A DNA stretch of 64,000 nt from Segatella oris (lineage in GTDB: Bacteria; Bacteroidota; Bacteroidia; Bacteroidales; Bacteroidaceae), in contig NZ_LR134384.1 of assembly GCF_900637655.1 (NCBI RefSeq), forward strand, positions 558,001 to 622,000. Reading direction: 5' to 3'. Positions 1 to 64,000 of this stretch are shown here, piece by piece (within the stretch, counting starts at the first letter, position 1; every line of letters begins with the position of its first letter). The notes beneath the pieces are model-generated. The model was not told the DNA's origin and searched no databases. It saw only the letters and a program-made list of their open reading frames with translations. Made by a program: the position numbers and the translations under genes.

Positions 1-612
1 TTCATGCTTTTTGCCATTCGTATCCCAGTAATGTGGGTTCTTATGCACATCAAATGTGCCATAGGAATACCAAAAATTAAATCCATGTCGGCGCTCTGCC
101 GGCGTGTAAGCATCCCACACTGGCAATTTGTCTTCCACGTAATGTCCGGGGTGTTCAGGGTCGTTGCGCTCCGGACGGTCGGCATGTAGCTTTCCAATAT
201 AACCACAATCGTAGCCAGCCCGACTGAAAACATCGCCCATACAGACTGTTTCTGGACGGATATAACTAAACGGACGAGACGAGTTGCAATTTACAGGAAC
301 ACCGCTTCGGTTAGGATACATACCCGTCATAAGACTCCCACGATGAGGACTGCTCAAAGGGAAGTTGCTCATGGCAGAGGTTAACACCACAGATTCCCGA
401 GCGAACTCATTCAGACGAGGCGTATGGGTAGGATCGCCTTTGAACTTCACATGATTAGAGAAACCGGGCTTCTGCCATACCCCCAAGGCTGCATTTCGGA
501 ACTGATCAGGGAACACATAGATTACATTGGGCGGCACAGTTTCACTGCCCATGGCATAGAATGCCTGCGGGCATAAGGCCAATACGCTGGCAAAAAACTT
601 CATATTCTTCAT
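1..612 (-). CDS. S1-family sulfatase, serine type (partial, N-terminal 204 residues)
   Basis: The gene runs off the left edge, so only its first 204 codons are visible. It starts with a signal peptide (MKNMKFFASVLALCPQAFYA), then a sulfatase core: a metal-site strand with Asp36-Gln37 (many sulfatases have Asp-Asp here) and the maturation motif S-S-P-H-R-G-S-L-M-T-G beginning at Ser87. Ser87 takes the place of the usual Cys, so formylglycine would have to be made by an anaerobic radical-SAM maturase; none is encoded here. The start codon overlaps the stop of the GH88 gene as ATGA, suggesting translational coupling. In this locus it should remove sulfate from glycosaminoglycan oligosaccharides in the periplasm. 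Which sulfate position it cuts cannot be told from the fragment. Confidence 0.92.
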   Translation of the reverse strand, partial: MKNMKFFASVLALCPQAFYAMGSETVPPNVIYVFPDQFRNAALGVWQKPGFSNHVKFKGDPTHTPRLNEFARESVVLTSAMSNFPLSSPHRGSLMTGMYPNRSGVPVNCNSSRPFSYIRPETVCMGDVFSRAGYDCGYIGKLHADRPERNDPEHPGHYVEDKLPVWDAYTPAERRHGFNFWYSYGTFDVHKNPHYWDTNGKKHE

Positions 613-1802
613 TTTCTTCTCGTCAATGCTTCAAGGAAATAATAATCTGCATAATTTAATGGCACATCTATCTCATTGTTATGAGGAATGCTTCCTACAG
701 AATGCATCAGCAAGAAACAACCGTTCTTGCCCAAAGCTGGACGATAAGCGGGCGTGGAAAGTGAGCGTATAATTCTGTCGGCCAATGTTGCATAGCCGTT
801 ATCCGGAAGGTAGGTGTCCATTTCATAAAGTGCTGAAGCTACACAGGCGGCTGTAGAAGCATCACGAGGTTCGTTGGGAATATTAGGTGCATCGAAGTCC
901 CAATAAGGCACAAGGTCATCTGGGAGATTAGGATTTTGCATCATAAAATTCAGCGACTTAACAGCTCGGTCAAGGTATTTACGGTCGTGAGTATAGCGAT
1001 AACAGGTAGTGTAACCATATACAGACCACGCCTGTCCACGTGCCCAAGCACTGTTGTCTGCATAGCCCTGGGCTGTCTGACGGTGTAACACAGCACCTGT
1101 TGTAGGGTCATAATCCACAACGTGGAAACAGCTACCATCTGGACGATACTGGTTCTCCATAGTCTTATCGGCATGTGAAACCGCGATTTTCCAATAAGTA
1201 GAGTCACCGCTCAGACGTGTTGCCTCAAAAAGCAATTCAAGGTTCATCATATTGTCAATGATAACCGGACAGCTCCAACCGCGCTTTGACTGCCAGCCTC
1301 TGTCAACGTTCCACGACTGGATGACACCTGCTTTCTGACGAAAGCGAGTGCATAGTGATTTGGCAGTTTGAATAATGACTTTCTTGTATGCCTTTGTGGG
1401 ATTGAGTCGATAATTGTTCAGATAACTGGAGCCAATCATAAAGCCCACATCATGGTGCCACTTAAGATATTGAATAGAATCCAAAGCCTCAGTGAAACGT
1501 TTTGACTGCTTCAGCCACGACTTATCGTTGGTAAGCTGGTAGAGATAAAACAGACTTCCTGCAAAAAAACCCGAACACCAATCGTCTGTTGGAATATAGA
1601 CCATGCGTCCAAGCTTATCGATGGTCTTGGGAATGCATATCTTCCCATCCCGTCCAACCTGATCAAGCATCAGTGAATACTGGCGTGTTGCAAAGGTAAT
1701 ATCCTCGTTAATCACGCTGTTCATGTCTTTGTCTCCAGCATAGCTGAGGCTTGGAACCAATAAAAAGGCTCCTGCGGCAAGTAGTAATTTTCGTATATTC
1801 AT
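609..1802 (-). CDS. GH88 unsaturated glucuronyl hydrolase
   Basis: A 397-residue secreted protein (signal peptide to about residue 22) of glycoside hydrolase family 88. The family removes the unsaturated uronic acid that polysaccharide lyases leave at the non-reducing end of glycosaminoglycan disaccharides, by hydrating the double bond. The two expected acidic residues are visible: Asp118 in a W-H-H-D-V-G-F motif and Asp183 in I-I-D-N-M-M-N, spaced much as in characterised enzymes. Length is normal for the family. It lies 1 bp after the PL8 lyase that makes its substrate and overlaps the sulfatase start, so lyase, hydrolase and sulfatase form a degradation cassette. Confidence 0.93.
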   Translation of the reverse strand: MNIRKLLLAAGAFLLVPSLSYAGDKDMNSVINEDITFATRQYSLMLDQVGRDGKICIPKTIDKLGRMVYIPTDDWCSGFFAGSLFYLYQLTNDKSWLKQSKRFTEALDSIQYLKWHHDVGFMIGSSYLNNYRLNPTKAYKKVIIQTAKSLCTRFRQKAGVIQSWNVDRGWQSKRGWSCPVIIDNMMNLELLFEATRLSGDSTYWKIAVSHADKTMENQYRPDGSCFHVVDYDPTTGAVLHRQTAQGYADNSAWARGQAWSVYGYTTCYRYTHDRKYLDRAVKSLNFMMQNPNLPDDLVPYWDFDAPNIPNEPRDASTAACVASALYEMDTYLPDNGYATLADRIIRSLSTPAYRPALGKNGCFLLMHSVGSIPHNNEIDVPLNYADYYFLEALTRRK

Positions 1803-1803
1803 A

Positions 1804-4800
1804 TCATAGTTTGTTTAGTTCAATATCATAACTTAATCCGTCCTTACACTTTATTTCGATTGTTGTGGTCTTGTCGTTCAAGTCAATCAAACGGACATCA
1901 GCAGTCGGAGTGAAACTCCATTTGCCCAACAAAGTCACGCGAACAGGAATTTCCTGACTTGCATTCTTAATCCAAGGACGGCCATAGATACTGCGTTCAA
2001 CACGCTTCCCGTCTTTATAGACATCGTCACTTGGTCCTTGATAAAGATTAAGATCGGGCTGGGCAACGGTCAATACCATCTTTCGTTTGGCCAATTGACG
2101 TATCATTGCGAGACAAGTTGTATCTGTCTGGAGCAATGGCCCGCCTGGAAGTATCGACTTCGGTGTTTCGAAGATGACATAAGACAGTGTCTGTGTGGCA
2201 TCATGTCGAACGATATGTGCATTCTTATCTTTCTTAATTACTGTATAGAAAGGCTTGGTTTCGATAGCTTTCAACCTTTCGGGAGATGTTTTGGGCAATA
2301 CGGCATACTCATAACCGGCATTTTTGGGAGCCTTTCCATGGTTGATATACAGAGAGGCCCACTGCCCTTCATCCGGCTTATCTGTGTCGTTGTTTCGTGC
2401 CTGCTGACGAACAAGACCTGTGAAGACACATGGATTGGGAGAATAATAACCCGTGCCCTGTGGATCCAACCAAGTTTTGCTGCCACCCTTATAAGACTGC
2501 CAATAAGCCAAAGTTTGTGCATCGGTAGCTGCCGACTGGAAGATGGTTGTCTCGGTGTTATTCTGCTTATCATTGTTCTCAATGTCACTTCCAAGACAGA
2601 TAATATCGCCATTGAAGAAGTGGTATGACTTACGTCCACGGAATGAACCATTGTATTTATCGTGCTCATGCAACTTCATACCGAAGTTACCATTAGCCCC
2701 CAACTGAGATAAACCACCAGCGAAAGCTTCATCAGAGAACAGCATTTCCTCAACACCTGAAGAAATATCGACATTGCGAATCTTTGCTCTCAAATCATCA
2801 AGTGGCAAATGAATGCTCGTTGCACCAGGGATACGGTTCCAGTCGTAGCCGTCTTCCTGCCAGCCACTCGTCTTTGGAGTTACATCAACACCATTCGGAG
2901 CTGTCGACACATACAGACTACCATAGCCCAAATAGCGACCATAGAGATTTTCTCCTGTATAGTGTTCGCTACTCCACAGATAACGACTCATACCACGAAC
3001 AACAGCCGACCAATTGTCTCGTCGCTGTACAGAAACACATGCATAGCCCAAGCTGAGATTACCTTGTGGGTCTGTTTCCGGCTTGATGCCCTTCAGGTTA
3101 AACTCGCGATAGATTTGCTTTTCCTTGCTGTTTGTTGCATTCTGTGTCAATCGCATATAGACAGAAGCCATTGTTTCGTCGAGTTTATTGTCACGATTAG
3201 GTGTTCCGGCCCATGCCATAAAAGCATAATGGATAGGTGTCAGACGGCCTTTCCCGTCGGGATGACGGCCAGACATTGACAATGGGAAATTCAGTTTGTT
3301 GCAATAGAAGCGCATAGCAAGAAGCGCATTCTTTACAGTCTGATGTGCTAATTCGCCCACAGCAAATTCGGTTCCACTAAGAATATAAATCATCTGAGTG
3401 GCTCCATTCAGACCTCCTACAGCATAAGCGGGATAGTTGTTGCAGTGATGATAGGCTGAGCCATCAATCTTGAAAGAGTCCATTAAACCTGGCGCTGGAC
3501 GGCATCCCCAGTCAAGCCAGCGAGAACATGAACGGAGATATTGCACCTTCTCAGGTGAATCGTCCATTAACATGATGCTTGCCATACAGCCTACAGAAGC
3601 AGTGTTAAATGTATCCATGTCCATTCCATTGCCTGTTGGTTTCACATATACCTGACGCAACTGACCATACCAAGTCATCGTTGCTACGGCTTCATCCAAC
3701 TTCCCTTCGGCTTTCAGCACATCCTTCATCAGGAAATAAGCAATATACATGCTGCGGAGACTGTAGCCATAATGGTGGATATTCCCCCAGCATGAGCCCC
3801 ATGTCACACCTTGATCGGTGATATTCTCATACATCAGCATGAACATGTTGCGCAATTCCTTCTTGTCTTCTTCCTCCTTGGCATTGTTATAGCCAATAGC
3901 AATCTGCTGCATGAGCTTGAAATAATCATTCATTTCATAGCCCGTGCGAGTAAGAATTTCCTTATCCCACTTGGGAAGCATGCGCTCATAAGCCTCTGCA
4001 TGACGCACATACCAGATAGGAGTACCCGTAATGAGTCCTTTCTTTTTCTTGATTTTATAGCTGTCAAACTTATCTCGCATGCTTTCCATTTGCTTTGGAT
4101 AAAGCTTGGCAGGTGTATAAATCAAACTGCGGAAACGTGATTCCATCACGCGCATTTCCTGTACCTGCTGTGCTGTTACAGGAGTCAAAGGAATATCAGA
4201 CTTGCGGACGGAGTTCTTCAAAACCTGAAGCCAGTCGTTAGTTGTTTTAGCATTGACGAAAGGTACTTGCTCGTCAGCTGTCTGATAACGAGGGTCAACC
4301 TTGATAGCTGTAATCATGTGATCCACATATAGTTTACCAGCCACATTAGGTGCTTCAACCACAATCTGATCCATACCTATCTCTGGTTTACCTTCCATGT
4401 CGCGTTCATAGCATACCCATGCACCGCGCCAACCTTTGAAATTGAGTTTCATCGGGAAAGAAGTGCAAGTCTTACCCTGCTTGCAAAATCTGAAAACAAC
4501 AGATTTTCCGGCCAATGGCTCCTCATTATAGAGCCACACAATGAAAGCAGAGAGGTAGTTGTCACGACTGCCCTTGATGTGCGGATCAAACTGCAAATCT
4601 TTGCTGATCATCAGCTTTCCGCCTGGCTTAAATGTCCATTCCAACGACTTCTTGCCATTTCTGAAATGACGATCAGAAAGGACTGTCGCTGACTTTTCGG
4701 CCTTGAGATATTGTAAATCCTTTGGCGTTTCAAATGAAAGCATGCGAGTATCATCATACATCTGCGCATGCAAAGATGACGAAAAAGCCAAGCAACAAAG

Positions 4801-4848
4801 GCCTATAAGCGCTCGTTTCAATCGATTCTTATTCATACTCTTAATCAA
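1804..4848 (-). CDS. PL8 chondroitin sulfate ABC-type lyase
   Basis: A 1014-residue polysaccharide lyase of family 8, which cleaves chondroitin/dermatan sulfate or hyaluronan by beta-elimination to unsaturated disaccharides. The signal peptide ends near residue 29. An N-terminal jelly-roll region (about 30-200) is followed by the alpha-toroid and C-terminal beta domains. Catalytic candidates match the Proteus ABC lyase pattern: His468 and Tyr475 (spacing 7, motif H-H-C-N-N-Y-P-A-Y), Arg528 (S-G-R-H) and Glu633 (G-E-N-L-Y-G). The start overlaps the preceding lipoprotein gene by 8 bp; an alternative Met four codons in would leave a 4-bp gap. Exact substrate preference (chondroitin versus hyaluronan) is inferred only from family and context. 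Confidence 0.92.
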   Translation of the reverse strand: MIKSMNKNRLKRALIGLCCLAFSSSLHAQMYDDTRMLSFETPKDLQYLKAEKSATVLSDRHFRNGKKSLEWTFKPGGKLMISKDLQFDPHIKGSRDNYLSAFIVWLYNEEPLAGKSVVFRFCKQGKTCTSFPMKLNFKGWRGAWVCYERDMEGKPEIGMDQIVVEAPNVAGKLYVDHMITAIKVDPRYQTADEQVPFVNAKTTNDWLQVLKNSVRKSDIPLTPVTAQQVQEMRVMESRFRSLIYTPAKLYPKQMESMRDKFDSYKIKKKKGLITGTPIWYVRHAEAYERMLPKWDKEILTRTGYEMNDYFKLMQQIAIGYNNAKEEEDKKELRNMFMLMYENITDQGVTWGSCWGNIHHYGYSLRSMYIAYFLMKDVLKAEGKLDEAVATMTWYGQLRQVYVKPTGNGMDMDTFNTASVGCMASIMLMDDSPEKVQYLRSCSRWLDWGCRPAPGLMDSFKIDGSAYHHCNNYPAYAVGGLNGATQMIYILSGTEFAVGELAHQTVKNALLAMRFYCNKLNFPLSMSGRHPDGKGRLTPIHYAFMAWAGTPNRDNKLDETMASVYMRLTQNATNSKEKQIYREFNLKGIKPETDPQGNLSLGYACVSVQRRDNWSAVVRGMSRYLWSSEHYTGENLYGRYLGYGSLYVSTAPNGVDVTPKTSGWQEDGYDWNRIPGATSIHLPLDDLRAKIRNVDISSGVEEMLFSDEAFAGGLSQLGANGNFGMKLHEHDKYNGSFRGRKSYHFFNGDIICLGSDIENNDKQNNTETTIFQSAATDAQTLAYWQSYKGGSKTWLDPQGTGYYSPNPCVFTGLVRQQARNNDTDKPDEGQWASLYINHGKAPKNAGYEYAVLPKTSPERLKAIETKPFYTVIKKDKNAHIVRHDATQTLSYVIFETPKSILPGGPLLQTDTTCLAMIRQLAKRKMVLTVAQPDLNLYQGPSDDVYKDGKRVERSIYGRPWIKNASQEIPVRVTLLGKWSFTPTADVRLIDLNDKTTTIEIKCKDGLSYDIELNKL

Positions 4849-5872
4849 CGACTTCGATATTCAATTCTCTCACCACTTTACTCTCGGCCTTATAGTTGCT
4901 ATTTGTTGCAACGAAAACAGCCTTGTAAGTTCCCACCTTATTATATATATGGGTGTAAGAAGACAGACTTTCGGTCACATTTTTAATGGAAGTACCATAG
5001 TCTGGAGAGCAAGCATTGGCCATAATCATATCAGAAACCAACCAACTGTACTTCAGTTTAGCCCCACCGTTTGAGCTATGAATAGAGAAATCTCCCTTTG
5101 ATGCTCCTGCAAGGTTCCAGATACCACTTACATTATTGGTTACAGTTCCATACTCACGATTAGCAGTCATTGATTTTTGATCAGCCAGTTTGTGGTGGCA
5201 CATCATGTTGACGGGTGTGAAATTGAAACCATTTGCATAGAGCGTTGTAACAGAGCCATCCTTCATTGTATTTTCAATCTTCATACCAACGAAGTTTACA
5301 CGAGGCTGTGCTGCTGTATTTAAGGTAGGCTTATAGCAAGCTGCTATTGTCATACGCTTACCAAGATAGGGCGTAAAATCAACCTCATACTTAGTCGCAT
5401 GAGCTGCATTGCTCGGTGCAGAAGGCAGACTTGAAGGGTCAACAAGGTTATTCCATGCGAAACCCTCTACCAAAACAGAGTCTTCCTTGAAATTATTCTT
5501 TGCCAAACCAGTGAAAGAATCCGAGATATAAAGCTTCATCAAATTAGCTGCTGTGGCTGCATTTCCATACTGATACCACACAGAGAATGTCAGCTTAGAA
5601 GAAACTATATCCTCTAATGCTACTTGATCGCGATCTTTATAGATATACTGATGTCCTGCTTCTCCACTGAAGAAAGTGATAAAATCAGGATCCCCGTTCA
5701 GAATGAAATTCAACTTAGAGCCCTTCTTTACTGTAATCTTGTCGCCCGATTGCTGTACATTATTATTGGTTAGCACTGAAACACTCAAGGCTGCTTGTTC
5801 CTTTAATTCGTCTTCGCAACTTACGAATGCAAAGGCTAATAGCGGGAGCAATAAATATATATATCGTTTCAT
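4841..5872 (-). CDS. Surface lipoprotein of the SusCD locus (DUF5017-like)
   Basis: A 343-residue lipoprotein with lipobox F-V-S-C and lipidated Cys19 followed by acidic residues (E-D-E), which in Bacteroidetes favours export to the outer face of the outer membrane. The body looks like beta-sandwich sequence and the C-terminus (about 280-343) resembles a PKD/Ig fold. It sits directly after SusD, where these loci encode surface glycan-binding proteins (SusE/SusF position). I think it belongs to the DUF5017 group, but that is from memory of the general pattern. Likely role: holding glycosaminoglycan chains at the cell surface. No catalytic motif seen. Confidence 0.75.
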   Translation of the reverse strand: MKRYIYLLLPLLAFAFVSCEDELKEQAALSVSVLTNNNVQQSGDKITVKKGSKLNFILNGDPDFITFFSGEAGHQYIYKDRDQVALEDIVSSKLTFSVWYQYGNAATAANLMKLYISDSFTGLAKNNFKEDSVLVEGFAWNNLVDPSSLPSAPSNAAHATKYEVDFTPYLGKRMTIAACYKPTLNTAAQPRVNFVGMKIENTMKDGSVTTLYANGFNFTPVNMMCHHKLADQKSMTANREYGTVTNNVSGIWNLAGASKGDFSIHSSNGGAKLKYSWLVSDMIMANACSPDYGTSIKNVTESLSSYTHIYNKVGTYKAVFVATNSNYKAESKVVRELNIEVVD

Positions 5873-5923
5873 GTCGTTTGTTTTTTATTGGATTATCATA
5901 TTTTTAATCACTATTAAATCACA

Positions 5924-5957
5924 AAAGGCATAGGAAAGACACGGTCTTTCCTGCCTT
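5924..5957 (-). terminator. Intra-operon hairpin after susD
   Basis: On the minus strand an inverted repeat (arms around 5926-5940 and 5944-5956, core GGAAAGAC/GTCTTTCC) with a tiny loop is followed by TTTT. It lies between the susD stop and the lipoprotein start, so it may partly terminate transcription or protect the susCD message, giving more SusCD than enzyme. Confidence 0.6.
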
Positions 5958-5965
5958 CATGAGTC

Positions 5966-7699
5966 CTACCATCCAGGGTTGTTGGCTGTGATTTTCTTGT
6001 TAATAGCCATTTCATTTGATGGAATTGGGAAATAGTTATAAGCATCTGACACCTGGAAATAGGTGTAGACATTCGACGGGCCAAGGTTCCAGTTGGTGCC
6101 ACTCTTTGCCCTTGCTGCCAATTCATTCATATTCTTTTTGAAGTCACCCCAACGAATCAAATCGAAACGACGTGTCATCTCAAAACACAATTCCATGGCA
6201 CGTTCATCCTTAACGGCATTGCGGAAATTCTCCTGATTAAGTCCTGAAAGAGATGAAATACCGGCACGTTTGCGTACTTCATTAATGCACTGATAAGCCA
6301 AAGCGGTAGGACCACCATGGATTTCATTCTCACATTCGGCAATCATCAGCAGCACATCAGCATAACGAAGGATTGGGAAGTTGACCAATGTAAAGTTCTT
6401 ATTCTTCTTATCCGGTTCATATTCGCGACGCCATTTAGCACACATACGGCTGTAATCCGTTGATGCTGTAGCCTTCTCTCGGTCACCAACCTTAGATGTT
6501 GAAGGCTTATCACCGTAACTGTACGATTTACTGTAATACTGATTCTTTACTTCTTGAAGCTTACCTTTCTCAAACATACGACCATCAACGCCATTACCTG
6601 TCTTTGATTGCGTATAAGAGAATGGTGCAATACTCCAGTTCATGCGGTTCTTATCCGAATTAGCTTCATAGAGTTCATAAAGCTTCGGCGTGCTCCAGAA
6701 GAAGCAATAACCAAATCCGGGATCAGCTTTCCCCTTAAGTTCTATCTTACTTGAGAGGTCGGGAGCCTGTATACCAATGATATTTCCAACGCGTCCTTCC
6801 GTACGGGTATCGGTACTATAGTTACCTGTAAACTCCGCTTCCCAAATACTTTCCTTACCGGTTGTATTGTATTTATCAGAACATTGATCAATAAAGTAAT
6901 CCCAATAATTGGGTGCAAGCGTATGTCCTTCATGCATAACTTTCTGTGCAAAGGTATCAGCCTTTGTGAAGTATTCTTTACGCACGGTTTCATCAGGCGC
7001 AGTATTATCGCGATAACATTCACCCGCACGAAACATATAAACGCGTGCCAAGATACCCCAAGCCGCAGACTTTGTCAAGCCTCCAGGCAAATAACCCACT
7101 TCAGAAGCTTTCTTAAGGTCATCTACACTTTCCTCCATTTCCTTGCAAATGAAGTCATAAATCTCTGCTTTCGGTGTACGGGCAATCTGCAGACCTTTCA
7201 CAGATTGTGTGGAACTTGTCTTGAGAGGCACATCCCCCCAGCACTGAACAAGATTGAAATAGTAGAAAGCACGCAGGAAACGAGCCTCTGCAGTCAGTCT
7301 TTTTGCAGAAGATGTTGATAGTTCCGACACTTTATCTATTTCTTCCAAAAAGATATTTGCACGGTTCACCCCAACATAGAGTGTATACCAGAAAGCTGTA
7401 ACTGCAGGGTCACTGCTGTTGGCATTGTTACAGATAAGTCCTCTTGTCGATGGTGAACGTCCTGGTCCACCATAAGCCTCAAGGTCATCACCTCCTACAA
7501 GAAAGAAATAATCATTACCATAGAAAGAAGTCTCTGTAAGCGGAGCATAAATTCCTTTGAGAAATGTTTCAGCTTCAGCTTCGCTCTTGAAATAACTTCC
7601 AGAGGTCGTGGATGTTGGCTCTTTGTCTAAGAAATCACAGCTTGAAGCCAAAGACATAAAGGCCAACATTATAATAATATGTATTTTAGATACTTTCAT
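5966..7699 (-). CDS. SusD/RagB family outer-membrane lipoprotein
   Basis: A 577-residue SusD homologue. Lipobox S-L-A-S-S-C gives lipidated Cys21, followed by the D-F-L-D-K-E-P sequence typical of SusD N-termini. An N-terminal SusD-like TPR region is followed by the C-terminal RagB/SusD domain, including the usual R-K-R-A-G and E-R-A-M-E-L-C-F-E stretches (E-R-x-x-E-L motif) near residues 470-510. SusD proteins form the lid of the SusC channel and capture oligosaccharides at the cell surface. It lies 19 bp after susC, with which it will be co-transcribed. Substrate is presumably a glycosaminoglycan, inferred from the enzymes downstream. Confidence 0.96.
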   Translation of the reverse strand: MKVSKIHIIIMLAFMSLASSCDFLDKEPTSTTSGSYFKSEAEAETFLKGIYAPLTETSFYGNDYFFLVGGDDLEAYGGPGRSPSTRGLICNNANSSDPAVTAFWYTLYVGVNRANIFLEEIDKVSELSTSSAKRLTAEARFLRAFYYFNLVQCWGDVPLKTSSTQSVKGLQIARTPKAEIYDFICKEMEESVDDLKKASEVGYLPGGLTKSAAWGILARVYMFRAGECYRDNTAPDETVRKEYFTKADTFAQKVMHEGHTLAPNYWDYFIDQCSDKYNTTGKESIWEAEFTGNYSTDTRTEGRVGNIIGIQAPDLSSKIELKGKADPGFGYCFFWSTPKLYELYEANSDKNRMNWSIAPFSYTQSKTGNGVDGRMFEKGKLQEVKNQYYSKSYSYGDKPSTSKVGDREKATASTDYSRMCAKWRREYEPDKKNKNFTLVNFPILRYADVLLMIAECENEIHGGPTALAYQCINEVRKRAGISSLSGLNQENFRNAVKDERAMELCFEMTRRFDLIRWGDFKKNMNELAARAKSGTNWNLGPSNVYTYFQVSDAYNYFPIPSNEMAINKKITANNPGW

Positions 7700-7718
7700 A
7701 ATGCGTCGTAGTTAATAG

Positions 7719-10700
7719 TTAGAAACCAAGATTAATACCGAAACTGAAGCTTCGGGCACGTGGATATGCAGAGAAATCCAGGCCCGGAGTCAGGGCACTC
7801 TCCCTGATAGAAACCTCCGGATCATAACCGCTGTAGTTGGAAATTGTAAATAGATTCTGTGCAGCAAAATAGACTCTGAGCTGTTCGATACCCACACGAG
7901 AAATCATCTTACGTGGCACTGTGTAACCCAAAGTCACCGTCTTCAGACGCAGGAATGAGCCATCCTCAATGATGCGTGAAGAGAAAACACGGTTTGAACT
8001 TGATGAAGTTGCACGTGGAATGTTACTTGTTGGATTACTCTCTGTCCAGCGTTCTGCATAGCTGGCATACTGGTTAAGTTCACGTGTGCGGTTCCATGAA
8101 CTTTCAAACATCAAGCGGTTGGCGTTTAACACATCGTTGCCATAAGACCACTGAAAGAAGATACTGAGGTCGAAATCGCGATAGTTGAAGTTGTTGGTGA
8201 AACCACCTGTATGCTTAGGAAGACCGTTACCGATAACCGTACGGTCATTACTGTCAATGACACCGTCACCATTCAAATCACGATATTTAGGCATACCAGG
8301 CTGTGTATTGGCTTCCGAAGCGTAGTGAGGCACGTTAGATTTCAGCGTATAGGTATTGCCCGACTTGTTAAAATCCTCGTACTTATAGGTTCCTTCATAG
8401 ATATAACCATACATGGAACCCATAGATTGACCAACCTTAGCAATGTAACTGCTCTGTGAGTTGAAGTTCTGGTCGAACTGTGCTGCCGTAAGCAATGCGG
8501 TCTGGTTTTCTGATAGTGCCAACACCTTATTGCGGTTGAATGCGATGTTGAAGTTAGTTGTCCATGTAAAATGCTTGGTTTTGACATTCGTAGTGTTGAG
8601 TGTCAGCTCGAGACCTTGGTTTCTAACCTTCCCGATATTCTTTGTTGCACTGATGAATCCAGAAGACAAAGGAAGACTTGATACCAACAGAAGGTCGCGT
8701 GTCACCTTGCGATATAAATCGACAGTCAAACCAATACGATCGTTAAGGAAACCGAGGTCTATACCCAAGTTCCACTGCTCCGTGGTCTCCCACTTCAAGT
8801 CCTTGTTAGGGATTGAAACCGGAACCATACCTACATTCGTATTATCATTATTATAAGGATAAACGCCACTTGGAACACTTCCCAACGAAAGCAGGTCGCC
8901 CGTGCGGTCTTTCAATAACTGATAAATACCATAGGTGTCATATTCTCCTACGCGGTTATTACCTGTAAGACCCCAGCTCAAACGCAGCTTTCCACTGTTC
9001 ACAATGTCCTTAACGGGCTTCATGAACTTCTCTTCTGTGAAGTTCCAAGCTAAAGAACCGGATGGGAAATAACCAAAACGATTACTGCCACGGAACTTTG
9101 AACTGCCGTCAGCACGCATGGTTGCCGTAGCATAATACTTTGACTTATAATTATAGTTGAAACGTCCGAAATAAGACATCATCGCCCAAGAAGACTTCTC
9201 CGAACGCGTAATCGTAGGTGTACCGTCGCTCATTCCTGCCATACCGAGGTTTTCATTAGGAATGCGGATAGTCTTGAAACGATAGTATTCATAATCCGAA
9301 TTCTGCAGAGAGAATCCCAACAGAGAATTGAAATAATGGCGCTTCTGCAGATTAGTCTGCCAGGTCAGCGTATTCTCATTCAGCCAAGTGGCACGCTTAG
9401 CACGGATAACCTGTGCATTCACCTTTTCTATAGATGTGCGACCACCATAACGGGTTTTCGAGTTGTTGAAGTTATCAGTATCCATGCGATTATCTGTATA
9501 ACCACCGGAAACCTTGAAACGCAATCCTTTCATCAGCTCATACTCTACAAATCCATTGAACTGCATATAGGTCGTCGTACGCTTGTTATATTCGTTGTTC
9601 AACGACATAATCGGGTTGAAACGATAGTCGTTGGTGTTGTTCACATCATCATCGGTTGCATTTTCAACAAGGGAATGAAGCGGAACACCCGGCTGTGTAA
9701 CCGGACGATAACCCCACACACTGTAAAACAGGTTATTCATACCAGAATGTGATGCCTGCGATGGAGACTGCCCCATCTGACGAGCCTGAGAATAGTTGAT
9801 ATTGAAGTTAGCCTTCCACTTCTTATACTTGATTGTCGTAGCCAAACGACCCTGAAGACGATTGTAATTAGACTTCAACACGATACCATCCTGATCGAAA
9901 TAAGACAAGGAAGCTGTATAACGAACCTCTTCGCTACCACCTGTCAGACTCACATTGTGGTTCTGAAGCGGTGCAGTCCGGAAGATCATGTCCTGCCAAT
10001 CATACTGGGGAACATTCTTATAATCATCCAAAGTCCATTGCTTTCCATCATAAAGTGAAAGATAAGACTTTTCAACAATCTTCGGATACATTTCGTTCTG
10101 AAGTGCAACGAATTGATAAGCGTTCATCATTGGTATCTTCTTCGTTACGCTCTGCCAGCCGAGGCTGCCGTCATAATGCACCTTCGGCTTGCCCACTTTA
10201 CCGCTCTTCGTAACGATGATGATTACACCGTTTGCACCTCGTGCACCATAAATCGCAGAGGCCGAAGCATCTTTCAACACGTCGATTGATGCAATATCCG
10301 ACGGATTGATAGAGCTGGCGATACTCGGATCTTCCACTGGAAAACCGTCGATAACATACAAAGGAGAATTCTCCTGCGTCAAAGAGTTATTGCCTCGGAT
10401 GACGATATTCATGCTTCCACCGGGCATACCCTCATTTGATGACACGTTGACACCTGCCAACCGACCACCTAAAGTCTGGTCGAACGAAGAAACAGGAGTA
10501 CTCGTCAGCGAAGTGATGTCGGCCTTGGCAACAGAACCTGTCAGGTCGCGTTTTCTCACTTCCTGATAGCCAACCACCACGACTTCATCAAGCACCCTGT
10601 TGTCTTCCTGCAGCGTGACATTCATCAACTTGCCCGGTTGGGCCTTCAGTTCCAAGGTTGTATAACCGAGGAAAGAGAACGTAAGAACAGCATCCTTACG

Positions 10701-10910
10701 ATTGGTTTGCAGACTGAAAAGGCCATTCACGTCGGTAACGACACCGGTTGTTGTGCCCTTAACCATCACACTCACACCCGGCATAGTCTCTCCCGTATTG
10801 TCTTTCACAACCCCGGAGATTTTAATTTGGGCACACATTATCACTGATGTAAACATCAAAATCAATGACAAAATGCTTCTTTGGGTAATTGTTTTCCTTA
10901 TATTACTCAT
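7719..10910 (-). CDS. SusC/RagA family TonB-linked outer-membrane transporter
   Basis: A 1063-residue TonB-dependent transporter. A signal peptide (to about residue 28) is followed by a carboxypeptidase-regulatory-like domain (about 30-105), a TonB-box-like V-V-V-V-G-Y at about 110-115, the plug domain (V-I-R-G-N-N-S-L, Y-V-I-D-G-F-P, I-Y-G-A-R-G-A-N-G motifs) and a 22-strand barrel ending in Phe. There is no N-terminal STN domain, so it is not an anti-sigma-signalling version. It imports oligosaccharides across the outer membrane together with SusD. It is the first gene of the locus and has its own -7 box upstream. No regulator gene (HTCS, SusR or ECF pair) is seen next to it. Confidence 0.97.
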   Translation of the reverse strand: MSNIRKTITQRSILSLILMFTSVIMCAQIKISGVVKDNTGETMPGVSVMVKGTTTGVVTDVNGLFSLQTNRKDAVLTFSFLGYTTLELKAQPGKLMNVTLQEDNRVLDEVVVVGYQEVRKRDLTGSVAKADITSLTSTPVSSFDQTLGGRLAGVNVSSNEGMPGGSMNIVIRGNNSLTQENSPLYVIDGFPVEDPSIASSINPSDIASIDVLKDASASAIYGARGANGVIIIVTKSGKVGKPKVHYDGSLGWQSVTKKIPMMNAYQFVALQNEMYPKIVEKSYLSLYDGKQWTLDDYKNVPQYDWQDMIFRTAPLQNHNVSLTGGSEEVRYTASLSYFDQDGIVLKSNYNRLQGRLATTIKYKKWKANFNINYSQARQMGQSPSQASHSGMNNLFYSVWGYRPVTQPGVPLHSLVENATDDDVNNTNDYRFNPIMSLNNEYNKRTTTYMQFNGFVEYELMKGLRFKVSGGYTDNRMDTDNFNNSKTRYGGRTSIEKVNAQVIRAKRATWLNENTLTWQTNLQKRHYFNSLLGFSLQNSDYEYYRFKTIRIPNENLGMAGMSDGTPTITRSEKSSWAMMSYFGRFNYNYKSKYYATATMRADGSSKFRGSNRFGYFPSGSLAWNFTEEKFMKPVKDIVNSGKLRLSWGLTGNNRVGEYDTYGIYQLLKDRTGDLLSLGSVPSGVYPYNNDNTNVGMVPVSIPNKDLKWETTEQWNLGIDLGFLNDRIGLTVDLYRKVTRDLLLVSSLPLSSGFISATKNIGKVRNQGLELTLNTTNVKTKHFTWTTNFNIAFNRNKVLALSENQTALLTAAQFDQNFNSQSSYIAKVGQSMGSMYGYIYEGTYKYEDFNKSGNTYTLKSNVPHYASEANTQPGMPKYRDLNGDGVIDSNDRTVIGNGLPKHTGGFTNNFNYRDFDLSIFFQWSYGNDVLNANRLMFESSWNRTRELNQYASYAERWTESNPTSNIPRATSSSSNRVFSSRIIEDGSFLRLKTVTLGYTVPRKMISRVGIEQLRVYFAAQNLFTISNYSGYDPEVSIRESALTPGLDFSAYPRARSFSFGINLGF

Positions 10911-10953
10911 GACTAATAAAAAAGGTTATATATAAATTGTCAGTTTGTTTTCG

Positions 10954-10961
10954 CAAAAGTA
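10954..10961 (-). promoter_or_regulatory. Promoter -7 box for the susC operon
   Basis: TACTTTTG on the minus strand matches the Bacteroidetes TAnnTTTG box, 43 nt before the susC start. No clear -33 TTTG partner is visible, as often seen for activated loci. The remaining gap to 11170 holds no gene. Confidence 0.6.
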
Positions 10962-11089
10962 GATAAAACGTTTCGTCTGATATAGAACTTTCATACAAAA
11001 ACATTCCAAATTTGTACAAAACTCCACGAAAGCCACTTATTTCACCATCACTGCTCTCAGCAGCCCCCACTCTGCTGCCTTAGATGAAC

Positions 11090-11124
11090 TACGGGGTTGG
11101 CGCTTTTCAGTCGCCACCCCCGTA
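11090..11124. terminator. GC-rich hairpin between converging ends of the region (weak terminator)
   Basis: Arms TACGGGGTTGGCG and CGCCACCCCCGTA enclose a short loop. It lies 47 bp past the MATE stop codon and has no clear U-tract, so it is only a possible transcript end for that gene. Confidence 0.4.
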
Positions 11125-11170
11125 ACCTCTACAGACAATGCCCAAAGCATCGCTGTTCAACAAGACTCTT

Positions 11171-12556
11171 TTATATGCTTACAACCTTTTCTTTCAATCT
11201 TCTCAAGAGCCAGAAGTAGGCCGGAATAAGGAACAGATCGGCCATCAACCAAGCCACAGGGTCAGCATAACAGACACCCAACCAAGCCATTGCCGGCACC
11301 ATCCAGAGACTCACACCGCAGCGGGCCAGCATCTCCATCACCCCACTCATCATGCTCAGATTGCTATACCCGAGTCCTTGAATGCTGTAACGCAAAATCA
11401 CAAGCACGCCCAATGCAGGATAGAACCAGTTGGAAATACGCATCAACTGAGCAGCATTGGCAATCACTTCCTGTTCACCACCGTTGACAAAAAGCATCAT
11501 CATCTCATCGGCGAAAGGATAGATGACTGCCACTGTGAGCACGAAATAGGCTGTCATAAGCCACATGGCATCGCGCACACCGGCCTTTACACGGTCGAGC
11601 CTCTGCGCTCCAATGTTCTGTCCGCAATAGGTAGCCATGGCAACCCCGATGTTTTCAAGCACGCACGTGAAAAGGTATTTCACGCGTACCGCCGCCGTAA
11701 ACGAAGCCACATATACCGTTCCAAGCGCATTGTTGGCACTTTGCAACATAATGATACCAATAGCCGTGATTGAGAATTGCAGCCCCATCGGGACGCCGTT
11801 GTTCAGCAGAATACTGATTTTCTTGTTGTCGAATTTGTTTTCCTCACTCGTCGGAACAAGCTGCCTCATGTTGCGTCTGATGAACCTCCAGCAAAGCCAT
11901 GAGGCAAAAGCCTGACTCAGGAATGTCGCAATTCCCGCACCTTCGACGCCTAATCCCAAAATCAGAATAAGCAACACATCAAGCAACACATTCAGCACAG
12001 ACGATATGATGAGAAAATAAAACGGCTGCTTAGAGTTGCCCAATGCACGTATCTGCCCTGCAAGAAGATTATAGGCTATCGTGAAAGGAATCGTGCAGAA
12101 TTGCAGGAAAAGAAACACGTAAGCATCATGAAACACATCGGCCGGTGTGTTTACGAGGTTCAGAATCTTCTCACACAGCACACAGGAGAGAAGTGTAATC
12201 ACCACGGCCAACACGACAGCTATGCGGATTGCATTGCTCACATAGCATCGCATCTTGTGGTGATCGCCCGCACCAAAGGCCTGTGCTATAGGAATAGCAA
12301 AGCCAGCACACGCACCGTTGCAGAAGCCCATGATAAGGAACATGATACTGCTTGAAGCTCCCACAGCAGCCAATGCACCGACCCCTATCCAGCGTCCCAC
12401 AATCACCGCATCGATAATCAGATACAACTGTTGGAGGATATAGCCCAAAACGAGGGGCGTAGCAAATGTCAGAATGGCGCGGAAAGGTGCACCGGAAGTC
12501 ATGCTCAATTCGTTTTTCATCATCTTTTGTTTGGGTTCCATTTGGGATTTGTTCAT
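11171..12556 (-). CDS. MATE family multidrug efflux transporter
   Basis: A 461-residue membrane protein with about twelve transmembrane segments and the two-lobed MATE (MatE) layout: first lobe roughly 20-230, second 245-455. Sequences such as P-L-V-L-G-Y-I-L-Q-Q-L-Y and V-G-R-W-I-G-V-G-A-L-A-A-V-G-A are typical of the family. MATE proteins export drugs or cationic organic compounds in exchange for Na+ or H+. The start is not certain: Met1, Met7 or Met12 could be used. A minus-strand -7 box lies 71 nt upstream. It is divergent from the ABC ATPase gene. Its natural substrate is unknown. Confidence 0.93.
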   Translation of the reverse strand: MNKSQMEPKQKMMKNELSMTSGAPFRAILTFATPLVLGYILQQLYLIIDAVIVGRWIGVGALAAVGASSSIMFLIMGFCNGACAGFAIPIAQAFGAGDHHKMRCYVSNAIRIAVVLAVVITLLSCVLCEKILNLVNTPADVFHDAYVFLFLQFCTIPFTIAYNLLAGQIRALGNSKQPFYFLIISSVLNVLLDVLLILILGLGVEGAGIATFLSQAFASWLCWRFIRRNMRQLVPTSEENKFDNKKISILLNNGVPMGLQFSITAIGIIMLQSANNALGTVYVASFTAAVRVKYLFTCVLENIGVAMATYCGQNIGAQRLDRVKAGVRDAMWLMTAYFVLTVAVIYPFADEMMMLFVNGGEQEVIANAAQLMRISNWFYPALGVLVILRYSIQGLGYSNLSMMSGVMEMLARCGVSLWMVPAMAWLGVCYADPVAWLMADLFLIPAYFWLLRRLKEKVVSI

Positions 12557-12626
12557 TGATTTGCTTATATTTCCTCAATTGCAATGCAATGGATTTCATT
12601 CGTCTGCAGGATGCTCTTTTCATCTG

Positions 12627-12634
12627 CAAAAATA
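12627..12634 (-). promoter_or_regulatory. Promoter -7 box for the MATE gene
   Basis: TATTTTTG on the minus strand, about 70 nt before the MATE start codon. Sequence match only. Confidence 0.45.
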
Positions 12635-12656
12635 CGAAAAACAACACATAAATGAT

Positions 12657-12664
12657 TATCTTTG
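12657..12664 (+). promoter_or_regulatory. Promoter -7 box for the ABC ATPase (leaderless candidate)
   Basis: TATCTTTG ends only 4 nt before the ATG at 12669, so transcription should begin at or within the start codon. Confidence 0.6.
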
Positions 12665-12668
12665 CAGC

Positions 12669-13430
12669 ATGGAAATGATTGCCTTGGAACATTTAACCAT
12701 CGGATATAAGGGCAAAGCGGTGGCTGCCGACCTGCAAGCAGCCCTGCATGCGGGCGAGTTCACGTGCTTGATAGGCCCGAACGGTGTCGGGAAATCCACG
12801 CTGTTGCGCACGCTCTCGGGTTTTCTTCCTCCGCTGAAAGGCTGTGTAAAGCTCAACGGAGAAGACATTTCTTCGCTCAGGCCCCATGAACTCGCACAGC
12901 GGATTGGCCTTGTACTCACGACAAAAGTGGATGCAGGAAACATCACGGTGACCGAGCTTGTCAGCATGGGACGCTATCCTTACACGGGTTTCTTTGGTCA
13001 TTTGCACGATGCCGACTGCCAAATTGTCAATGAAGCCATGGCCATGGTGGGCATAACACCACTGAAATCTCGACTCATCCACACGCTGAGTGACGGCGAA
13101 CGACAGAAGACAATGATTGCAAAGGCATTGGCTCAGCAGACTCCGGTGATATTCCTCGACGAGCCAACGGCCTTTCTTGATTTCCCGAGCAAGGTCAGCA
13201 TGATGCAGCTGCTGCACCAATTGGCCCACAGACTCAACAAAACCATCCTCCTTTCCACCCACGATATCGAACAGGCTTTGCAGGTTGCCGACCGCCTTTG
13301 GCTGCTTGACAATGGCGTGCTCCACGTAGGAACGCCACGTGAATTGGCCGACAATGGCTCACTTGCACGCTTTATCGAGCAAGGGAAAATCATGTTTGAC
13401 GCAGTAAACATGCGCATCAACATAGGATAA
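12669..13430 (+). CDS. FecE/BtuD-like ABC transporter ATP-binding protein
   Basis: A 253-residue ATPase with Walker A G-P-N-G-V-G-K-S-T, signature L-S-D-G-E (a variant of LSGGQ common in the iron-siderophore/cobalamin FecE-BtuD group), Walker B I-F-L-D-E-P-T and the H-loop T-H-D. It would energise uptake of an iron chelate, haem or cobalamin through a FecCD-type permease, but no permease or binding protein lies next to it, so it is an orphan here. An open frame extends further upstream, but the -7 box at 12657 and similarity both place the start at 12669. It converges with dinB. Confidence 0.9.
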   Translation: MEMIALEHLTIGYKGKAVAADLQAALHAGEFTCLIGPNGVGKSTLLRTLSGFLPPLKGCVKLNGEDISSLRPHELAQRIGLVLTTKVDAGNITVTELVSMGRYPYTGFFGHLHDADCQIVNEAMAMVGITPLKSRLIHTLSDGERQKTMIAKALAQQTPVIFLDEPTAFLDFPSKVSMMQLLHQLAHRLNKTILLSTHDIEQALQVADRLWLLDNGVLHVGTPRELADNGSLARFIEQGKIMFDAVNMRINIG

Positions 13431-13444
13431 AGCCTTTCACTTTT

Positions 13445-14545
13445 CTATCTTCTTCCCCTTTTATCTTCCTTAAACTCCAATTCCAACTGTATCCATTCCG
13501 GTGCGGCATCCCCGTCTTCTCCACCGGGATTAGACACCGAAAGCCCCATGAGACGAATGGCATGTGCATTGTCATAATGAACAAGATGAAGCAACCGCTT
13601 GGCCAAGGGAAGGATATCATCCTTGGTTTTCAACAGCTTTCGTCCCGTGATGCTGCGCGTAATCTGCTTGAAATCGGCGTATTTGATTTTCAAAGTCAAT
13701 GTCTTTCCTTCGAAATTCCCCTTTTCGATACGCGCCGTAAGCTCAAGAACCAAGTGGTAAAGTTCTATCAATAAGGCCGAAGGCAAACTGATATCTTCGA
13801 GAAAAGTCTGCTCACAACCCACGGATTTCCGCGTGCGTTCAACCACGACAGGACGCTCATCAATACCTCGGGCATAGTTATAGAACGCCGGGCCTGACTT
13901 TCCAAAGACCATCTTCAGATGCTCGAGCGAACATGCCCGCAGTTGAAGCGCATTGAATATCCCCATGCGATGCATGCGCCGTGCAGTCTTCGGGCCAACG
14001 CCCCACAGGTCTTCCACAGGCAGTTTTGCCACGAAGTTCATCGCCTTGTCAGGGTGAATAGTACAGAGTCCGTCGGGTTTTCGATAGTCAGAAGCTATCT
14101 TCGCCAAGAGTTTATTATACGAAATACCCGCCGAAGCCGTAAGACCTAATTCGTCTTTGATGCGTTGTTTAATCTCTTTGGCAATGTCGACAGCAAGCGA
14201 AATACCCTTTTTGTTGACGGTTACATCAAGGAACGCCTCATCAAGAGACAGGGGTTCGATGATATCTGTGTAGTCATGGAAGATGCCATGCAACTGCTCC
14301 GACACCTCCCTGTAATGCTGATAGTTGCCTTCTACGACGATAAGTTCCCTGCATAACCGCTTGGCTAACTGCACCGACATGGCCGAACGAACACCAAACT
14401 TGCGTGCTTCGTAACTGGCAGTACACACAACACCGCGCGCACCGTCATAGCCCACGGCTATTGGTTTGCCGCGGAGTTCGGGCCGATCTCTTTGCTCTAC
14501 GCTGGCAAAGAAAGCGTCCATGTCGATATGAATGATTTTGCGCAT
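13445..14545 (-). CDS. dinB: DNA polymerase IV (Y-family)
   Basis: A 366-residue Y-family translesion polymerase. The first metal motif is H-I-D-M-D-A-F-F (Asp8, Asp10) and the second is S-L-D-E-A-F-L-D near residue 103. A helix-hairpin-helix segment (W-G-V-G-P-K-T-A-R-R) and the little-finger domain follow. It copies damaged DNA with low fidelity and no proofreading. Length is typical. No beta-clamp motif can be assigned with confidence at the C-terminus. No LexA-like operator is evident upstream. Confidence 0.96.
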   Translation of the reverse strand: MRKIIHIDMDAFFASVEQRDRPELRGKPIAVGYDGARGVVCTASYEARKFGVRSAMSVQLAKRLCRELIVVEGNYQHYREVSEQLHGIFHDYTDIIEPLSLDEAFLDVTVNKKGISLAVDIAKEIKQRIKDELGLTASAGISYNKLLAKIASDYRKPDGLCTIHPDKAMNFVAKLPVEDLWGVGPKTARRMHRMGIFNALQLRACSLEHLKMVFGKSGPAFYNYARGIDERPVVVERTRKSVGCEQTFLEDISLPSALLIELYHLVLELTARIEKGNFEGKTLTLKIKYADFKQITRSITGRKLLKTKDDILPLAKRLLHLVHYDNAHAIRLMGLSVSNPGGEDGDAAPEWIQLELEFKEDKRGRR

Positions 14546-14702
14546 AAGTATAAAAGCCCCTTTCTATCTCCTTCTGTGGAAGAAAATGCGAGCCTAAAAG
14601 CTCCTTGATAAGAGCACAGTGGCTTTCAAAGCCCTCGTAACTGACCAAGCATTATATTACATTCAACAACACTTTCATTATCAACAACCTACAAATATCA
14701 TT

Positions 14703-14812
14703 CCAATCTGCATCAAATGAGCCTGTCATCTGCGTCAAATCGCACTGTAACTTGATGCAAATGACGCGCTAATCTGCGTCAAGTTACGCGGCAATCTGAC
14801 GCAAGTTACAAA
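14703..14812. repeat. 22-bp palindrome array 1 (five units)
   Basis: Five units start at 14703, 14725, 14747, 14769 and 14791, exactly 22 bp apart. Each has a GTAAYTT-type left arm, a five-base GCGTC or GACGC-like centre and an AARTTAC-type right arm, then three spacer bases. The array lies in the 448-bp gap between the divergent dinB and ychF genes; the rest of that gap shows no gene. Confidence 0.9.
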
Positions 14813-14921
14813 ACAGTTTCATACTGCAAAGATTACGCCTTCATTGCTTTACTTTTACCTTATCCCTCTTCTCTTTTTGCTTTTTTACCTTTTCCTCTGC
14901 TTCCCTTTATGATTTTTTGTG

Positions 14922-14929
14922 TATTTTTG
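14922..14929 (+). promoter_or_regulatory. Promoter -7 box for ychF
   Basis: TATTTTTG, 64 nt before the ychF ATG. Confidence 0.5.
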
Positions 14930-14993
14930 CAGGCAGAAACAAGGATAAATGCAGGCAGGAAAGATTGCCCGCACACAAAAAACATAAAGAAAA

Positions 14994-16097
14994 ATGGCTT
15001 TGAAATGTGGAATTGTAGGCCTGCCAAACGTGGGAAAGTCTACGCTGTTCAACTGTCTGTCGAGTGCCAAGGCACAGTCGGCAAACTTCCCTTTTTGTAC
15101 GATTGAGCCGAATTTGGGTGTGATTACGGTGCCCGATGAGCGACTCAACAAGCTTGCTGAGATTGTTCATCCGGGGCGGATTGTACCTGCTACGTGTGAG
15201 ATTGTCGATATTGCCGGGCTTGTCAAGGGTGCTTCCAAAGGCGAAGGACTCGGCAATAAGTTCTTGGGAAACATTCGTGAATGCGATGCAATCATTCATG
15301 TCATCCGCTGTTTTGATGACGATAACATTGTGCGTGAAGGCGGCATGGCGGTTGACCCACTTGAAGACAAGAGCATCATTGACACCGAGCTACAGCTGAA
15401 AGACCTTGAAACGATTGATGCCCAGCTCAGTAAACAGCAGAAAGCTGCGGCTGCAGGCAACAAGGATGCCAAATTGATGTGCACGGTTCTGGAAGCTTAT
15501 AAGGCTGTGCTTGAGCAGGGAAAGAATGCGCGTGAGGTGACATTTGAAAGCAAAGATGAGCAGCAGGCAGCCCATGATCTCTTCCTGTTGACCACGAAAC
15601 CTGTGCTCTACGTATGCAATGTAGATGAAGCAAGCGCTAAAACGGGCAACGATTATTCACGTCGTGTGGAGGAAATGGCAGCCCAAGAAGGAGCTGAAGC
15701 CATGGTGATTGCAGCCAAGACCGAGGAAGATATCGCTTCTTTGGAAACCTATGAAGACAAGCAGATGTTCCTCGAAGAGTTGGGATTGGAGCAGAGTGGT
15801 GTCAACCGTCTTATCCAAAAGGCCTACGCTTTGCTTAATCTTGAAACGTTTATCACGGCAGGCGAAATGGAAGTAAAAGCCTGGACGTATCACAAAGGCT
15901 GGAAAGCGCCACAGTGTGCAGGTGTAATTCACACCGATTTTGAAAAGGGTTTCATCCGTGCCGAGGTCATCAAATACGATGATTACATTAAGTATGGCTC
16001 GGAAACTGCAGTCAGAGAAGCTGGTAAACTCGGTATCGAAGGTAAGGAATACGTTGTGCAGGACGGTGACATCATGCACTTTAGGTTTAATGTGTAA
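14994..16097 (+). CDS. ychF: Ribosome-binding ATPase YchF (Obg family)
   Basis: A 367-residue P-loop protein. G1 is G-L-P-N-V-G-K-S-T at residues 8-16, G3 is D-I-A-G-L near residue 70, and the G4 position reads N-V-D-E instead of NKxD, the feature that makes YchF prefer ATP over GTP. A helical domain (about 130-200) interrupts the nucleotide-binding domain and the TGS domain closes the C-terminus ([11 protein letters not shown]). YchF binds ribosomes and affects stress responses. It is transcribed alone; the first C/G-rich repeat copy begins 18 bp after its stop. Confidence 0.97.
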
Positions 16098-16115
16098 TAC
16101 CAAACACACCCTAAA

Positions 16116-16146
16116 ACCCACCCCAACCCTCCCAAAGGGAGGGAGT
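16116..16146. repeat. C/G-rich hairpin repeat, type I
   Basis: A C-rich copy of the dispersed element: tail ACCCACCCCAA, then CCTCCC-AAAG-GGGAGG hairpin and AGT. It lies just after ychF and may double as its transcript end. It faces the copy at 16358. Confidence 0.85.
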
Positions 16147-16357
16147 AAGAAATTGAGTATCTCTCCTTACCTTTATGGAATTTAAGAAGTATGCATTGGC
16201 TAAAGTTCCATACTGTTCAGAATTCAATGCCAGGAGTTGGGAAGAAAATCTATAGAAGAAACATATATAGAACCTCATAAGTAACAAGTATAATATCTTT
16301 GATTATCACATATAAATAATTATTTCTAAAATTATATACTAAGCCTACAAATGCGCA

Positions 16358-16387
16358 CTCCCTCCCTTTGGGAGGGTTGGGGTGGGT
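16358..16387. repeat. C/G-rich hairpin repeat, type I (inverted copy)
   Basis: CTCCCTCCC-TTTG-GGAGGG followed by TTGGGGTGGGT. The G-rich strand contains GGGAGGGTTGGGGTGGG, a canonical short-loop quadruplex pattern. It ends 29 bp before the lgt start. Confidence 0.85.
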
Positions 16388-16416
16388 TTCGAGGTTGGTT
16401 ATATTTATTTTTTCTT

Positions 16417-17271
16417 ATGCTAAACTACATCATCTGGAATCCCAATATCTATTTCTTTCAGATAGGGAATTGGGGCATTCGCTGGTATTCAATATGCTGG
16501 CTGATTGGACTTGTCGGTGCCTATTTCATGGTACGTTGGTTGTTCTACCATCAGAATATCGCTGTGCGGACGGTGATGGTGAACGGGAAAAAGCAGGAGG
16601 AAAACGTATTCGATCCGCTCTTTCTCTATTGTTTCTTAGGCATATTGATTGGTGCCCGGCTCGGTCATTGCCTCTTCTATCAACCCGATTACTTCCTCAC
16701 TTCGGGCACACACTTCCTTGAAATGTTCATCCCTTTCAAGAACATGCCCGACGGTTCATGGCATTTCGTGGGCTATGAAGGGTTGGCAAGCCACGGGGGA
16801 ACCCTCGGATTGATGTTCGCCTTGTGGCTCTATAGCCGCAAATATAAGGTGAAATTGTGGCAGTTGTTAGACGATATCGCCATTGCAACCCCTATCACCG
16901 CCTGTTTCATTCGACTTGGAAACTTGATGAATAGCGAGATTATCGGCAAGGTGACTGATGTGTCTTGGGCTTTCATCTTCGAAAAAGTAGACAAATATCC
17001 GCGTCATCCCGGCCAACTGTATGAGGCCATTGCCTATGCCGTTATCTTCTTTGTGGGTTGGTATTTCTATCGAAAGCGCAAACTTCCTGTAGGTAAAGGT
17101 TTCTATTTCGGCCTTTGCATCACGCTGATTTTCGCATTCCGTTTCTTCATTGAATACACCAAAGACATTCAAGTGGGCTTTGAGTCAGGCATGCTCTTCA
17201 ACATGGGACAGCTGCTCAGTGTGCCCTTTGTGGCTCTTGGCATCTGGTGCATGATGAGAGCACGAAAGTGA
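16417..17271 (+). CDS. lgt: Prolipoprotein diacylglyceryl transferase
   Basis: A 284-residue inner-membrane enzyme with seven predicted transmembrane segments. It transfers diacylglycerol from phosphatidylglycerol to the lipobox Cys of lipoproteins, the first step in maturing lipoproteins such as the SusD of this window. Family motifs: G-A-R-L-G-H (near 86), G-L-A-S-H-G-G-T-L-G, the signature R-L-G-N-L-M-N-S-E-I-I-G and R-H-P-G-Q-L-Y-E. The open frame extends 22 codons upstream, but those would be read from the repeat at 16358, so ATG 16417 is chosen. Confidence 0.96.
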   Translation: MLNYIIWNPNIYFFQIGNWGIRWYSICWLIGLVGAYFMVRWLFYHQNIAVRTVMVNGKKQEENVFDPLFLYCFLGILIGARLGHCLFYQPDYFLTSGTHFLEMFIPFKNMPDGSWHFVGYEGLASHGGTLGLMFALWLYSRKYKVKLWQLLDDIAIATPITACFIRLGNLMNSEIIGKVTDVSWAFIFEKVDKYPRHPGQLYEAIAYAVIFFVGWYFYRKRKLPVGKGFYFGLCITLIFAFRFFIEYTKDIQVGFESGMLFNMGQLLSVPFVALGIWCMMRARK

Positions 17272-17280
17272 AACAGGAGC

Positions 17281-17308
17281 CTCTCCCAGACCCTCCAAGG
17301 AGGGGAGT
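17281..17308. repeat. C/G-rich hairpin repeat (degenerate)
   Basis: A worn copy (CCTCCAAGGAGGGGAGT core with a CTCTCCCAGA tail) starting 10 bp after the lgt stop. Confidence 0.65.
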
Positions 17309-17504
17309 GCTGGCTTGTAGTTTCACCAACTCTGCTTAATTTTGACGGTGTTCAATAACCTTTATAGCATGTAGCTACGTAAATACATGGATAAACACTC
17401 TGCTGTGATAATGGTAAATGGCATTTCATGCATATATAGCTACGTGAATACATGAATAAACTCCCTCCGTTCGAGATAAGCAATTGAAATTATTCAAAAG
17501 CAAA

Positions 17505-17544
17505 GATTTATCCCCAATTAGTGCACCCAAAATCTGTTTGCATG
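17505..17544. repeat. Leader module shared with 39531-39570
   Basis: The stretch containing TTATCCCCAATTAGTGCA and then AAATCTGT/TGCATG is nearly identical to 39531-39570, and both run straight into a 22-bp array with the same first unit. Confidence 0.8.
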
Positions 17545-17651
17545 GTAATTTGCCGTAGATTACGCTGCAACTTAACCCATTTTACCATGTAATCTACGTC
17601 AAAATGCGTGGTAACTCCATTCACTTTACGCGGTAAAGTGAATGGAGTTGC
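17545..17651. repeat. 22-bp palindrome array 2 (five units)
   Basis: Units start at 17545, 17567, 17589, 17611 and 17633. The last two units are reverse complements of each other (GTAACTCCATTCACTTTAC and GTAAAGTGAATGGAGTTGC), forming a 41-bp inverted pair. Lies between the convergent lgt and dus genes. Confidence 0.9.
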
Positions 17652-17675
17652 ATCGCACAAGGAAGGAAAACAAGG

Positions 17676-17840
17676 CCTCACCCCCAGCCCTTTGCTAAGA
17701 AGGAATGAGGGAAACAAAGCCTCACCCCCAGCCCCTCTCCAAGGAGAGGGGAGTAATATGTTCTCTAATTATATTGTATTAAAAACTTCATTTCCTAAGC
17801 ATTTCACTCCCCTCTCCTTGGAGAGGGGTTGGGGGTGAGG
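17676..17840. repeat. Composite of one half and two full C/G-rich type II repeats
   Basis: A half copy (CCTCACCCCCAGCCC, from about 17677) is followed by a full copy at 17720-17754 and an inverted full copy at 17806-17840, around a 51-bp AT-rich loop. The loop and both copies are repeated in reverse at 25316-25511. The inverted copy is read as the last codons of dus. Confidence 0.88.
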
Positions 17841-18815
17841 CTTTAATTTCCCTCTACACTCCTCGAATATCGCAATCAGTTCGTCGACTTTCGTGGCACG
17901 AAGCATGGCGATACGCGTTTGTTTGAAATCGGGAATGCCTTTGAAAATAGGACTCGAAGCAAGGTGACGACGCGTGTGGATAATGCCTCGATACACATCG
18001 ATGCGTTCCACATTAATACGGAGTTGTTCCTCAAGAATGTCGATTTTGTCGTCTATGGTCAAAGGGCTTGACGTGGTGTTATCAATAAAATCGCGCATCT
18101 CTTTGAATACCCATGGGCGGCCAAATGTGGCACGTCCCACCATAACCGCATCTACACCATAATCATCAAAGGCACGTTTGGCTTCTTCGGGAGTAGTGAT
18201 GTCGCCGTTACCGATAATGGGAATATGTATTCGAGGGTTGCTTTTCACCTTGCCTATCAAGGTCCAATCGGCCTCACCGGTGTACATCTGGGCACGCGTG
18301 CGGCCATGGATTGTGAGCGCTTGTATGCCACAATCCTGCAGTTGTTCAGCCAAATCAGTGATAATAAGACTGTCATTATCCCACCCCAAACGCGTCTTCA
18401 CGGTGACCGGAGTGCTGACAGCTTTCACCACGTTTCGCGTGATGTCAAGCAGCAACGGTATGTTGCGAAGCATGCCCGAACCGGCCCCCTTGCCGGCTAC
18501 TTTCTTTACCGGACAGCCGAAATTCAAGTCAATCAAATCGGGTTTCACCTGTTCAACAATCTTTGCAGCCTCAACCATTGACTCGACATCCCGACCGTAA
18601 ATCTGAATTCCAACAGGGCGTTCGGCATCATTGATGGTCATCTTATCAAGCGTCGACTTGATGCTTCTGATAATGGCATCTGCCGACACAAACTCTGTAT
18701 AAACCATTGCTGCACCATACTGTTTGCAAAGCATTCGAAAGCCAATGTCGGTCACATCTTCCATCGGAGCGAGGAAAAGCGGACGCTCACCAAAGTCTAA
18801 TTTGCCTATTTTCAT
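17769..18815 (-). CDS. dusB: tRNA-dihydrouridine synthase (DusB-like)
   Basis: A 348-residue FMN enzyme that reduces uridine to dihydrouridine in tRNA. Family features: L-A-P-M-E-D-V-T-D near residue 15, N-F-G-C-P-V-K-K with the catalytic Cys near 100, V-K-T-R-L-G-W, the T-I-H-G-R-T motif, and G-N-G-D-I / M-V-G-R-A for FMN phosphate. The last 24 or so residues (K-P-H-P-Q-P-L-S-K-E-R-G and onward) are a translation of the C/G-rich repeat at 17806-17840 and its flank, so the native C-terminus was replaced or extended. The -7 box lies only 7 nt upstream of the ATG. The exact Dus subfamily is less certain than the family. Confidence 0.93.
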   Translation of the reverse strand: MKIGKLDFGERPLFLAPMEDVTDIGFRMLCKQYGAAMVYTEFVSADAIIRSIKSTLDKMTINDAERPVGIQIYGRDVESMVEAAKIVEQVKPDLIDLNFGCPVKKVAGKGAGSGMLRNIPLLLDITRNVVKAVSTPVTVKTRLGWDNDSLIITDLAEQLQDCGIQALTIHGRTRAQMYTGEADWTLIGKVKSNPRIHIPIIGNGDITTPEEAKRAFDDYGVDAVMVGRATFGRPWVFKEMRDFIDNTTSSPLTIDDKIDILEEQLRINVERIDVYRGIIHTRRHLASSPIFKGIPDFKQTRIAMLRATKVDELIAIFEECRGKLKPHPQPLSKERGVKCLGNEVFNTI

Positions 18816-18822
18816 ACGCCCG

Positions 18823-18830
18823 CAAAGTTA
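18823..18830 (-). promoter_or_regulatory. Promoter -7 box for dus (near-leaderless)
   Basis: TAACTTTG on the minus strand, 7 nt before the dus start codon and just past the dprA stop. Confidence 0.55.
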
Positions 18831-18841
18831 CAAAATATATT

Positions 18842-19969
18842 CTATCCGAGCAAATGATAGCTGCCTCCGGGCAATGCCTTGACGACACCTTTCATCTCAA
18901 GTGTAAAGAGAAGGGCGGTAAGGCGGGCTATAGGAAGATTGGTTTTGAGGGTGAGGAGGTTGATTTGCAGGTCGTTTTCGCGTTGAAGCACAGTCACAAT
19001 CTGCTGTTCTTCACTGCTGAGTTCAGGAAAAAGTTGGCGTTCTATGCCCTCGTTTCGGGCGCGGTTGAGCATATTGTCCTGCCATCCCATGGCATTGACG
19101 AAGTCGAAAGCCGACGTGATGAGCGCAGCCTTGTTGTCGCGGATGAGGTTGTTGCAGCCCTCACTATAGGCAGCTCCGACAGCTCCGGGAAAGGCAAAGA
19201 CATCCCGATTGTACTCTGTAGCGAGGCGTGCCGTGATGAGTGCGCCGCCATGAGAGGCACTTTCAACGACAATGCAGGCGTCGCTCATGCCTGCAACAAT
19301 ACGGTTACGGCGCACGAAGTTCTGTTTGTCGGCATTGGTATGTGTGGCATATTCCGTGAGCAGTCCACCTTGATTGAGCATCTGTTTCGCGGTGTCCCGA
19401 TGCGCATGGGGATAGAGCATGTCGAGTCCGTGGGCCAGAACAGCCACAGTTTCAAAGCCATTGTCGAGTGCCTGCCGATGTGCATTGATGTCGATACCAT
19501 AAGCAAGTCCGCTCACAATAAGCGTGTCGGGGCAAAGCTTTCTCAGGTCGGTGACGAACCTTCGGATAAGATCTTGCCCGTAAAGTGTACTGCGTCGTGT
19601 GCCCACAACATTGATAATGCGTGGACAGTTGAGGTCGGCCGTGCCTTGATAGAACAGCACAAGCGGTGCATCACAGCATTCGCTGAGACGTCGGGGATAG
19701 CGTTCATCGCCTAAACAAAGCACCTGCACGCCGTTGTTTTCAGCCCACTCGAGTTCGGCTTCGGCCCATTTCTGCAAGGAACTGATGTCTTGAAAAGCCT
19801 CAACAAGACGCTGTGAAGCCTCAGGAATGAGGCTCCTGATGTCGCAATGCTGTTCGATAACAGGCGTAGCGGCACCCACCCGACGATAGACTTCGAGTAT
19901 TCCTGCAAGGTTATAGAAACCAATGCGCGAGAGAATCAGCGTGTTGAGTTGTTCCTGTTGGGCTGTCAT
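18842..19969 (-). CDS. dprA: DNA-processing protein DprA/Smf
   Basis: A 375-residue DprA, which binds incoming single-stranded DNA and loads RecA during natural transformation. The Rossmann-like domain has V-S-G-L-A-Y-G-I-D-I-N-A-H, R-R-N-R-I-V-A-G-M-S and the G-G-A-L-I-T-A-R-L-A run. An N-terminal helix-hairpin-helix-like region (about 15-60) and a C-terminal winged-helix domain (about 315-375) flank it. The frame is open for 27 codons further upstream, but these overlap the thioesterase gene; ATG 19969, 7 bp after that gene, is preferred. With ComF at 62.2 kb it hints at competence capacity, though DprA is widespread. Confidence 0.95.
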   Translation of the reverse strand: MTAQQEQLNTLILSRIGFYNLAGILEVYRRVGAATPVIEQHCDIRSLIPEASQRLVEAFQDISSLQKWAEAELEWAENNGVQVLCLGDERYPRRLSECCDAPLVLFYQGTADLNCPRIINVVGTRRSTLYGQDLIRRFVTDLRKLCPDTLIVSGLAYGIDINAHRQALDNGFETVAVLAHGLDMLYPHAHRDTAKQMLNQGGLLTEYATHTNADKQNFVRRNRIVAGMSDACIVVESASHGGALITARLATEYNRDVFAFPGAVGAAYSEGCNNLIRDNKAALITSAFDFVNAMGWQDNMLNRARNEGIERQLFPELSSEEQQIVTVLQRENDLQINLLTLKTNLPIARLTALLFTLEMKGVVKALPGGSYHLLG

Positions 19970-19976
19970 GGCAAGG

Positions 19977-20396
19977 TTATTTCTGTTCTTCGGTCTGCCA
20001 ATAAGGGGCAAAGGCGCGGTCGTAGTCTTCGCTGTTGCCGAGTCGTCCATTGATTAAACAGACCAATTCTACGTCAGCATGGAAACAAAGTCGCTCGTCG
20101 TTAGCACGGAAGATGTCGTGATTAAAAACATAGCGCACACCCTCCTTGCGCAGTCCCATGCGTGAGATGAACTCGTCATCACAGCGGAGTGGCGTCTTAT
20201 AAGCCAACTGCATACGGGCTACAACAGCATCAACTCCTTTCTCATGCATCTGTGCAAAGCTCAGTCCGGCATGCTTCAAGAAGCAGTGTCTGGTGTGTTC
20301 GGTGTAGTGAAGATAGTTGGCATTGTTCACAATACCTTCGATATCACATTCGTAGTCGCGCACTTCCATGCGCGTTTCAAAGATGTATTTACTCAT
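19977..20396 (-). CDS. Hotdog-fold acyl-CoA thioesterase (YbgC/4HBT-like)
   Basis: A 139-residue single hotdog domain of the 4-hydroxybenzoyl-CoA thioesterase type. The N-terminal active-site stretch E-C-D-I-E-G-I-V-N-N-A-N-Y-L-H-Y (residues 17-32) carries the acidic residue at the usual place. It should hydrolyse small acyl-CoAs in the cytoplasm; substrate unknown. Its start overlaps the DUF2851 gene stop as ATGA and dprA follows 7 bp later, so the three are likely one transcription unit. Confidence 0.85.
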   Translation of the reverse strand: MSKYIFETRMEVRDYECDIEGIVNNANYLHYTEHTRHCFLKHAGLSFAQMHEKGVDAVVARMQLAYKTPLRCDDEFISRMGLRKEGVRYVFNHDIFRANDERLCFHADVELVCLINGRLGNSEDYDRAFAPYWQTEEQK

Positions 20397-21691
20397 AGTT
20401 TCTGCTTTAAGTATTTATAACCAATCCTGCATTGCAGGCAATTCTTTTTGTCACAGTATTCATTTTTCAGTTGTATCAGTCCTTGAGAGTCACCGGCATG
20501 CATCACCTGCAGACCGCAGTCGCGCCACATTCTGACGATATGGTTGTTCTCAGGTCGCAGCTGTTCGAGAAAATCAAAGGCCCTTTCACAGAATGTTTCC
20601 TTGCTGACATGGCGCCCATAAGCAAATAATATCGGCACAACGGTATTGATAATCAACAGTTGGAGCGAAGAAGTGGAGAGTTGCTTCTCGCTGAATTCGC
20701 TCGAAATGCCAAAGCTGTAATGCGTCTGCCAATAAAGCGTTACACTGCTTCGGAGGCATTCCATGGCGGCTTTCACTGTCGTGCAATCAAGCAATTGGCT
20801 TAATCCTGCTTGCTGCTTGGCATAGAGTTGGGCCAACTGTACAATGCGGATATGAGGAAAATTCTGCGGTCTCAGTCTCAGAAAGCGCCAGAGATGAAAG
20901 TCAATGGGCTTGAGATTAAACTTGTGTTGAAGGTAGATATATTCGTGTTGCAACTTGGAGAAGTAACCCTCCTCAAGCACTTCATCGCGGTGGCGCATGG
21001 AAACGGCGTCGATATTCAACAGTCCTGCCTGCCCAAGGAACAGGGCTTCAATCTGAAAAAGATTGTCGCGGTGGTGTGCAATGACTTGCAATGGCAGACT
21101 TAATGCCCACTGTTCGAAAGCTTCACCATTGATTCCGAAACCATAGTTGCGTGCCAATGTGACGAAATAAGCTGCTTCCCACGAGCCATCGCAAGCCTTT
21201 ACACGTTGCTTTATGGCCTCTGTTTTCTGCTCCAAACGCTCGGTTTGCAAGGCCGTGAGCCATGAAGTGAGCATCAAACGGCTTAGATCCGGTATGATTT
21301 TATAACATGGAGGATACTGGTCGGAGGCCAATAATTCATGATAATGCTGCATGACATAAGGGGGAATTTCGAGTTCCATTTGAGGCAAACGGTCGCCTTT
21401 CTGCGTTGTTACTACAGTGTCAACGCATCTGCAGACATGCAGAATCACGTTGTTATAGCTTTCATCCAAGTCGTGTTTATGGGCGAACCAATCGCTTGCC
21501 TTATCGTGAATTTCAACGTTTCCCACCCATAGTGTGCCTCCAATCTTTACCTTTGCATTGAAGAAATCAGGCCCCGCATCGTGATTATGCAGGCCGGAAT
21601 CAATCACTTCCACAGCCATTCCATCGACTGTTTTCAGTGGTTTCAACGGAAACATCTTATGTTTCCATACGTAATGCAAAAGCAATTCCAT
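20393..21691 (-). CDS. DUF2851 family protein
   Basis: A 432-residue protein of the DUF2851 family, common in Bacteroidetes and of unknown function. The N-terminal half has the family-like runs L-H-Y-V-W-K-H and H-N-H-D-A-G-P-D-F-F-N-A, followed by W-V-G-N-V-E-I-H-D-K-A-S-D-W, an acid- and His-rich pattern that could suit metal or nucleic-acid chemistry (my inference). The C-terminus is Cys-rich (C-D-K-K-N-C-L-Q-C-R-I-G), a possible zinc site. No signal peptide or membrane segment. First gene of the unit with the thioesterase and dprA. Confidence 0.8.
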   Translation of the reverse strand: MELLLHYVWKHKMFPLKPLKTVDGMAVEVIDSGLHNHDAGPDFFNAKVKIGGTLWVGNVEIHDKASDWFAHKHDLDESYNNVILHVCRCVDTVVTTQKGDRLPQMELEIPPYVMQHYHELLASDQYPPCYKIIPDLSRLMLTSWLTALQTERLEQKTEAIKQRVKACDGSWEAAYFVTLARNYGFGINGEAFEQWALSLPLQVIAHHRDNLFQIEALFLGQAGLLNIDAVSMRHRDEVLEEGYFSKLQHEYIYLQHKFNLKPIDFHLWRFLRLRPQNFPHIRIVQLAQLYAKQQAGLSQLLDCTTVKAAMECLRSSVTLYWQTHYSFGISSEFSEKQLSTSSLQLLIINTVVPILFAYGRHVSKETFCERAFDFLEQLRPENNHIVRMWRDCGLQVMHAGDSQGLIQLKNEYCDKKNCLQCRIGYKYLKQKL

Positions 21692-21784
21692 GATAATCTT
21701 GTGGCACTATATGTTCTCAAAAATATTGCAAACGAGCGCAAAGTGAATGATTTCATAATCTGCCGAGTGCAGCTATATTTTCTA

Positions 21785-21792
21785 CAAAAATA
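21785..21792 (-). promoter_or_regulatory. Promoter -7 box for the DUF2851-dprA unit
   Basis: TATTTTTG on the minus strand 94 nt before the DUF2851 start. Sequence match only. Confidence 0.4.
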
Positions 21793-21867
21793 CAAAAAAA
21801 CTGATAAAACAACAGACTTTTCAACAGATTATGCGTCAAATACTTATAAAATCAGCAGATAAATTAG

Positions 21868-21875
21868 TAACTTTG
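21868..21875 (+). promoter_or_regulatory. Promoter -7 box for dapB-lepB
   Basis: TAACTTTG, 46 nt before the dapB ATG, in the divergent gap. Confidence 0.55.
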
Positions 21876-21921
21876 CCCCATATATAACAATGTGAAAAGA
21901 AACATTTAACACAATAAGACA

Positions 21922-22677
21922 ATGAAAATAGCATTGATTGGCTACGGCAAAATGGGACACATGATTGAAGAGATTGCCCTGCAACGTGGCCACGAAATTG
22001 TATGCAAAATCGATGCCGACAACCAGCAAGACTTCGACTCTGATGCCTTTATCAACGCTGATGTAGCCATCGAATTCACCAATCCAACGGCGGCATATGG
22101 CAACTATCTCAAGGCTTTCAGCCACAATGTGAAAGTTGTCAGCGGTTCAACGGGATGGATGAAAGACCATAAAGCCGACGTTGAAGCACTGACCAAAGAC
22201 GGCAAGCAGACCCTTTTCTGGGCCAGTAACTTCTCGATTGGCGTGGCCATTTTCAGCGCTGTAAACCGCTATTTGGCTAAAATTATGAACCAATTCCCGC
22301 AATATGACGTTGCAATGGAGGAGATTCACCACGTTCATAAGCTTGATGCACCGTCCGGGACAGCCATAACGCTGGCCGAAGATATTATCGAAAACCTCGA
22401 CAGAAAAGACAAATGGGTGAAAGGTTTGCAGCATCATGCCGACGGAAGTGAGGAAGGAAGCAATACCGTTGCAGCCAACGAACTGCCTATTGCAAGTATC
22501 CGACGCGATGAAGTACCGGGCATTCACAGCATCAGCTACGACAGTGAAGCTGACAAAATCACGATAACACACGACGCACACAGCCGAAAAGGGTTTGCCT
22601 TGGGTGCTGTCTTAGCCGCTGAATACACAAAAGATCATACGGGATTGCTGACTACCAGCGATCTATTTAAATTCTGA
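21922..22677 (+). CDS. dapB: 4-hydroxy-tetrahydrodipicolinate reductase
   Basis: A 251-residue DapB, catalysing the NAD(P)H-dependent reduction step to tetrahydrodipicolinate in the lysine/diaminopimelate pathway. The nucleotide-binding fold starts at once (I-G-Y-G-K-M-G-H). The catalytic/substrate motif is E-I-H-H-V-H-K-L-D-A-P-S-G-T-A near residues 132-146, with the expected His and Lys. Normal length. It is followed after 5 bp by lepB, so diaminopimelate synthesis for peptidoglycan is co-transcribed with signal peptidases. Confidence 0.97.
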   Translation: MKIALIGYGKMGHMIEEIALQRGHEIVCKIDADNQQDFDSDAFINADVAIEFTNPTAAYGNYLKAFSHNVKVVSGSTGWMKDHKADVEALTKDGKQTLFWASNFSIGVAIFSAVNRYLAKIMNQFPQYDVAMEEIHHVHKLDAPSGTAITLAEDIIENLDRKDKWVKGLQHHADGSEEGSNTVAANELPIASIRRDEVPGIHSISYDSEADKITITHDAHSRKGFALGAVLAAEYTKDHTGLLTTSDLFKF

Positions 22678-22682
22678 ATACA

Positions 22683-24131
22683 ATGATAGATAAGGAAAAA
22701 GCCAAGATTAACCCACGCGTTCAATGGGGAAAATTCATTGCTGTCACCCTCTGTTACCTGCTGTTTCTCTTCTGGGTTGGCAGCTGGTGGGGACTGATTG
22801 TGGTGCCTTTTATTTACGATGTCTATATCTCTAAGAAGATCAAATGGCAGTGGTGGAAAGACGCTGAAGGCCCAACACGCTTCATCATGGGCTGGGTTGA
22901 TGCTCTCGTCTTTGCCTTGGTAGCCGTTTATTTCATCAATCTGTTCTTCTTTCAGAACTTCGTTATCCCTTCAAGTTCACTCGAAAAGAGTCTGTTGACA
23001 GGCGATTATCTCTTCGTGAGCAAGGTGAGTTACGGGCCACGCATCCCCGAAACACCGCTCAGCATGCCGCTGACACAGCACACACTTCCCATCATCAACA
23101 CCAAGAGCTATATTGAATGGCCTCATTGGGACTATCGACGCGTGAAGGGATTAGGCCATGTTAAGCTCAATGATATCGTTGTTTTCAACTATCCCGCAGG
23201 TGATACGCTCTGCTCTGCCGACACTTATAAAGATCAGGACTATTATGCCCTTTGCTCCTATATCGGCAAAAGTCTGCTTGCTTCGCAGGGCATGGAACAG
23301 CCCGATTTGAAGGCAATGAACCCCTATTCACAGCGTGATTATCTCGAAAGTGTCATGGCCATGGGACGTAAATACATGAAAGACAATCCGGTTGAATACG
23401 GTGAAATCATCACCCGTCCGACTGACCGCAGAGAGAATTATGTGAAGCGTTGCGTCGGTCTTCCAGGTCAGACGCTGCAGATCAAGAACCGTATTGTCTA
23501 TCTGAATGGCAAGGCAAACAAGGAACCTGATAACGTTCAATACAGTTACTACGTGAAACTCAAGGGACAGATGCCTACGGAACTGATGGACGAACTCGGC
23601 ATTTCAAATGAGGATATGGCCAGTCTTAACCAATATGGCTACTTGCCTTTGACACAGAGAGCCGCCAAAAAGCTTGCTGCCCGCAAGGACATCGTGGCTG
23701 ACATTCACCTGAATACCGACGCACAGACAGGCGACCTCTACCCTCTCAACGCCTATACGGGCTGGACTCGCGACAACTATGGCCCCGTGTGGATACCGAA
23801 AAAGGGAGCCACAGTGAAGCTCAATATGAAGAATATCGCCGTCTATGAGCGTCCCATTCGTGCCTATGAGCACAACGATCTGAAGGTGAAAAACGGACAA
23901 ATCTATATCAATGGACGACTTGCCCACAGCTATACTTTCAAGATGGATTACTACTGGATGATGGGCGACAACCGTCATAACAGTGCAGATTCCCGCTATT
24001 GGGGCTTCGTTCCTGAAGACCATATCGTGGGCAAGCCGATATTCATCTGGTGGAGTCACAACCCTGATCATCCCGGTTTCAGCGGCATTCGTTGGAGTCG
24101 TCTCTTTAATTTTGTCGATAACATCAAATAG
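22683..24131 (+). CDS. lepB: Signal peptidase I (long Bacteroidetes form)
   Basis: A 482-residue S26 peptidase that cleaves Sec signal peptides at the periplasmic face. Membrane segments lie near residues 17-48 and 70-92. The catalytic Ser is Ser99 in I-P-S-S-S-L-E (compare PSGSM) and the Lys is Lys255 in Y-V-K-R-C-V-G-L-P-G. Box E is G-D-N-R-H-N-S-A-D-S-R near 430. About 130 residues between Ser and Lys regions and another insert before box E make it much longer than proteobacterial LepB, as is usual in Bacteroidales. Next gene is a short degenerate paralogue. Confidence 0.96.
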   Translation: MIDKEKAKINPRVQWGKFIAVTLCYLLFLFWVGSWWGLIVVPFIYDVYISKKIKWQWWKDAEGPTRFIMGWVDALVFALVAVYFINLFFFQNFVIPSSSLEKSLLTGDYLFVSKVSYGPRIPETPLSMPLTQHTLPIINTKSYIEWPHWDYRRVKGLGHVKLNDIVVFNYPAGDTLCSADTYKDQDYYALCSYIGKSLLASQGMEQPDLKAMNPYSQRDYLESVMAMGRKYMKDNPVEYGEIITRPTDRRENYVKRCVGLPGQTLQIKNRIVYLNGKANKEPDNVQYSYYVKLKGQMPTELMDELGISNEDMASLNQYGYLPLTQRAAKKLAARKDIVADIHLNTDAQTGDLYPLNAYTGWTRDNYGPVWIPKKGATVKLNMKNIAVYERPIRAYEHNDLKVKNGQIYINGRLAHSYTFKMDYYWMMGDNRHNSADSRYWGFVPEDHIVGKPIFIWWSHNPDHPGFSGIRWSRLFNFVDNIK

Positions 24132-24147
24132 AAAATAAGTAAAGAAT

Positions 24148-24198
24148 GCCCCTTTTCGCCTGTTGCCTCCCATGAGGTTGGCGGTGCAGAAAGGGGGC
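24148..24198 (+). promoter_or_regulatory. Hairpin between lepB and its paralogue
   Basis: Arms GCCCCTTTTC and GAAAGGGGGC (24148-24157, 24189-24198) with an inner GCC/GGC extension. It ends 4 nt before the paralogue ATG, so it could attenuate transcription or limit ribosome access. Confidence 0.5.
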
Positions 24199-24202
24199 GT
24201 TT

Positions 24203-24604
24203 ATGATGCAACAACTACGTGCTTGGCTTCTCAGTCTTGGGATTGCACTGCTTTTAGTCATTGTCGTGCGCTCCTTTGCTTTCGCCATTTACCGTGTCCC
24301 GGCAGCCTCCGTGCTGCGCCAGGGCGACCGAGTGATGGTGAACATGTTGGCACATGGCAACTATAAACGGGGCCAACTCATCGTCTTCGGCACGAAAGAA
24401 AAGCATTTAGGACGCATCAGAGCCTTGCCCGGAGACACTTTGACGGTTGCCCAAAAGCGCTTCGTTATCCCCATGGTGTGCTGCGAAAAATGCCTTTGTG
24501 AGCATTGTTATGCCTATTTGGTCAGCACAGGAAGCGGCCAAACCCTCGTGCCCTACCACGATATTATAGGGCCGGCTTCCCGCCTTTTCTACCTGCCTTT
24601 CTGA
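24203..24604 (+). CDS. Short signal peptidase I paralogue lacking the catalytic lysine
   Basis: A 133-residue S26-like protein with one N-terminal membrane segment (about 5-30). The Ser motif is kept as V-P-A-A-S-V-L-R-Q-G-D-R (Ser36), but the second motif reads L-G-R-I-R-A-L-P-G-D, where the residue aligned to the general-base Lys of LepB is Gly. Box E (GDNR.S.DSR) is absent. Instead the C-terminal part has a Cys cluster, C-C-E-K-C-L-C-E-H-C, at about 94-103. It may be inactive or work by another mechanism, perhaps helping LepB. It could start at Met1 or Met2. Bacteroidales genomes often carry a second lepB-like gene here; the Cys cluster is the odd part. Confidence 0.75.
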   Translation: MMQQLRAWLLSLGIALLLVIVVRSFAFAIYRVPAASVLRQGDRVMVNMLAHGNYKRGQLIVFGTKEKHLGRIRALPGDTLTVAQKRFVIPMVCCEKCLCEHCYAYLVSTGSGQTLVPYHDIIGPASRLFYLPF

Positions 24605-24640
24605 CAAGACTGCCTCTTTTTAACTTTCAAACTCGCTCAG

Positions 24641-25291
24641 ATGTTGAAAACAGCCCTGCTTTCTTCCACCTATTTTGGCCCTGTTCAATGGTATCAGAAG
24701 CTACATCGCTATGACCAATGCCTTATCGAACAGCACGACAACTTCGTCAAACAGACCTATCGTAACCGTTGTGTCATACCGACAACCAACGGTTTGCAGG
24801 CACTCTCAATACCCGTTTCATGTCCCGAAGGCAACCAACTTTCGAAGACGCCCATGCAGGATATCCGCATCTCTGACCACGGGAACTGGCGTCATATCCA
24901 TTGGCATGCCCTCTGCTCGGCCTATGGTGAAAGTCCCTTTTTCATGTACTATGAAGACGATTTGCGCCCTTTCTTTGAACAGAAGTGGACATTTCTCATC
25001 GACTTTAACATGGCTATCACGGAGAAAATGACAGAACTGCTCGACATTCGACCACAAATACAGCTCACAACTGCATTTCAACCGATAGGTACTTGCACTG
25101 AAAACGCCGAACTGAACAGCCTCACCGACGACTTCCGCGACGCCATTCGCCCCAAGCATCCTGACCTTGACAGCGACTTTATTGCCCGCCCCTACTATCA
25201 AGTTTATCAGCAGAAACACGGCTTTCAACCCAACATGAGCATCCTCGACCTGCTGTTTAATAAGGGGAACGAGGCTGTGTTGTGGTTGTAG
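24641..25291 (+). CDS. WbqC-like family protein
   Basis: A 216-residue protein matching the WbqC family: N-terminal L-S-S-T-Y-F-G-P-V-Q-W-Y, then H-x-N-F-x-K-Q-T-Y-R-N-R-C and a W-R-H-I-H-W motif. The family occurs in O-antigen/glycan clusters in proteobacteria and beside lepB genes in Bacteroidetes; its reaction is not firmly known, with a proposed link to glycan or acyl transfer. No signal peptide. It is the last gene of the dapB-lepB-lepB2-wbqC run, followed by the large inverted repeat. Confidence 0.82.
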   Translation: MLKTALLSSTYFGPVQWYQKLHRYDQCLIEQHDNFVKQTYRNRCVIPTTNGLQALSIPVSCPEGNQLSKTPMQDIRISDHGNWRHIHWHALCSAYGESPFFMYYEDDLRPFFEQKWTFLIDFNMAITEKMTELLDIRPQIQLTTAFQPIGTCTENAELNSLTDDFRDAIRPKHPDLDSDFIARPYYQVYQQKHGFQPNMSILDLLFNKGNEAVLWL

Positions 25292-25315
25292 GGAAGCAGA
25301 AACTGCAACCCCTCA

Positions 25316-25488
25316 GCTAAGAAATAAAGAGGAAAACAAGGCCTCTCCCCCTACCCCTCTCCAAAGAGAGGGGAGTGAAATGTCTTTGAAATGGAGTTTA
25401 TAATACAATATAATTAGCGAACATATTACTCCCCTCTCTTTGGAGAGGGGTAGGGGGAGAGGCCTTGTTTTCCTCTTTATTTCTTAGC
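25316..25488. repeat. Perfect 61-bp inverted repeat of type II elements
   Basis: Arms 25316-25376 and 25428-25488 are exact reverse complements around a 51-bp AT-rich loop. Each arm contains a CCCCTCTCC-type hairpin plus 26 bp of flank (GCTAAGAAATAAAGAGG). A further half copy follows to 25511. It starts 25 bp after the wbqC-like stop. Confidence 0.95.
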
Positions 25489-25529
25489 AAAGGGCAGGGG
25501 GTGAGGCTTTGTTCCCCTCCTTGTGCGAT

Positions 25530-25636
25530 GCAACTCCATTCATTTTACCGCGTAATGTGAATGGAGTTACCACGTCTTTTGACGCAGATTACACAGTCAT
25601 TTGATGCAAATGACAACATGCCTTAACGTCAAAAAG
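25530..25636. repeat. 22-bp palindrome array 3 (five units)
   Basis: Units start at 25530, 25552, 25574, 25596 and 25618. The fourth, GTCATTTGATGCAAATGAC, has perfect seven-base arms that differ from the usual GTAACTT/AAGTTAC but still pair. The order array - linker - half repeat - inverted pair is the mirror of 17545-17840. Confidence 0.9.
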
Positions 25637-25639
25637 CGC

Positions 25640-25748
25640 ATTAATTCCAAATAAATGAGATAATCGTTTGACACTCAATGCTTTGCCAAACGTCCTTAAA
25701 ACTCGCGTATTTCGAGCCGAGGGAAATCTGTTTTTGAATTCGCGAGTT
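25640..25748. repeat. CGCGAATTC module shared with 31722-31855
   Basis: Read on the minus strand, this runs AACTCGCGAATTCAAAAACA, then CGAAATACGCGAGTTTT, and continues into array 3. The copy at 31722-31855 is closely similar over its whole length and leads into array 4 in the same order. The ends can form a AACTCGCG/CGCGAGTT hairpin. Confidence 0.8.
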
Positions 25749-25779
25749 ATGCAAAGGCATTTATAAAGGAAAATCAAAA

Positions 25780-25821
25780 AGCCTCTCCCCAAACTCCTCC
25801 CCGAAGAGGAAGGAGAGGCTT
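25780..25821. repeat. C/G-rich inverted hairpin (terminator-like)
   Basis: AAGCCTCTCC and GGAGAGGCTT form the outer arms around a CCTCCCCGAAGAGG centre. It is related to the C/G-rich family and sits before the deaD promoter. Confidence 0.6.
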
Positions 25822-25881
25822 CCTCCCCTTTCTTTTATACTTTTTTACGCCTTTTCTTTCTTCTTATTCATTGATAATCAC

Positions 25882-25889
25882 TATCTTTG
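25882..25889 (+). promoter_or_regulatory. Promoter -7 box for deaD
   Basis: TATCTTTG, 125 nt before the TTG start, implying a long 5' leader. Confidence 0.6.
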
Positions 25890-25895
25890 CACCCG

Positions 25896-26014
25896 ACTTT
25901 GAGGAAGTTGGAGTTAAGATATAGGTAATCAACTTCCATTTATCCGGAAGGAATTGCGCCCAAATTAAATGGCTGGAAGGGCGTTAGTACCTTCGCATTT
26001 AATAAGGAAAAAGA
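25896..26014 (+). promoter_or_regulatory. Structured 5' leader of the DEAD-box helicase gene
   Basis: The leader has a GGAAGTTG/CAACTTCC stem (25903-25910 with 25930-25937) and a CGCCC/GGGCG stem (25957-25961 with 25979-25983). Long structured leaders on cold-induced helicase mRNAs are known elsewhere; here the role is inference. Confidence 0.45.
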
Positions 26015-27892
26015 TTGAAAACATTTGAAGAATTGGGCGTCAGTGAAGACATTCGCCGCGCCATTGAGGAATTGGGCTTCGAACATCCGATGCCCGTTCA
26101 GGAAGAAGTTATCCCCTATTTGTTAGGCAACAAGAATGATGTCATTGCGCTTGCACAGACAGGAACAGGCAAGACTGCAGCCTTCGGACTGCCCCTCTTG
26201 CAGAAAGTTGATGCACGGAACCGTGCAACCCAGGCCATTATTCTTAGTCCGACGCGCGAACTCTGCGTGCAGATTGCTGATGATTTGAAAGACTTCAGCA
26301 AGTATATCAACGGCATGAACATCGTTCCTGTATATGGAGGTGCCGACATTCGACCACAGATTCGCACCATTAAACACGGTGTGCAGATTGTTGTTGCAAC
26401 GCCGGGCAGATTGGTAGATCTTATCAATCGTGGTGTAATGGAACTCAACCAAGTGAACAATGTGGTGCTCGATGAGGCTGACGAAATGCTGAACATGGGC
26501 TTTTCTGACAGTATCAACGCCATATTTGAGCAGCTCCCGGACGACCGCAACACCCTACTTTTCTCGGCAACGATGAGCCGTGAGGTGGAGAAAGTGGCCA
26601 AAAGCTATCTTCACGACTATAAGGAAATCGTCGTAGGAAGCCGTAACGAGGGCGCAGAACACGTGAACCACATCTACTATCTCGTACATTCCAAGGACAA
26701 ATATCTGGCACTGAAGCGCATCGTTGACTTTCATCCACGTATCTTTGCCATTATCTTCTGTCGCACAAAGATAGAGACTCAGGAGATTGCCGACAAGCTG
26801 ATCAAAGACGGTTATAACGCCGAAGCATTGCATGGCGACTTGAGTCAGCAGCAACGTGACCTCACCATGCAGAAGTTTCGCCAACATACGGTGCAGCTGC
26901 TTGTAGCTACTGACGTCGCTGCCCGTGGGCTTGACGTGAACGATTTGACTCATGTCATTAACTACGGACTGCCCGATGACATCGAAAGTTATACGCACCG
27001 AAGTGGCCGAACAGGGCGTGCGGGCAAGAAAGGAACTTCAATCAGCATCATACATGTCAAGGAAAAGTGGAAAGTCAGACAGATAGAAAAGCAGATCGGC
27101 AAGGACTTTATCGATGGAGAACTGCCGAAACCCGAGGAAATCTGCAAGAAACAGCTCTATAAGGTGATGGACGACATCATGAAAACTGACGTTGATGAAG
27201 ACCAGATTGCACCTTACATGGATGATATCATGCGCCAGTTTGAATACGTAGATAAAGAGGACATTATCAAGAAAATGGTAACCGTTACGTTCGGACGCTT
27301 CCTTGATTACTACAAGCATGCACCCGAAATAGAGAAGCCAATGGCTGGAAAAGGCAGCCGAAGCGAGCGTGGTGACCGCTCGATGCGCGGCAAGGTGAGC
27401 AGCGGACGACGTCAGCATGTGGCCGAAAGTGGCTATCGCCGCCTCTTCATCAATCTTGGAAAGAGTGACGGCTTCTATCCCGGTGAAATCATGCAATACC
27501 TCAACAAGCATGTGCATGGACGCCAGGAAGTGGGACATATTGACCTGCTACAGAAATTCTCTTATATCGAAGTGCCCGAGAACGACGCACAGAAAGTGAT
27601 GAAAGCCCTCAATGGAACAAGCTACAAGGGGCGCGAAGTGCGCTGCAATGATGCCGATGAAGACGGACACGGAAGAGCCGGCAAACGCGGTGGCCGCAGT
27701 GAGAAAAGCAGTCGTGGAGGCCGTCAGAGTCGCAACAACAATGAGCGTCCACAACGCCGTCAGCGTCAACATGAAGAAGAAAACGAAACGGATTGGCGCA
27801 GTCTTATTGCCGGGAAAAGTATCAAACTCAAAGGAGATGAACCCGACTTCAGCGAAGAAGGTTGGGCAAGAAGACGCCCGAAGAAGAAATAA
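26015..27892 (+). CDS. deaD: DEAD-box ATP-dependent RNA helicase (DeaD/CshA type)
   Basis: A 625-residue helicase. Motifs in order: Q-motif near residue 28, A-Q-T-G-T-G-K-T (I), P-T-R-E-L (Ia), T-P-G-R-L (Ib), D-E-A-D (II), S-A-T (III), A-R-G-L-D-V (V) and H-R-S-G-R-T-G-R-A (VI). Residues about 470-545 match a DbpA-type RNA-binding domain (R-L-F-I-N-L-G-K-S-D-G), and a basic Arg/Gly-rich tail follows. It remodels rRNA and mRNA, often in cold. The start must be TTG: an in-frame TAA lies 9 bp upstream and the first codons match homologues. Confidence 0.95.
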   Translation: MKTFEELGVSEDIRRAIEELGFEHPMPVQEEVIPYLLGNKNDVIALAQTGTGKTAAFGLPLLQKVDARNRATQAIILSPTRELCVQIADDLKDFSKYINGMNIVPVYGGADIRPQIRTIKHGVQIVVATPGRLVDLINRGVMELNQVNNVVLDEADEMLNMGFSDSINAIFEQLPDDRNTLLFSATMSREVEKVAKSYLHDYKEIVVGSRNEGAEHVNHIYYLVHSKDKYLALKRIVDFHPRIFAIIFCRTKIETQEIADKLIKDGYNAEALHGDLSQQQRDLTMQKFRQHTVQLLVATDVAARGLDVNDLTHVINYGLPDDIESYTHRSGRTGRAGKKGTSISIIHVKEKWKVRQIEKQIGKDFIDGELPKPEEICKKQLYKVMDDIMKTDVDEDQIAPYMDDIMRQFEYVDKEDIIKKMVTVTFGRFLDYYKHAPEIEKPMAGKGSRSERGDRSMRGKVSSGRRQHVAESGYRRLFINLGKSDGFYPGEIMQYLNKHVHGRQEVGHIDLLQKFSYIEVPENDAQKVMKALNGTSYKGREVRCNDADEDGHGRAGKRGGRSEKSSRGGRQSRNNNERPQRRQRQHEEENETDWRSLIAGKSIKLKGDEPDFSEEGWARRRPKKK

Positions 27893-27901
27893 AAATACTT
27901 A

Positions 27902-27944
27902 AAATAAAGGCCCTGAATGCTTCATTTAGGGCCTTTATTTTATA
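27902..27944 (+). terminator. Terminator of deaD
   Basis: Stem AAATAAAGGCCCT / AGGGCCTTTATTT (27902-27914, 27928-27940) with a 13-nt loop, followed by a T-rich run. Likely bidirectional in shape. Confidence 0.9.
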
Positions 27945-27959
27945 TTTTTGCCAATGTTA

Positions 27960-27967
27960 TACCTTTG
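27960..27967 (+). promoter_or_regulatory. Promoter -7 box for the TlpA-like gene
   Basis: TACCTTTG, 54 nt before the ATG; a second match TATTTTTG lies at 27943-27950. Confidence 0.5.
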
Positions 27968-28021
27968 CATCACGCGAATTTGGCATACATCAACGCAATA
28001 TAATCATTAAAATCAGGGAAT

Positions 28022-29146
28022 ATGAACAAGACAATTGTAGGTCTTTCACTGTTGCTTGCCACACAGACTGCTATTGCTGCAGATGGCAATTTCACGGTGA
28101 AAGCCGAACTGAAAAACTTTGGTGACACGGTGGTGGCTATGATTCCACAGGGCAAAACCTATCATCGCGACACCATACTTGTGAAGAACAACAAGTTCAC
28201 GGCTACGCTCCATGTAGACGAACCGAAGGATATCTATCTTCTTTCCATGGAGACTTTGCACCGTAAGGAGAACAAACAGCTGCGCATTGTGGCTGTTCCC
28301 GGAGAGACCTTGGAACTGAAAGGAGACGTCACCACACGCTATGACATTGGCGGAACGAAGTTCTATCAGCAGTACGGTCAGTTCGACCGACAGCTCGAAA
28401 CGGCCCAGAAAGCACTCAATGATCTTGGTGAAAGGCTTTCACAACGCATCAAGGCAGGCGAAGACCGCTCAAAGGTGATGGATGAATATGAGGCAAAAGC
28501 CCCCGCGCTTGAAAAGAAAGTGAACGATGCAATTGTTGGTTTCATCAAGCAGCATGCCGATTGGGAAGCCAGTGCTGCTGCGGTTGTGGCTCTTGGAAAA
28601 GACGAGATTGAAGAAGGAGTCTCACTACTATCGAACACCGTCAAGAGCGGACGAATGAAGACTTACTATCAAAACATCATCAAAGCCTATAAAGAAGAGG
28701 CTGAAGCAGAAGCGAAATCAAAGGCTGCCCAGGCTGCCGGTGTCGTGGCTCCCGACTTCACCTTGAACGACATCAACGGCAAACCACTCTCTCTTTCAAG
28801 TCTGAAAGGAAGATATGTATTGCTGGATTTCTGGGGTTCATGGTGCATCTGGTGTATCCGCGGCATGCCGCAAATGAAAGAATACTATAAGAAATACGCC
28901 GGAAAGTTCGAGATCTTAGGCATTGACTGCAATGATACTGAAGCCAAATGGAAAGAAGCTGTGAGAAAACATGAACTGCCTTGGCTACACGTCTATAATC
29001 CTAAGGACAGTAAAGTGCTTGCAGAATATGGCGTTCAAGGCTTCCCAACGAAGATACTTATAGGGCCCGACGGTAAGATTGTGAAGACTGTTGTGGGTGA
29101 AGATCCCTCATTCTACAAGTTTATCGACGAGATTTTCAAGAAGTAA
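28022..29146 (+). CDS. TlpA-like thiol-disulfide oxidoreductase with DUF4369-type N-terminus
   Basis: A 374-residue exported protein (signal peptide to about residue 20). Residues 22-120 look like the DUF4369 beta domain, 120-230 is a helical, charged linker, and 240-374 is an AhpC/TSA-thioredoxin domain. The redox motif is W-C-I-W-C (Cys275, Cys278), with the cis-Pro in G-F-P-T. Such proteins are common in the Bacteroidetes periplasm and reduce or isomerise disulfides of exported proteins. It is a single-gene unit between two terminators. Confidence 0.9.
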   Translation: MNKTIVGLSLLLATQTAIAADGNFTVKAELKNFGDTVVAMIPQGKTYHRDTILVKNNKFTATLHVDEPKDIYLLSMETLHRKENKQLRIVAVPGETLELKGDVTTRYDIGGTKFYQQYGQFDRQLETAQKALNDLGERLSQRIKAGEDRSKVMDEYEAKAPALEKKVNDAIVGFIKQHADWEASAAAVVALGKDEIEEGVSLLSNTVKSGRMKTYYQNIIKAYKEEAEAEAKSKAAQAAGVVAPDFTLNDINGKPLSLSSLKGRYVLLDFWGSWCIWCIRGMPQMKEYYKKYAGKFEILGIDCNDTEAKWKEAVRKHELPWLHVYNPKDSKVLAEYGVQGFPTKILIGPDGKIVKTVVGEDPSFYKFIDEIFKK

Positions 29147-29199
29147 TTCATCCGAATTTCAACCTATAAAGCTTGTAAAAGCAGTTGAAAACATAAGCA

Positions 29200-29234
29200 C
29201 AGACCTTGGTTGCACATTTTGCAGCCAAGGTCTG
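29200..29234 (+). terminator. Terminator after the TlpA-like gene
   Basis: Stem CAGACCTTGG / CCAAGGTCTG with an inner TTGCA/TGCAG pairing. Only a weak T-run follows. Confidence 0.75.
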
Positions 29235-29337
29235 TTGCCGTCTAAAAGATAGTTATTCCAGTCACCCACTCCACGAAATCATGCCTTCATCTATCGCCTG
29301 ATATGTTTTTTCGATTGGAGAAACGAATGTTTTTCCA

Positions 29338-29345
29338 TAACTTTG
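29338..29345 (+). promoter_or_regulatory. Promoter -7 box for superoxide dismutase
   Basis: TAACTTTG, 75 nt before the ATG, with a TTG at 29315-29317 at 20-nt spacing as a possible -33 element. Confidence 0.6.
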
Positions 29346-29420
29346 CAACAGAAAAGAAATCCACAAAGAATGGATAAAGGGAGGAAATCTATCGTATTTA
29401 TAAATTAAAAAGACAAAGAC

Positions 29421-30008
29421 ATGATGAAAATAGAAATGCCAAAATTGGCTTATGCAACAACGGCCTTGGAGCCTGTTATCAGCGAACAGACTATCAACTT
29501 CCACTATGGTAAGCATCTGCAGAACTACGTTAATACACTTAGTTCGCTTGTAAAAGACACCGAATGGGACAGTAAAAGCGTGGAAGAAATCGTGAAAGGA
29601 GCACCCGAAGGCCCGATTTTCAACAATGCAGGACAGGTGTTAAACCACGCACTCTACTTTGAACAGTTCCGTGCTCCACGCCATAACAACCTGCCTGAAG
29701 GCCGAATTCTGAATGCTATCAACGACGCATTTGGCAACTTCGACAATTTCAAAGCGCAGTTTACACAGGCAGCAACGACGCTGTTTGGTTCGGGTTGGGC
29801 CTGGCTTTCGCAACAGGCTGACGGCAAACTCGTCATTACCAAGGAGGCAAACGGCAGCAATCCGCTGCGTCACGGCCTTACACCTCTCTACGGACTTGAC
29901 GTGTGGGAACATGCCTACTACCTTGACTTCCAGAACCGACGTGCCGACCATGTCGCTGCAAGTTGGGACATTGTGGACTGGGAGAAGGTGGAAGAAAGGT
30001 TGAAGTAA
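29421..30008 (+). CDS. sodB: Superoxide dismutase (Fe/Mn family)
   Basis: A 195-residue cytoplasmic superoxide dismutase converting superoxide to hydrogen peroxide and oxygen. The four metal ligands are visible: His28 (N-F-H-Y-G-K-H), His76 (L-N-H-A-L-Y-F), Asp160 and His164 (L-D-V-W-E-H-A-Y). The sequence resembles the iron-type or cambialistic enzymes of Bacteroidales. It may start at Met1 or Met2. A C/G-rich repeat begins right at the stop codon. Confidence 0.97.
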   Translation: MMKIEMPKLAYATTALEPVISEQTINFHYGKHLQNYVNTLSSLVKDTEWDSKSVEEIVKGAPEGPIFNNAGQVLNHALYFEQFRAPRHNNLPEGRILNAINDAFGNFDNFKAQFTQAATTLFGSGWAWLSQQADGKLVITKEANGSNPLRHGLTPLYGLDVWEHAYYLDFQNRRADHVAASWDIVDWEKVEERLK

Positions 30009-30044
30009 AGCCTCACCCCCAACCCCTCTCCAAGGAGAGGGGAG
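30008..30044. repeat. C/G-rich hairpin repeat, type II
   Basis: CCTCACCCCCAACCCCTCTCC then AAGGAGAGGGGAG, beginning immediately after the sodB stop. The remaining 300 bp up to 30355 hold one terminator-like hairpin and no gene. Confidence 0.85.
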
Positions 30045-30188
30045 CGCTAAAAGCGAGGAAATGGAGGAGGGATTACAGAGCGTTATCAGGAAGAACGATT
30101 TTTCTTTTTGCATCGGAAAATAGATTATAAGCATTACATTGTTTTGATTTTTTCCACGAAAACATAGTTACGAAAGTTGATATAGAGG

Positions 30189-30230
30189 AAGAAGGGGAGC
30201 CATTCTGAATGGTTTCCCTTTCTTGTTTTT
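30189..30230 (+). terminator. Terminator-like hairpin upstream of the sigma operon
   Basis: Imperfect stem GAAGGGGAGCCATT / AATGGTTTCCCTTTC with a 3-nt loop and a following T-run (TTGTTTTTT). Confidence 0.65.
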
Positions 30231-30355
30231 TATAGATAGCATGAAAAAAAGTGGGAAAAAGTGGAACTGTTCAGTCACTTTTTCATCATGGAAAGCGTTA
30301 TATCCATGAACCGGTTCAATGAAAACAGAATGTATAACAATTAAAACATAAAACT

Positions 30356-30799
30356 ATGAACAATGTAACTGCAGCTTATCAGATGGTATTTATCATCGCG
30401 ATTTGCGTCTTACTGCCTATCACTATGGCCTCTCTTCGCTATAAAAACAAGCAATATGAAACGCGAAAGAAAAGCGATATACTCATGGCAGCCATAGAGA
30501 AGAACGCGGATATCAACGTGCAAGACTTCCTCAACAAGTTTAATCCACCACGCAAATCCTTTGAAGAGAAAATGAAAACAATGCTGCATCTCGAACTGCT
30601 TTGGGGCGCAATACTCCTCATCGTGGGGCTGCTTTGCATGCTTTGTTTCATCGGATTATGCAGCTTCGAAGGCTTCAACACAGAGTTTATGACGCTTGGA
30701 ATTATCTTCGGTATCATTCCCATAGGCATTGGAGCAGGCCTACTCGTAGCCCATTTCAATGGAAAGAAAACATTGGGAAAGAACAAAGCGCAGTCATAA
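30356..30799 (+). CDS. Membrane protein, DUF6249-like
   Basis: A 147-residue protein with an N-terminal membrane segment (about 8-27), a cytoplasmic stretch rich in Lys/Glu (30-75) and two more membrane segments (78-100, 108-130). It resembles DUF6249 proteins found next to ECF sigma genes in Bacteroidales; function unknown. The sigma gene starts 1 bp after its stop, so it is first in a three-gene unit. A perfect palindrome GAACCGGTTC at 30308-30317 lies 39 bp upstream and may be regulatory. Confidence 0.75.
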   Translation: MNNVTAAYQMVFIIAICVLLPITMASLRYKNKQYETRKKSDILMAAIEKNADINVQDFLNKFNPPRKSFEEKMKTMLHLELLWGAILLIVGLLCMLCFIGLCSFEGFNTEFMTLGIIFGIIPIGIGAGLLVAHFNGKKTLGKNKAQS

Positions 30800-30800
30800 G

Positions 30801-31289
30801 ATGATGACAAGAGACCAATTCGTCAGGCAAATCAGTCAGGAACAAGCGGCATTGCGTCGGTTCCTGACGGCTTTGTGCTGTGGCAACAGCACAACAGCTG
30901 ACGACATGGCTCAAGACACATTGCTGAAAGCCTACATGCAGTTGTCGCAATATGATGAACGCGGACGGTTTTCTTCGTGGCTGATGAAGATAGCCTACCG
31001 CGTATTCATTGACAACCGGCGAAAGTTGAAAAGCCATGCAGAAGAACCGATAGCAAGTGCTAAAATCATTCAAGACGCGCAGCAAACCGATAACACCTTT
31101 CGCTATCAAGCCCTATACATTGCGTTAGAAGCCCTATCAGAAAAAGTGCGGATAACAATGCTGTTACATTACATGCAAGGCTATCAGGTGAAAGAAATAG
31201 CCGAAATAACCGATGCCACAGAGAGTGCCGTCAAGAAGCAACTCTCGCGGGGTCGCGAAGAACTTAAAAAGAGATTGAAAGATGAATGA
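30801..31289 (+). CDS. ECF-type sigma-70 family RNA polymerase sigma factor
   Basis: A 162-residue sigma factor with region 2 (D-D-M-A-Q-D-T-L-L-K-A-Y, F-S-S-W-L-M-K-I-A-Y-R-V-F-I-D) near residues 35-75 and region 4 (Y-M-Q-G-Y-Q-V-K-E-I-A-E-I-T, S-A-V-K-K-Q-L-S-R-G-R-E-E-L) at 115-155. No region 1 or 3. The Met at 30801 is used since the frame above it overlaps the membrane-protein gene. Sandwiched between two membrane-protein genes, it is probably controlled by one of them. Confidence 0.92.
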   Translation: MMTRDQFVRQISQEQAALRRFLTALCCGNSTTADDMAQDTLLKAYMQLSQYDERGRFSSWLMKIAYRVFIDNRRKLKSHAEEPIASAKIIQDAQQTDNTFRYQALYIALEALSEKVRITMLLHYMQGYQVKEIAEITDATESAVKKQLSRGREELKKRLKDE

Positions 31290-31662
31290 GGATAAGTTTT
31301 TCAAAAATATGTTAGCAGATTATCGTCCACAACTGTCAGACGACAACGCTTTCATGCAGAAACTGCAACGGCAGATGACGCTCATCGACGAGGTGAAAGC
31401 CTATCAGCAGGCACAGAAACAGAAGAACAAGCACATTGCCTCCTTTACATTCGCTGTGGGCCTACTATTGGGTTGCATCGCTACATTAGTCATCTTCACG
31501 CTCCCAACGCCTGCAGAGGGGCTTATTTTCAGTGCAAAAACAACGCTGATGACATTCCTGTTACAGAACATTCTGTATATAGGTTTGGCTATCGGTGCTG
31601 TCACAATCGGTGTCTCCTGGTGGCTGTCCAAGAGAGCAGAAGCCTGGAGTTTCAGCTTCTGA
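31282..31662 (+). CDS. Small membrane protein, possible anti-sigma partner
   Basis: A 126-residue protein overlapping the sigma gene by 8 bp. Residues 1-48 are cytoplasmic and charged (N-E-D-K-F-F-K-N-M-L-A-D-Y-R-P motif), followed by two membrane segments (about 50-72 and 86-112). The layout fits the short DUF5056-type proteins next to sigma genes in Bacteroides, and an anti-sigma role is a reasonable guess from position and topology only. No zinc-binding HxxxCxxC motif. Confidence 0.7.
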   Translation: MNEDKFFKNMLADYRPQLSDDNAFMQKLQRQMTLIDEVKAYQQAQKQKNKHIASFTFAVGLLLGCIATLVIFTLPTPAEGLIFSAKTTLMTFLLQNILYIGLAIGAVTIGVSWWLSKRAEAWSFSF

Positions 31663-31721
31663 ACATTGAGATTTAGGAATGTATCGATACCCGTCAACAT
31701 TCTTTACAAATGCCCTCACAC

Positions 31722-31855
31722 AGCTCGCGAATTCAAAAACAGTTTTCCCTCAGCCCGAAATACGCGAGTTTTGAGGGTGTTTTGCAATACATTGACTATC
31801 AAATGATTATCTCATTTACTTGGAATGAATGTGCATTTCGACGTCAAAGCATGTT
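31722..31855. repeat. CGCGAATTC module, second copy
   Basis: Matches the reverse complement of 25640-25748 closely, from AGCTCGCGAATTC to the GTTGTCATTTG that begins array 4. Lies between convergent genes. Confidence 0.8.
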
Positions 31856-31962
31856 GTCATTTGCGTCAAATGACTGTGTAAGATGCGTCAAGTGGCGTGG
31901 TAATTCCATTCACTTTGTGCGGTCGTTTGGTGCAAATGGCGCCGTAAAGTGGCGTAGATTGT
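31834..31962. repeat. 22-bp palindrome array 4 (five to six units)
   Basis: Clear units start at 31856, 31878, 31900, 31922 and 31944; a weaker one precedes. The first, GTCATTTGCGTCAAATGAC, is a perfect palindrome apart from its centre. The rest of the gap to 32242 (31963-32160) shows no gene. Confidence 0.9.
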
Positions 31963-32162
31963 AAAGCAAGAGGAAAGAAACGAGGGCATCGAAGCCATAA
32001 AAGGACTTCGCAAAAGCATGGAAAACGCGTTTTCATTTCTATTTGGTCGACTCCGGAAGTGTTAAAAACCGCACAACAAACTTTACAAAGTCGCTTTTCA
32101 TCTCAATAAATGTGACACATGATAAAGCTTGAAGTTCAATCTTCAAACCTCGAAGTTGAAAG

Positions 32163-32198
32163 GGAAAAAAGGAGGGAAAACCAATTGGATTTCCCTCC
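32163..32198 (-). terminator. Terminator of the fumarate reductase operon
   Basis: On the minus strand, stem GGAGGGAAA / TTTCCCTCC around ACCAATTGG, then a run of T (TTTTTT). It lies 45 bp after the frdB stop. Confidence 0.9.
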
Positions 32199-32242
32199 TT
32201 ATATTCTTTATTCCTACCCCGGAAACCGAGGAAGGAGTAAGT

Positions 32243-33001
32243 TTAATCACCGAATTTTGCCTTGATAAACTCGCGGTTAAGACGGGCTATATTGGCAATT
32301 TTCTCGTTCTTAGGGCATACAGCTTCGCATGCACGGGTGTTCGTGCAGTTACCGAAACCAAGCTCATCCATTCTGGCAACCATCGCCTTGGCACGTCGTG
32401 CGGCCTCGGGCTTACCTTGTGGAAGGAGTGCCAACTGGCTCACCTTAGAACTTACAAAGAGCATTGCAGAACCGTTCTTACAAGCAGCTACGCAGGCACC
32501 GCAACCGATACAAGTGGCGCAGTCCATAGCTTCGTCTGCATTTTCTTTGCTGATCAGGATTGCATTGGCATCCTGAGCCTGACCTGTGCGGATAGAAGTA
32601 TAGCCGCCAGCCTGAATGATTTTATCGAATGCGGAGCGGTCAACCATGCAGTCTTTGATAACAGGGAAGCCTGCAGAACGCCAAGGCTCTACGGTGATAA
32701 CGTCGCCATCATTGAAACGACGCATATAGAGTTGGCAGGTTGTTGCACCGCGCTCGGTCTTTCCATGAGGTGTACCGTTGATATAAAGTGAGCACATACC
32801 GCAGATACCCTCACGGCAGTCGTGGTCGAAAACGAAAGGTTCCTGACCGTCGTCGATGAGTTCTTCGTTCAGAATATCGAGCATCTCAAGGAACGAGGTG
32901 TCGTCAGGGATATTCTTCATCTCGCGTGTATCGAAATGTCCCTGGTCTTGTGGACCATTCTGTTTCCAATACTTTATTGTGAATGATATATTCTTTGCCA
33001 T
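32243..33001 (-). CDS. frdB: Fumarate reductase/succinate dehydrogenase iron-sulfur subunit
   Basis: A 252-residue electron-transfer subunit. The 2Fe-2S ligands are in [10 protein letters not shown]; the 4Fe-4S and 3Fe-4S clusters are bound by [11 protein letters not shown] and [12 protein letters not shown]. It passes electrons between quinone at FrdC and FAD in FrdA; in anaerobic Bacteroidales it mainly reduces fumarate to succinate. The frame is open 10 codons further up, but the Met at 33001 matches homologues. It is separated from frdA by a foreign four-helix-bundle gene. Confidence 0.95.
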
Positions 33002-33012
33002 GTTCTTATTTT

Positions 33013-33050
33013 TTAGTTGACAAGTAAACAAGTGGACGAGTTGACGGGTT
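33013..33050. repeat. Left inverted repeat flanking the four-helix-bundle gene
   Basis: A 38-bp sequence starting TTAGTTGAC and holding AGTGGACGAGTTGACGGGTT. Its imperfect reverse complement is at 33483-33520. It is built of 8-bp AGTTGACA-like steps. Confidence 0.75.
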
Positions 33051-33402
33051 ATTTGCCTAATGATTTTATCAAAGCAGCTAACATCTTGATGATATTTTGC
33101 ACTTCAATAGTCAACTGTTCTACTTCATCTAAAGAAATATAACCCAAATCCTTCGAAAGGATTAACTGTGTTTCCAACTCACATGCAGAGCCTAATGCTA
33201 TGCTAAGGAAGTTTTCAGTTTCACGCTGATGGAGTCTTCCGTAGCCCTCGGCTATGTTGGAAGGAATTGACACGACAGCTCTGCGCATTTGAGAAGTCAA
33301 TCCGAAGATTTCTTCCCGAGGGAACATTTTGGTGGCTTTATAAACCTCCATGACCAGTTCCATAGCCTTTTGCCAGACGGTTAAATCCTTATGAGTCTTC
33401 AT
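33049..33402 (-). CDS. Four-helix bundle protein (23S rRNA IVS / S23 family)
   Basis: A 117-residue protein of the four-helix bundle family (TIGR02436 type) originally found in intervening sequences of 23S rRNA genes. Diagnostic stretches are [29 protein letters not shown] and [10 protein letters not shown]. It may bind nucleic acid; its function is not settled. Here it stands inside the frdA-frdB gap, flanked by 38-bp inverted repeats, as if carried in on a small mobile cassette. It is codirectional with the operon and probably read through. Confidence 0.92.
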
Positions 33403-33482
33403 ACTTCAAGTCTTACAACACCATATACTTGCTTGTCTTGTCTGCATTTATAATTTATGTTCTTGGAGAAGGAACAAGCCGA

Positions 33483-33520
33483 CAACTTGTCAACTTGTCC
33501 ACTATACAACCGTCAACTAA
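33483..33520. repeat. Right inverted repeat flanking the four-helix-bundle gene
   Basis: Reverse complement reads TTAGTTGACGGTTG then AGTGGACAAGTTGACAAGTT, matching the left copy at about 30 of 38 positions with one indel. It overlaps the frdA stop codon region by 4 bp. Confidence 0.75.
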
Positions 33521-35499
33521 TTTTTATAGTTACGTGTTTGTACCTTAATTGCCTCATACTCGAGTGGTTCCTTGATCAATTCAGGAGCCTTGGTGTCGTC
33601 TCCCTGATATTCCCAGCAGCCCACATAGAAGAAGTTTTCGTCGTCGCGCTTAGCTTCTCCTTCTTCTGTTTGATGCTCCTCACGGAAGTGACCACCGCAA
33701 CTTTCCTCACGATGAAGCGCATCGTAGGCCACGAGTTCGCCCATCAAGATGAAGTCACGCAAGTGGATAGCCTTGTCAAGCTCAATGTTGAGACCTTCCT
33801 TGGTGCCTGGGATGAAGAGGTTTGAATTGAACTCTTCGCGGAGTTCTTTCAGCAACTTCAAACCTGTTTCGAGGCCTTCCTTGGTGCGGCCCATACCCAC
33901 ATGTTCCCACATGATATGGCCAAGTTCCTTGTGGATAGAGTCAACAGAACGCTTACCCTTGATGTTCATGAGGCGATCAATCTCTTTCTTCACGCCCTCT
34001 TCTGCCTCTACAAACTCAGCACGGTCTGTTGGAACCTTGGGCCAAAGCGCCTGGTCTGCGAGATAATTCTGAATAGTATAAGGCAAAACAAAATAGCCAT
34101 CGGCTAATCCCTGCATCAAAGCTGACGCACCAAGACGGTTGGCACCGTGGTCAGAGAAGTTACACTCACCGATAGAGAACAGACCGGGAACGGTGGTCAT
34201 CAACTCATAGTCGACCCAAATACCACCCATTGTATAGTGGATAGCAGGGAAAATCATCATCGGATTATAGTACTTCACACCGTTAATCTCATTGGCAACT
34301 TCACCAGGGTTGACATCGGTAATCTCTTCATACATATCGAAAAGGTTGCCATAACGCTGAAGAATGGTATCAATGCCGAGGCGATTGATAGACTCAGAGA
34401 AGTCGAGGAATACGGCTAAGCCTGTGTTATTGACACCGAAGCCCTTGTCACAACGCTCCTTGGCTGCACGTGAGGCAACGTCACGAGGAACAAGGTTTCC
34501 AAAGGCTGGATAACGGCGCTCCAAATAGTAATCGCGGTCTTCTTCAGGAATATCAGAGCCCTTTTTGGTTCCTTCCTGCAATGCCTTGGCATCTTCAAGT
34601 TTCTTTGGAACCCAGATACGTCCGTCGTTACGGAGCGACTCAGACATCAATGTCAGCTTAGACTGCTTGTCGCCATGCACCGGAATACAAGTCGGGTGGA
34701 TCTGAACATAAGAAGGATTTGCCATGTAAGCACCCTTACGGTAGCACTGAACGGCAGCTGTGCAGTTGCAGCCCATAGCGTTAGTAGAGAGGAAATAAGT
34801 ATTTCCATAACCTCCGGTAGCAATCACTACGGCATTGGCTGTGAAGCGTTCAAGCTCACCGGTAATGAGGTTCTTGGCAATGATACCACGTGCATGGCCG
34901 TCGACGATAACAACGTCTTCCATTTCATAGCGCGTGAAGAGCTTCACCTTGCCCGCATTGATTTGTGCACTCAATGAAGAGTAAGCACCGAGAAGAAGCT
35001 GCTGACCGGTCTGTCCCTTGGCATAGAAGGTACGGCTTACCTGTGCACCACCGAATGAGCGGTTGGCCAACATACCACCGTATTCACGTGCGAAAGGTAC
35101 GCCTTGTGCCACACACTGGTCGATAATATCATTTGAAACCTCTGCCAAACGATAGACATTGGCCTCACGAGCACGGTAGTCACCGCCCTTAACGGTATCG
35201 TAGAAGAGGCGGTAAACGGAGTCACCGTCGTTCTGATAGTTCTTTGCTGCATTGATACCTCCCTGCGCAGCAATAGAGTGTGCACGGCGAGGAGAGTCCT
35301 GGATACAGAAGTTCAGTACGTTGAAACCCATCTCCCCAAGAGATGCGGCAGCGCTGGCACCGGCCAGACCCGTACCGACAACAATAACATCCAGCTTCAA
35401 TTTATTCTTTGGATTGACCAAACGCTGATGAGCCTTATAGTTGGTCCACTTTTCAGCTACAGGTCCTTCTGGTATTCTGGAATTTAATGTCTTAGTCAT
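33517..35499 (-). CDS. frdA: Fumarate reductase/succinate dehydrogenase flavoprotein subunit
   Basis: A 660-residue flavoprotein. The FAD dinucleotide fold is [10 protein letters not shown] near residue 42; the covalent flavin His lies in [13 protein letters not shown]; substrate-binding His/Arg regions include H-P-T-C-I-P and the [14 protein letters not shown] segment. It catalyses fumarate-succinate interconversion and drives the fumarate respiration typical of succinate-forming Bacteroidales. It lies 34 bp after frdC. Its last codons reach into the inverted repeat of the neighbouring cassette. Confidence 0.97.
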
Positions 35500-35533
35500 G
35501 ATTGTTCTAAATTAAAAATTCATATTAGATTGC

Positions 35534-36238
35534 TTATAACGCAACACAGTGTGATGTAGCACAGCACAGACTTGGTGCACAACCGAAAGCGAATGCAAGT
35601 ACTACCACAAGGAAAGCGAGCATCAACAGTGTAACGTAAACATTACCGATGATCTTCCAGCGGTTAAACCACACCTTGCCATTGACACCAACGGTCTGCA
35701 TGGCGCTCCAGAAACCGTGAGAGAGATGGAACCACAGTGCAACAATCCAGATGATGTAAAGCACTACATAGAGTTTGTTCTTGAATGTCGCTACAATCAA
35801 GCCAAAACCGTCAGTGGGTTCAAGAACCGTTTTCATACCAACAAGCTCTGCAAACATCATGTTATACCAGAAGTTGAAAAGGTGGAGGCCAATCCCCAGC
35901 AATACAATGATACCGAGAACAAGCATGTTCTGACTGGCCCACTCTACCTTGTCAGGCTTTGCCGTAACCTCATAACGATTGGCACCACGGGCACGACGGT
36001 TCTGTGCTGTAAGGATAAAAGCGTAGACAATGTGACAAACTGCCAAGGCACCAAGACCTGCCGTCGCCGCAACTGCATACCAGTTGGCACCCAACAGCTC
36101 ACAAATCATGTTGTAGGCATCTTTAGAAAAGAGTGCAGCAACATTCATACAACAGTGGAATGTCATGAATAGAATCAGTGCTATGCCTGTTACAGACATC
36201 ACTACCTTTCTACCAATAGATGAATTGATTAACCACAT
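35534..36238 (-). CDS. frdC: Fumarate reductase/succinate dehydrogenase cytochrome b subunit
   Basis: A 234-residue membrane anchor with five transmembrane segments (about 13-35, 55-80, 103-125, 150-175, 195-220), the single-anchor dihaem type. His residues at H28, H69, H118 and H172-H175 regions are candidates for haem and quinone ligands. It anchors FrdAB and exchanges electrons with menaquinol. First gene of the operon. The C-terminal tail (C-A-P-S-L-C-C-A-T-S-H-C) is unusually Cys-rich, which may be a local extension. Confidence 0.94.
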   Translation of the reverse strand: MWLINSSIGRKVVMSVTGIALILFMTFHCCMNVAALFSKDAYNMICELLGANWYAVAATAGLGALAVCHIVYAFILTAQNRRARGANRYEVTAKPDKVEWASQNMLVLGIIVLLGIGLHLFNFWYNMMFAELVGMKTVLEPTDGFGLIVATFKNKLYVVLYIIWIVALWFHLSHGFWSAMQTVGVNGKVWFNRWKIIGNVYVTLLMLAFLVVVLAFAFGCAPSLCCATSHCVAL

Positions 36239-36397
36239 AAATGATTGATTTTTAATTATTTAACTGTTTGAATAATATACAATGAATATTCTTCCCGAAC
36301 AAATCAGACAATAAAAGAGTATCAACGACTACCTCATATTAGGTAGTAAATACCAGGATATGAGGGGAAATACCCTTTGGAATTCAGTGCAAAAATA
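36239..36397 (-). promoter_or_regulatory. Fumarate reductase operon promoter and 5' leader with alternative stems
   Basis: The -7 box TATTTTTG (minus strand, 36390-36397) implies a leader of about 145 nt. In it CTACCT/AGGTAG (36329-36334, 36341-36346) and CCTCATAT/ATATGAGG (36332-36339, 36358-36365) share bases and so exclude each other. Confidence 0.5.
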
Positions 36398-36575
36398 CTA
36401 TATTTTAATGATTTATCAAAGTATTTTAGATAAAATAATCTATATTTAAATTAGGATTTAGTCTCTGGAATATGCTATACGGAATATTCACTTTTATGAG
36501 ATATTGATAGAAGTGCATTTTCGTCTGTGCACATAAATCCATAAAACAAGGTTTCAAGGTTATGAAAACAAGAAA

Positions 36576-36619
36576 GGAAGTATCAGCAAGAATTCTACAT
36601 TGCTTAGCTTGATACTTCC
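36576..36619 (-). terminator. Terminator of the GH84 gene
   Basis: Ten-bp perfect stem GGAAGTATCA / TGATACTTCC; on the minus strand it is followed by a T-rich run (TTTCTTGTTTT). It lies 36 bp past the GH84 stop. The rest of the 416-bp gap before frdC has no gene. Confidence 0.85.
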
Positions 36620-36654
36620 TCACTATAGAAAAACTAATAAAAATAATCGTTCAA

Positions 36655-39249
36655 TTAATGTTGGGATTTAGGTATGATTTCAAACACATTTGCTTTTCCA
36701 ATAACCTCTATACGGGTCACATTTTTTGCAACATCCACAGTAAAGAATGGAGAAGTAGATGTATATTCGGCCTTCAAGCGATTACGCTTGTCATACTGAC
36801 AAAGGCGAACCGAACCGTCTGTTGGCAAAGAAAGCAAGAATGTAAAAGCTGTTGTACCGTGTGGTACCCTAAATGAGAAATCGCCTATACTCTTGAAAAT
36901 GGTACTTGGTTGATGATCGAAAGCATTCAGAATGTCATTCGACACACCGTTGTTCTCAATAAAGGGAGTTGCAGCCACATTTTCAGGAACCACTGTAAAC
37001 GAACGAACAGCTGCCCAGTTTGTACGTTTTGAATCGAGTCGGACAAGGCGAATATAACGTGCCTCTATTGGTCTTTCAGCCTTCCAAAGAATATCATACT
37101 GATTATGTAAACCCGTTAAAAGCGGCTTCCAGACTTTGCCATCAACAGAATACTCTATTGCGGCATGGTCAAAGAAGTCGGTATCATCTTTAGAATTTCT
37201 GCCTTGTAAGATATGAACCTCACGAATAGGCATCGGTTCGGGAAGTGAAACTCCAATCCAATCACCTGCTTTCTGACTCTCACCAGAAGTATAGAAGGTG
37301 GCACTGTCACCATCCAACATGAGTTCACTCTGTGTTGTTCCTATATTCCTATAGGTTCCTGTGCCATGCAAAGAGAAAGCTTTCTTACCCGATTGCCGCT
37401 CATAAAAAGCTTCTCCTAAATCTTTCATGGCACATTCGTAGAATGGTTGCAGCTTCATTGTACCGGATTTATGTGCCTCGTAAGCTTGCTTATCCTTATT
37501 GCTCATCAGGTTTTTTACATATGCTTTCCAAAAGGATGATGCATCTTCGGAGCGATAGAGATCCATGAGTTCAAGGGCTTTCTTGCCACGCATACCAAGT
37601 TTCCCGAACTCTTTCAGCCACGGTTGGAGTTCTTGAAGAAGCAGAGTGTCATTACAACCCGCTTCAATCTTTGCGGGCGCCTGTGCCACACGTTCGAACT
37701 CTTCATAAAGTTTATCACGCTTTTCCTTTGTATAATCAGCTAACCGGAAAGTCTCTGTCCCCCATGATTCATCGCGACGATAGCCCGTTTCTGTGTCTGC
37801 AGAATGGATAGCAAATGTGCGATAAGCCTCTTTTGCATGGGGCATCATCACCTCTAAACCACGTTCCCAACTGTCAATTGGATTATAGGCAGCAGGATTC
37901 CACGTATAGTCTGCCACACTATAGAGTGAAAGTTTCGAAGCCTCTCCATGCTCCATAGGGTTACTGACAAGTCCACACATATCTTTATTTGTGAGTGAAG
38001 TGTCTAAACCATAGACCGGACCTTGCAATATAAGATTACGAACATAGTCGGTTACAGCATAGTTCCACCAGAAGAAAGCAGGACGTTTGATACGGCTATC
38101 CACCCAGTCGAGAGTTTCTTTTGTGACATCACTGCAAACCACATCGCCTGTCCAAAACACACGGACAGAGGGATCGAGGGTGCGTCCATAAATGCTCAAT
38201 GGGCCGTCTTCATCTGCTTTTGCCCATAACTTAGAATAATCCGTCGGACAGATAATAAGCGGTGAGACATCGCCTTTGGCTTTTACAAATTCCTTGGTCA
38301 AGCGATTCAACAGCTCAACTTGCTTATTCGGATTAGTTCCTTCCCCTGAAATATCATCGAAGAATATAGCAAATGAGCGTACACCGTCTGCATACATGAG
38401 ATTAAATTTACGTACAAGATTCTGGTAATCTTCCTCATTCCACTTAATATCTTTTCCTGGATGAATCGCCCAAACGAAGTCTACCCGGTTCCTCCGACAC
38501 GCCTCAACTAATTCCTTAATGTTTCTTTGCTCCCTCTCCGGATACGGCAGACGCCAGTTTGGTGAACTGTGATAAGGATCGTCTTTCGGACCATAAATAT
38601 AGGTGTTCAGCTTATATCGTCCATAAAATTCAATCAGAGACAGACGTACGGCATGTGACCACGGCATACCATAAAAGCCTTCAACAACACCACGATAAGG
38701 GAAGACAGGTGCATCATTAATTTCCAAACAAGGTAGTTTCCTACCACCTTCTGCTATAGGACTCTCTATGATCTGACGCAAAGTCTGAATAGCATAGAAC
38801 ACTCCCGCATCATTAGCAGCCTGAATACGAATTCCCTTTGGACTTACCGTCAATGAATAGGCCCCATCAACATTAGCCTGTTTCTTACTGACAACATCCA
38901 CAACAAGAGGTTTTTCCACTAATTGTATCTGCAAAGGGAAGCCCTTTGAAGAGAGGGAAAGGAACGTCAGCTCGTTCCTATAGTCGAAGGTTAGCTTACG
39001 TTTCGATATTGGTTGAATTAAATGAACACCGACACTGATGTCTACAGTATTTCCACTTGTCAGTCTCAAATGGCGAGGTGTCGGATTAATAACAAGTCCA
39101 TGGTGATCGATTTTCTTACCAGGGACAGGGGTTATTGATTGTATTTCCGAACGTTGACTGCCTAAATCGAACTCATTTTCCTGTGCTTGTACTACTGTAA
39201 AGGTGCATAGACTCAATACAAATGCAACTAAGATCTTCTTTTGTTTCAT
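36655..39249 (-). CDS. GH84 beta-N-acetylglucosaminidase
   Basis: An 864-residue secreted enzyme (signal peptide to about residue 22). An N-terminal GH20b-like domain (about 50-165) precedes the GH84 TIM barrel (about 180-470) with the paired catalytic Asp298-Asp299 in F-F-D-D-I and the entry motif R-G-V-V-E-G-F-Y-G. A helical region and an F5/8 type C carbohydrate-binding-like domain (about 620-770) follow. It uses substrate-assisted catalysis to release terminal N-acetylglucosamine, for example from host mucin, O-GlcNAc or hyaluronan fragments. Transcribed alone; a plausible companion to the glycosaminoglycan locus at 1-11 kb, but that is inference. Confidence 0.94.
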   Translation of the reverse strand: MKQKKILVAFVLSLCTFTVVQAQENEFDLGSQRSEIQSITPVPGKKIDHHGLVINPTPRHLRLTSGNTVDISVGVHLIQPISKRKLTFDYRNELTFLSLSSKGFPLQIQLVEKPLVVDVVSKKQANVDGAYSLTVSPKGIRIQAANDAGVFYAIQTLRQIIESPIAEGGRKLPCLEINDAPVFPYRGVVEGFYGMPWSHAVRLSLIEFYGRYKLNTYIYGPKDDPYHSSPNWRLPYPEREQRNIKELVEACRRNRVDFVWAIHPGKDIKWNEEDYQNLVRKFNLMYADGVRSFAIFFDDISGEGTNPNKQVELLNRLTKEFVKAKGDVSPLIICPTDYSKLWAKADEDGPLSIYGRTLDPSVRVFWTGDVVCSDVTKETLDWVDSRIKRPAFFWWNYAVTDYVRNLILQGPVYGLDTSLTNKDMCGLVSNPMEHGEASKLSLYSVADYTWNPAAYNPIDSWERGLEVMMPHAKEAYRTFAIHSADTETGYRRDESWGTETFRLADYTKEKRDKLYEEFERVAQAPAKIEAGCNDTLLLQELQPWLKEFGKLGMRGKKALELMDLYRSEDASSFWKAYVKNLMSNKDKQAYEAHKSGTMKLQPFYECAMKDLGEAFYERQSGKKAFSLHGTGTYRNIGTTQSELMLDGDSATFYTSGESQKAGDWIGVSLPEPMPIREVHILQGRNSKDDTDFFDHAAIEYSVDGKVWKPLLTGLHNQYDILWKAERPIEARYIRLVRLDSKRTNWAAVRSFTVVPENVAATPFIENNGVSNDILNAFDHQPSTIFKSIGDFSFRVPHGTTAFTFLLSLPTDGSVRLCQYDKRNRLKAEYTSTSPFFTVDVAKNVTRIEVIGKANVFEIIPKSQH

Positions 39250-39347
39250 GTAGGTTTTTAATTATTTAGCTTACAACTGATCACACATTTTCATATATGT
39301 TTCAGCCGTTTATAAAAGATTTCACAATCGTTTCTCTTTGCAACGGT

Positions 39348-39355
39348 CAAAGATA
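39348..39355 (-). promoter_or_regulatory. Promoter -7 box for GH84
   Basis: TATCTTTG on the minus strand, 98 nt before the GH84 start. Confidence 0.5.
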
Positions 39356-39530
39356 ACGCCAACAAAGATAAGAAATAAAAATAAATTCTAACCATCCACA
39401 GATATAAAAAAACAGATGAATATGATTTATCTATTACAAGAAAATATATGACATTTATATAAAAACTGTAAGACTTTGACCATTGCATTACCCTGTTCGG
39501 GACAGGAAATTGGAACTACTCAAGAGCTAA

Positions 39531-39570
39531 GATTTATCCCCAATTAGTGCAACCTAAATCTGTCTGCATG
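39531..39570. repeat. Leader module shared with 17505-17544
   Basis: Contains TTATCCCCAATTAGTGCA and AAATCTGTCTGCATG; nearly identical to the module at 17505-17544, and homology continues into the array. Confidence 0.8.
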
Positions 39571-39702
39571 GTAATTTGCCGTAGATTACGCTGCAACTTG
39601 ACTCACTTTACAGCGTAACTTGACGCTAATTACACTGTAACTTGAGGCACTTTACATCATAAAGTGACTCAAATTGCGAGGCGATTCGATTTCAATCGCA
39701 AC
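39571..39702. repeat. 22-bp palindrome array 5 (six units)
   Basis: Units start at 39571, 39593, 39615, 39637, 39659 and 39681. The last, GCGATTCGATTTCAATCGC, has arms GCGATT/AATCGC, a paired change from GTAATT/AATTAC. It lies between the divergent GH84 and mnmG genes; the rest of the 732-bp gap (39250-39981) shows no gene. Confidence 0.92.
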
Positions 39703-39963
39703 GCCACGTGATGAAACCCTATTTATTATTATATTGAATCGGGGTATTACATTAATCTGTTTCCTTTCTAAAACAGCACGAGAATATATCACAAGACTCA
39801 CAGTTCTCATGTAAGATCAATATCATGTCATCCTCTCAATCATAAACTATGGTACAGTATATTGAACGCATCCTGCTGATGCTTTTTAATGAATAAAAGC
39901 ATCATAATTCGATTTTATTTCTTAATTTTGTAACGTATCTAAAATAGAAAAGTTATATCTCTA

Positions 39964-39971
39964 TACTTTTG
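39964..39971 (+). promoter_or_regulatory. Promoter -7 box for mnmG (near-leaderless)
   Basis: TACTTTTG ends 10 nt before the mnmG ATG. Confidence 0.5.
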
Positions 39972-39981
39972 TAGAAAGACA

Positions 39982-41853
39982 ATGGAACTCAAGTATGACG
40001 TACTTGTTATCGGTGGTGGCCATGCTGGTTGCGAAGCTGCAGCGGCTTCAGCAAACATGGGAGCTAAAACCTGCTTGATAACAATGGATATGAACAAGAT
40101 AGCCCAGATGAGTTGCAATCCTGCCGTAGGTGGAATTGCGAAAGGACAAATCGTAAGAGAAATCGATGCTTTGGGTGGAAACATGGGTATTGTAACCGAT
40201 AAAACTGCCATTCAGTTCCGCATGTTGAATATTGGGAAAGGCCCAGCTGTTTGGAGTCCACGGGCACAATGCGACCGAGGTAAATTCATTTGGGAATGGC
40301 GTACAACGCTCGATCACACCGAAAATCTTGATATTTGGCAGGATCAAGCTGACGAACTCATCGTTAAAAATAACGAGGCTGTAGGTGTAAAGACTATTTG
40401 GGGAGTGACGTTTTATGCCAAAAGCATTGTCGTCACAGCAGGCACATTCCTCAACGGATTAATGCATGTCGGACGCAAAATGATAGAAGGTGGTCGCTGT
40501 GCAGAACCGGCAGTGCACCATTTCACAGAGAGTATCACACGCTGGGGAATTACTTCTGCACGTATGAAAACAGGGACTCCCATAAGAATAGACAAACGAA
40601 CTGTTCACTTTGATGAAATGGAAGAACAGAAAGGAGACACTGACTTCCATCAGTTTAGTTATATGGGTGAGCACCGCATACTCCGACAATTATCCTGTTG
40701 GACGACTTACACAAACAAAGAAGTGCACGAAACTTTACGAGAAGGTTTGACCGATTCACCTCTGTTTAATGGACAGATACAAAGCACCGGGCCTCGCTAT
40801 TGCCCCTCTATAGAGACCAAACTTGTTACATTCCCCGACAAAGAGCAACATCCGTTATTCCTTGAACCAGAAGGCGAAGACACCAATGAAATGTATCTGA
40901 ATGGGTTTTCTTCAAGTATGCCCATGGATATCCAATTAGCTGCCATCCATAAAATCCCAGCGTTTCGCGATGTAAAAATATATCGCCCTGGCTACGCTAT
41001 AGAATACGATTACTTTGACCCAACCCAATTAAAACACTCGTTGGAATCGAAGATTTTGCCTGGTTTGTTCTTTGCAGGACAGGTAAATGGCACTACAGGA
41101 TATGAAGAAGCAGGCGGACAAGGTATTGTTGCTGGCATTAATGCAGCCCTCCATTGCACAGGAAGTGAACCTTTTATAATGCAACGAGATCAGAGTTATA
41201 TCGGTGTTCTTATCGATGATTTAACAACGAAAGGCGTTGATGAACCTTACCGTATGTTTACATCTCGTGCAGAATATCGTATTCTTTTGCGTCAAGATGA
41301 CGCTGACGCACGCCTCACAGAAATAGCACACAACCTTGGAATTGCCAAACGCAATCGTTACGATTGGTGGCATCAAAAGAAAGAAGCAGTCCACCGTTTA
41401 ATTCATTTCTGCAAGGAATATCCGATTAAAGCGAGCGAAATAAACTCTCAATTAGAATCATTAGGCACCACCCCTCTTCGTGCAGGGTGTAAACTTTCTG
41501 ATTTAATTGCACGACCACACCTAACACTTCAGAACCTTTCGGAAATCATTCCAGAGCTTAAAGAAGCATTACAAATGCCGGAAAATCGAAAAGAAGAAAT
41601 AGCTGAAGCAGCCGAAATCCAGATGAAATACCAAGGATACATCGAACGAGAACGGATTATCGCCGATAAAATGCATAGATTAGAAAACATTAAAATCAAG
41701 GGAAGATTTAAATATATCGAACTTCAAGAGATTTCAACAGAAGGCCGACAAAAACTCGAAAAAATAGATCCAGAGACTTTAGCACAAGCAAGTAGAATTC
41801 CAGGAGTATCCCCAAGTGATATCAATGTACTTTTAATTCTATTAGGACGATAG
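39982..41853 (+). CDS. mnmG: tRNA uridine-5-carboxymethylaminomethyl modification enzyme MnmG
   Basis: A 623-residue FAD protein (GidA). The FAD motif is V-I-G-G-G-H-A-G-C-E-A at residues 10-20; the family signatures G-P-R-Y-C-P-S-I-E and G-Q-V-N-G-T-T-G-Y-E-E-A-G-G-Q-G are present, and the C-terminal helical domain binds MnmE. It modifies the wobble uridine of several tRNAs with MnmE. In many bacteria gidA lies near the replication origin, which agrees with the parS-like sites just downstream. Confidence 0.97.
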   Translation: MELKYDVLVIGGGHAGCEAAAASANMGAKTCLITMDMNKIAQMSCNPAVGGIAKGQIVREIDALGGNMGIVTDKTAIQFRMLNIGKGPAVWSPRAQCDRGKFIWEWRTTLDHTENLDIWQDQADELIVKNNEAVGVKTIWGVTFYAKSIVVTAGTFLNGLMHVGRKMIEGGRCAEPAVHHFTESITRWGITSARMKTGTPIRIDKRTVHFDEMEEQKGDTDFHQFSYMGEHRILRQLSCWTTYTNKEVHETLREGLTDSPLFNGQIQSTGPRYCPSIETKLVTFPDKEQHPLFLEPEGEDTNEMYLNGFSSSMPMDIQLAAIHKIPAFRDVKIYRPGYAIEYDYFDPTQLKHSLESKILPGLFFAGQVNGTTGYEEAGGQGIVAGINAALHCTGSEPFIMQRDQSYIGVLIDDLTTKGVDEPYRMFTSRAEYRILLRQDDADARLTEIAHNLGIAKRNRYDWWHQKKEAVHRLIHFCKEYPIKASEINSQLESLGTTPLRAGCKLSDLIARPHLTLQNLSEIIPELKEALQMPENRKEEIAEAAEIQMKYQGYIERERIIADKMHRLENIKIKGRFKYIELQEISTEGRQKLEKIDPETLAQASRIPGVSPSDINVLLILLGR

Positions 41854-41875
41854 GCTTCCTGCAACTCAAAACGAA

Positions 41876-41889
41876 GTTTCACGTGAAAC
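41876..41889. promoter_or_regulatory. parS-like ParB-binding palindrome 1
   Basis: GTTTCACGTGAAAC, the 14-bp core of the conserved parS sequence, 22 bp after the mnmG stop. The outer bases (A and G) do not pair, so it is one step from the full 16-mer. Confidence 0.8.
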
Positions 41890-42063
41890 GAGATAAATAA
41901 CAAAACGCTGATATCTAATAATTTAAGTATTCAAATGAAACATATAATATTAAATAAAACATAAGAAGACATCGAAAGACAAGAACTTTTTACGAGTAAA
42001 ACCAAACACAACATACCAGATATTAAGAAATTAAAAGAATTCAAATACAATACAAAATAAAAG

Positions 42064-42594
42064 ATGAATAAACAACTATTATTAGACAATCTGCGCAGCA
42101 TTCCAGATTGGCCCATTAAAGGTGTCAACTTTCGTGATGTTACTACCCTGTTCAAAAGCCCAGAAGCACTCCGCGAAATCGCGGAAGAGATGTATGACAT
42201 CTATAAAGAAAAGGGAATAACTAAAATTGTAGGCATAGAGAGTCGCGGCTTTGTCATGTCATCAGCCGTAGCTGTAAAGTTAGGTGCAGGCATCGTGTTA
42301 TGTCGCAAACCAGGCAAACTGCCTTGTGAAACTGTACAAGAAAGCTACGCCAAGGAATATGGCATAGACACCATTGAAATTCACAAAGATGCCATTAATG
42401 AGAATGATGTCATTCTTCTTCACGACGATTTACTCGCTACAGGCGGCACAATGAAAGCAGCATGTAATTTAGTTAAGAAGTTTCACCCAAAGAAAATATA
42501 TTGCAACTTCATTATTGAACTAAACACAGAGTTCCCTGAAAGCCGAGAACTTTTCGACAAAGACATTGAGATCTCATCCTTACTGAAATTCTAA
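42064..42594 (+). CDS. apt: Adenine phosphoribosyltransferase
   Basis: A 176-residue type I phosphoribosyltransferase that makes AMP from adenine and PRPP. The PRPP-binding loop reads V-I-L-L-H-D-D-L-L-A-T-G-G-T near residues 118-131 and the N-terminal part has G-V-N-F-R-D-V-T-T-L-F. Normal length. It lies between two parS-like sites. Confidence 0.97.
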   Translation: MNKQLLLDNLRSIPDWPIKGVNFRDVTTLFKSPEALREIAEEMYDIYKEKGITKIVGIESRGFVMSSAVAVKLGAGIVLCRKPGKLPCETVQESYAKEYGIDTIEIHKDAINENDVILLHDDLLATGGTMKAACNLVKKFHPKKIYCNFIIELNTEFPESRELFDKDIEISSLLKF

Positions 42595-42602
42595 TTATTA
42601 TG

Positions 42603-42642
42603 GAATGGCAGCCTTGTTTCACGTGAAACAAGGCTGCCATTC
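42603..42642. promoter_or_regulatory. parS site 2 nested in a 40-bp perfect palindrome (terminator-like)
   Basis: Positions 42615-42630 are the exact 16-bp parS sequence TGTTTCACGTGAAACA. It is the centre of a 40-bp palindrome without mismatch whose outer arms are GAATGGCAGCCT and AGGCTGCCATTC. As RNA this would be a strong hairpin followed by TTTACTTT, placed 9 bp after the apt stop, so it can serve both as ParB site and apt terminator. Confidence 0.88.
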
Positions 42643-42671
42643 TTTACTTTATATAAAGGGGATACGCATAT

Positions 42672-44519
42672 ATGACACGCGAAGAAAATGAGAAACGATT
42701 AGCTTATCTCAAGAACATCGTATTAAACATGCCTGAGAAACCTGGTAGCTATCAATTTTATGATGAGAACAAAAATATCATATATGTCGGTAAAGCCAAG
42801 CGTCTCAAACAGCGTGTCTCATCTTATTTCCATAAAGAAGTAGATCGGTTCAAGACTAAAGTGTTAGTCTCCAAGATTAGAGATATCAGCTATACCGTCG
42901 TCAATACTGAAGAAGATGCGCTCTTACTCGAGAACAGTCTCATCAAGAAGTATAATCCCCGCTACAACGTCTTGCTGAAAGACGGCAAGACTTATCCCAG
43001 CATCTGTATTACTAACGAGTATTTTCCACGTATCTTCAAGACCCGAAATATCAACAAACGTTTCGGCACTTTCTTTGGTCCCTACCCTCATGTCGGAAGT
43101 ATGTATGCCATTCTTGATATCATCAAGCGCCTTTACAAACCACGCACCTGTCGCCTTCCTCTCACCAAAGAGGGTGTTCAACAAGGGAAGTTCAAACCTT
43201 GCTTAGAATACCATATTCATAATTGTGATGCTCCATGCATTGGTAAACAGAGCTACGAAGAATATCAAGAGAACATGAATCAAGCACGCGAGATTCTAAA
43301 AGGGAACACTCGTGAAGTGAGTAAAAGACTTTATCAACTCATGATGAAGAATGCCGAACTCTTAAAATTCGAGGCAGCAGAAGACATCAAAAAGAAGATT
43401 TCACTCCTCAACGAATTTGTTGCTAAGAGTGAAGTTGTCAGTCATACGATTGATGATGTAGACGTTTTTACTATTGTTGATGATGAGACTAACCACAATG
43501 CCTACATCAATTATATTCATGTGCGCAAGGGAACCATCAATCAAAGTTTTACATATGAGTATAAAAGAAAACTTGATGAAAGTGACGAGGAACTACTAAT
43601 TACTGCCATTCCCGACATCAGAGAACGTTTCAAGAGCCATGCTAAAGAGATTATTGTGCCATTTGAAATGGAGTGGAAGATAAAAGGTGCAGAGTTCTTC
43701 GTACCTCAAAGAGGTGATAAAAAACATCTCCTCGAACTGTCAGAGATGAATGGGAAACAGTATAAATTCGACCGACTGAAGCAATCAGAGAAACTCAATC
43801 CGGAACAGAAGCATACGCGGTTGATGAAAGAGTTGCAAGCCAAGCTAAAGCTTCCCAAACTTCCCTATCAGATTGAATGCTTTGACAACAGCAACATTTC
43901 AGGTATGGATGCCGTGGCAGGCTGCATAGTATATAAAGGTATGAAGCCCTCACGGAAAGACTATCGCAAATACAACATCAAGACGGTTGTTGGTCCCGAT
44001 GATTATTCCTCCATGCAAGAAGTCGTCCGCCGACGCTATAGTCGCATGATAGAAGAGCAGACTTCCCTCCCCGACCTCATTATTACGGATGGTGGGAAAG
44101 GTCAAATGGAGGTCGTAAGAGAAGTAGTTGCCGATGAACTACACCTCGACATACCCATTGCCGGACTTGCCAAAGACGACCGACACCGCACAAACGAACT
44201 CCTCTACGGTTTTCCTCCACAGACCATTGGACTTGATGTGAAGAGCGAACTCTTCAAAGTACTCACACAAATACAAGATGAAGTGCACCGTTACGCTATC
44301 ACCTTCCACCGCAACAAGCGCTCAAAACACGCCCTACACAGTGAACTTGACGACATCAAAGGGCTTGGACCAAAGGGCAAAGAGGCGCTATTCAAGGAAC
44401 TAAAGACCGTTAAATCCATAAAAGAATCTGATAATCAACGACTTATACAAATTCTTGGAGCATCTAAAGGAATGATAGTTTATAAACATTTTCACCCAGA
44501 AATGCCCGAAACAGAATAA
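42672..44519 (+). CDS. uvrC: UvrABC excinuclease subunit C
   Basis: A 615-residue nuclease making both incisions in nucleotide excision repair. The N-terminal GIY-YIG domain (P-G-S-Y-Q-F-Y, I-I-Y-V-G-K-A-K) makes the 3' cut; a UvrB-binding UVR segment lies near 205-240; the RNase H-like domain holding E-C-F-D-N-S-N and the D-G-G-K-G-Q motif (near 475) makes the 5' cut; the last 60 residues form the helix-hairpin-helix tail (I-K-G-L-G-P-K-G). Complete. Confidence 0.97.
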   Translation: MTREENEKRLAYLKNIVLNMPEKPGSYQFYDENKNIIYVGKAKRLKQRVSSYFHKEVDRFKTKVLVSKIRDISYTVVNTEEDALLLENSLIKKYNPRYNVLLKDGKTYPSICITNEYFPRIFKTRNINKRFGTFFGPYPHVGSMYAILDIIKRLYKPRTCRLPLTKEGVQQGKFKPCLEYHIHNCDAPCIGKQSYEEYQENMNQAREILKGNTREVSKRLYQLMMKNAELLKFEAAEDIKKKISLLNEFVAKSEVVSHTIDDVDVFTIVDDETNHNAYINYIHVRKGTINQSFTYEYKRKLDESDEELLITAIPDIRERFKSHAKEIIVPFEMEWKIKGAEFFVPQRGDKKHLLELSEMNGKQYKFDRLKQSEKLNPEQKHTRLMKELQAKLKLPKLPYQIECFDNSNISGMDAVAGCIVYKGMKPSRKDYRKYNIKTVVGPDDYSSMQEVVRRRYSRMIEEQTSLPDLIITDGGKGQMEVVREVVADELHLDIPIAGLAKDDRHRTNELLYGFPPQTIGLDVKSELFKVLTQIQDEVHRYAITFHRNKRSKHALHSELDDIKGLGPKGKEALFKELKTVKSIKESDNQRLIQILGASKGMIVYKHFHPEMPETE

Positions 44520-44526
44520 TTTTTTG

Positions 44527-44534
44527 TATATTTG
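44527..44534 (+). promoter_or_regulatory. Promoter -7 box for dtd (leaderless candidate)
   Basis: TATATTTG ends 4 nt before the dtd ATG and lies only 7 bp after the uvrC stop. Confidence 0.55.
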
Positions 44535-44538
44535 CCGT

Positions 44539-44991
44539 ATGAGAATAGTCATACAACGCTGTGCACAGGCCTCTGTTACCCTAAATAATGAAGTGAAAAC
44601 TGCTATTGGCAGAGGCTACCTTATCCTTTTAGGCATCGAAGAAAGTGATACCGAAGAAGATGCTAATTGGCTGATACATAAAGTAATAAACCTAAGAGTT
44701 TTCGACGATGAGCAGGGCATCATGAACCGTTCTATCATGGATATTGACGGCGAAATCCTTGTTGTTTCCCAGTTCACACTATTTGCAAGCTACAAGAAAG
44801 GCAACCGCCCATCGTGGCTCCGCGCAGCAAAACATGAGATTTCAGTACCTCTTTACAACTATTTCTGCAATGAATTGTCACACAAACTCTGCAAAACCGT
44901 AGGCACAGGAGAGTTCGGAGCCGATATGAAAGTGGCGCTCGTCAACGACGGCCCCGTAACTATTTGCATGGATAGTAAGGCGAGAGAGTAG
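44539..44991 (+). CDS. dtd: D-aminoacyl-tRNA deacylase
   Basis: A 150-residue DTD that removes D-amino acids (such as D-Tyr) wrongly attached to tRNA. Family motifs S-Q-F-T-L-F-A-S-Y-K-K-G-N-R-P-S near 78-93 and N-D-G-P-V-T at the C-terminus (the cross-subunit Gly-Pro pair) are both present. The start at 44539 is used instead of upstream TTG because of the -7 box and the conserved M-R-I-V-I-Q-R-C beginning. Confidence 0.96.
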   Translation: MRIVIQRCAQASVTLNNEVKTAIGRGYLILLGIEESDTEEDANWLIHKVINLRVFDDEQGIMNRSIMDIDGEILVVSQFTLFASYKKGNRPSWLRAAKHEISVPLYNYFCNELSHKLCKTVGTGEFGADMKVALVNDGPVTICMDSKARE

Positions 44992-45080
44992 AGCCTCTCC
45001 CCCAACCCCTTTGCTTTCCTCGCTTCGCAAGCTCAACGAACAGCAACCTACAGTTCCCCAAAAAGAGAGGGGATAATATC
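44992..45080. repeat. Type II C/G-rich repeat split by a 45-bp insert
   Basis: The tail and first half (CCTCTCCCCCAACCCCT, to about 45011) are separated from the rest (CCCCAAAAAGAGAGGGGAT, from about 45057) by unrelated sequence. Between here and the copy at 45220 no gene is seen. Confidence 0.7.
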
Positions 45081-45219
45081 ATTTTCCAATGGAAATAAAA
45101 GACAAAAAATAAAAGAAGCTAACGAATATCCAATTTATTCGGAAGCTATATCAAACTTACAAAAGTCACAATAAACGAGTATAAACACAATAAAATAACC
45201 TCGAATTAGCAAGCATATC

Positions 45220-45257
45220 ACTCCCCTCTTTCTTCGGAGAGGGTTAGGGGCTAAGGC
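45220..45257. repeat. C/G-rich hairpin repeat, type II (inverted copy)
   Basis: ACTCCCCTCTTTCTTCGGAG then AGGGTTAGGGGCTAAGGC. The AATTAGCAAGCATATC just before it resembles the loop edge of the 25316-25488 element, so 44992-45257 is a worn composite. Confidence 0.75.
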
Positions 45258-45290
45258 TGTTAAGAGCGGGATACTTTATATTACACTATT

Positions 45291-45614
45291 ATGACCCTTC
45301 AAGAAGCCCAGAAATCCGTTGATGAATGGATAAAAACTTATGGCGTTCGCTACTTCAATGAACTCACCAACATGGCCTGTCTCACAGAAGAAGTAGGCGA
45401 ATTAGCACGCGTTATAGCCAGGAAATATGGCGAGCAAAGCTTCAAACCGGGTGAGAAAGCCAACTTAGGAGAGGAAATGGCCGACGTGCTTTGGGTGCTC
45501 CTTTGCTTAGCCAACCAAACCGGTGTAGACCTCACGGCCGAATTAAAGAAAAGCTTTGAAAAGAAAACCCAGCGTGACAACAAGCGTCATCTGAACAACA
45601 ATAAATTGAAATAA
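45291..45614 (+). CDS. MazG-like nucleotide pyrophosphohydrolase
   Basis: A 107-residue all-alpha NTP pyrophosphohydrolase. The metal-binding acidic motifs are L-T-E-E-V-G-E-L near 30-37 and E-E-M-A-D-V-L near 62-68 (pattern ExxE...ExxD). Such enzymes clean non-canonical or excess (d)NTPs. Short single-domain form, similar to iMazG/MazG-related proteins. It is followed 21 bp later by deoC, so deoxynucleotide metabolism is a shared theme. Confidence 0.88.
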   Translation: MTLQEAQKSVDEWIKTYGVRYFNELTNMACLTEEVGELARVIARKYGEQSFKPGEKANLGEEMADVLWVLLCLANQTGVDLTAELKKSFEKKTQRDNKRHLNNNKLK

Positions 45615-45635
45615 ACAACCTAATCAATACAAATT

Positions 45636-46577
45636 ATGGCATATACAAAGACTATCCTGCCACAAAACGAAGGCAAGGAGATGAAGAATGAAGACAAGAG
45701 CAAGTATGAGAAAGCTCTTGAATTGTATGACACCAACCTCAACGACGCCGAAATTCAGGCCTCCGTAAAGAAGATTATCGAGGAAAAAGTGCCACAGAAT
45801 GATACTATGGAGGTAAAGAAATTCCTCTTCGGAAGTATCGAACTCACAACACTCAGCACTACGGACACAGAAGAGAAAGTGCTCAAAATGATTGAGAAAG
45901 TCAATCAGTTCGACCGCGAGTACCCAGACATCCCCCATGTTGCAGCCGTTTGTGTCTATCCCGTCTTTACCGAACTCGTGGCCAATAGCCTTGAAATTGA
46001 TGGTGTAGAAATTACCAACGTATGCGGAAATTTCCCTTCCTCACAGGCCCGGATGGAAGTAAAGGTGGCCGAAACTAAGTTGGCAGTGGCCGACGGTGCC
46101 ACCGAAATAGATATCGTTCTCCCTGTAGGCAAGTTCCTCAGTGGCGACTTTGAAGGTGTCTGCGATGATATCAACGAGATGAAACAGGCTTGTGGAGAAG
46201 CACCTATGAAGGTTATCCTTGAGACCGGAGACTTAGAAAACTGCAGTAATATCAAGAAAGCTGCCTTGCTTTCCATGTATGCCGGCGCCGACTATATCAA
46301 GACATCTACCGGCAAAGAAAAGGTAAGCGCTACCCCAGAAGCGGCATACGTGATGTGTCAGGCTATCAAGGAATACTATGATAAGACTGGCATACAAATA
46401 GGTTTTAAGCCCGCTGGCGGCATCAATACGGTTACAGACGCCATTACCTACTACACCATCGTTAAAGAGCTCTTAGGCGAAAAATGGCTCACCAACAAGT
46501 GGTTCCGCATGGGAACAAGTCGTTTGACCAACCTCCTGCTAAGCGAAATCCTTGGAAAAGAGACCAAATTCTTCTAA
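45636..46577 (+). CDS. deoC: Deoxyribose-phosphate aldolase
   Basis: A 313-residue class I aldolase cleaving 2-deoxyribose-5-phosphate to glyceraldehyde-3-phosphate and acetaldehyde. The Schiff-base Lys lies in Y-I-K-T-S-T-G-K near residue 222, with conserved E-I-D-I-V-L-P-V-G (near 151) and G-F-K-P-A-G-G-I. About 60 residues longer at the N-terminus than the short E. coli-like form, which is usual for this group. Ends at a strong terminator. Confidence 0.95.
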   Translation: MAYTKTILPQNEGKEMKNEDKSKYEKALELYDTNLNDAEIQASVKKIIEEKVPQNDTMEVKKFLFGSIELTTLSTTDTEEKVLKMIEKVNQFDREYPDIPHVAAVCVYPVFTELVANSLEIDGVEITNVCGNFPSSQARMEVKVAETKLAVADGATEIDIVLPVGKFLSGDFEGVCDDINEMKQACGEAPMKVILETGDLENCSNIKKAALLSMYAGADYIKTSTGKEKVSATPEAAYVMCQAIKEYYDKTGIQIGFKPAGGINTVTDAITYYTIVKELLGEKWLTNKWFRMGTSRLTNLLLSEILGKETKFF

Positions 46578-46588
46578 ACTATAGTTCG

Positions 46589-46626
46589 AAACGCCCTGCT
46601 TTCTCACTATAGAAAGCAAGGCGTTT
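46589..46626 (+). terminator. Terminator of deoC
   Basis: Stem AAACGCCCTGCTTTCT / AGAAAGCAAGGCGTTT with a 6-nt loop and one mismatch; 12 bp after the deoC stop. Confidence 0.88.
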
Positions 46627-46676
46627 GCGTTTAATATCGTCATCTAACACCCCACCCTATTCCTCGTTTTCAATTG

Positions 46677-48038
46677 ATGAGAAAGAAAATCACCCTCTTT
46701 TTATTGCTTTTCACCCTATCGACGATGAGCCTAAATGCCCAGGTTGGCATTGCACTCTACCTTGAAAAAGCCAGTATCTGCAAGCAAAGTAATGGCAAAT
46801 TCGGCCTCAATGACTCCCACAAGAAGCCTATTATCACCGATGCCGACACAATTTTTACGATCAGTGACGTCTTCTATTATATCATCAAAAACGGCAAACA
46901 CGGTATCTATTTCATGAGCGGTGAGCCGTGTATCCCCATTGAATACGACAATATAGAGCATATATACAAAGATTATTGGCACATCACAAAAGACGGGAAA
47001 GCAGGCTTGTGCCGGTCAAACGGCAGGCAAGTTCTGCCCACAAACTACAAGAAAATCAGCGTCATTAGAAGGAAAGAAAGCGACAAATACGATTTCTTCA
47101 TCGTCAAGAAAGATAAGTATGGCCTTTGCGATGACAATGGTAAACCTATCCTCCCGACCCAATACGACAAGATACAATACCGTGATGGTTATTGGGCATT
47201 AGAGAAAGCATCGGCTACCGACTATCTTCTCAACGATGAACACCTCGTAAAAGGCATCACCATCAGCAAGTATGAAATCCCCTTTCTCCACCGTGAGAAC
47301 GGTAAAAACAAAAAATATTACAGCTTTAAGAAAGGTAATTTATGGAGCATTATCGATGAAGACGGACACACACGCATAAAGGCTCAGTATAAAAACAGAC
47401 TCCAATTGACAAGCTATGAAGACGAGAATACCCCCATATTCTTTATTGCCCACGATAACGGTAATTTCGGTATCGTCGATCTCTACAATAAAATTATCCT
47501 GCCTATCAAATACGGTGGCATTTTGCGAACGGCATTCAAAGACATCATTGAGGTAGAAACCGCACAGGGATATCAGCTTTTCAGTCTGCGCTCCAAACGC
47601 ATCATCACGTCCTTCTACGATGAGAACAGCAAATCTGACTCCAACTATTTATACCTCCACAAAGAGCCTTTCGTAACACCTTTTGATCCTCGCAAAGAGC
47701 AAACCCTGCTTCCATGGGAATACAAAAGAGTACAAAACATCGAAGGAAGTGATAACTTCATCGCACAAAAAGAAGGACGATACGGTGTTGTCAACAGTAG
47801 GAATGAAGCCCTTGTTCCCTTTATATATGACAATATCAAAAGCACTTTAAAACCCAACATGCTTATCATTGAAAAAGAGCGTAAGTATGGTATCATCGAC
47901 ACAAGCAACAAACTGCTGTATGGCATGACAGACAATGCCATTGAAAGTCGACGCAACTATTTTGAAATCAAGGACTATTCAAAACCCTTAAACCCAAGAC
48001 TCGACTACGAGTTGAAACCCATCCCCGACCCTCGATAA
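46677..48038 (+). CDS. Exported WG-repeat protein
   Basis: A 453-residue protein with a signal peptide (to about residue 22) and a chain of WG/KWG-like repeats: recurring units such as N-G-K-H-G-I, D-G-K-A-G-L, K-D-K-Y-G-L, K-G-N-L-W-S-I, N-G-N-F-G-I, E-G-R-Y-G-V and E-R-K-Y-G-I, each followed by a P-x-x-Y-D-x-I segment. Such repeats form beta-propeller-like or elongated folds; the function is unknown. No catalytic motif. ATG at 46677 preferred over the TTG codon just before it. Confidence 0.88.
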   Translation: MRKKITLFLLLFTLSTMSLNAQVGIALYLEKASICKQSNGKFGLNDSHKKPIITDADTIFTISDVFYYIIKNGKHGIYFMSGEPCIPIEYDNIEHIYKDYWHITKDGKAGLCRSNGRQVLPTNYKKISVIRRKESDKYDFFIVKKDKYGLCDDNGKPILPTQYDKIQYRDGYWALEKASATDYLLNDEHLVKGITISKYEIPFLHRENGKNKKYYSFKKGNLWSIIDEDGHTRIKAQYKNRLQLTSYEDENTPIFFIAHDNGNFGIVDLYNKIILPIKYGGILRTAFKDIIEVETAQGYQLFSLRSKRIITSFYDENSKSDSNYLYLHKEPFVTPFDPRKEQTLLPWEYKRVQNIEGSDNFIAQKEGRYGVVNSRNEALVPFIYDNIKSTLKPNMLIIEKERKYGIIDTSNKLLYGMTDNAIESRRNYFEIKDYSKPLNPRLDYELKPIPDPR

Positions 48039-48206
48039 AGGGGGATGGAGTGCTTCATCCCATAATAGGTAAAGACAAAAACCATGAATCGGAAAGGCAA
48101 TACAAACGTGTTTTCTTTCCTTCCAAATAGGAATAAAAATACTTGTAAAGGCTTCTGGAAAAGTGACATATAGAAGTTGAAGAAACCATTACTGTGAATA
48201 TGCGTT

Positions 48207-48294
48207 GCAACTTGCGTCACTTTACCACGCAACTTGCGTCATATGAGCGTGTAAAATGACGCAAGTTACAAGGTAAAACAAGTCATTTTGCAAC
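48207..48294. repeat. 22-bp palindrome array 6 (four units)
   Basis: Units start at 48207, 48229, 48251 and 48273, between the convergent WG-repeat and polyprenyl-synthase genes. The second unit and its right flank (GCAACTTGCGTCATAT) recur as the first unit of array 7. Confidence 0.9.
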
Positions 48295-48395
48295 GCTACT
48301 CCATATCAAATTCCAGAGCGTTGATAATCAATAGATTATCGAAATCAATAAAAGCAAATCATCATTCCTAACTCTTGAAAAAGTCTCAAGTTTGT

Positions 48396-48430
48396 TCTCC
48401 CCTCTCCTTGGAGAGGGGTTGGGGGTGAGG
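48396..48430. repeat. C/G-rich hairpin repeat, type II
   Basis: CTCCCCTCTCCTTGGAGAGG plus GGTTGGGGGTGAGG, ending 5 bp before the stop codon side of the polyprenyl synthase gene. The rest of the 397-bp gap contains array 6 and no gene. Confidence 0.88.
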
Positions 48431-48435
48431 CTTCA

Positions 48436-49413
48436 CTAACTCTTCCTCTCTATCACAAAGTCAAGATAAGCTTTCAAGGCCGTTTTTATGGCGCTATCCC
48501 CCACTCTTTCGTCAATAAACCGCATGCAATCGGCGTGGAATTTCCACATCTGTTGGTCGGCATATTCAATGCCCCCGTTCTCTTTGGTGAATGCCACGAG
48601 CTGATTGATTTCACTCTGTTTCACCTCACGTGCTTTCACTTTGCGTGCAAGCATCATCATTTCTGCATTTCCTGTAGACTTCAAAGCATAGATGACCGGT
48701 AGCGTAAGCTTGCCTTCAAGCATATCATTGCCTGTGGGTTTACCTATCTCTTTCGAGTCATAATAGTCGAAAATATCGTCTCTGATCTGGAAGATGATGC
48801 CGAGATTCTGGCCGAATTTCCTTGCCGCCTCAACGTCGTCATGACTTGCTCCGGCACTCTCTGCACCGATAGCAGCACAGGCTTCGAACAAAGCTGCAGT
48901 CTTTCGCTTGATGATTTCATAATAAGCGGTCTCGGTGATTGCCTCGTTCTGGATATTCGTCAACTGTAGAATTTCACCGTCAGAGAGCGTGCGTCCGAGT
49001 TCCGAAAGGTGTCTCACGATGACTTCTGAATGCGTTTTCGACACATAAAGCAAGGCTGTAGAAAGAATGAAATCACCCACCAAGACACTCACCTTATTAT
49101 CATATAAGGCATTCACACTGGCCTGTCCGCGTCGCTCACTGCTTTCATCTACGACATCATCATGCACAAGACTCGCCGTATGCAACAACTCCAGACCTAC
49201 TGCCGCATGCTGAGTCACACTGGAAACACGGCCGAAGTTCTTCGCCATCAGCAGGATCAGCATCGGCCTCATGCGCTTTCCTCCGCGCTGACGGATATGC
49301 ACCAGCACCTGAGATAACAGCCCTTCATCATGCGAAAGCGACTGATTGAAAAGCGATATAAAGTCTTCAAGCTCTGCTGAAATCGGCTCTTTGATGAGTG
49401 ATAAATAGTCCAT
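48436..49413 (-). CDS. ispB: Polyprenyl diphosphate synthase (trans, long chain)
   Basis: A 325-residue prenyltransferase making the long side chain of menaquinone. First Asp-rich motif L-V-H-D-D-V-V-D near residue 82, second I-R-D-D-I-F-D-Y near 212, plus G-G-K-R-M-R-P. The -7 box (minus strand, 49432-49439) leaves a leader of about 10 nt. The chain length cannot be told with certainty from sequence. Menaquinone is the partner of the fumarate reductase in this window. Confidence 0.9.
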   Translation of the reverse strand: MDYLSLIKEPISAELEDFISLFNQSLSHDEGLLSQVLVHIRQRGGKRMRPMLILLMAKNFGRVSSVTQHAAVGLELLHTASLVHDDVVDESSERRGQASVNALYDNKVSVLVGDFILSTALLYVSKTHSEVIVRHLSELGRTLSDGEILQLTNIQNEAITETAYYEIIKRKTAALFEACAAIGAESAGASHDDVEAARKFGQNLGIIFQIRDDIFDYYDSKEIGKPTGNDMLEGKLTLPVIYALKSTGNAEMMMLARKVKAREVKQSEINQLVAFTKENGGIEYADQQMWKFHADCMRFIDERVGDSAIKTALKAYLDFVIERKS

Positions 49414-49431
49414 TATTCCTTTTATTGGTTA

Positions 49432-49439
49432 CAAAAATA
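49432..49439 (-). promoter_or_regulatory. Promoter -7 box for the polyprenyl synthase gene
   Basis: TATTTTTG on the minus strand, 18 nt before the ATG. Confidence 0.45.
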
Positions 49440-49518
49440 ATCATTTTTTATGGTAATAATAGTATAAAAACAGGATTTATGCTTATTTTTTTGTAATTTT
49501 ACACCAAATAAAACAACT

Positions 49519-52281
49519 ATGAACAAATTATTTCTCTTAGACGCTTACGCGTTGATATTCAGGTCGTATTACGCTCTTATCCGTGCTCCGCGCATCAATT
49601 CCAAGGGCTTAAACACTTCGGCTATCCTCGGGTTTGTCAATACCCTCAATGAAATTATCACGAAAGAAAAACCTACTTATATAGGTGTTGCTTTCGATCT
49701 TGGCAAGACTTTCCGTCATGAAGCCTTCCCACCCTACAAGGCTCAACGTCAGGAAACACCCGAGGATATCACGCTCAGCGTGCCTTTCATCAAGGATATC
49801 CTGCGCGCTTTCCATATTCCTATCCTTCAGGTTGAAGGCTTTGAAGCCGATGATGTCATCGGGACATTGGCCACAAAAGCCGGCAAGGAGGGCATCGCAA
49901 CCTATATGCTCACGCCCGATAAAGACTACGGTCAACTCATCCGAGAGAATGTTTTCATGTATCGCCCGCGCCATGGTGGTGGCTATGACATCATCGGTGA
50001 ACAGGAGATTGCAGAGAAATATGGCATCTCTACCCCAGCCCAGGTTATCGACTTGCTGGCTTTAATGGGCGACTCGGCCGACAATTTCCCTGGTTGTCCG
50101 GGGGTCGGAGAGAAGACTGCGGTGAAACTTATCAATGAGTTTGGTTCCATCGATGAACTCATTTCACACACTGACAAGCTGAAAGGTAAAATGCGCGAAA
50201 AGGTGGAAGGCGCCATCGAAGATATCAAGATGTCGAAGTTTCTCGCAACTATCCGGACAGATGTTCCCGTTGAACTCAATCTTGACGAATTGCAACTTCA
50301 AGCACCAGATGAGCAGAAACTGAGTGAAATCTTCGCCGAGTTAGAATTTAAGTCGCTTGCAAATAAGATCTTAAATAAAACAGAACAAAAGCAAAAATCA
50401 GTTAATTCAGAGCTCGATTTATTTGCTGTAAATCCGCACGAGAGTCAAGTTGCTTCAGAAAACGCGAGTTTTGAGAGCCTTAAAACCATTAAACACGACT
50501 ATCAACTGATTGAAAATCAAGAAGAAGCACATAGAATTTGTGACTTTTTCAGGACAAAACGAATTCTCAGTTTAGATACAGAGACGACCTCAACCAATGC
50601 AATTGATGCCGAATTGGTAGGCTTATGCTTCGCTGTCGAGGAACACAAAGCGTTTTATGTTGCAATTCCTAACGACCGTGAAGAAGCCTTGCAATATGTT
50701 AACATCTTCAAACCTGTCTATGAAGATCCGTCAATCTTGAAGATTGGACAAAACTTGAAGTATGACTATGAGGTGCTGAAAAACTACGGAGTGACCCTCG
50801 GAGGCAAAATGTTTGATACGATGTTGGCCCATTATGTCATTCAACCCGAGTTGCATCACAACATGGATTACATGGCCGAGACACTACTCCACTACAAGAC
50901 AATCCATATCGATGAACTCATTGGGCCACGCGGAAAGCATCAGAAGTCGATGCGCGATCTTGACCCGAAAGACGTGTATGAGTATGCCGCTGAAGACGCA
51001 GACATCACGCTTCAGCTTAAAAACGTGCTCGAACCCAAGCTGAAAGAGACCGGAACTGAAGACCTCTTCTGGAACATTGAGATGCCACTCGTACCCGTAC
51101 TTGCCGATATGGAACTGAATGGCGTGCGTTTAGATACCGATGCACTCCATGATACCTCGATGATATTTACAGAGAGAATGAACCGCCTTGAGCAACAGAT
51201 TTATGAGAAAGCCGGCGAGACATTCAACATCTCAAGCCCGAAACAAGTGGGTGATATCCTCTTCGGAAAGATGCAGATCATGGAGAAACCGAAGAAAACT
51301 AAAACGGGACAATATGTCACAAGCGAGGAAGTGTTGCAGTCACTCCGTGCAAAACACCCTATTGTTGCAGACATATTGGACTACAGAGGGCTAAAGAAAC
51401 TGCTCGGAACCTACGTGGAAGCACTCCCGAAACTTATCAACAAGCGCACCGGACACATACATACTTCGTTCAATCAAGCCCTTACCGCCACCGGAAGACT
51501 ATCCTCGAGCGACCCTAATTTGCAGAATATTCCCGTGCGAAGTGAAGACGGAAAGGAAATCAGGAAATGTTTTGTTCCAGAACAAGATTGCATGTTCTTC
51601 TCTGCCGACTATTCTCAGATTGAGCTTCGCATCATGGCTCATCTCAGTGGTGATGAGAACATGATAGAGGCTTTTCGGCAGGGTTTTGACATCCATGCTG
51701 CCACAGCTGCCAAGATATGGCATAAGGATATAGCCGATGTAACATCGGAAGAACGCAAGAAAGCTAAGCAGGCAAACTTCGGCATTATCTATGGAATAAC
51801 GACCTACGGATTAGCACAACGCATGGAAATAGATAACAGAGAAGCCCGCGAACTCATAGAAGGTTATTTCGCCACCTTCCCCAAAGTGCGTGCTTATATG
51901 GAGCAAGCCAAGGAAGAAGCACGCCGGAAAGGATATGCCGAAACATTCTTCGGACGCCGCCGTTACCTACCCGATATCACATCGAAGAACGGCACTGTGC
52001 GCGGTTTTGCCGAGCGAAATGCCATCAATGCGCCTATACAAGGCTCCGAAGCCGATATCATCAAGATTGCCATGATACGCATCTGGCAGCGTTTCAAGGC
52101 CGAAAACATCCGTTCAAAGATGATACTTCAGGTGCACGATGAACTTAACTTCTCAGTTTATCCCGATGAAAAAGAGCGTGTAGAAAAGATTGTTCTCGAG
52201 GAAATGCAAGGTGCCTATCAACTCCAAGTGCCACTGATTGCCGATGCAGGATGGGGCAAAAACTGGCTCGAAGCACATTGA
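49519..52281 (+). CDS. polA: DNA polymerase I
   Basis: A 920-residue Pol I with all three domains: 5'-3' exonuclease (1-290; G-F-E-A-D-D-V-I-G, D-K-D-Y, G-D-S-A-D-N), 3'-5' exonuclease (about 330-520; D-T-E-T kept and Y-A-A-E-D-A-D, so proofreading looks intact) and polymerase (about 550-920; D-P-N-L-Q-N-I-P, D-Y-S-Q-I-E-L-R, K-Q-A-N-F-G-I-I-Y-G, V-H-D-E). Used in repair and Okazaki maturation. The linker before the 3'-5' domain (codons near 50461-50511) shows a 14-bp match to the CGCGAGTTTTGAG module of intergenic repeats. Confidence 0.97.
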   Translation: MNKLFLLDAYALIFRSYYALIRAPRINSKGLNTSAILGFVNTLNEIITKEKPTYIGVAFDLGKTFRHEAFPPYKAQRQETPEDITLSVPFIKDILRAFHIPILQVEGFEADDVIGTLATKAGKEGIATYMLTPDKDYGQLIRENVFMYRPRHGGGYDIIGEQEIAEKYGISTPAQVIDLLALMGDSADNFPGCPGVGEKTAVKLINEFGSIDELISHTDKLKGKMREKVEGAIEDIKMSKFLATIRTDVPVELNLDELQLQAPDEQKLSEIFAELEFKSLANKILNKTEQKQKSVNSELDLFAVNPHESQVASENASFESLKTIKHDYQLIENQEEAHRICDFFRTKRILSLDTETTSTNAIDAELVGLCFAVEEHKAFYVAIPNDREEALQYVNIFKPVYEDPSILKIGQNLKYDYEVLKNYGVTLGGKMFDTMLAHYVIQPELHHNMDYMAETLLHYKTIHIDELIGPRGKHQKSMRDLDPKDVYEYAAEDADITLQLKNVLEPKLKETGTEDLFWNIEMPLVPVLADMELNGVRLDTDALHDTSMIFTERMNRLEQQIYEKAGETFNISSPKQVGDILFGKMQIMEKPKKTKTGQYVTSEEVLQSLRAKHPIVADILDYRGLKKLLGTYVEALPKLINKRTGHIHTSFNQALTATGRLSSSDPNLQNIPVRSEDGKEIRKCFVPEQDCMFFSADYSQIELRIMAHLSGDENMIEAFRQGFDIHAATAAKIWHKDIADVTSEERKKAKQANFGIIYGITTYGLAQRMEIDNREARELIEGYFATFPKVRAYMEQAKEEARRKGYAETFFGRRRYLPDITSKNGTVRGFAERNAINAPIQGSEADIIKIAMIRIWQRFKAENIRSKMILQVHDELNFSVYPDEKERVEKIVLEEMQGAYQLQVPLIADAGWGKNWLEAH

Positions 52282-52354
52282 CATACTATCGGATTTGGAG
52301 TGAGAAACGAGCTGTTTTCCTATGAAAATGAAGGCAATGAGCAATGAAAAAGAC

Positions 52355-52646
52355 AGCAACTTGGTACGAGTTATGCTCTTGAAAGCCTTATACTTGTAAT
52401 ATATGTTGTCGTTTTATATATTTGCAATTCGGTACGAGTTGTGCTCTTAAATGCCTTATATATATAATGCATATTATCGTTTCCCATATTCGCAACTCGG
52501 TACGAGTTATACTCTTAAAAGTCTTATATGTGTAATGCATATTATTGTTTTTCATATTCGCAATTCGGTACGAGTTATGCTCTTAAAAGCCTTATATGTG
52601 TAATGCATATTATTGTTTTCCATATTCGCAACTCGGTACGAGTTGT
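52355..52646. repeat. 68-bp tandem repeat array beside the Y1 transposase
   Basis: The GGTACGAG core recurs at 52363, 52431, 52499, 52567 and 52635, exactly 68 bp apart. Each unit holds the hairpin AACTCG-GTA-CGAGTT (first copy with one mismatch) followed by ATGCTCTT-AAAGCC. The intervening halves are also alike, so this is a tandem repeat and not CRISPR. Confidence 0.92.
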
Positions 52647-52692
52647 GCTCTTGAAAGCCCCATGTTGGCAAGCGAAGCAAGCCTACGTGGGG
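52647..52692. repeat. REP-like hairpin, left of the Y1 transposase
   Basis: CCCCATGTTGGC / GCCTACGTGGGG stem at 52658-52692, preceded by GCTCTTGAAAGC. Its inverted partner is 53376-53421. Confidence 0.9.
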
Positions 52693-52833
52693 ATTAAATA
52701 AACGCATGAAATGAACCCGGAACGGGTTCAGCTTTTTCCAACTAAAAGGAGTTATAACCCATTAATCTCTGATTTCGTATAACAAAATCGTAAAAACGTG
52801 GGGGAGAAAGGTATCAACAACTGAGGATTTCAC

Positions 52834-52841
52834 TATCTTTG
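52834..52841 (+). promoter_or_regulatory. Promoter -7 box for the Y1 transposase
   Basis: TATCTTTG, 21 nt before the ATG at 52863. Confidence 0.6.
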
Positions 52842-52862
52842 CAAAAACCAATTCATAATCTT

Positions 52863-53324
52863 ATGCCACAATATCTCAACCAAATCCTTGTGCATTGCGT
52901 ATTTCATAAACATGCAAAAGCCGTCACCATTCAAGCACAGGACCAATTACCGCTGAATCAGTTCGTCATGCAAACCTGTCATTTCTTACATTGCCCTTGT
53001 CTCATTGCCAATGGTGTAGCCGACCATCTGCACTTCTTATTGGTGCTTGCTACCAATGTATCAATAGCTGATGTGGTGAAAGAGGTGAAACGGAAAGCCA
53101 CACTCTTCCTCAAAGAGCGCAATCCTTCTTATTACCATTCCTTTTGTTGGCAAGGCGGATATGGTGCATTCAGCGTTTCAATAAGGCACAGAGATAGTGT
53201 ATATCAATATATCTATCAACAGCAAGAACACCATAAAAAGATTTCGGCAAAAGATGAGTTTGAATCACTGTTACGCAATGCAGGCATCACAAAATACGAT
53301 GAAAAATTTTATTGGAGCACGTGA
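52863..53324 (+). CDS. Y1 (HUH) transposase, REP-associated / IS200-like
   Basis: A 153-residue single-domain Y1 transposase. The HUH motif is H-L-H in V-A-D-H-L-H-F-L-L (near residue 55-60) and the catalytic Tyr is in the Y-Q-Y-I-Y-Q-Q-Q-E-H-H-K helix near 115-122; W-Q-G-G-Y-G-A-F-S-V-S is typical of Bacteroidetes members. These proteins nick and join single-stranded DNA next to hairpins. The gene has no IS200 ends of its own but lies between inverted REP-like hairpins and unit arrays, the arrangement of REP-associated transposases. The TTG upstream in frame lies in the -7 box, so ATG 52863 is the start. Confidence 0.92.
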   Translation: MPQYLNQILVHCVFHKHAKAVTIQAQDQLPLNQFVMQTCHFLHCPCLIANGVADHLHFLLVLATNVSIADVVKEVKRKATLFLKERNPSYYHSFCWQGGYGAFSVSIRHRDSVYQYIYQQQEHHKKISAKDEFESLLRNAGITKYDEKFYWST

Positions 53325-53375
53325 ATGAGGAAAAAGCTAAACCCATACTGGGTTTATTCGGCACACACATTTTCA

Positions 53376-53421
53376 CCCCACGTTGGCTCACTTTGCTCGC
53401 CAACATGGGGCTTTCAAAAGC
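53376..53421. repeat. REP-like hairpin, right of the Y1 transposase
   Basis: CCCCACGTTGGC / GCCAACATGGGG stem at 53376-53410, followed by CTTTCAAAAGC. Inverted and closely similar to 52647-52692 over 46 bp. Confidence 0.9.
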
Positions 53422-53640
53422 ATAACTGCTACGCAGTTACGTTGCAGGCTCATATCTCGCCTGTTATCTTGCCACACTTTCAAAAGCATATCTGCTATGC
53501 AGTTACTACATGAAAAGTGCTTCATCGTACAGCATAATATCCATTGTCATCCATAGGAATGAAAGTCGGGATAGCCCAGCATGGCACTCGTTGCACAACA
53601 TAACCTCCATTGTCATCATATGATAATAGGTAATCCGTAG
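53411..53640. repeat. 66-bp unit array, right of the Y1 transposase
   Basis: CTTTCAAAAGCATA followed by CTGCTAYGCAGTTAC recurs at 53411 and 53477, then a more degenerate pair with CCATTGTCAT at 53541 and 53607; all steps are 66 bp. In reverse complement the first copies match the left units, with the arms changed from AACTCG/CGAGTT to AACTGC/GCAGTT. Confidence 0.8.
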
Positions 53641-53685
53641 AACAATATATACCCAATCATTTGATAATCTCTATTTAATCGTCTT

Positions 53686-53795
53686 GCAACTTGCGTCATA
53701 TTAGCGTGTAATCAGCGTCACTTTGCGTGGTAAAGTGATGCAAGTTAGGCTGTGAAATGAGTCAAATTACGAGGTAATTCAATACAAGTTACAAC
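53686..53795. repeat. 22-bp palindrome array 7 (five units)
   Basis: Units start at 53686, 53708, 53730, 53752 and 53774. The sequence after it, AACGCCATGTCATGGAACCC, resembles that after array 5. It lies between the Y1 unit and the DUF3108 gene terminator; no gene is seen in the 701-bp gap 53325-54025. Confidence 0.9.
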
Positions 53796-53867
53796 GCCAT
53801 GTCATGGAACCCCATTTTAGCTTATCGCGAAACAGCGTAATCAGTTGACTGACTACACCAGACAAGA

Positions 53868-53898
53868 AACAAAAAGAAGACCGATGCACTCGGTCTTC
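53868..53898 (-). terminator. Terminator of the GH3-lipoprotein-DUF3108 operon
   Basis: Perfect stem GAAGACCGA / TCGGTCTTC followed on the minus strand by TTTTTGTTTC. Confidence 0.9.
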
Positions 53899-54025
53899 CT
53901 ATATCGCTTATTTCAGGCTTTCAAGTCATGGTAAACGATTAATCATAACGTATTTCCTTTCGTTTCAGTGCGTTTTTTCAATCTTTCAGGCCTATGATAC
54001 AATTCATCCCAAAAACGCGCTTGCA

Positions 54026-54883
54026 TCAATTTCTAAGCCCTTTAGCACCGGTAAGGAAAGCCTTTGCAGAGCCGAAGCGCAGAAACATGTCAAGACGCAC
54101 GGGCACATGATTGGCATCATCGGTTACATAAAAGTCGACCAAGCGCTTGTATTTGCCGTCTGTAAGTTCGAGATAAGCCAATCGTAAGCACTGATACTTT
54201 TGTCCGTTATCCGCCTTTACGGTTGCTCTGCCATCGAAACGAAGCTGTGCAGGCGTGCGATCATCACCGTCGACAATCGGAAAGTTGACCACATTGCCCT
54301 TCTTCCAATTGGCAGGATCGAACGAACGTGCACGCATAAAGATACTCATCATGTCGTAAACGCAGTCGCTATAACTATGTTTAGCCCATGTGTGTGAACC
54401 ATCGTTATGCTGGCGGTGCTGGCGAACATTGGTCTTTCCACTGCCATAACTATAATAAACTTCATCCACAGTGTAGCGCTTTCCCTCGCGTGCACCCTTG
54501 CGAAAATAAAGCGGTTCCAAGTCTAAAGTATTATAACAGAGCAGCGTATCACGCAGCACAAAGAAGTTATCGAGCTGGCCGTTGCCACGCGTTGTGAGGC
54601 TGCAGCGATAGGCAGGCTTGCCATCGTAACGGCTCTGCACGGTGTACATGCTGGCTGTTCCAGCCTTCACCCACACGAATTTCCAATTGTAATAGAGGTT
54701 ATACGACAGGAATTCGCCCGACTTGAAGGCCGTATTTCGAAAAGAACAGTTACTTTCCTGCGCCTTAACAGCAGTCGAAAGACTGCACAGCAACATGGCT
54801 ATGAGAACACAACGCCTTACAATTGCTGCACGATGCGGCATCATGCAATAATGCTTTTTTATATATTTCATTCGGTCTACCAT
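54026..54883 (-). CDS. DUF3108 domain exported protein
   Basis: A 285-residue secreted protein with a signal peptide after a basic N-terminus (h-region about 25-40, cut near A-Q-E). The body matches DUF3108: F-K-S-G-E-F-L-S-Y-N-L-Y-Y-N-W-K-F-V near residue 53 and Y-F-R-K-G-A-R-E-G-K. Function unknown; the fold is probably a beta-barrel-like envelope domain. Met5 (M-K-Y-I-K-K) is an alternative start. It lies 18 bp after the Ig-like lipoprotein gene and closes the operon. Confidence 0.83.
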   Translation of the reverse strand: MVDRMKYIKKHYCMMPHRAAIVRRCVLIAMLLCSLSTAVKAQESNCSFRNTAFKSGEFLSYNLYYNWKFVWVKAGTASMYTVQSRYDGKPAYRCSLTTRGNGQLDNFFVLRDTLLCYNTLDLEPLYFRKGAREGKRYTVDEVYYSYGSGKTNVRQHRQHNDGSHTWAKHSYSDCVYDMMSIFMRARSFDPANWKKGNVVNFPIVDGDDRTPAQLRFDGRATVKADNGQKYQCLRLAYLELTDGKYKRLVDFYVTDDANHVPVRLDMFLRFGSAKAFLTGAKGLRN

Positions 54884-54901
54884 ATTTTCTTAAGTTATAC
54901 A

Positions 54902-56944
54902 TTATATGTTTCCTTGTCCGTAAGTGATGCCCAATTGCTTGGCACGTTCGGCATTTCGCCGCTTCACCGTCTTCTGTTTATCGGCCTTCTGCTTAGTGAT
55001 TTGCTCGGGTTTCTGGAGATAAAGCGGTGTCGAAGTAGGGTTCCAACGCTCTGTCATGTCCCATTTGGCCTTGCATTCTATCTTTCCCGGATAGTAATAT
55101 ACAGCCTCGGGCTGACGGTCTGCAGCATAATCTCCGGTGTCCCACATGCCATTATGGTTTGCATCTACAAAGAGACGAAGATAATAAGTATCGGGTTTCA
55201 GATAGTAAAACTCGGCTTGATGATCCTCGGCCTGCACCTCTTTGACGACGTTATCATTGCGGTCGAGCAGCTGAACGATGCAGGGCTGACCGTCCATTCC
55301 TGTCAACGTAATGAGCAATGTGCTGTATTCGTCATTGCTCTTCACCTTGAGTCCCTGCTTGAACTTGGCCGTCACAGCCCCATAAATGTCTGTAAAAGCC
55401 ATGCTATCTATTTCAAGACTGTACTCCTGCCCAGGCTTCCATTCACCTAAAAGCTCGTATTCCATGCCGTGTTCCAGTGAGTCCGGCCTCACCATCCGCC
55501 CCTCGGCATTGCGCCGGGCCACAGGCTGGAAAAGGAAATGCGAACGATACCATAGGGTATCTATCTTCGTATAGAGGTGGATTTTGGTCGTATCTACGTG
55601 CGCAAGTGGTGTTTTAAACTGTAGCTGAACATTCTTATCGGGATCGAGTTCACTTGAACTTTTAATGCTCATCGCCAATAGTTCACGCGGCATTTCAGTC
55701 AGATAAGGCTCTCCTTTCTTCTTAGCACGCTCCTGTTGCTTTTGCCATTTCTCATAAGTAGCCTTTCTTTGCTTCATTCTTCGCTCGTAAGGCTGTTTTG
55801 AAAGCACCTCCATGGTGTCAGTGTTCGTGACGAGTTGTCCCAAAGAATCGGTCATGAGATACGACATTTCCATGCGAAGCGTATCTTGATTGACAAGTGC
55901 CGTGTCACGCAGCCAATAGTCGATGGTGTCTCTCTTGACGTTGGGAATGACCACAAAAGCATTATCTGCATTGAAATTCAAGCCTTTTATACGAGGTAAC
56001 TCGGCATTTCCATAACTGAAATTCACCGCAAAATGATTGGCTTCATTGCGTGTAACGCTCAGCAAATAACGGTTGGTCAGCGTTTCGTTGAAGGCACGCA
56101 GCGTGATATCATCAGGCAGGAAGTGGGTATATCCCACGCGCTTAATGTCGGCAATATGCAGAGAGTCGGTCCATAAAGTGTCTTGTCGGATGTCGCCCTT
56201 CATTGAAGTTGTGATGGTATCATGATTGAAAGCAATCATCTCACTCTTTTGAGTGAACTGATAGTTTCCGTCCATATCCTGCAACGCATACACCCGATAA
56301 GAGCCTTGCTTGACACCTTTGATGACGAAATGTCCACGACTGTCCGTCCTGCTTACACGCAACATCGGCAGCTTCTGAAAGGCAGAATCGGCTTGATTTG
56401 CATAGAGTCCCACGAGAATTCCTTTCACTGGCTCGAGGTTCTGGGCTGCAACCACATAGCCAGACACCTCCATTGTGTCGATCTCTGCACCCGTAGAGAA
56501 GCTGTAAGTGTAGTTTCCGAGCGGGTTTCCCTCGTTATTATCACTGATTGCATCACTGAAATCAATCGTGTAAGTAGTGTTAGCTTTGAGCGAATCGAGC
56601 AGCTTCACTTCAATCGATTTGCCTGCAGCCTTGATTTCGGGAGTTTCCAATTGCGGTGGAGAAACAATCACATTCTCACTCGGATTGTCTATCTTGACGA
56701 ACTCATCAAAACTGATTTTCACCTTCCTGACTTTCACATTGATGTCTTTATCGGCCGGCGTTGCCCCGATAACTCTTGGCGGAGTCTCATCATACCAGCC
56801 GCCATCAGGGTTTCCCATGCGTGCACAAGAGGTGAAACCTCCCCCTACCCCTCCCAAGGAGGGGAGTATAAAGCACAAGAGAATGCGTATCTTTTCCTTT
56901 ATCTTTCTTTGATTTGACGAGGTAATCATCTGCTTTATCTTCAT
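54902..56944 (-). CDS. Ig-like domain lipoprotein with repeat-derived signal peptide
   Basis: A 680-residue lipoprotein. Residues about 47-150 form a bacterial Ig-like (Big_5) domain (P-P-R-V-I-G-A-T-P-A-D, Y-T-I-D-F-S-D-A-I); later parts resemble carboxypeptidase-regulatory beta-sandwiches (V-S-G-Y-V-V-A) and end in a Lys/Arg-rich tail. It is probably anchored in the outer membrane; function unknown. The signal peptide is odd: its hydrophobic core and lipobox run I-L-L-C-F-I-L-P-S-L-G-G-V-G-G-G-F-T-S-C, and P-S-L-G-G-V-G-G-G is the translation of a C/G-rich repeat. The frame opens 27 codons further up through another repeat; ATG 56944 is chosen. Confidence 0.85.
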   Translation of the reverse strand: MKIKQMITSSNQRKIKEKIRILLCFILPSLGGVGGGFTSCARMGNPDGGWYDETPPRVIGATPADKDINVKVRKVKISFDEFVKIDNPSENVIVSPPQLETPEIKAAGKSIEVKLLDSLKANTTYTIDFSDAISDNNEGNPLGNYTYSFSTGAEIDTMEVSGYVVAAQNLEPVKGILVGLYANQADSAFQKLPMLRVSRTDSRGHFVIKGVKQGSYRVYALQDMDGNYQFTQKSEMIAFNHDTITTSMKGDIRQDTLWTDSLHIADIKRVGYTHFLPDDITLRAFNETLTNRYLLSVTRNEANHFAVNFSYGNAELPRIKGLNFNADNAFVVIPNVKRDTIDYWLRDTALVNQDTLRMEMSYLMTDSLGQLVTNTDTMEVLSKQPYERRMKQRKATYEKWQKQQERAKKKGEPYLTEMPRELLAMSIKSSSELDPDKNVQLQFKTPLAHVDTTKIHLYTKIDTLWYRSHFLFQPVARRNAEGRMVRPDSLEHGMEYELLGEWKPGQEYSLEIDSMAFTDIYGAVTAKFKQGLKVKSNDEYSTLLITLTGMDGQPCIVQLLDRNDNVVKEVQAEDHQAEFYYLKPDTYYLRLFVDANHNGMWDTGDYAADRQPEAVYYYPGKIECKAKWDMTERWNPTSTPLYLQKPEQITKQKADKQKTVKRRNAERAKQLGITYGQGNI
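56838..56867. repeat. C/G-rich hairpin repeat inside a lipoprotein signal peptide
   Basis: CCTCCCCCTACCCCTCCC then AAGGAGGGGAG lies wholly within the coding sequence of the Ig-like lipoprotein, in frame, between the hydrophobic core and the lipobox Cys. Confidence 0.9.
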
Positions 56945-56981
56945 ATATTTCCGTTTTTTCACCGACCAACTGCAATCAGAA

Positions 56982-57013
56982 ACTCCCTCCCTTCGGGAGG
57001 GTCGGGGTGGGTT
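56982..57013. repeat. C/G-rich hairpin repeat, type I
   Basis: ACTCCCTCCC-TTCG-GGAGGG then TCGGGGTGGGT, abutting the stop codon of the GH3-like gene and 37 bp before the lipoprotein start. Confidence 0.88.
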
Positions 57014-58526
57014 AGAGACGTTCATGGGAGGTCTTCATCACCTCTTCTATCACCTTTCTGCTGTTGCTCAACCGCGGTATCTTATGCTGTCCGCCGAGCT
57101 TTCCCTTAGCTTTCAGCCAGTCGTTGAATTGCCCTTGGCGCGCTTCGATAACCTCTAAATGCTGCAAAGTGACATCATGGAAGCGCTTTGCCTCGTAATC
57201 ACTGTTGATTTCCTGCAGCTTTTTATCCAGCAAATCGGCAAAATGTTCGAGGGAATCAGGGGCTTTTGCAAACTCAATGAGCCACTGATGACGGCATTTC
57301 GCCTTGCTGTCCATGTAGACAGGAGCGGCAGTATATTCGCTGATTTCAGCCCCTGTTTCCTTGCAGGCATAGGCCAATCCCTTCTCTGCATTGTCCATAA
57401 TCAGCTCTTCTCCAAAGGCATTGATGAAGTATTTGGTGCGACCTGTGATGACAAACTTATAGGGATTCGTGCTCGTGAAACTCACGGTGTCGCCAATAAC
57501 ATAGCGCCACAGCCCGCAACTCGTTGTAATCACCATGGCATAGTTAATGCCCTTCTGCACACCCTCAAGTGGAATGATTGTCGGATTATCTGTGCCATAC
57601 TCGTCCATGGGAATGAATTCATAGAATACATCATAGTCGGTCATCAGCAAAAGACTCTTGTCCTGCGGGTCACTTTGAATGCCGAAGAAGCCTTCACTGG
57701 CGTTGTAAGTCTCCATATATTGCATCTTCCCGCTCGTGATAAGCTGTTCATATTGCGGGCGATAAGGCGTGAAAGCAATGCCACCATGAAAGAAAACTTC
57801 AAGGTTGGGCCATACTTCTTCAAGGTGTTTCTTGCCGGAAAGCTCCATGACACGCACCAAAACACTCAGCATCCAACTGGGAACACCCGAGATATTCGTC
57901 ACGTTCTTATGGAGGCATTCGCGTGCGATGAGGTCGCGTTTCACCTCGAAATCACTCAGCAAAGCAGTCTTCTTCTTCGGCACACGCACGAGATTTGCCA
58001 GCGGATTTATATTCTCTATGAGGATTGCACTGAGGTCTCCGACAAGCGAACCTGCCACATTATAATTCGGAGAATGACTGCCACCGAGGATTAAACCACG
58101 CCCATCAAAGAGTCTGCTTTGCGGGTTGTTGCGCAGATAGAGGGCTACAACGTCGGCACCACCTGCATAGTGGATATGGTTCAATCCGTCTTTAGAGACA
58201 GGAATAAACTTGCTCTTGTCGTTGGTCGTTCCCGATGACTTGGCATACCATTTGACACGACCCGGCCACAATACATCAGCTTCTCCGTGGCGCATACGGT
58301 CGATGTCGCCCTTGAGTTCCTCGTAGGTAACGACGGGAAGCCTATGGGCAAAGTCTTCATAATGACTGCTCTGCACGCCGAACTTGCGTCCATACTCCGT
58401 CTGACTGCCATGTTCAACAAGACGCTTCAGCACTTTCTGCTGCATCTTCACGCCCTCTGTGGCATAGCGTTCCAAATCTTTTTGTCGTGGCAGGAACAGC
58501 TTTCCTGCTATGCTTGTCAAACTCAT
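57012..58526 (-). CDS. GH3-like acyl-acid adenylating enzyme
   Basis: A 504-residue member of the GH3 (auxin-responsive promoter) family of the acyl-adenylating superfamily. ATP-binding stretch A-K-S-S-G-T-T-N-D-K-S-K near residue 92; other runs typical of the family are Y-N-A-S-E-G-F-F-G, W-R-Y-V-I-G-D-T-V and G-R-T-K-Y-F-I-N-A-F-G-E-E-L. Bacterial members are thought to join an acid to an amino acid; substrate unknown here. The upstream frame is open, but the -7 box at 58551-58558 supports the Met at 58526. First gene of a three-gene operon. Confidence 0.88.
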   Translation of the reverse strand: MSLTSIAGKLFLPRQKDLERYATEGVKMQQKVLKRLVEHGSQTEYGRKFGVQSSHYEDFAHRLPVVTYEELKGDIDRMRHGEADVLWPGRVKWYAKSSGTTNDKSKFIPVSKDGLNHIHYAGGADVVALYLRNNPQSRLFDGRGLILGGSHSPNYNVAGSLVGDLSAILIENINPLANLVRVPKKKTALLSDFEVKRDLIARECLHKNVTNISGVPSWMLSVLVRVMELSGKKHLEEVWPNLEVFFHGGIAFTPYRPQYEQLITSGKMQYMETYNASEGFFGIQSDPQDKSLLLMTDYDVFYEFIPMDEYGTDNPTIIPLEGVQKGINYAMVITTSCGLWRYVIGDTVSFTSTNPYKFVITGRTKYFINAFGEELIMDNAEKGLAYACKETGAEISEYTAAPVYMDSKAKCRHQWLIEFAKAPDSLEHFADLLDKKLQEINSDYEAKRFHDVTLQHLEVIEARQGQFNDWLKAKGKLGGQHKIPRLSNSRKVIEEVMKTSHERL

Positions 58527-58550
58527 TACTTCAAAAATCGGTTTATCATG

Positions 58551-58558
58551 CAAAAGTA
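58551..58558 (-). promoter_or_regulatory. Promoter -7 box for the GH3-like operon
   Basis: TACTTTTG on the minus strand, 24 nt before the start at 58526. Confidence 0.55.
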
Positions 58559-58796
58559 ACGCTATCTTTTGGAATAGCATAAGGATTTGTTTTTTTTTAT
58601 TTTCTTTTAGGGCTTTCCTCTCTATAAATAAGAAATCATCTCCTTTCCCCATAATTTTTTAATCCCAAAACAGGGCTTTTTCATAGCTTACTACTTTCTA
58701 AAAAAATTACCGAAATTATGACATCAAATCCTGTCCTGCATTGTTCTGTTTTTCCGTAAGCAGCTTCTTGGCTCATGATTTCTTGTCATTTATCCT

Positions 58797-58906
58797 GCAA
58801 TCTGCATCATTTCAGTGCGCAATCTCAGTCATATCACCTCGCATTCTGACGCAGATTACATGCTCATCTGACGCAAATGACAACGCATTCTGAGGCTTAT
58901 TGCAAG
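58797..58906. repeat. 22-bp palindrome array 8 (five units)
   Basis: Units start at 58797, 58819, 58841, 58863 and 58885. Lies between the divergent GH3-like and yihY genes. The rest of the 614-bp gap (58527-59140) shows no gene. Confidence 0.9.
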
Positions 58907-59125
58907 GCCGTTTGCAACAAGGCATGAAAAAAGGGAAAGCTCCAACCGACTTTCCCTGGGGCAAAGATAATCATTTTTTGAGGCGAATGCAAATCCATGA
59001 CCAAATAAATTTACAAACAACCCATGCTTCAAGCCTCAACAGGAACATCTTCTCCCCGACCCCACAAAAGTCAAAGCGTTTGCTTTTTTCTTATCGCTTT
59101 CATTGCAAACCTTACATTATTTGCT

Positions 59126-59133
59126 TATATTTG
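59126..59133 (+). promoter_or_regulatory. Promoter -7 box for the YihY gene (near-leaderless)
   Basis: TATATTTG ends 7 nt before the ATG; TTG at 59103-59105 gives a 20-nt spacing for a -33 element. Confidence 0.6.
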
Positions 59134-59140
59134 CAACGTT

Positions 59141-60460
59141 ATGAACAAACTTTCAAGACTGAAATATTTCATGACCTTCGGCATTTGGAACCGGGAGGAG
59201 CATGAGAACGGCTGGTGTAAACGCACAGGACTCAACGTCGTGCGCAAGATGTACATGGCCATAAGACTGTTTATTGAGCGCGGACATGTGGACTATGCCA
59301 CTCAACTTTCATTCAGTACAATCCTTGCTATCGTGCCTATCTTCGCCATGATCTTTGCAATTGGGCGCGGTTTCGGACTCTCCAAATACATCGAAACATG
59401 GCTCCGAAGCACCTTAGACAGCCAACCGCAGGCCGCCGAGTCAATCATCTCATTGGCCGACTCCTACCTGCAGCATGCACAGACAGGCCTGTTTATCGGC
59501 ATCGGTCTGCTGTTCATGCTCTATAGTGTGCTGAGTCTTATCTACAATGTAGAGAATGTTTTCAACATCATCTGGCAAGTAGAAAGAAAGCGATCTGTCG
59601 GCAGGTTTCTGGCCGACAACCTGTCAATGATGTTCCTTGTTCCCGTGATTATCATCGTCATGTCGGGGGTAAGTATCATCGCAAACACCACAACCGACCA
59701 CCTGCAGGCATTCATCATTCTCGGCCCGATAGCACGCATTTTGGTCAAACTGCTGCCTTTCGTAGTCCTGACGCTTATCTTCATAGCCCTCTTCGTGGTG
59801 ATGCCCAACACGCGGGTGAAGTTCTCTGCGGCCGTAGGTCCGGCGATATTGGCAGCCATATTGATGCTCCTCGTGCAGTGGGGCTACGTGCACGGACAGC
59901 TCTTTCTCTCGGGCTATAACGCCGTATATGGGTCGCTTGCCGCCCTACCCCTGTTCATGTTGTGGATGCAGATATCGTGGTATATCTGTCTGTTCTGCGC
60001 CGAACTGTGCTATATGAACCAATATCTCGACTATTATGAATACATGATCAGTCCCAAGGATATCAGTGAGGCGAACCGCCGAAAGATAGCACTTCTCGTG
60101 ATGCGGCACATCATCAAGCGCTTCAGCGAGGGGCATCCGGCACTCACAGTGCTTGAGATTAAGCAGCTCACGGGCATTCCTATCCGTCTCGTCTGCGATG
60201 CCCTTACACGGTTGGAACACGTGAAACTCGTCACCGTTGTGGGCAACAGCAAAGACGAAGACACGCGCTATCAACCGGCACAGAGCCTGAACCACCTGCG
60301 CATGGGGCGCATTGTGGAACTCTTGGACAATGATTCGCCCGACCGACACAAGAATAATCACATCGACATCAGCTCCACATTAAACGACGAAGCAGCACAA
60401 GAAGTGCGCCGGGCACGTGAGGAATTCATTCAAAAACTCAATGATATCAATGACTTATAG
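59141..60460 (+). CDS. YihY/BrkB-family inner-membrane protein
   Basis: A 439-residue membrane protein. The YihY domain (about 45-300) has six membrane segments and the family stretches Y-A-T-Q-L-S-F-S-T-I-L-A-I-V-P and A-V-Y-G-S-L-A-A-L-P-L-F-M-L-W. About 130 C-terminal residues are soluble, with a winged-helix-like part (L-T-V-L-E-I-K-Q-L-T-G-I-P-I-R-L-V). Often mislabelled as ribonuclease BN; function is unknown, possibly envelope lipid transport. Start chosen from the -7 box. The prmC start overlaps its end by 11 bp. Confidence 0.9.
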   Translation: MNKLSRLKYFMTFGIWNREEHENGWCKRTGLNVVRKMYMAIRLFIERGHVDYATQLSFSTILAIVPIFAMIFAIGRGFGLSKYIETWLRSTLDSQPQAAESIISLADSYLQHAQTGLFIGIGLLFMLYSVLSLIYNVENVFNIIWQVERKRSVGRFLADNLSMMFLVPVIIIVMSGVSIIANTTTDHLQAFIILGPIARILVKLLPFVVLTLIFIALFVVMPNTRVKFSAAVGPAILAAILMLLVQWGYVHGQLFLSGYNAVYGSLAALPLFMLWMQISWYICLFCAELCYMNQYLDYYEYMISPKDISEANRRKIALLVMRHIIKRFSEGHPALTVLEIKQLTGIPIRLVCDALTRLEHVKLVTVVGNSKDEDTRYQPAQSLNHLRMGRIVELLDNDSPDRHKNNHIDISSTLNDEAAQEVRRAREEFIQKLNDINDL

Positions 60461-61316
60461 CCAGCTATGGCGGCGTCTGCTGCCTCTTTATGACGAGCGG
60501 GAAGCCAAGGCTGTCGTGAGAACGCTATTGGAAGAGAGGTTCAATCTCACGCTGACCGATCTCTATACCGACGGACTTGACCGCCTCACTGACGAGGAGA
60601 AAGTGCGCATGGAAACGCTGATCGAGCGGTTGGAAGCAGGCGAACCGGTGCAGTATGTCGTGGGAAAAGCCCGCTTTTGTGGCCGTGATTACATGGTTGC
60701 TCCAGGTGTACTTATCCCACGTCCCGAAACAGAAATGCTTTGCAAAGAGGTCATTTCGGCCTACAACAGGCCCTATTGTGCCCTTCAACCTCCCGAACCT
60801 TTGCGTGTGCTTGACATTGGAACGGGCAGCGGTTGCATTGCTGTCACACTCGCACTCGACCTTTGGAACTGCACGGTTACGGCCTGGGACATCTCCGGAG
60901 ACGCCTTGATAATCGCAAGAGAGAATGCACATCGGCTGCAGGCTCACGTGAATCTTGAGCTGCAGGATGCCTTAAACCCTGACGAAATGGCTCTCAATGC
61001 ACCGCCTTTCGACATCATCGTGTCGAATCCTCCCTATATCTGCGACCGCGAAAGCAAGGACATGGCGAAGCATGTGCTGGCACATGAGCCTCACACGGCC
61101 CTCTTTGTGCCCGATGACGACCCACTTCTTTTCTATCGTTCCATTGCCCGTTACGGTCTTTCCCACCTCAAACCATCCGGCATGCTCGCGTTTGAAATCA
61201 ATCCCATTTATGCCGAAGAGACATGCAAGATGTTGGAGCATATGGGCTATGAACAAATCGAAAGAAAGGAAGATCAGTATGGAAAGGAGAGGATAGTGAT
61301 AGCCCGAAGAGACTGA
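60450..61316 (+). CDS. prmC: Peptide chain release factor N5-glutamine methyltransferase
   Basis: A 288-residue HemK/PrmC that methylates the Gln of the GGQ motif in release factors. The N-terminal helical domain (1-80) is followed by the SAM-binding domain (D-I-G-T-G-S-G-C near 128) and the catalytic N-P-P-Y at about residue 192-195 (I-V-S-N-P-P-Y). Start at 60450 chosen over longer frames that overlap yihY more deeply. Its last codons and stop (AGAGACTGA) are also the beginning of the first 66-bp repeat unit downstream. Confidence 0.95.
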   Translation: MTYSQLWRRLLPLYDEREAKAVVRTLLEERFNLTLTDLYTDGLDRLTDEEKVRMETLIERLEAGEPVQYVVGKARFCGRDYMVAPGVLIPRPETEMLCKEVISAYNRPYCALQPPEPLRVLDIGTGSGCIAVTLALDLWNCTVTAWDISGDALIIARENAHRLQAHVNLELQDALNPDEMALNAPPFDIIVSNPPYICDRESKDMAKHVLAHEPHTALFVPDDDPLLFYRSIARYGLSHLKPSGMLAFEINPIYAEETCKMLEHMGYEQIERKEDQYGKERIVIARRD

Positions 61317-61570
61317 TACCCACCCCAGCCCTCCCCAAGGGAGGGAGTGTGAGCTTGAGAAAAGGATGTTCAAAGAGGCTGATACCCACCCCGACCCTCC
61401 CCAAGGGAGGGAGTGTGAGCTTGAGAAAAGGCTGTTCAAAACGCCTGATACCCACCCCGGCCCTCCCCAAGGGAGGGAGTGTGAGCTTGAGAAAAGGATG
61501 TTCAAAGAGACTGATACCCACCCCGACCCTCCCCAAGGGAGGGAGTATCAGCTTGAGAAAAGGATGCATA
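61306..61570. repeat. Tandem 66-bp repeat, four units, each with a type I C/G-rich hairpin
   Basis: GATACCCACCCC starts at 61315, 61381, 61447 and 61513. Each unit is GATACCCACCCCRGCCCTCC and CCAAGGGAGGGAGT, then a GAGCTTGAGAAAAGG linker. It begins within the prmC stop. Because 66 is divisible by three, the array is open in several frames on both strands and yields spurious 22-residue repeat proteins. Confidence 0.95.
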
Positions 61571-61650
61571 GAAAGGCGTTTTCCTATCTTATTACGTAAC
61601 AACGTATAAATAATTATTCATAAACAAAATACAAGTAGCCTCATTTAGCG

Positions 61651-61688
61651 GCTCCCCTCTCCTTGGAGAGGGGCTGGGGGTGAGGCTT
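61651..61688. repeat. C/G-rich hairpin repeat, type II
   Basis: GCTCCCCTCTCCTTGGAGAG then GGGCTGGGGGTGAGGCTT, ending 13 bp before the recX start. Confidence 0.88.
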
Positions 61689-61700
61689 TATTTTCTTCTC

Positions 61701-62168
61701 ATGACCGAACAACAAGCCCAACTTCGCTTAGCTTCTCTTTGTGCTAAAGGCGAACACTGCACGCAGGAAATGCTTGAAAAACTCAGGAAATGGGAGATAG
61801 AAGAAGATGCACAAGCACGCATCATAGCCTATCTCACCGAACATCATTTCATTGATGACAGCCGATTTTGTGAGGCTTTCGTCAAGGATAAGATACAATA
61901 TAACGGCTGGGGACGGCGTAAAGTGGAGCAAGCGCTCTACATGAAAGGCATTCCCCGCAGTGTTTCCGACCCCATACTTGACGAAATTTCCGATGAGATG
62001 TATCTTGAAAAGCTGCGTCCTCTCATCAAACATAAGTGGCCAACCATAAAGGCCCGCAATGAATATGAACGCTCCATGAAACTCATTAAGTTTGCCATGG
62101 GACGCGGATTTGATGTGCGACTCATTCGCCAATGCATTGACGATGCCGACGAACTATTAGATGATTAG
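61701..62168 (+). CDS. recX: RecX regulatory protein
   Basis: A 155-residue RecX with three-helix repeats, typical runs being I-A-Y-L-T-E-H-H-F-I-D-D-S-R-F and G-W-G-R-R-K-V-E-Q-A-L-Y-M-K-G-I. It modulates RecA filaments. No recA lies next to it. The start is the ATG at 61701; the frame above it is repeat sequence. ComF overlaps its end by 8 bp. Confidence 0.92.
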   Translation: MTEQQAQLRLASLCAKGEHCTQEMLEKLRKWEIEEDAQARIIAYLTEHHFIDDSRFCEAFVKDKIQYNGWGRRKVEQALYMKGIPRSVSDPILDEISDEMYLEKLRPLIKHKWPTIKARNEYERSMKLIKFAMGRGFDVRLIRQCIDDADELLDD

Positions 62169-62856
62169 CTTCTTAGACAGGTTTTTCGACCTCATTGCAC
62201 CACGCTTGTGCGCTGTCTGTGGCAGTCGGTTGACCGTCACAGAAAAGGTGATTTGTGCCCCATGTAACCGCCATTTGCCACGCACTGACCATGCCCTTTC
62301 GCCATTCGACAACCCACTTTGCCGCATTTTTTGGAAGCAAGTGCCCATTGAAAAGGCTGCCGCTTGGTTCTATTATTCGGCAAAATCGCCTGCCAGTCGC
62401 GCTATTTACGACCTTAAATATCATCACCGCGCAGCCATTGGTCACCAACTTGGCGAGATGATGGCATGCGAAATGCAGGCTAACGGCTTCTTTGAAGGCA
62501 TTGATTTGATTATCCCAGTGCCACTCACGAAAGGCAGAATGCGCGAGCGTGGCTATAATCAAAGCCTGCTTATTGCCGAAGGTGTGGCACATATCACACA
62601 CATTCCCATTGAAAACAAAGTGCTGAAACGCATACGTTTTGACGGCAGCCAGACTCAACAGAGCATCGAACTGCGCCGCGAGAACGTGAAAGATGCCTTC
62701 CGATTGCAGCATCCAGAGCGCATCGTTGAGCGTCATCTGCTTCTTATCGACGATGTCATCACCACGGGTTCCACGATGCTTGCCTGCGCAAAAGAACTCG
62801 CCAAGGCAGGCGATATCAAAGTAAGCGTGTTGTCGTTAGGCTTTGTGGGGAGATAA
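62161..62856 (+). CDS. comF: ComF family phosphoribosyltransferase-like protein
   Basis: A 231-residue ComF. An N-terminal zinc module (C-A-V-C-G ... C-A-P-C-N, residues 17-39) precedes a phosphoribosyltransferase domain with the PRPP loop L-L-L-I-D-D-V-I-T-T-G-S-T near 196-208 and R-G-Y-N-Q-S near 137. ComF is needed for DNA uptake in transformable bacteria, where it helps bring single-stranded DNA in. Together with DprA it points to possible competence. Confidence 0.93.
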   Translation: MISFLDRFFDLIAPRLCAVCGSRLTVTEKVICAPCNRHLPRTDHALSPFDNPLCRIFWKQVPIEKAAAWFYYSAKSPASRAIYDLKYHHRAAIGHQLGEMMACEMQANGFFEGIDLIIPVPLTKGRMRERGYNQSLLIAEGVAHITHIPIENKVLKRIRFDGSQTQQSIELRRENVKDAFRLQHPERIVERHLLLIDDVITTGSTMLACAKELAKAGDIKVSVLSLGFVGR

Positions 62857-62875
62857 ACTCCACACTTCTCATTCC

Positions 62876-63799
62876 TCATTCCACATTCTTCCTCATGTTC
62901 CTTGGGTGGTGATTAAGGATTTCTTCACGCAGAGTTGTCGTGTCGATATGCGTATAAATCTCGGTGGTTCCGATGCTCTCATGGCCCAGCATGGCTTGAA
63001 TGGCTCGCAAATCAGCACCACCTTGGAGCAGCGCAGTGGCGAAACTATGGCGCAGGGTGTGGGGAGAAATGGTCTTCTTTATACCCGCTTCTTCTGCCTG
63101 TCGCTTGATCATGATGAGAATCATGGTGCGAGTGAGGTGATGACCACGACGGTTCAAGAACACAAAATCCTCTTCACCGGGTTTGATATTGAGGTGAACA
63201 CGGTCGGTAAACCACAGTTGAAGTTCCTTAATAGCACGTGGAGAAATGGGCACAAGCCGCTCTTTCGAACCCTTGCCGAGCACGCGAATGAAGCCGTCAT
63301 CAAGGTAAAGTTGGGAGAGTTTCAGGTTGACAAGCTCTGAAACTCGCAGTCCGCAGGAGAACAACACCTCAATAATGGCGCGGTTACGCTGGCCTTCCGG
63401 CTTACTGAGGTCTATGCTCTGTTCCAGCATATCGACTTCAGCTGTCGACAGAACCTCGGGTAAATGCTGTCCCAAAGCAGGAGATTCGAGCAGTTCTGTG
63501 GGGTCAGTTTCGATGTAACCATCAAGTAAAAGGAAGCGATAAAACGAGCGGATACCACTCAAGATGCGTGATTGTGAGCGCGGACCAATTTGAAACTCGT
63601 GCAAAGTAGCTGCAAAATGCTGCAGATCTTCAAGCTGCAAAGCCGTCATTTCGAGTCCTTCGCGCTTGCAATAGTCCATGAGCCACGTGATGTCATGACT
63701 GTAGGCATCGAGCGTGTTCTGTGAATAATTGCGCTCTAACTTCAGATAACGCAGGTAAGACTTCAGCACATTGGCACTGCTTTTCTTGTCGGTTTCCAT
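62876..63799 (-). CDS. xerD: Tyrosine recombinase XerD-like
   Basis: A 307-residue XerC/D-type recombinase. N-terminal SAM-like DNA-binding domain (about 10-95) and catalytic domain with Arg in G-L-R-V-S-E-L, Lys in G-K-G-S-K-E-R, H-T-L-R-H-S, H in L-G-H-E-S-I and the nucleophilic Tyr in T-E-I-Y-T-H. Resolves chromosome dimers at dif. Bacteroidales have several related recombinases; XerD assignment rests on the housekeeping-like length and lack of a partner element. Divergent from aroQ. Confidence 0.9.
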   Translation of the reverse strand: METDKKSSANVLKSYLRYLKLERNYSQNTLDAYSHDITWLMDYCKREGLEMTALQLEDLQHFAATLHEFQIGPRSQSRILSGIRSFYRFLLLDGYIETDPTELLESPALGQHLPEVLSTAEVDMLEQSIDLSKPEGQRNRAIIEVLFSCGLRVSELVNLKLSQLYLDDGFIRVLGKGSKERLVPISPRAIKELQLWFTDRVHLNIKPGEEDFVFLNRRGHHLTRTMILIMIKRQAEEAGIKKTISPHTLRHSFATALLQGGADLRAIQAMLGHESIGTTEIYTHIDTTTLREEILNHHPRNMRKNVE

Positions 63800-63875
63800 T
63801 TATTTTATTATTTTTGCTGCTACAGGAACGTGTAAGAAACGAGCGCTTCTGCTCTCTATTACGTCCTTACTTCTG

Positions 63876-63883
63876 CAAAGATA
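63876..63883 (-). promoter_or_regulatory. Promoter -7 box for xerD
   Basis: TATCTTTG on the minus strand, 76 nt before the xerD start and in the gap shared with aroQ. Confidence 0.5.
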
Positions 63884-63901
63884 AATAAAAAAAACGAATA
63901 T

Positions 63902-64000
63902 ATGAAGATACAAATCATCAATGGGCCCAACCTCAACTTGCTTGGGAAGCGCGAGCCCGACATTTATGGTAACCGCTCATTTGAGGACTATCTGCCCACG
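63902..64000 (+). CDS. aroQ: 3-dehydroquinate dehydratase, type II (partial, N-terminal 33 residues)
   Basis: The gene runs off the right edge. The visible part, beginning [23 protein letters not shown], carries the type II dehydroquinase signature ([13 protein letters not shown]) with the catalytic-loop Tyr (I-Y-G) following. It dehydrates 3-dehydroquinate in the shikimate pathway. Confidence 0.94.

Follow-up and report, generated by a model that had tools for sequence, protein, structure and literature searches.

Intergenic rows of palindromic units in Segatella oris: a 22-bp layout kept between species while the letters change

Short rows of degenerate palindromes lie between the genes of a 64,000-nt stretch of the chromosome of Segatella oris (GCF_900637655.1, NZ_LR134384.1, positions 558,001–622,000 of the forward strand), which is called the window here. 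What are these rows, and what might read them? The first-pass annotation counted eight arrays with an exact 22-bp step and regarded them as a cooperative DNA-binding platform, possibly of a nucleoid or segregation protein, or as a mobile element acting in this way. The features of the window are as follows, by position in the window.

14703..14809, no strand: array A1, five units of 22 bp
17523..17651, no strand: array A2, five to six units (six in the in-phase run), between lgt and dus
17588..17851, + strand: half of A2 with the flank to its right; matches the inverse of 25331–25593 (left side of A3) at 88% identity
25530..25614, no strand: array A3, four units
25547..25768, + strand: half of A3 with the flank to its right; matches the inverse of 31702–31923 (left side of A4) at 84% identity
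31834..31962, no strand: array A4, five to six units (in-phase run 31856–31962, five), with type 1 flanks, fam0 left and fam2 right
39495..39667, + strand: left flank of A5 and most of the array, 79% identical to 17469–17641 (left side of A2)
39549..39699, no strand: array A5, six to seven units (seven in the in-phase run), a type 2 element with fam3 as left flank and fam4 as right
48207..48291, no strand: array A6, four units; its right flank holds GTTGATAATCAAT
52356..52659, no strand: 68-bp tandem repeat, 4.5 copies, containing AACTCGGTACGAGTT, a sequence identical to that in the fam1 module of L031
52839..53324, + strand: Y1-family (IS200-like, HUH) transposase gene beside A7 (Pfam PF01797, E 1.8e-15)
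53686..53792, no strand: array A7, five units, with a fam1 (REP-like) module as left flank
58797..58903, no strand: array A8, five units

The eight arrays were recovered in two ways. On a weight matrix trained on the same eight arrays, they all score 67.0–113.1 bits; the next-best run in the window reaches 16.4 bits, and three order-2 Markov sequences modelled on the window reach at most 13.4 bits. A sequence-free detector, based on lag-P identity and dyad symmetry over four units (threshold 1.0), returned exactly these eight arrays at period 22. At 14 other periods, it returned none at 12 and one each at periods 16 and 44. The proposed unit, GTAAYTT-N5-AARTTAC with a 3-base spacer, fits the arrays. 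The proposed centre, GCGTC or GACGC, is the commonest form, but the central triplet is CGT or ACG in just 180 of 490 genome units. The final two units of A2 are near-perfect inverted copies of one another. The unique spacers of similar length that characterize a CRISPR array were not found, the spacers here being 3 bp.

The period is also kept outside the window, so the window is not special. At least 95 arrays are present on the 3.17-Mb chromosome, as obtained from the best 150 of 1535 model-search candidates and from 489,608 bases read around matches in the home genome. Five units occur in 46 of the 95, and four to six in 83. When the home loci were scanned at threshold 1.0, 96 hits appeared at period 22 and no more than 10 at each of 16 other periods (4 at period 21 and 1 at period 23). 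With ORFs of at least 100 aa called by a simple program and two arrays at stretch ends left out, 91 of the 93 classed arrays lie between ORFs, and two of the 95 overlap ORFs. The first-pass count of four convergent, three divergent and one codirectional position is correct for the window; it is no rule, because 51 of the 91 arrays between ORFs are codirectional genome-wide. No orientation preference is seen among these 91, and a role tied to gene orientation was rejected. The first 14 kb do lack arrays, as stated, but this is unremarkable.

The arrays look like protein sites rather than RNA hairpins, because pairing covariation is lacking and the columns are unequally constrained. General compensatory pairing was not found within or between the 490 units. 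The 9:11 pair (z −10.1) and the spacer (z −7.5) show negative association, and weak positive signals appear at 1:19 within units (z 3.0) and at 13:7 and 12:8 between units (z 2.4 and 2.4). In the 38 arrays with unmatched flanks, substitution spectra differ across columns (chi-square 121.7, p ~7e-24): T or C makes up 99% of column 2, and T makes up 47% of column 6. Individual columns are 90–99% fixed. For this reason, it is highly improbable that the arrays act as transcribed hairpins such as terminators or small RNAs, and the hairpin reading was rejected on the covariation among the 490 units. The palindromic form of the units would suit it, as would the promoter activity in both directions that the available part of PMC4596501 describes for BrickBuilt of Porphyromonas, but gene ends are not preferred, and the window has no Rfam match at gathering scores. 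A hairpin of the whole array was also rejected, since the identity of an array to its own reverse complement is 0.530 compared with 0.554 to other arrays (46 five-unit arrays).

There is order above the level of the unit as well. In both the home species and Segatella maculosa, the half-site orientation alternates every 11 bp. The triplet orientation is −0.70 (s.e. 0.16) four half-steps left of the centre and +0.81 (s.e. 0.15) four half-steps right of it (73 arrays each), and the home-species row as a whole carries a dyad. Neighbouring units agree at 11.6 of 19 positions, compared with 10.7 of 19 for units of different arrays. There has therefore been little recent unit duplication, and simple tandem duplication was rejected. 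The claim that spacing would be lost in a decaying tandem repeat is less strong than stated, because flank length too is preserved, with few gaps, in the aligned type 1 elements. A better argument is that the step stays at 22 bp from species to species.

Palindromic units can also be imagined as a functionless by-product of palindrome metabolism, in which hairpins or cruciforms at replication forks would expand and invert them. Some inversions are consistent with this. In the array downstream of lgt, P. oulorum and Prevotella sp. HJM029 carry the centre of a palindrome in opposite orientations: over 27 bp, they differ at 8 positions when compared directly and at 1 after inversion. A triplet flip separates the home arrays 597549 and 998525, which have a flank in common. 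In similar pairs of home arrays (half-site identity at least 0.8), flips account for 42 of 128 all-three-letter differences, and in unselected pairs of 40 home arrays for 3144 of 15,548; as a general sign of loop inversion, this excess stays a lead because the compared pairs are not proven homologous. Nevertheless, the by-product explanation is quite unlikely, given the scarcity of recent duplication, the unequal column constraint and the constant 22 bp that it leaves unexplained.

The comparison with S. maculosa, the nearest relative found, separates layout from letters. At least 66 arrays are present there, with another unit sequence and an identical 22-bp step. On the home matrix, the S. 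maculosa units score a mean of 9.9 bits; a matrix trained on these units raises this to 19.2 bits. AGC or GCT centres mainly replace the home GCGTC. The period scan (threshold 1.0) gave 74 hits at period 22 and at most 10 at each other period. Array positions are conserved in part. Three intergenic regions with both neighbours shared carry arrays in both species, and array-facing gene edges tend to agree (odds ratios 2.8–8.8); the interval equivalent to that of A6 also carries an array, and the orthologous right gene edge of A4 lies 158 bp from one. On the other side, A1, which lies between divergent genes for a Y-family polymerase and a YchF-type GTPase, has no S. maculosa array within ~2 kb of either orthologous gene edge, and none was found at either edge for A3 or A8. 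Three S. maculosa arrays lie at window gene edges that lack arrays in the home species, just one array common to both species aligns in register, and position sharing falls below p 0.05 at one of three distance cut-offs (p 0.085, 0.003 and 0.062). In S. maculosa, lgt and dus each adjoin arrays on different contigs, and A2 is a place where gene order breaks between the species.

Further afield, dyad-symmetric 22-bp arrays with other letters were detected in 18 of 40 congeners, of which 20 kb each was sampled, and in none of 20 genomes outside the genus, a sample without other genera of the same family. The congener genomes are not independent, because close kin share families (e.g., L184/L185/L236 and L240/L243). 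Five of the 40 congener matches at threshold 1.1 are 22-bp direct repeats without a clear dyad (share below 0.4), and dropping them reduced the congener genomes with arrays from 21 to 18. At this threshold and a dyad share of at least 0.4, the first congener set gave 23 hits at period 22 and at most 9 elsewhere; the second gave 12 and at most 8 (8 at period 18), a modest excess. At threshold 1.0, counts at other periods rose to 19 and 11 in the two sets and to 22 in the outgroup. The 22-bp layout is thus kept among related species with changed letters. In two congener stretches (L184 and L185), clearly different 22-bp families stand side by side; therefore, several proteins or loose recognition would be needed.

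The same comparison bears on DNA shape. Phased A/T-rich and G/C-rich stretches might provide curved or easily wrapped DNA in which letters matter little. The A/T content autocorrelation at 11 bp (0.32 in the home species and 0.40 in S. maculosa) would agree with this, and a periodicity of ~11 bp in bacterial DNA is known from the available text of PMC516772 and PMC4132750. However, in the 40 congener matches (5 without a clear dyad), the 11-bp A/T rhythm averages 0.04 and the 22-bp one is strong (0.50), so that curvature as a general rule was rejected; the nearly fixed single columns also speak against it. An element defined by shape is improbable.

The flanks of the arrays are modular. Shared flank families (sizes 21, 18, 13, 10, 9 and 4, plus seven pairs) account for 89 of 188 array edges, and the other 99 have no flank-family match. 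Flanks of fam2/fam0 occur on 8 of the 95 arrays and those of fam3/fam4 on 4, three of which end in TTATCCCGAAC-like sequence on either side. In eight facing pairs of arrays, each inner edge carries a fam1 REP-like module, and in a ninth pair a single inner edge does. In two pairs, the outer flanks together form one type 2 element (998525–999339) or one type 1 element (695680–696673); therefore, a fam1 module lies inside an array. All three Y1_Tnp loci found in the genome are within 0.6 kb of an array; one has an array on a single side, and one has an internal stop. By their motifs (DHLH, WQ and YIYQQQEHH), the two intact proteins are closest to subclass 1.2 in the available part of PMC6006769 and not to subclasses 2.x, in which NP closes the third motif. 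A search with one element matched none of 72,556 plasmid and none of 50,697 phage records, and a plasmid or phage origin was rejected.

On this evidence, the arrays are best explained as old MITE/REP-like repeats between genes, each built around a row of sites for a dimeric protein with a specificity that drifts between species; the probability of this reading is put at roughly 0.48. The repeats would form an old, dispersed and non-coding class in Prevotella in the broad sense, and the core of each would be mostly four to six palindromic sites at a 22-bp step. A putative dimeric DNA-binding protein would most likely load side by side along the row and so build a nucleoprotein platform. Its likeliest user would be the machinery responsible for moving, pairing or silencing the elements, given that REP-like modules and Y1-transposase loci are flanked by arrays, which also mark flank-module exchange and a break in gene order. 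If the specificity of the protein drifts and the sites follow, letters would be expected to change between species and geometry to be kept.

Both sides of the first-pass proposal have thus gained ground: the platform through binding-site-like constraint (column spectra, no compensatory pairing, a period kept with other letters) and the mobile element through shared flank modules, paired arrays and Y1-transposase loci at arrays. A nucleoid or segregation role found no specific support, with no orientation preference and arrays in 0 of 20 genomes outside the genus. A host platform for chromosome organization that has nothing to do with mobility and is bound by a nucleoid, segregation or condensation protein is unlikely. 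The many copies between genes, the strict geometry, the unequal constraint on columns and some positions common to S. maculosa despite altered letters would agree with it, but it has to face the shared flank modules, the pairing of arrays around REP-like DNA and Y1 loci, and the adjacent families in congeners. Of 60 genomes of the genus, just 3, the home genome among them, hold home-type arrays at E 1e-6, and the spread is uneven: among the 68 clusters listed, 13 fall in 600–800 kb and 0 in 2.2–2.4 Mb.

A wider form of the preferred reading is tentative and rather doubtful. The arrays might be a genus-wide DNA platform with conserved geometry (22-bp step, four to six dyad units, global dyad) whose recognized letters turn over from one species to the next, in some cases with the chromosomal position kept. 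Sites and a putative fast-evolving dimeric protein would co-evolve genome-wide, and the platforms would shape gene order by acting as recombination joints.

Repeat families are normally recognized by sequence. In these arrays, the layout is the conserved part, and alignment surveys would therefore miss them. If one protein family reads the rows, they would be a bacterial example of a binding protein that drifts genome-wide together with about a hundred of its sites, and would give a way into gene-order change in Prevotella.

Among the open-licence papers listed, none was on 22-bp palindromic arrays in Prevotella. The transposon ends of Mu, the TnsB sites of Tn7 and the operators of cooperative repressors are rows of sites with a spacing of about two turns. 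To our knowledge, none of these multi-site systems consists of alternating palindromes spread over some hundred arrays between genes. The home arrays resemble them as apparent rows of protein sites at helical spacing. BldC, in the excerpts of PMC5859096, is a further case.

The available parts of PMC3733652, PMC6006769 and PMC2817692 on REP/BIME sequences and RAYT proteins describe a similar setting, with about a hundred intergenic palindromes, mosaic clusters and adjoining Y1 transposase genes, to which the three Y1 loci near arrays may correspond. REPs are described there as stem-loops with a tetranucleotide tag (GTAG or CGTC) at one end. Unlike these, the arrays have fixed spacing and bear no sign of hairpin selection: across the 490 units, no stem kept by compensatory change was found, with a weak excess within units just at 1:19. 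No tag was found at the palindrome end; GCGTC stands at the dyad, where S. maculosa has mainly AGC/GCT.

A close likeness in the same order is the BrickBuilt MITE, reported in P. gingivalis and P. gulae, with 19 forms in one strain, in the excerpts of PMC4596501. There, a tandem minisatellite of about two turns is part of a MITE-like element with a leader and tail, always intergenic and in Bacteroidales. The arrays have the order, the two-turn step and the intergenic place in common with it, and may likewise belong to MITE-like elements. Neither the 23-nt period nor the GAGACCTTTGCA-type terminal inverted repeats of BrickBuilt were found in the arrays; by eye, and for the printed flank families, home type 2 ends read TTATCCCGAAC-like outward. 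BrickBuilt consists of 23-nt direct repeats without spacers, whereas the home arrays have 22-bp palindromic units in at least 95 copies, and, unlike BrickBuilt as described in these excerpts, their letters are free to vary across a genus.

The eight palindrome arrays reported in the first-pass annotation lie at its positions, in register and with exact 22-bp steps:

14703..14809, array A1
17523..17651, array A2
25530..25614, array A3
31834..31962, array A4
39549..39699, array A5
48207..48291, array A6
53686..53792, array A7
58797..58903, array A8

A weight matrix built from the 41 units of these arrays, and thus trained on what it scores, gave them 67.0–113.1 bits when scores were added up in 22-bp phase. 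No other run in the window exceeded 16.4 bits, and three order-2 Markov sequences modelled on the window reached at most 13.4. Because of this training, a letter-free detector was added, which scores four-unit stretches for lag-P identity plus dyad symmetry. With P set to 22 it picked out exactly the eight arrays of the window; of 14 other periods, 12 gave none, and periods 16 and 44 gave one each. The original count of four convergent, three divergent and one codirectional neighbourhood also holds for the window.

The window covers positions 558001-622000 of the Segatella oris (home) chromosome, a single contig of 3,168,212 bp. A sequence-only model spanning three units (63 bp) found at least 246 matches in this contig (E up to 1, best 150 of 1535 candidates scored). 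At least 95 arrays were found in 65 merged stretches (489,608 bases), a minimum since the stretches were picked around matches. Three units occur in 3 arrays, four in 19, five in 46, six in 18, seven in 6, eight in 2 and nine in 1. A genome search with the exact 19-bp pattern gave 6 places, and its backward control gave none. Of the 95 arrays, 2 overlap doubtful ORFs from a simple caller, and 2 at stretch ends were left unclassed. The other 91 lie between ORFs, in codirectional (51), divergent (21) or convergent (19) neighbourhoods. These stretches also contain 30 codirectional, 13 divergent and 7 convergent array-free intergenic regions with a length of 200 bp or more.

The units are unevenly constrained. 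Among 490 home units, 99% have T or C in column 2, 91% have A in column 4 and 52% have T in column 6. In the 38 home arrays with both flanks unmatched, the four T columns differ in their spectra (chi-square 121.7, p about 7e-24, units within one array not being strictly independent). Even decay from a single ancestor would not produce such unequal spectra. Palindromy is not maintained by pairing: within the 490 units, complementarity did not exceed column expectation save for a weak excess at 1:19 (z 3.0), and it fell far below expectation at 9:11 and in the spacer (z -10.1 and -7.5, respectively). For pairing between neighbouring units, 13:7 and 12:8 gave z 2.4. ACG and CGT are the commonest triplets at the centre and in the spacer alike, which allows each row to be viewed as a series of 8-bp half-sites that flip every 11 bp. 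Along the home rows, triplet orientation shifts from -0.70 to +0.81, and the row itself therefore has a dyad. An 11-bp A/T rhythm is present in the arrays of home (0.32) and Segatella maculosa (0.40); in 40 matches from congeners, Prevotella-type relatives in the genus, it is missing (0.04) and a 22-bp rhythm is present (0.50). Extra out-of-phase units are rare: among 188 edges and shifts up to 60, shift 23 gave one and shift 45 gave four.

At 1e-6, three of the 60 genus members searched matched the home model: home, G014 and G001, the last with three 22-bp units whose letters are unlike those of home. By the ychF-lgt region, the closest relative among 398 genomes is S. maculosa DSM 19339 (G299; 85%). 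When 16 genomes were tested with the home model at E up to 0.001, it gave 126 matches, G146 gave 20, G304 gave 4 and the remaining 13 gave none. The sampled S. maculosa stretches hold 66 arrays, of which 43 consist of four units and 19 of five. The home matrix scores their units at 9.9 bits on average, a matrix trained on these units themselves at 19.2. A flank resembling AACGCAAGGTGTAAGTCGTTGATTATCAAT (at least 19 of 30 letters) is found on one side of 33 of these 66 arrays and on both sides of 5, compared with none of 132 edges in a shuffled control. The similar GTTGATAATCAAT adjoins A6. A second abundant palindromic repeat, ATGTAGGGACGCACGGCTCGTGCGTCC, adjoins many S. maculosa arrays (e.g., L126, L128, L135).

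Run at threshold 1.0, the letter-free detector found 96 period-22 matches in the home loci, and none of 16 other periods gave more than 10. The corresponding figures are 74 against no more than 10 for S. maculosa, and 20 against no more than 9 for a further 294,677 bp of Prevotella-type loci. Two sets of 20 congener genomes, 20 kb each, were surveyed at threshold 1.1, the second as a replication. Period 22 gave 24 matches versus at most 9 in the first set and 16 versus at most 8 in the second. Of these, 23 (first set, 11 of 20 genomes) and 12 (second set, 7 of 20 genomes) had a dyad share of at least 0.4; under this requirement no other period exceeded 9 and 8, respectively. The 22-bp excess is clear in the first set and more modest in the second, where 1 of the 16 matches lies inside a long open frame (L245). 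Twenty class or phylum genomes outside the genus gave 0 matches at threshold 1.1 and 2 at 1.0. Congener arrays are mostly unlike each other in sequence, with families common to kin; two loci (L184, L185) each contain clearly different array families.

Some array positions are likely common to home and S. maculosa. Much of the gene order around the window has been rearranged in that species. The lgt-array-dus order at A2 is split onto two S. maculosa contigs, away from contig ends, and lgt and dus each adjoin an array, at 96 and 137 bp. Further arrays lie in the interval that corresponds to A6 and near the orthologous edges of A4 (158 bp away) and A7 (0.8 kb away); none was found within about 2 kb of the orthologous edges of A1, A3 and A8. 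A large gene together with A5 (window 36452-39991) is absent, the matched neighbours being 45 bp apart (L226 6743-6788). Three S. maculosa arrays lie near window gene edges that are array-free at home (13348, 29136, 62875). Three further intergenic regions with both neighbours common carry arrays in both species. The home array at 2556959 aligns in register with its counterpart, letters changed, both lying 70 bp from a matched stretch on one side and 54 and 75 bp on the other; arrays in the remaining shared regions do not align clearly. At three cut-offs, the gene-edge table gave odds ratios of 2.8 (p 0.085), 8.8 (p 0.003) and 4.6 (p 0.062), both samples having been picked around arrays. Arrays also lie about 0.6 kb downstream of lgt in P. 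oulorum and Prevotella sp. HJM029 (L161, L165), with the centre of one palindrome inverted between them: its 27 bp show 8 differences directly and 1 after inversion, and the 40 bp on each side show 1 and 2.

Shared flank families account for 89 of 188 home array edges. Type 1 elements (fam2/fam0 flanks; 8 of 95 arrays) are roughly 400 bp long; when the eight were aligned, their flanks also kept length, so the absence of indels in arrays was given no weight. Type 2 elements (fam3/fam4 flanks) comprise 4 of 95 arrays, with TTATCCCGAAC-like ends on both sides in 3 of 4 and on one side in A5. Half-array-plus-flank stretches are shared in a mosaic manner among A2, A3, A4 and A5. REP-like palindromes of the fam1 module (AACTCGTACCGAGTT, AACCCGTACCGGGTT and others) occupy both inner edges of eight array pairs and one inner edge of a ninth; two pairs sit within otherwise type 2 (998525-999339) and type 1 (695680-696673) elements. 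Three Y1_Tnp loci were found in the home genome, at 464, 236 and 571 bp from the nearest array:

window 52839-53324, Y1_Tnp locus beside A7, Pfam E 1.8e-15
L030 2553-3080, Y1_Tnp locus between two arrays, E 1.2e-14
third Y1_Tnp locus, between two arrays, contains a stop

The first two, which lie in or beside array-bounded REP-like modules, encode proteins with motifs DHLH, WQ and YIYQQQEHH, resembling the little-studied subclass 1.2, in which, according to PMC6006769, typical IS200 ends are generally absent. The REP-like palindromes may be the substrate of these transposases.

Other repeats were also observed in the window. A 66-bp tandem repeat (3.9 copies, 61307-61566) with a CCCTCCCCAAGGGAGGG hairpin has related stretches at 16114-16390 and 56973-57013, its short GC-rich repeats being common to other places. 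The GC-rich palindromic repeat CCCCTCTCCAAGGAGAGGGG, in part followed by TTGGGGGTGAGG, is dispersed (17707-17854, 25310-25494, 30003-30066, 48397-48437, 61644-61699), and several copies adjoin arrays. A perfect 40-bp palindrome between two ORFs (42603-42642) is perhaps a terminator.

These observations fit old intergenic repeats that carry the arrays as rows of predicted binding sites of a dimeric protein and that act as joints at which flank modules are exchanged. The putative protein would occupy the rows and might take part in the movement or silencing of the elements; its specificity and its sites would drift together between species. A genus-wide platform, with conserved geometry, a recognised sequence turning over with a co-evolving predicted protein, and platforms serving as recombination joints, is a tentative reading, with a probability of roughly one in four, set slightly lower because 5 of the 40 congener matches have no clear dyad. 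Searches of the open-licence literature turned up no account of palindromic arrays with a 22-bp step in Prevotella. One of the closest known systems is REP/RAYT, whose hairpin and tag features, as described in PMC3733652 and PMC6006769, the arrays do not show. Another is BrickBuilt of P. gingivalis, which, according to PMC4596501, is likewise a MITE found between genes and contains a tandem repeat with a period of about two helical turns, but differs from the arrays in period, symmetry, ends and sequence stability.
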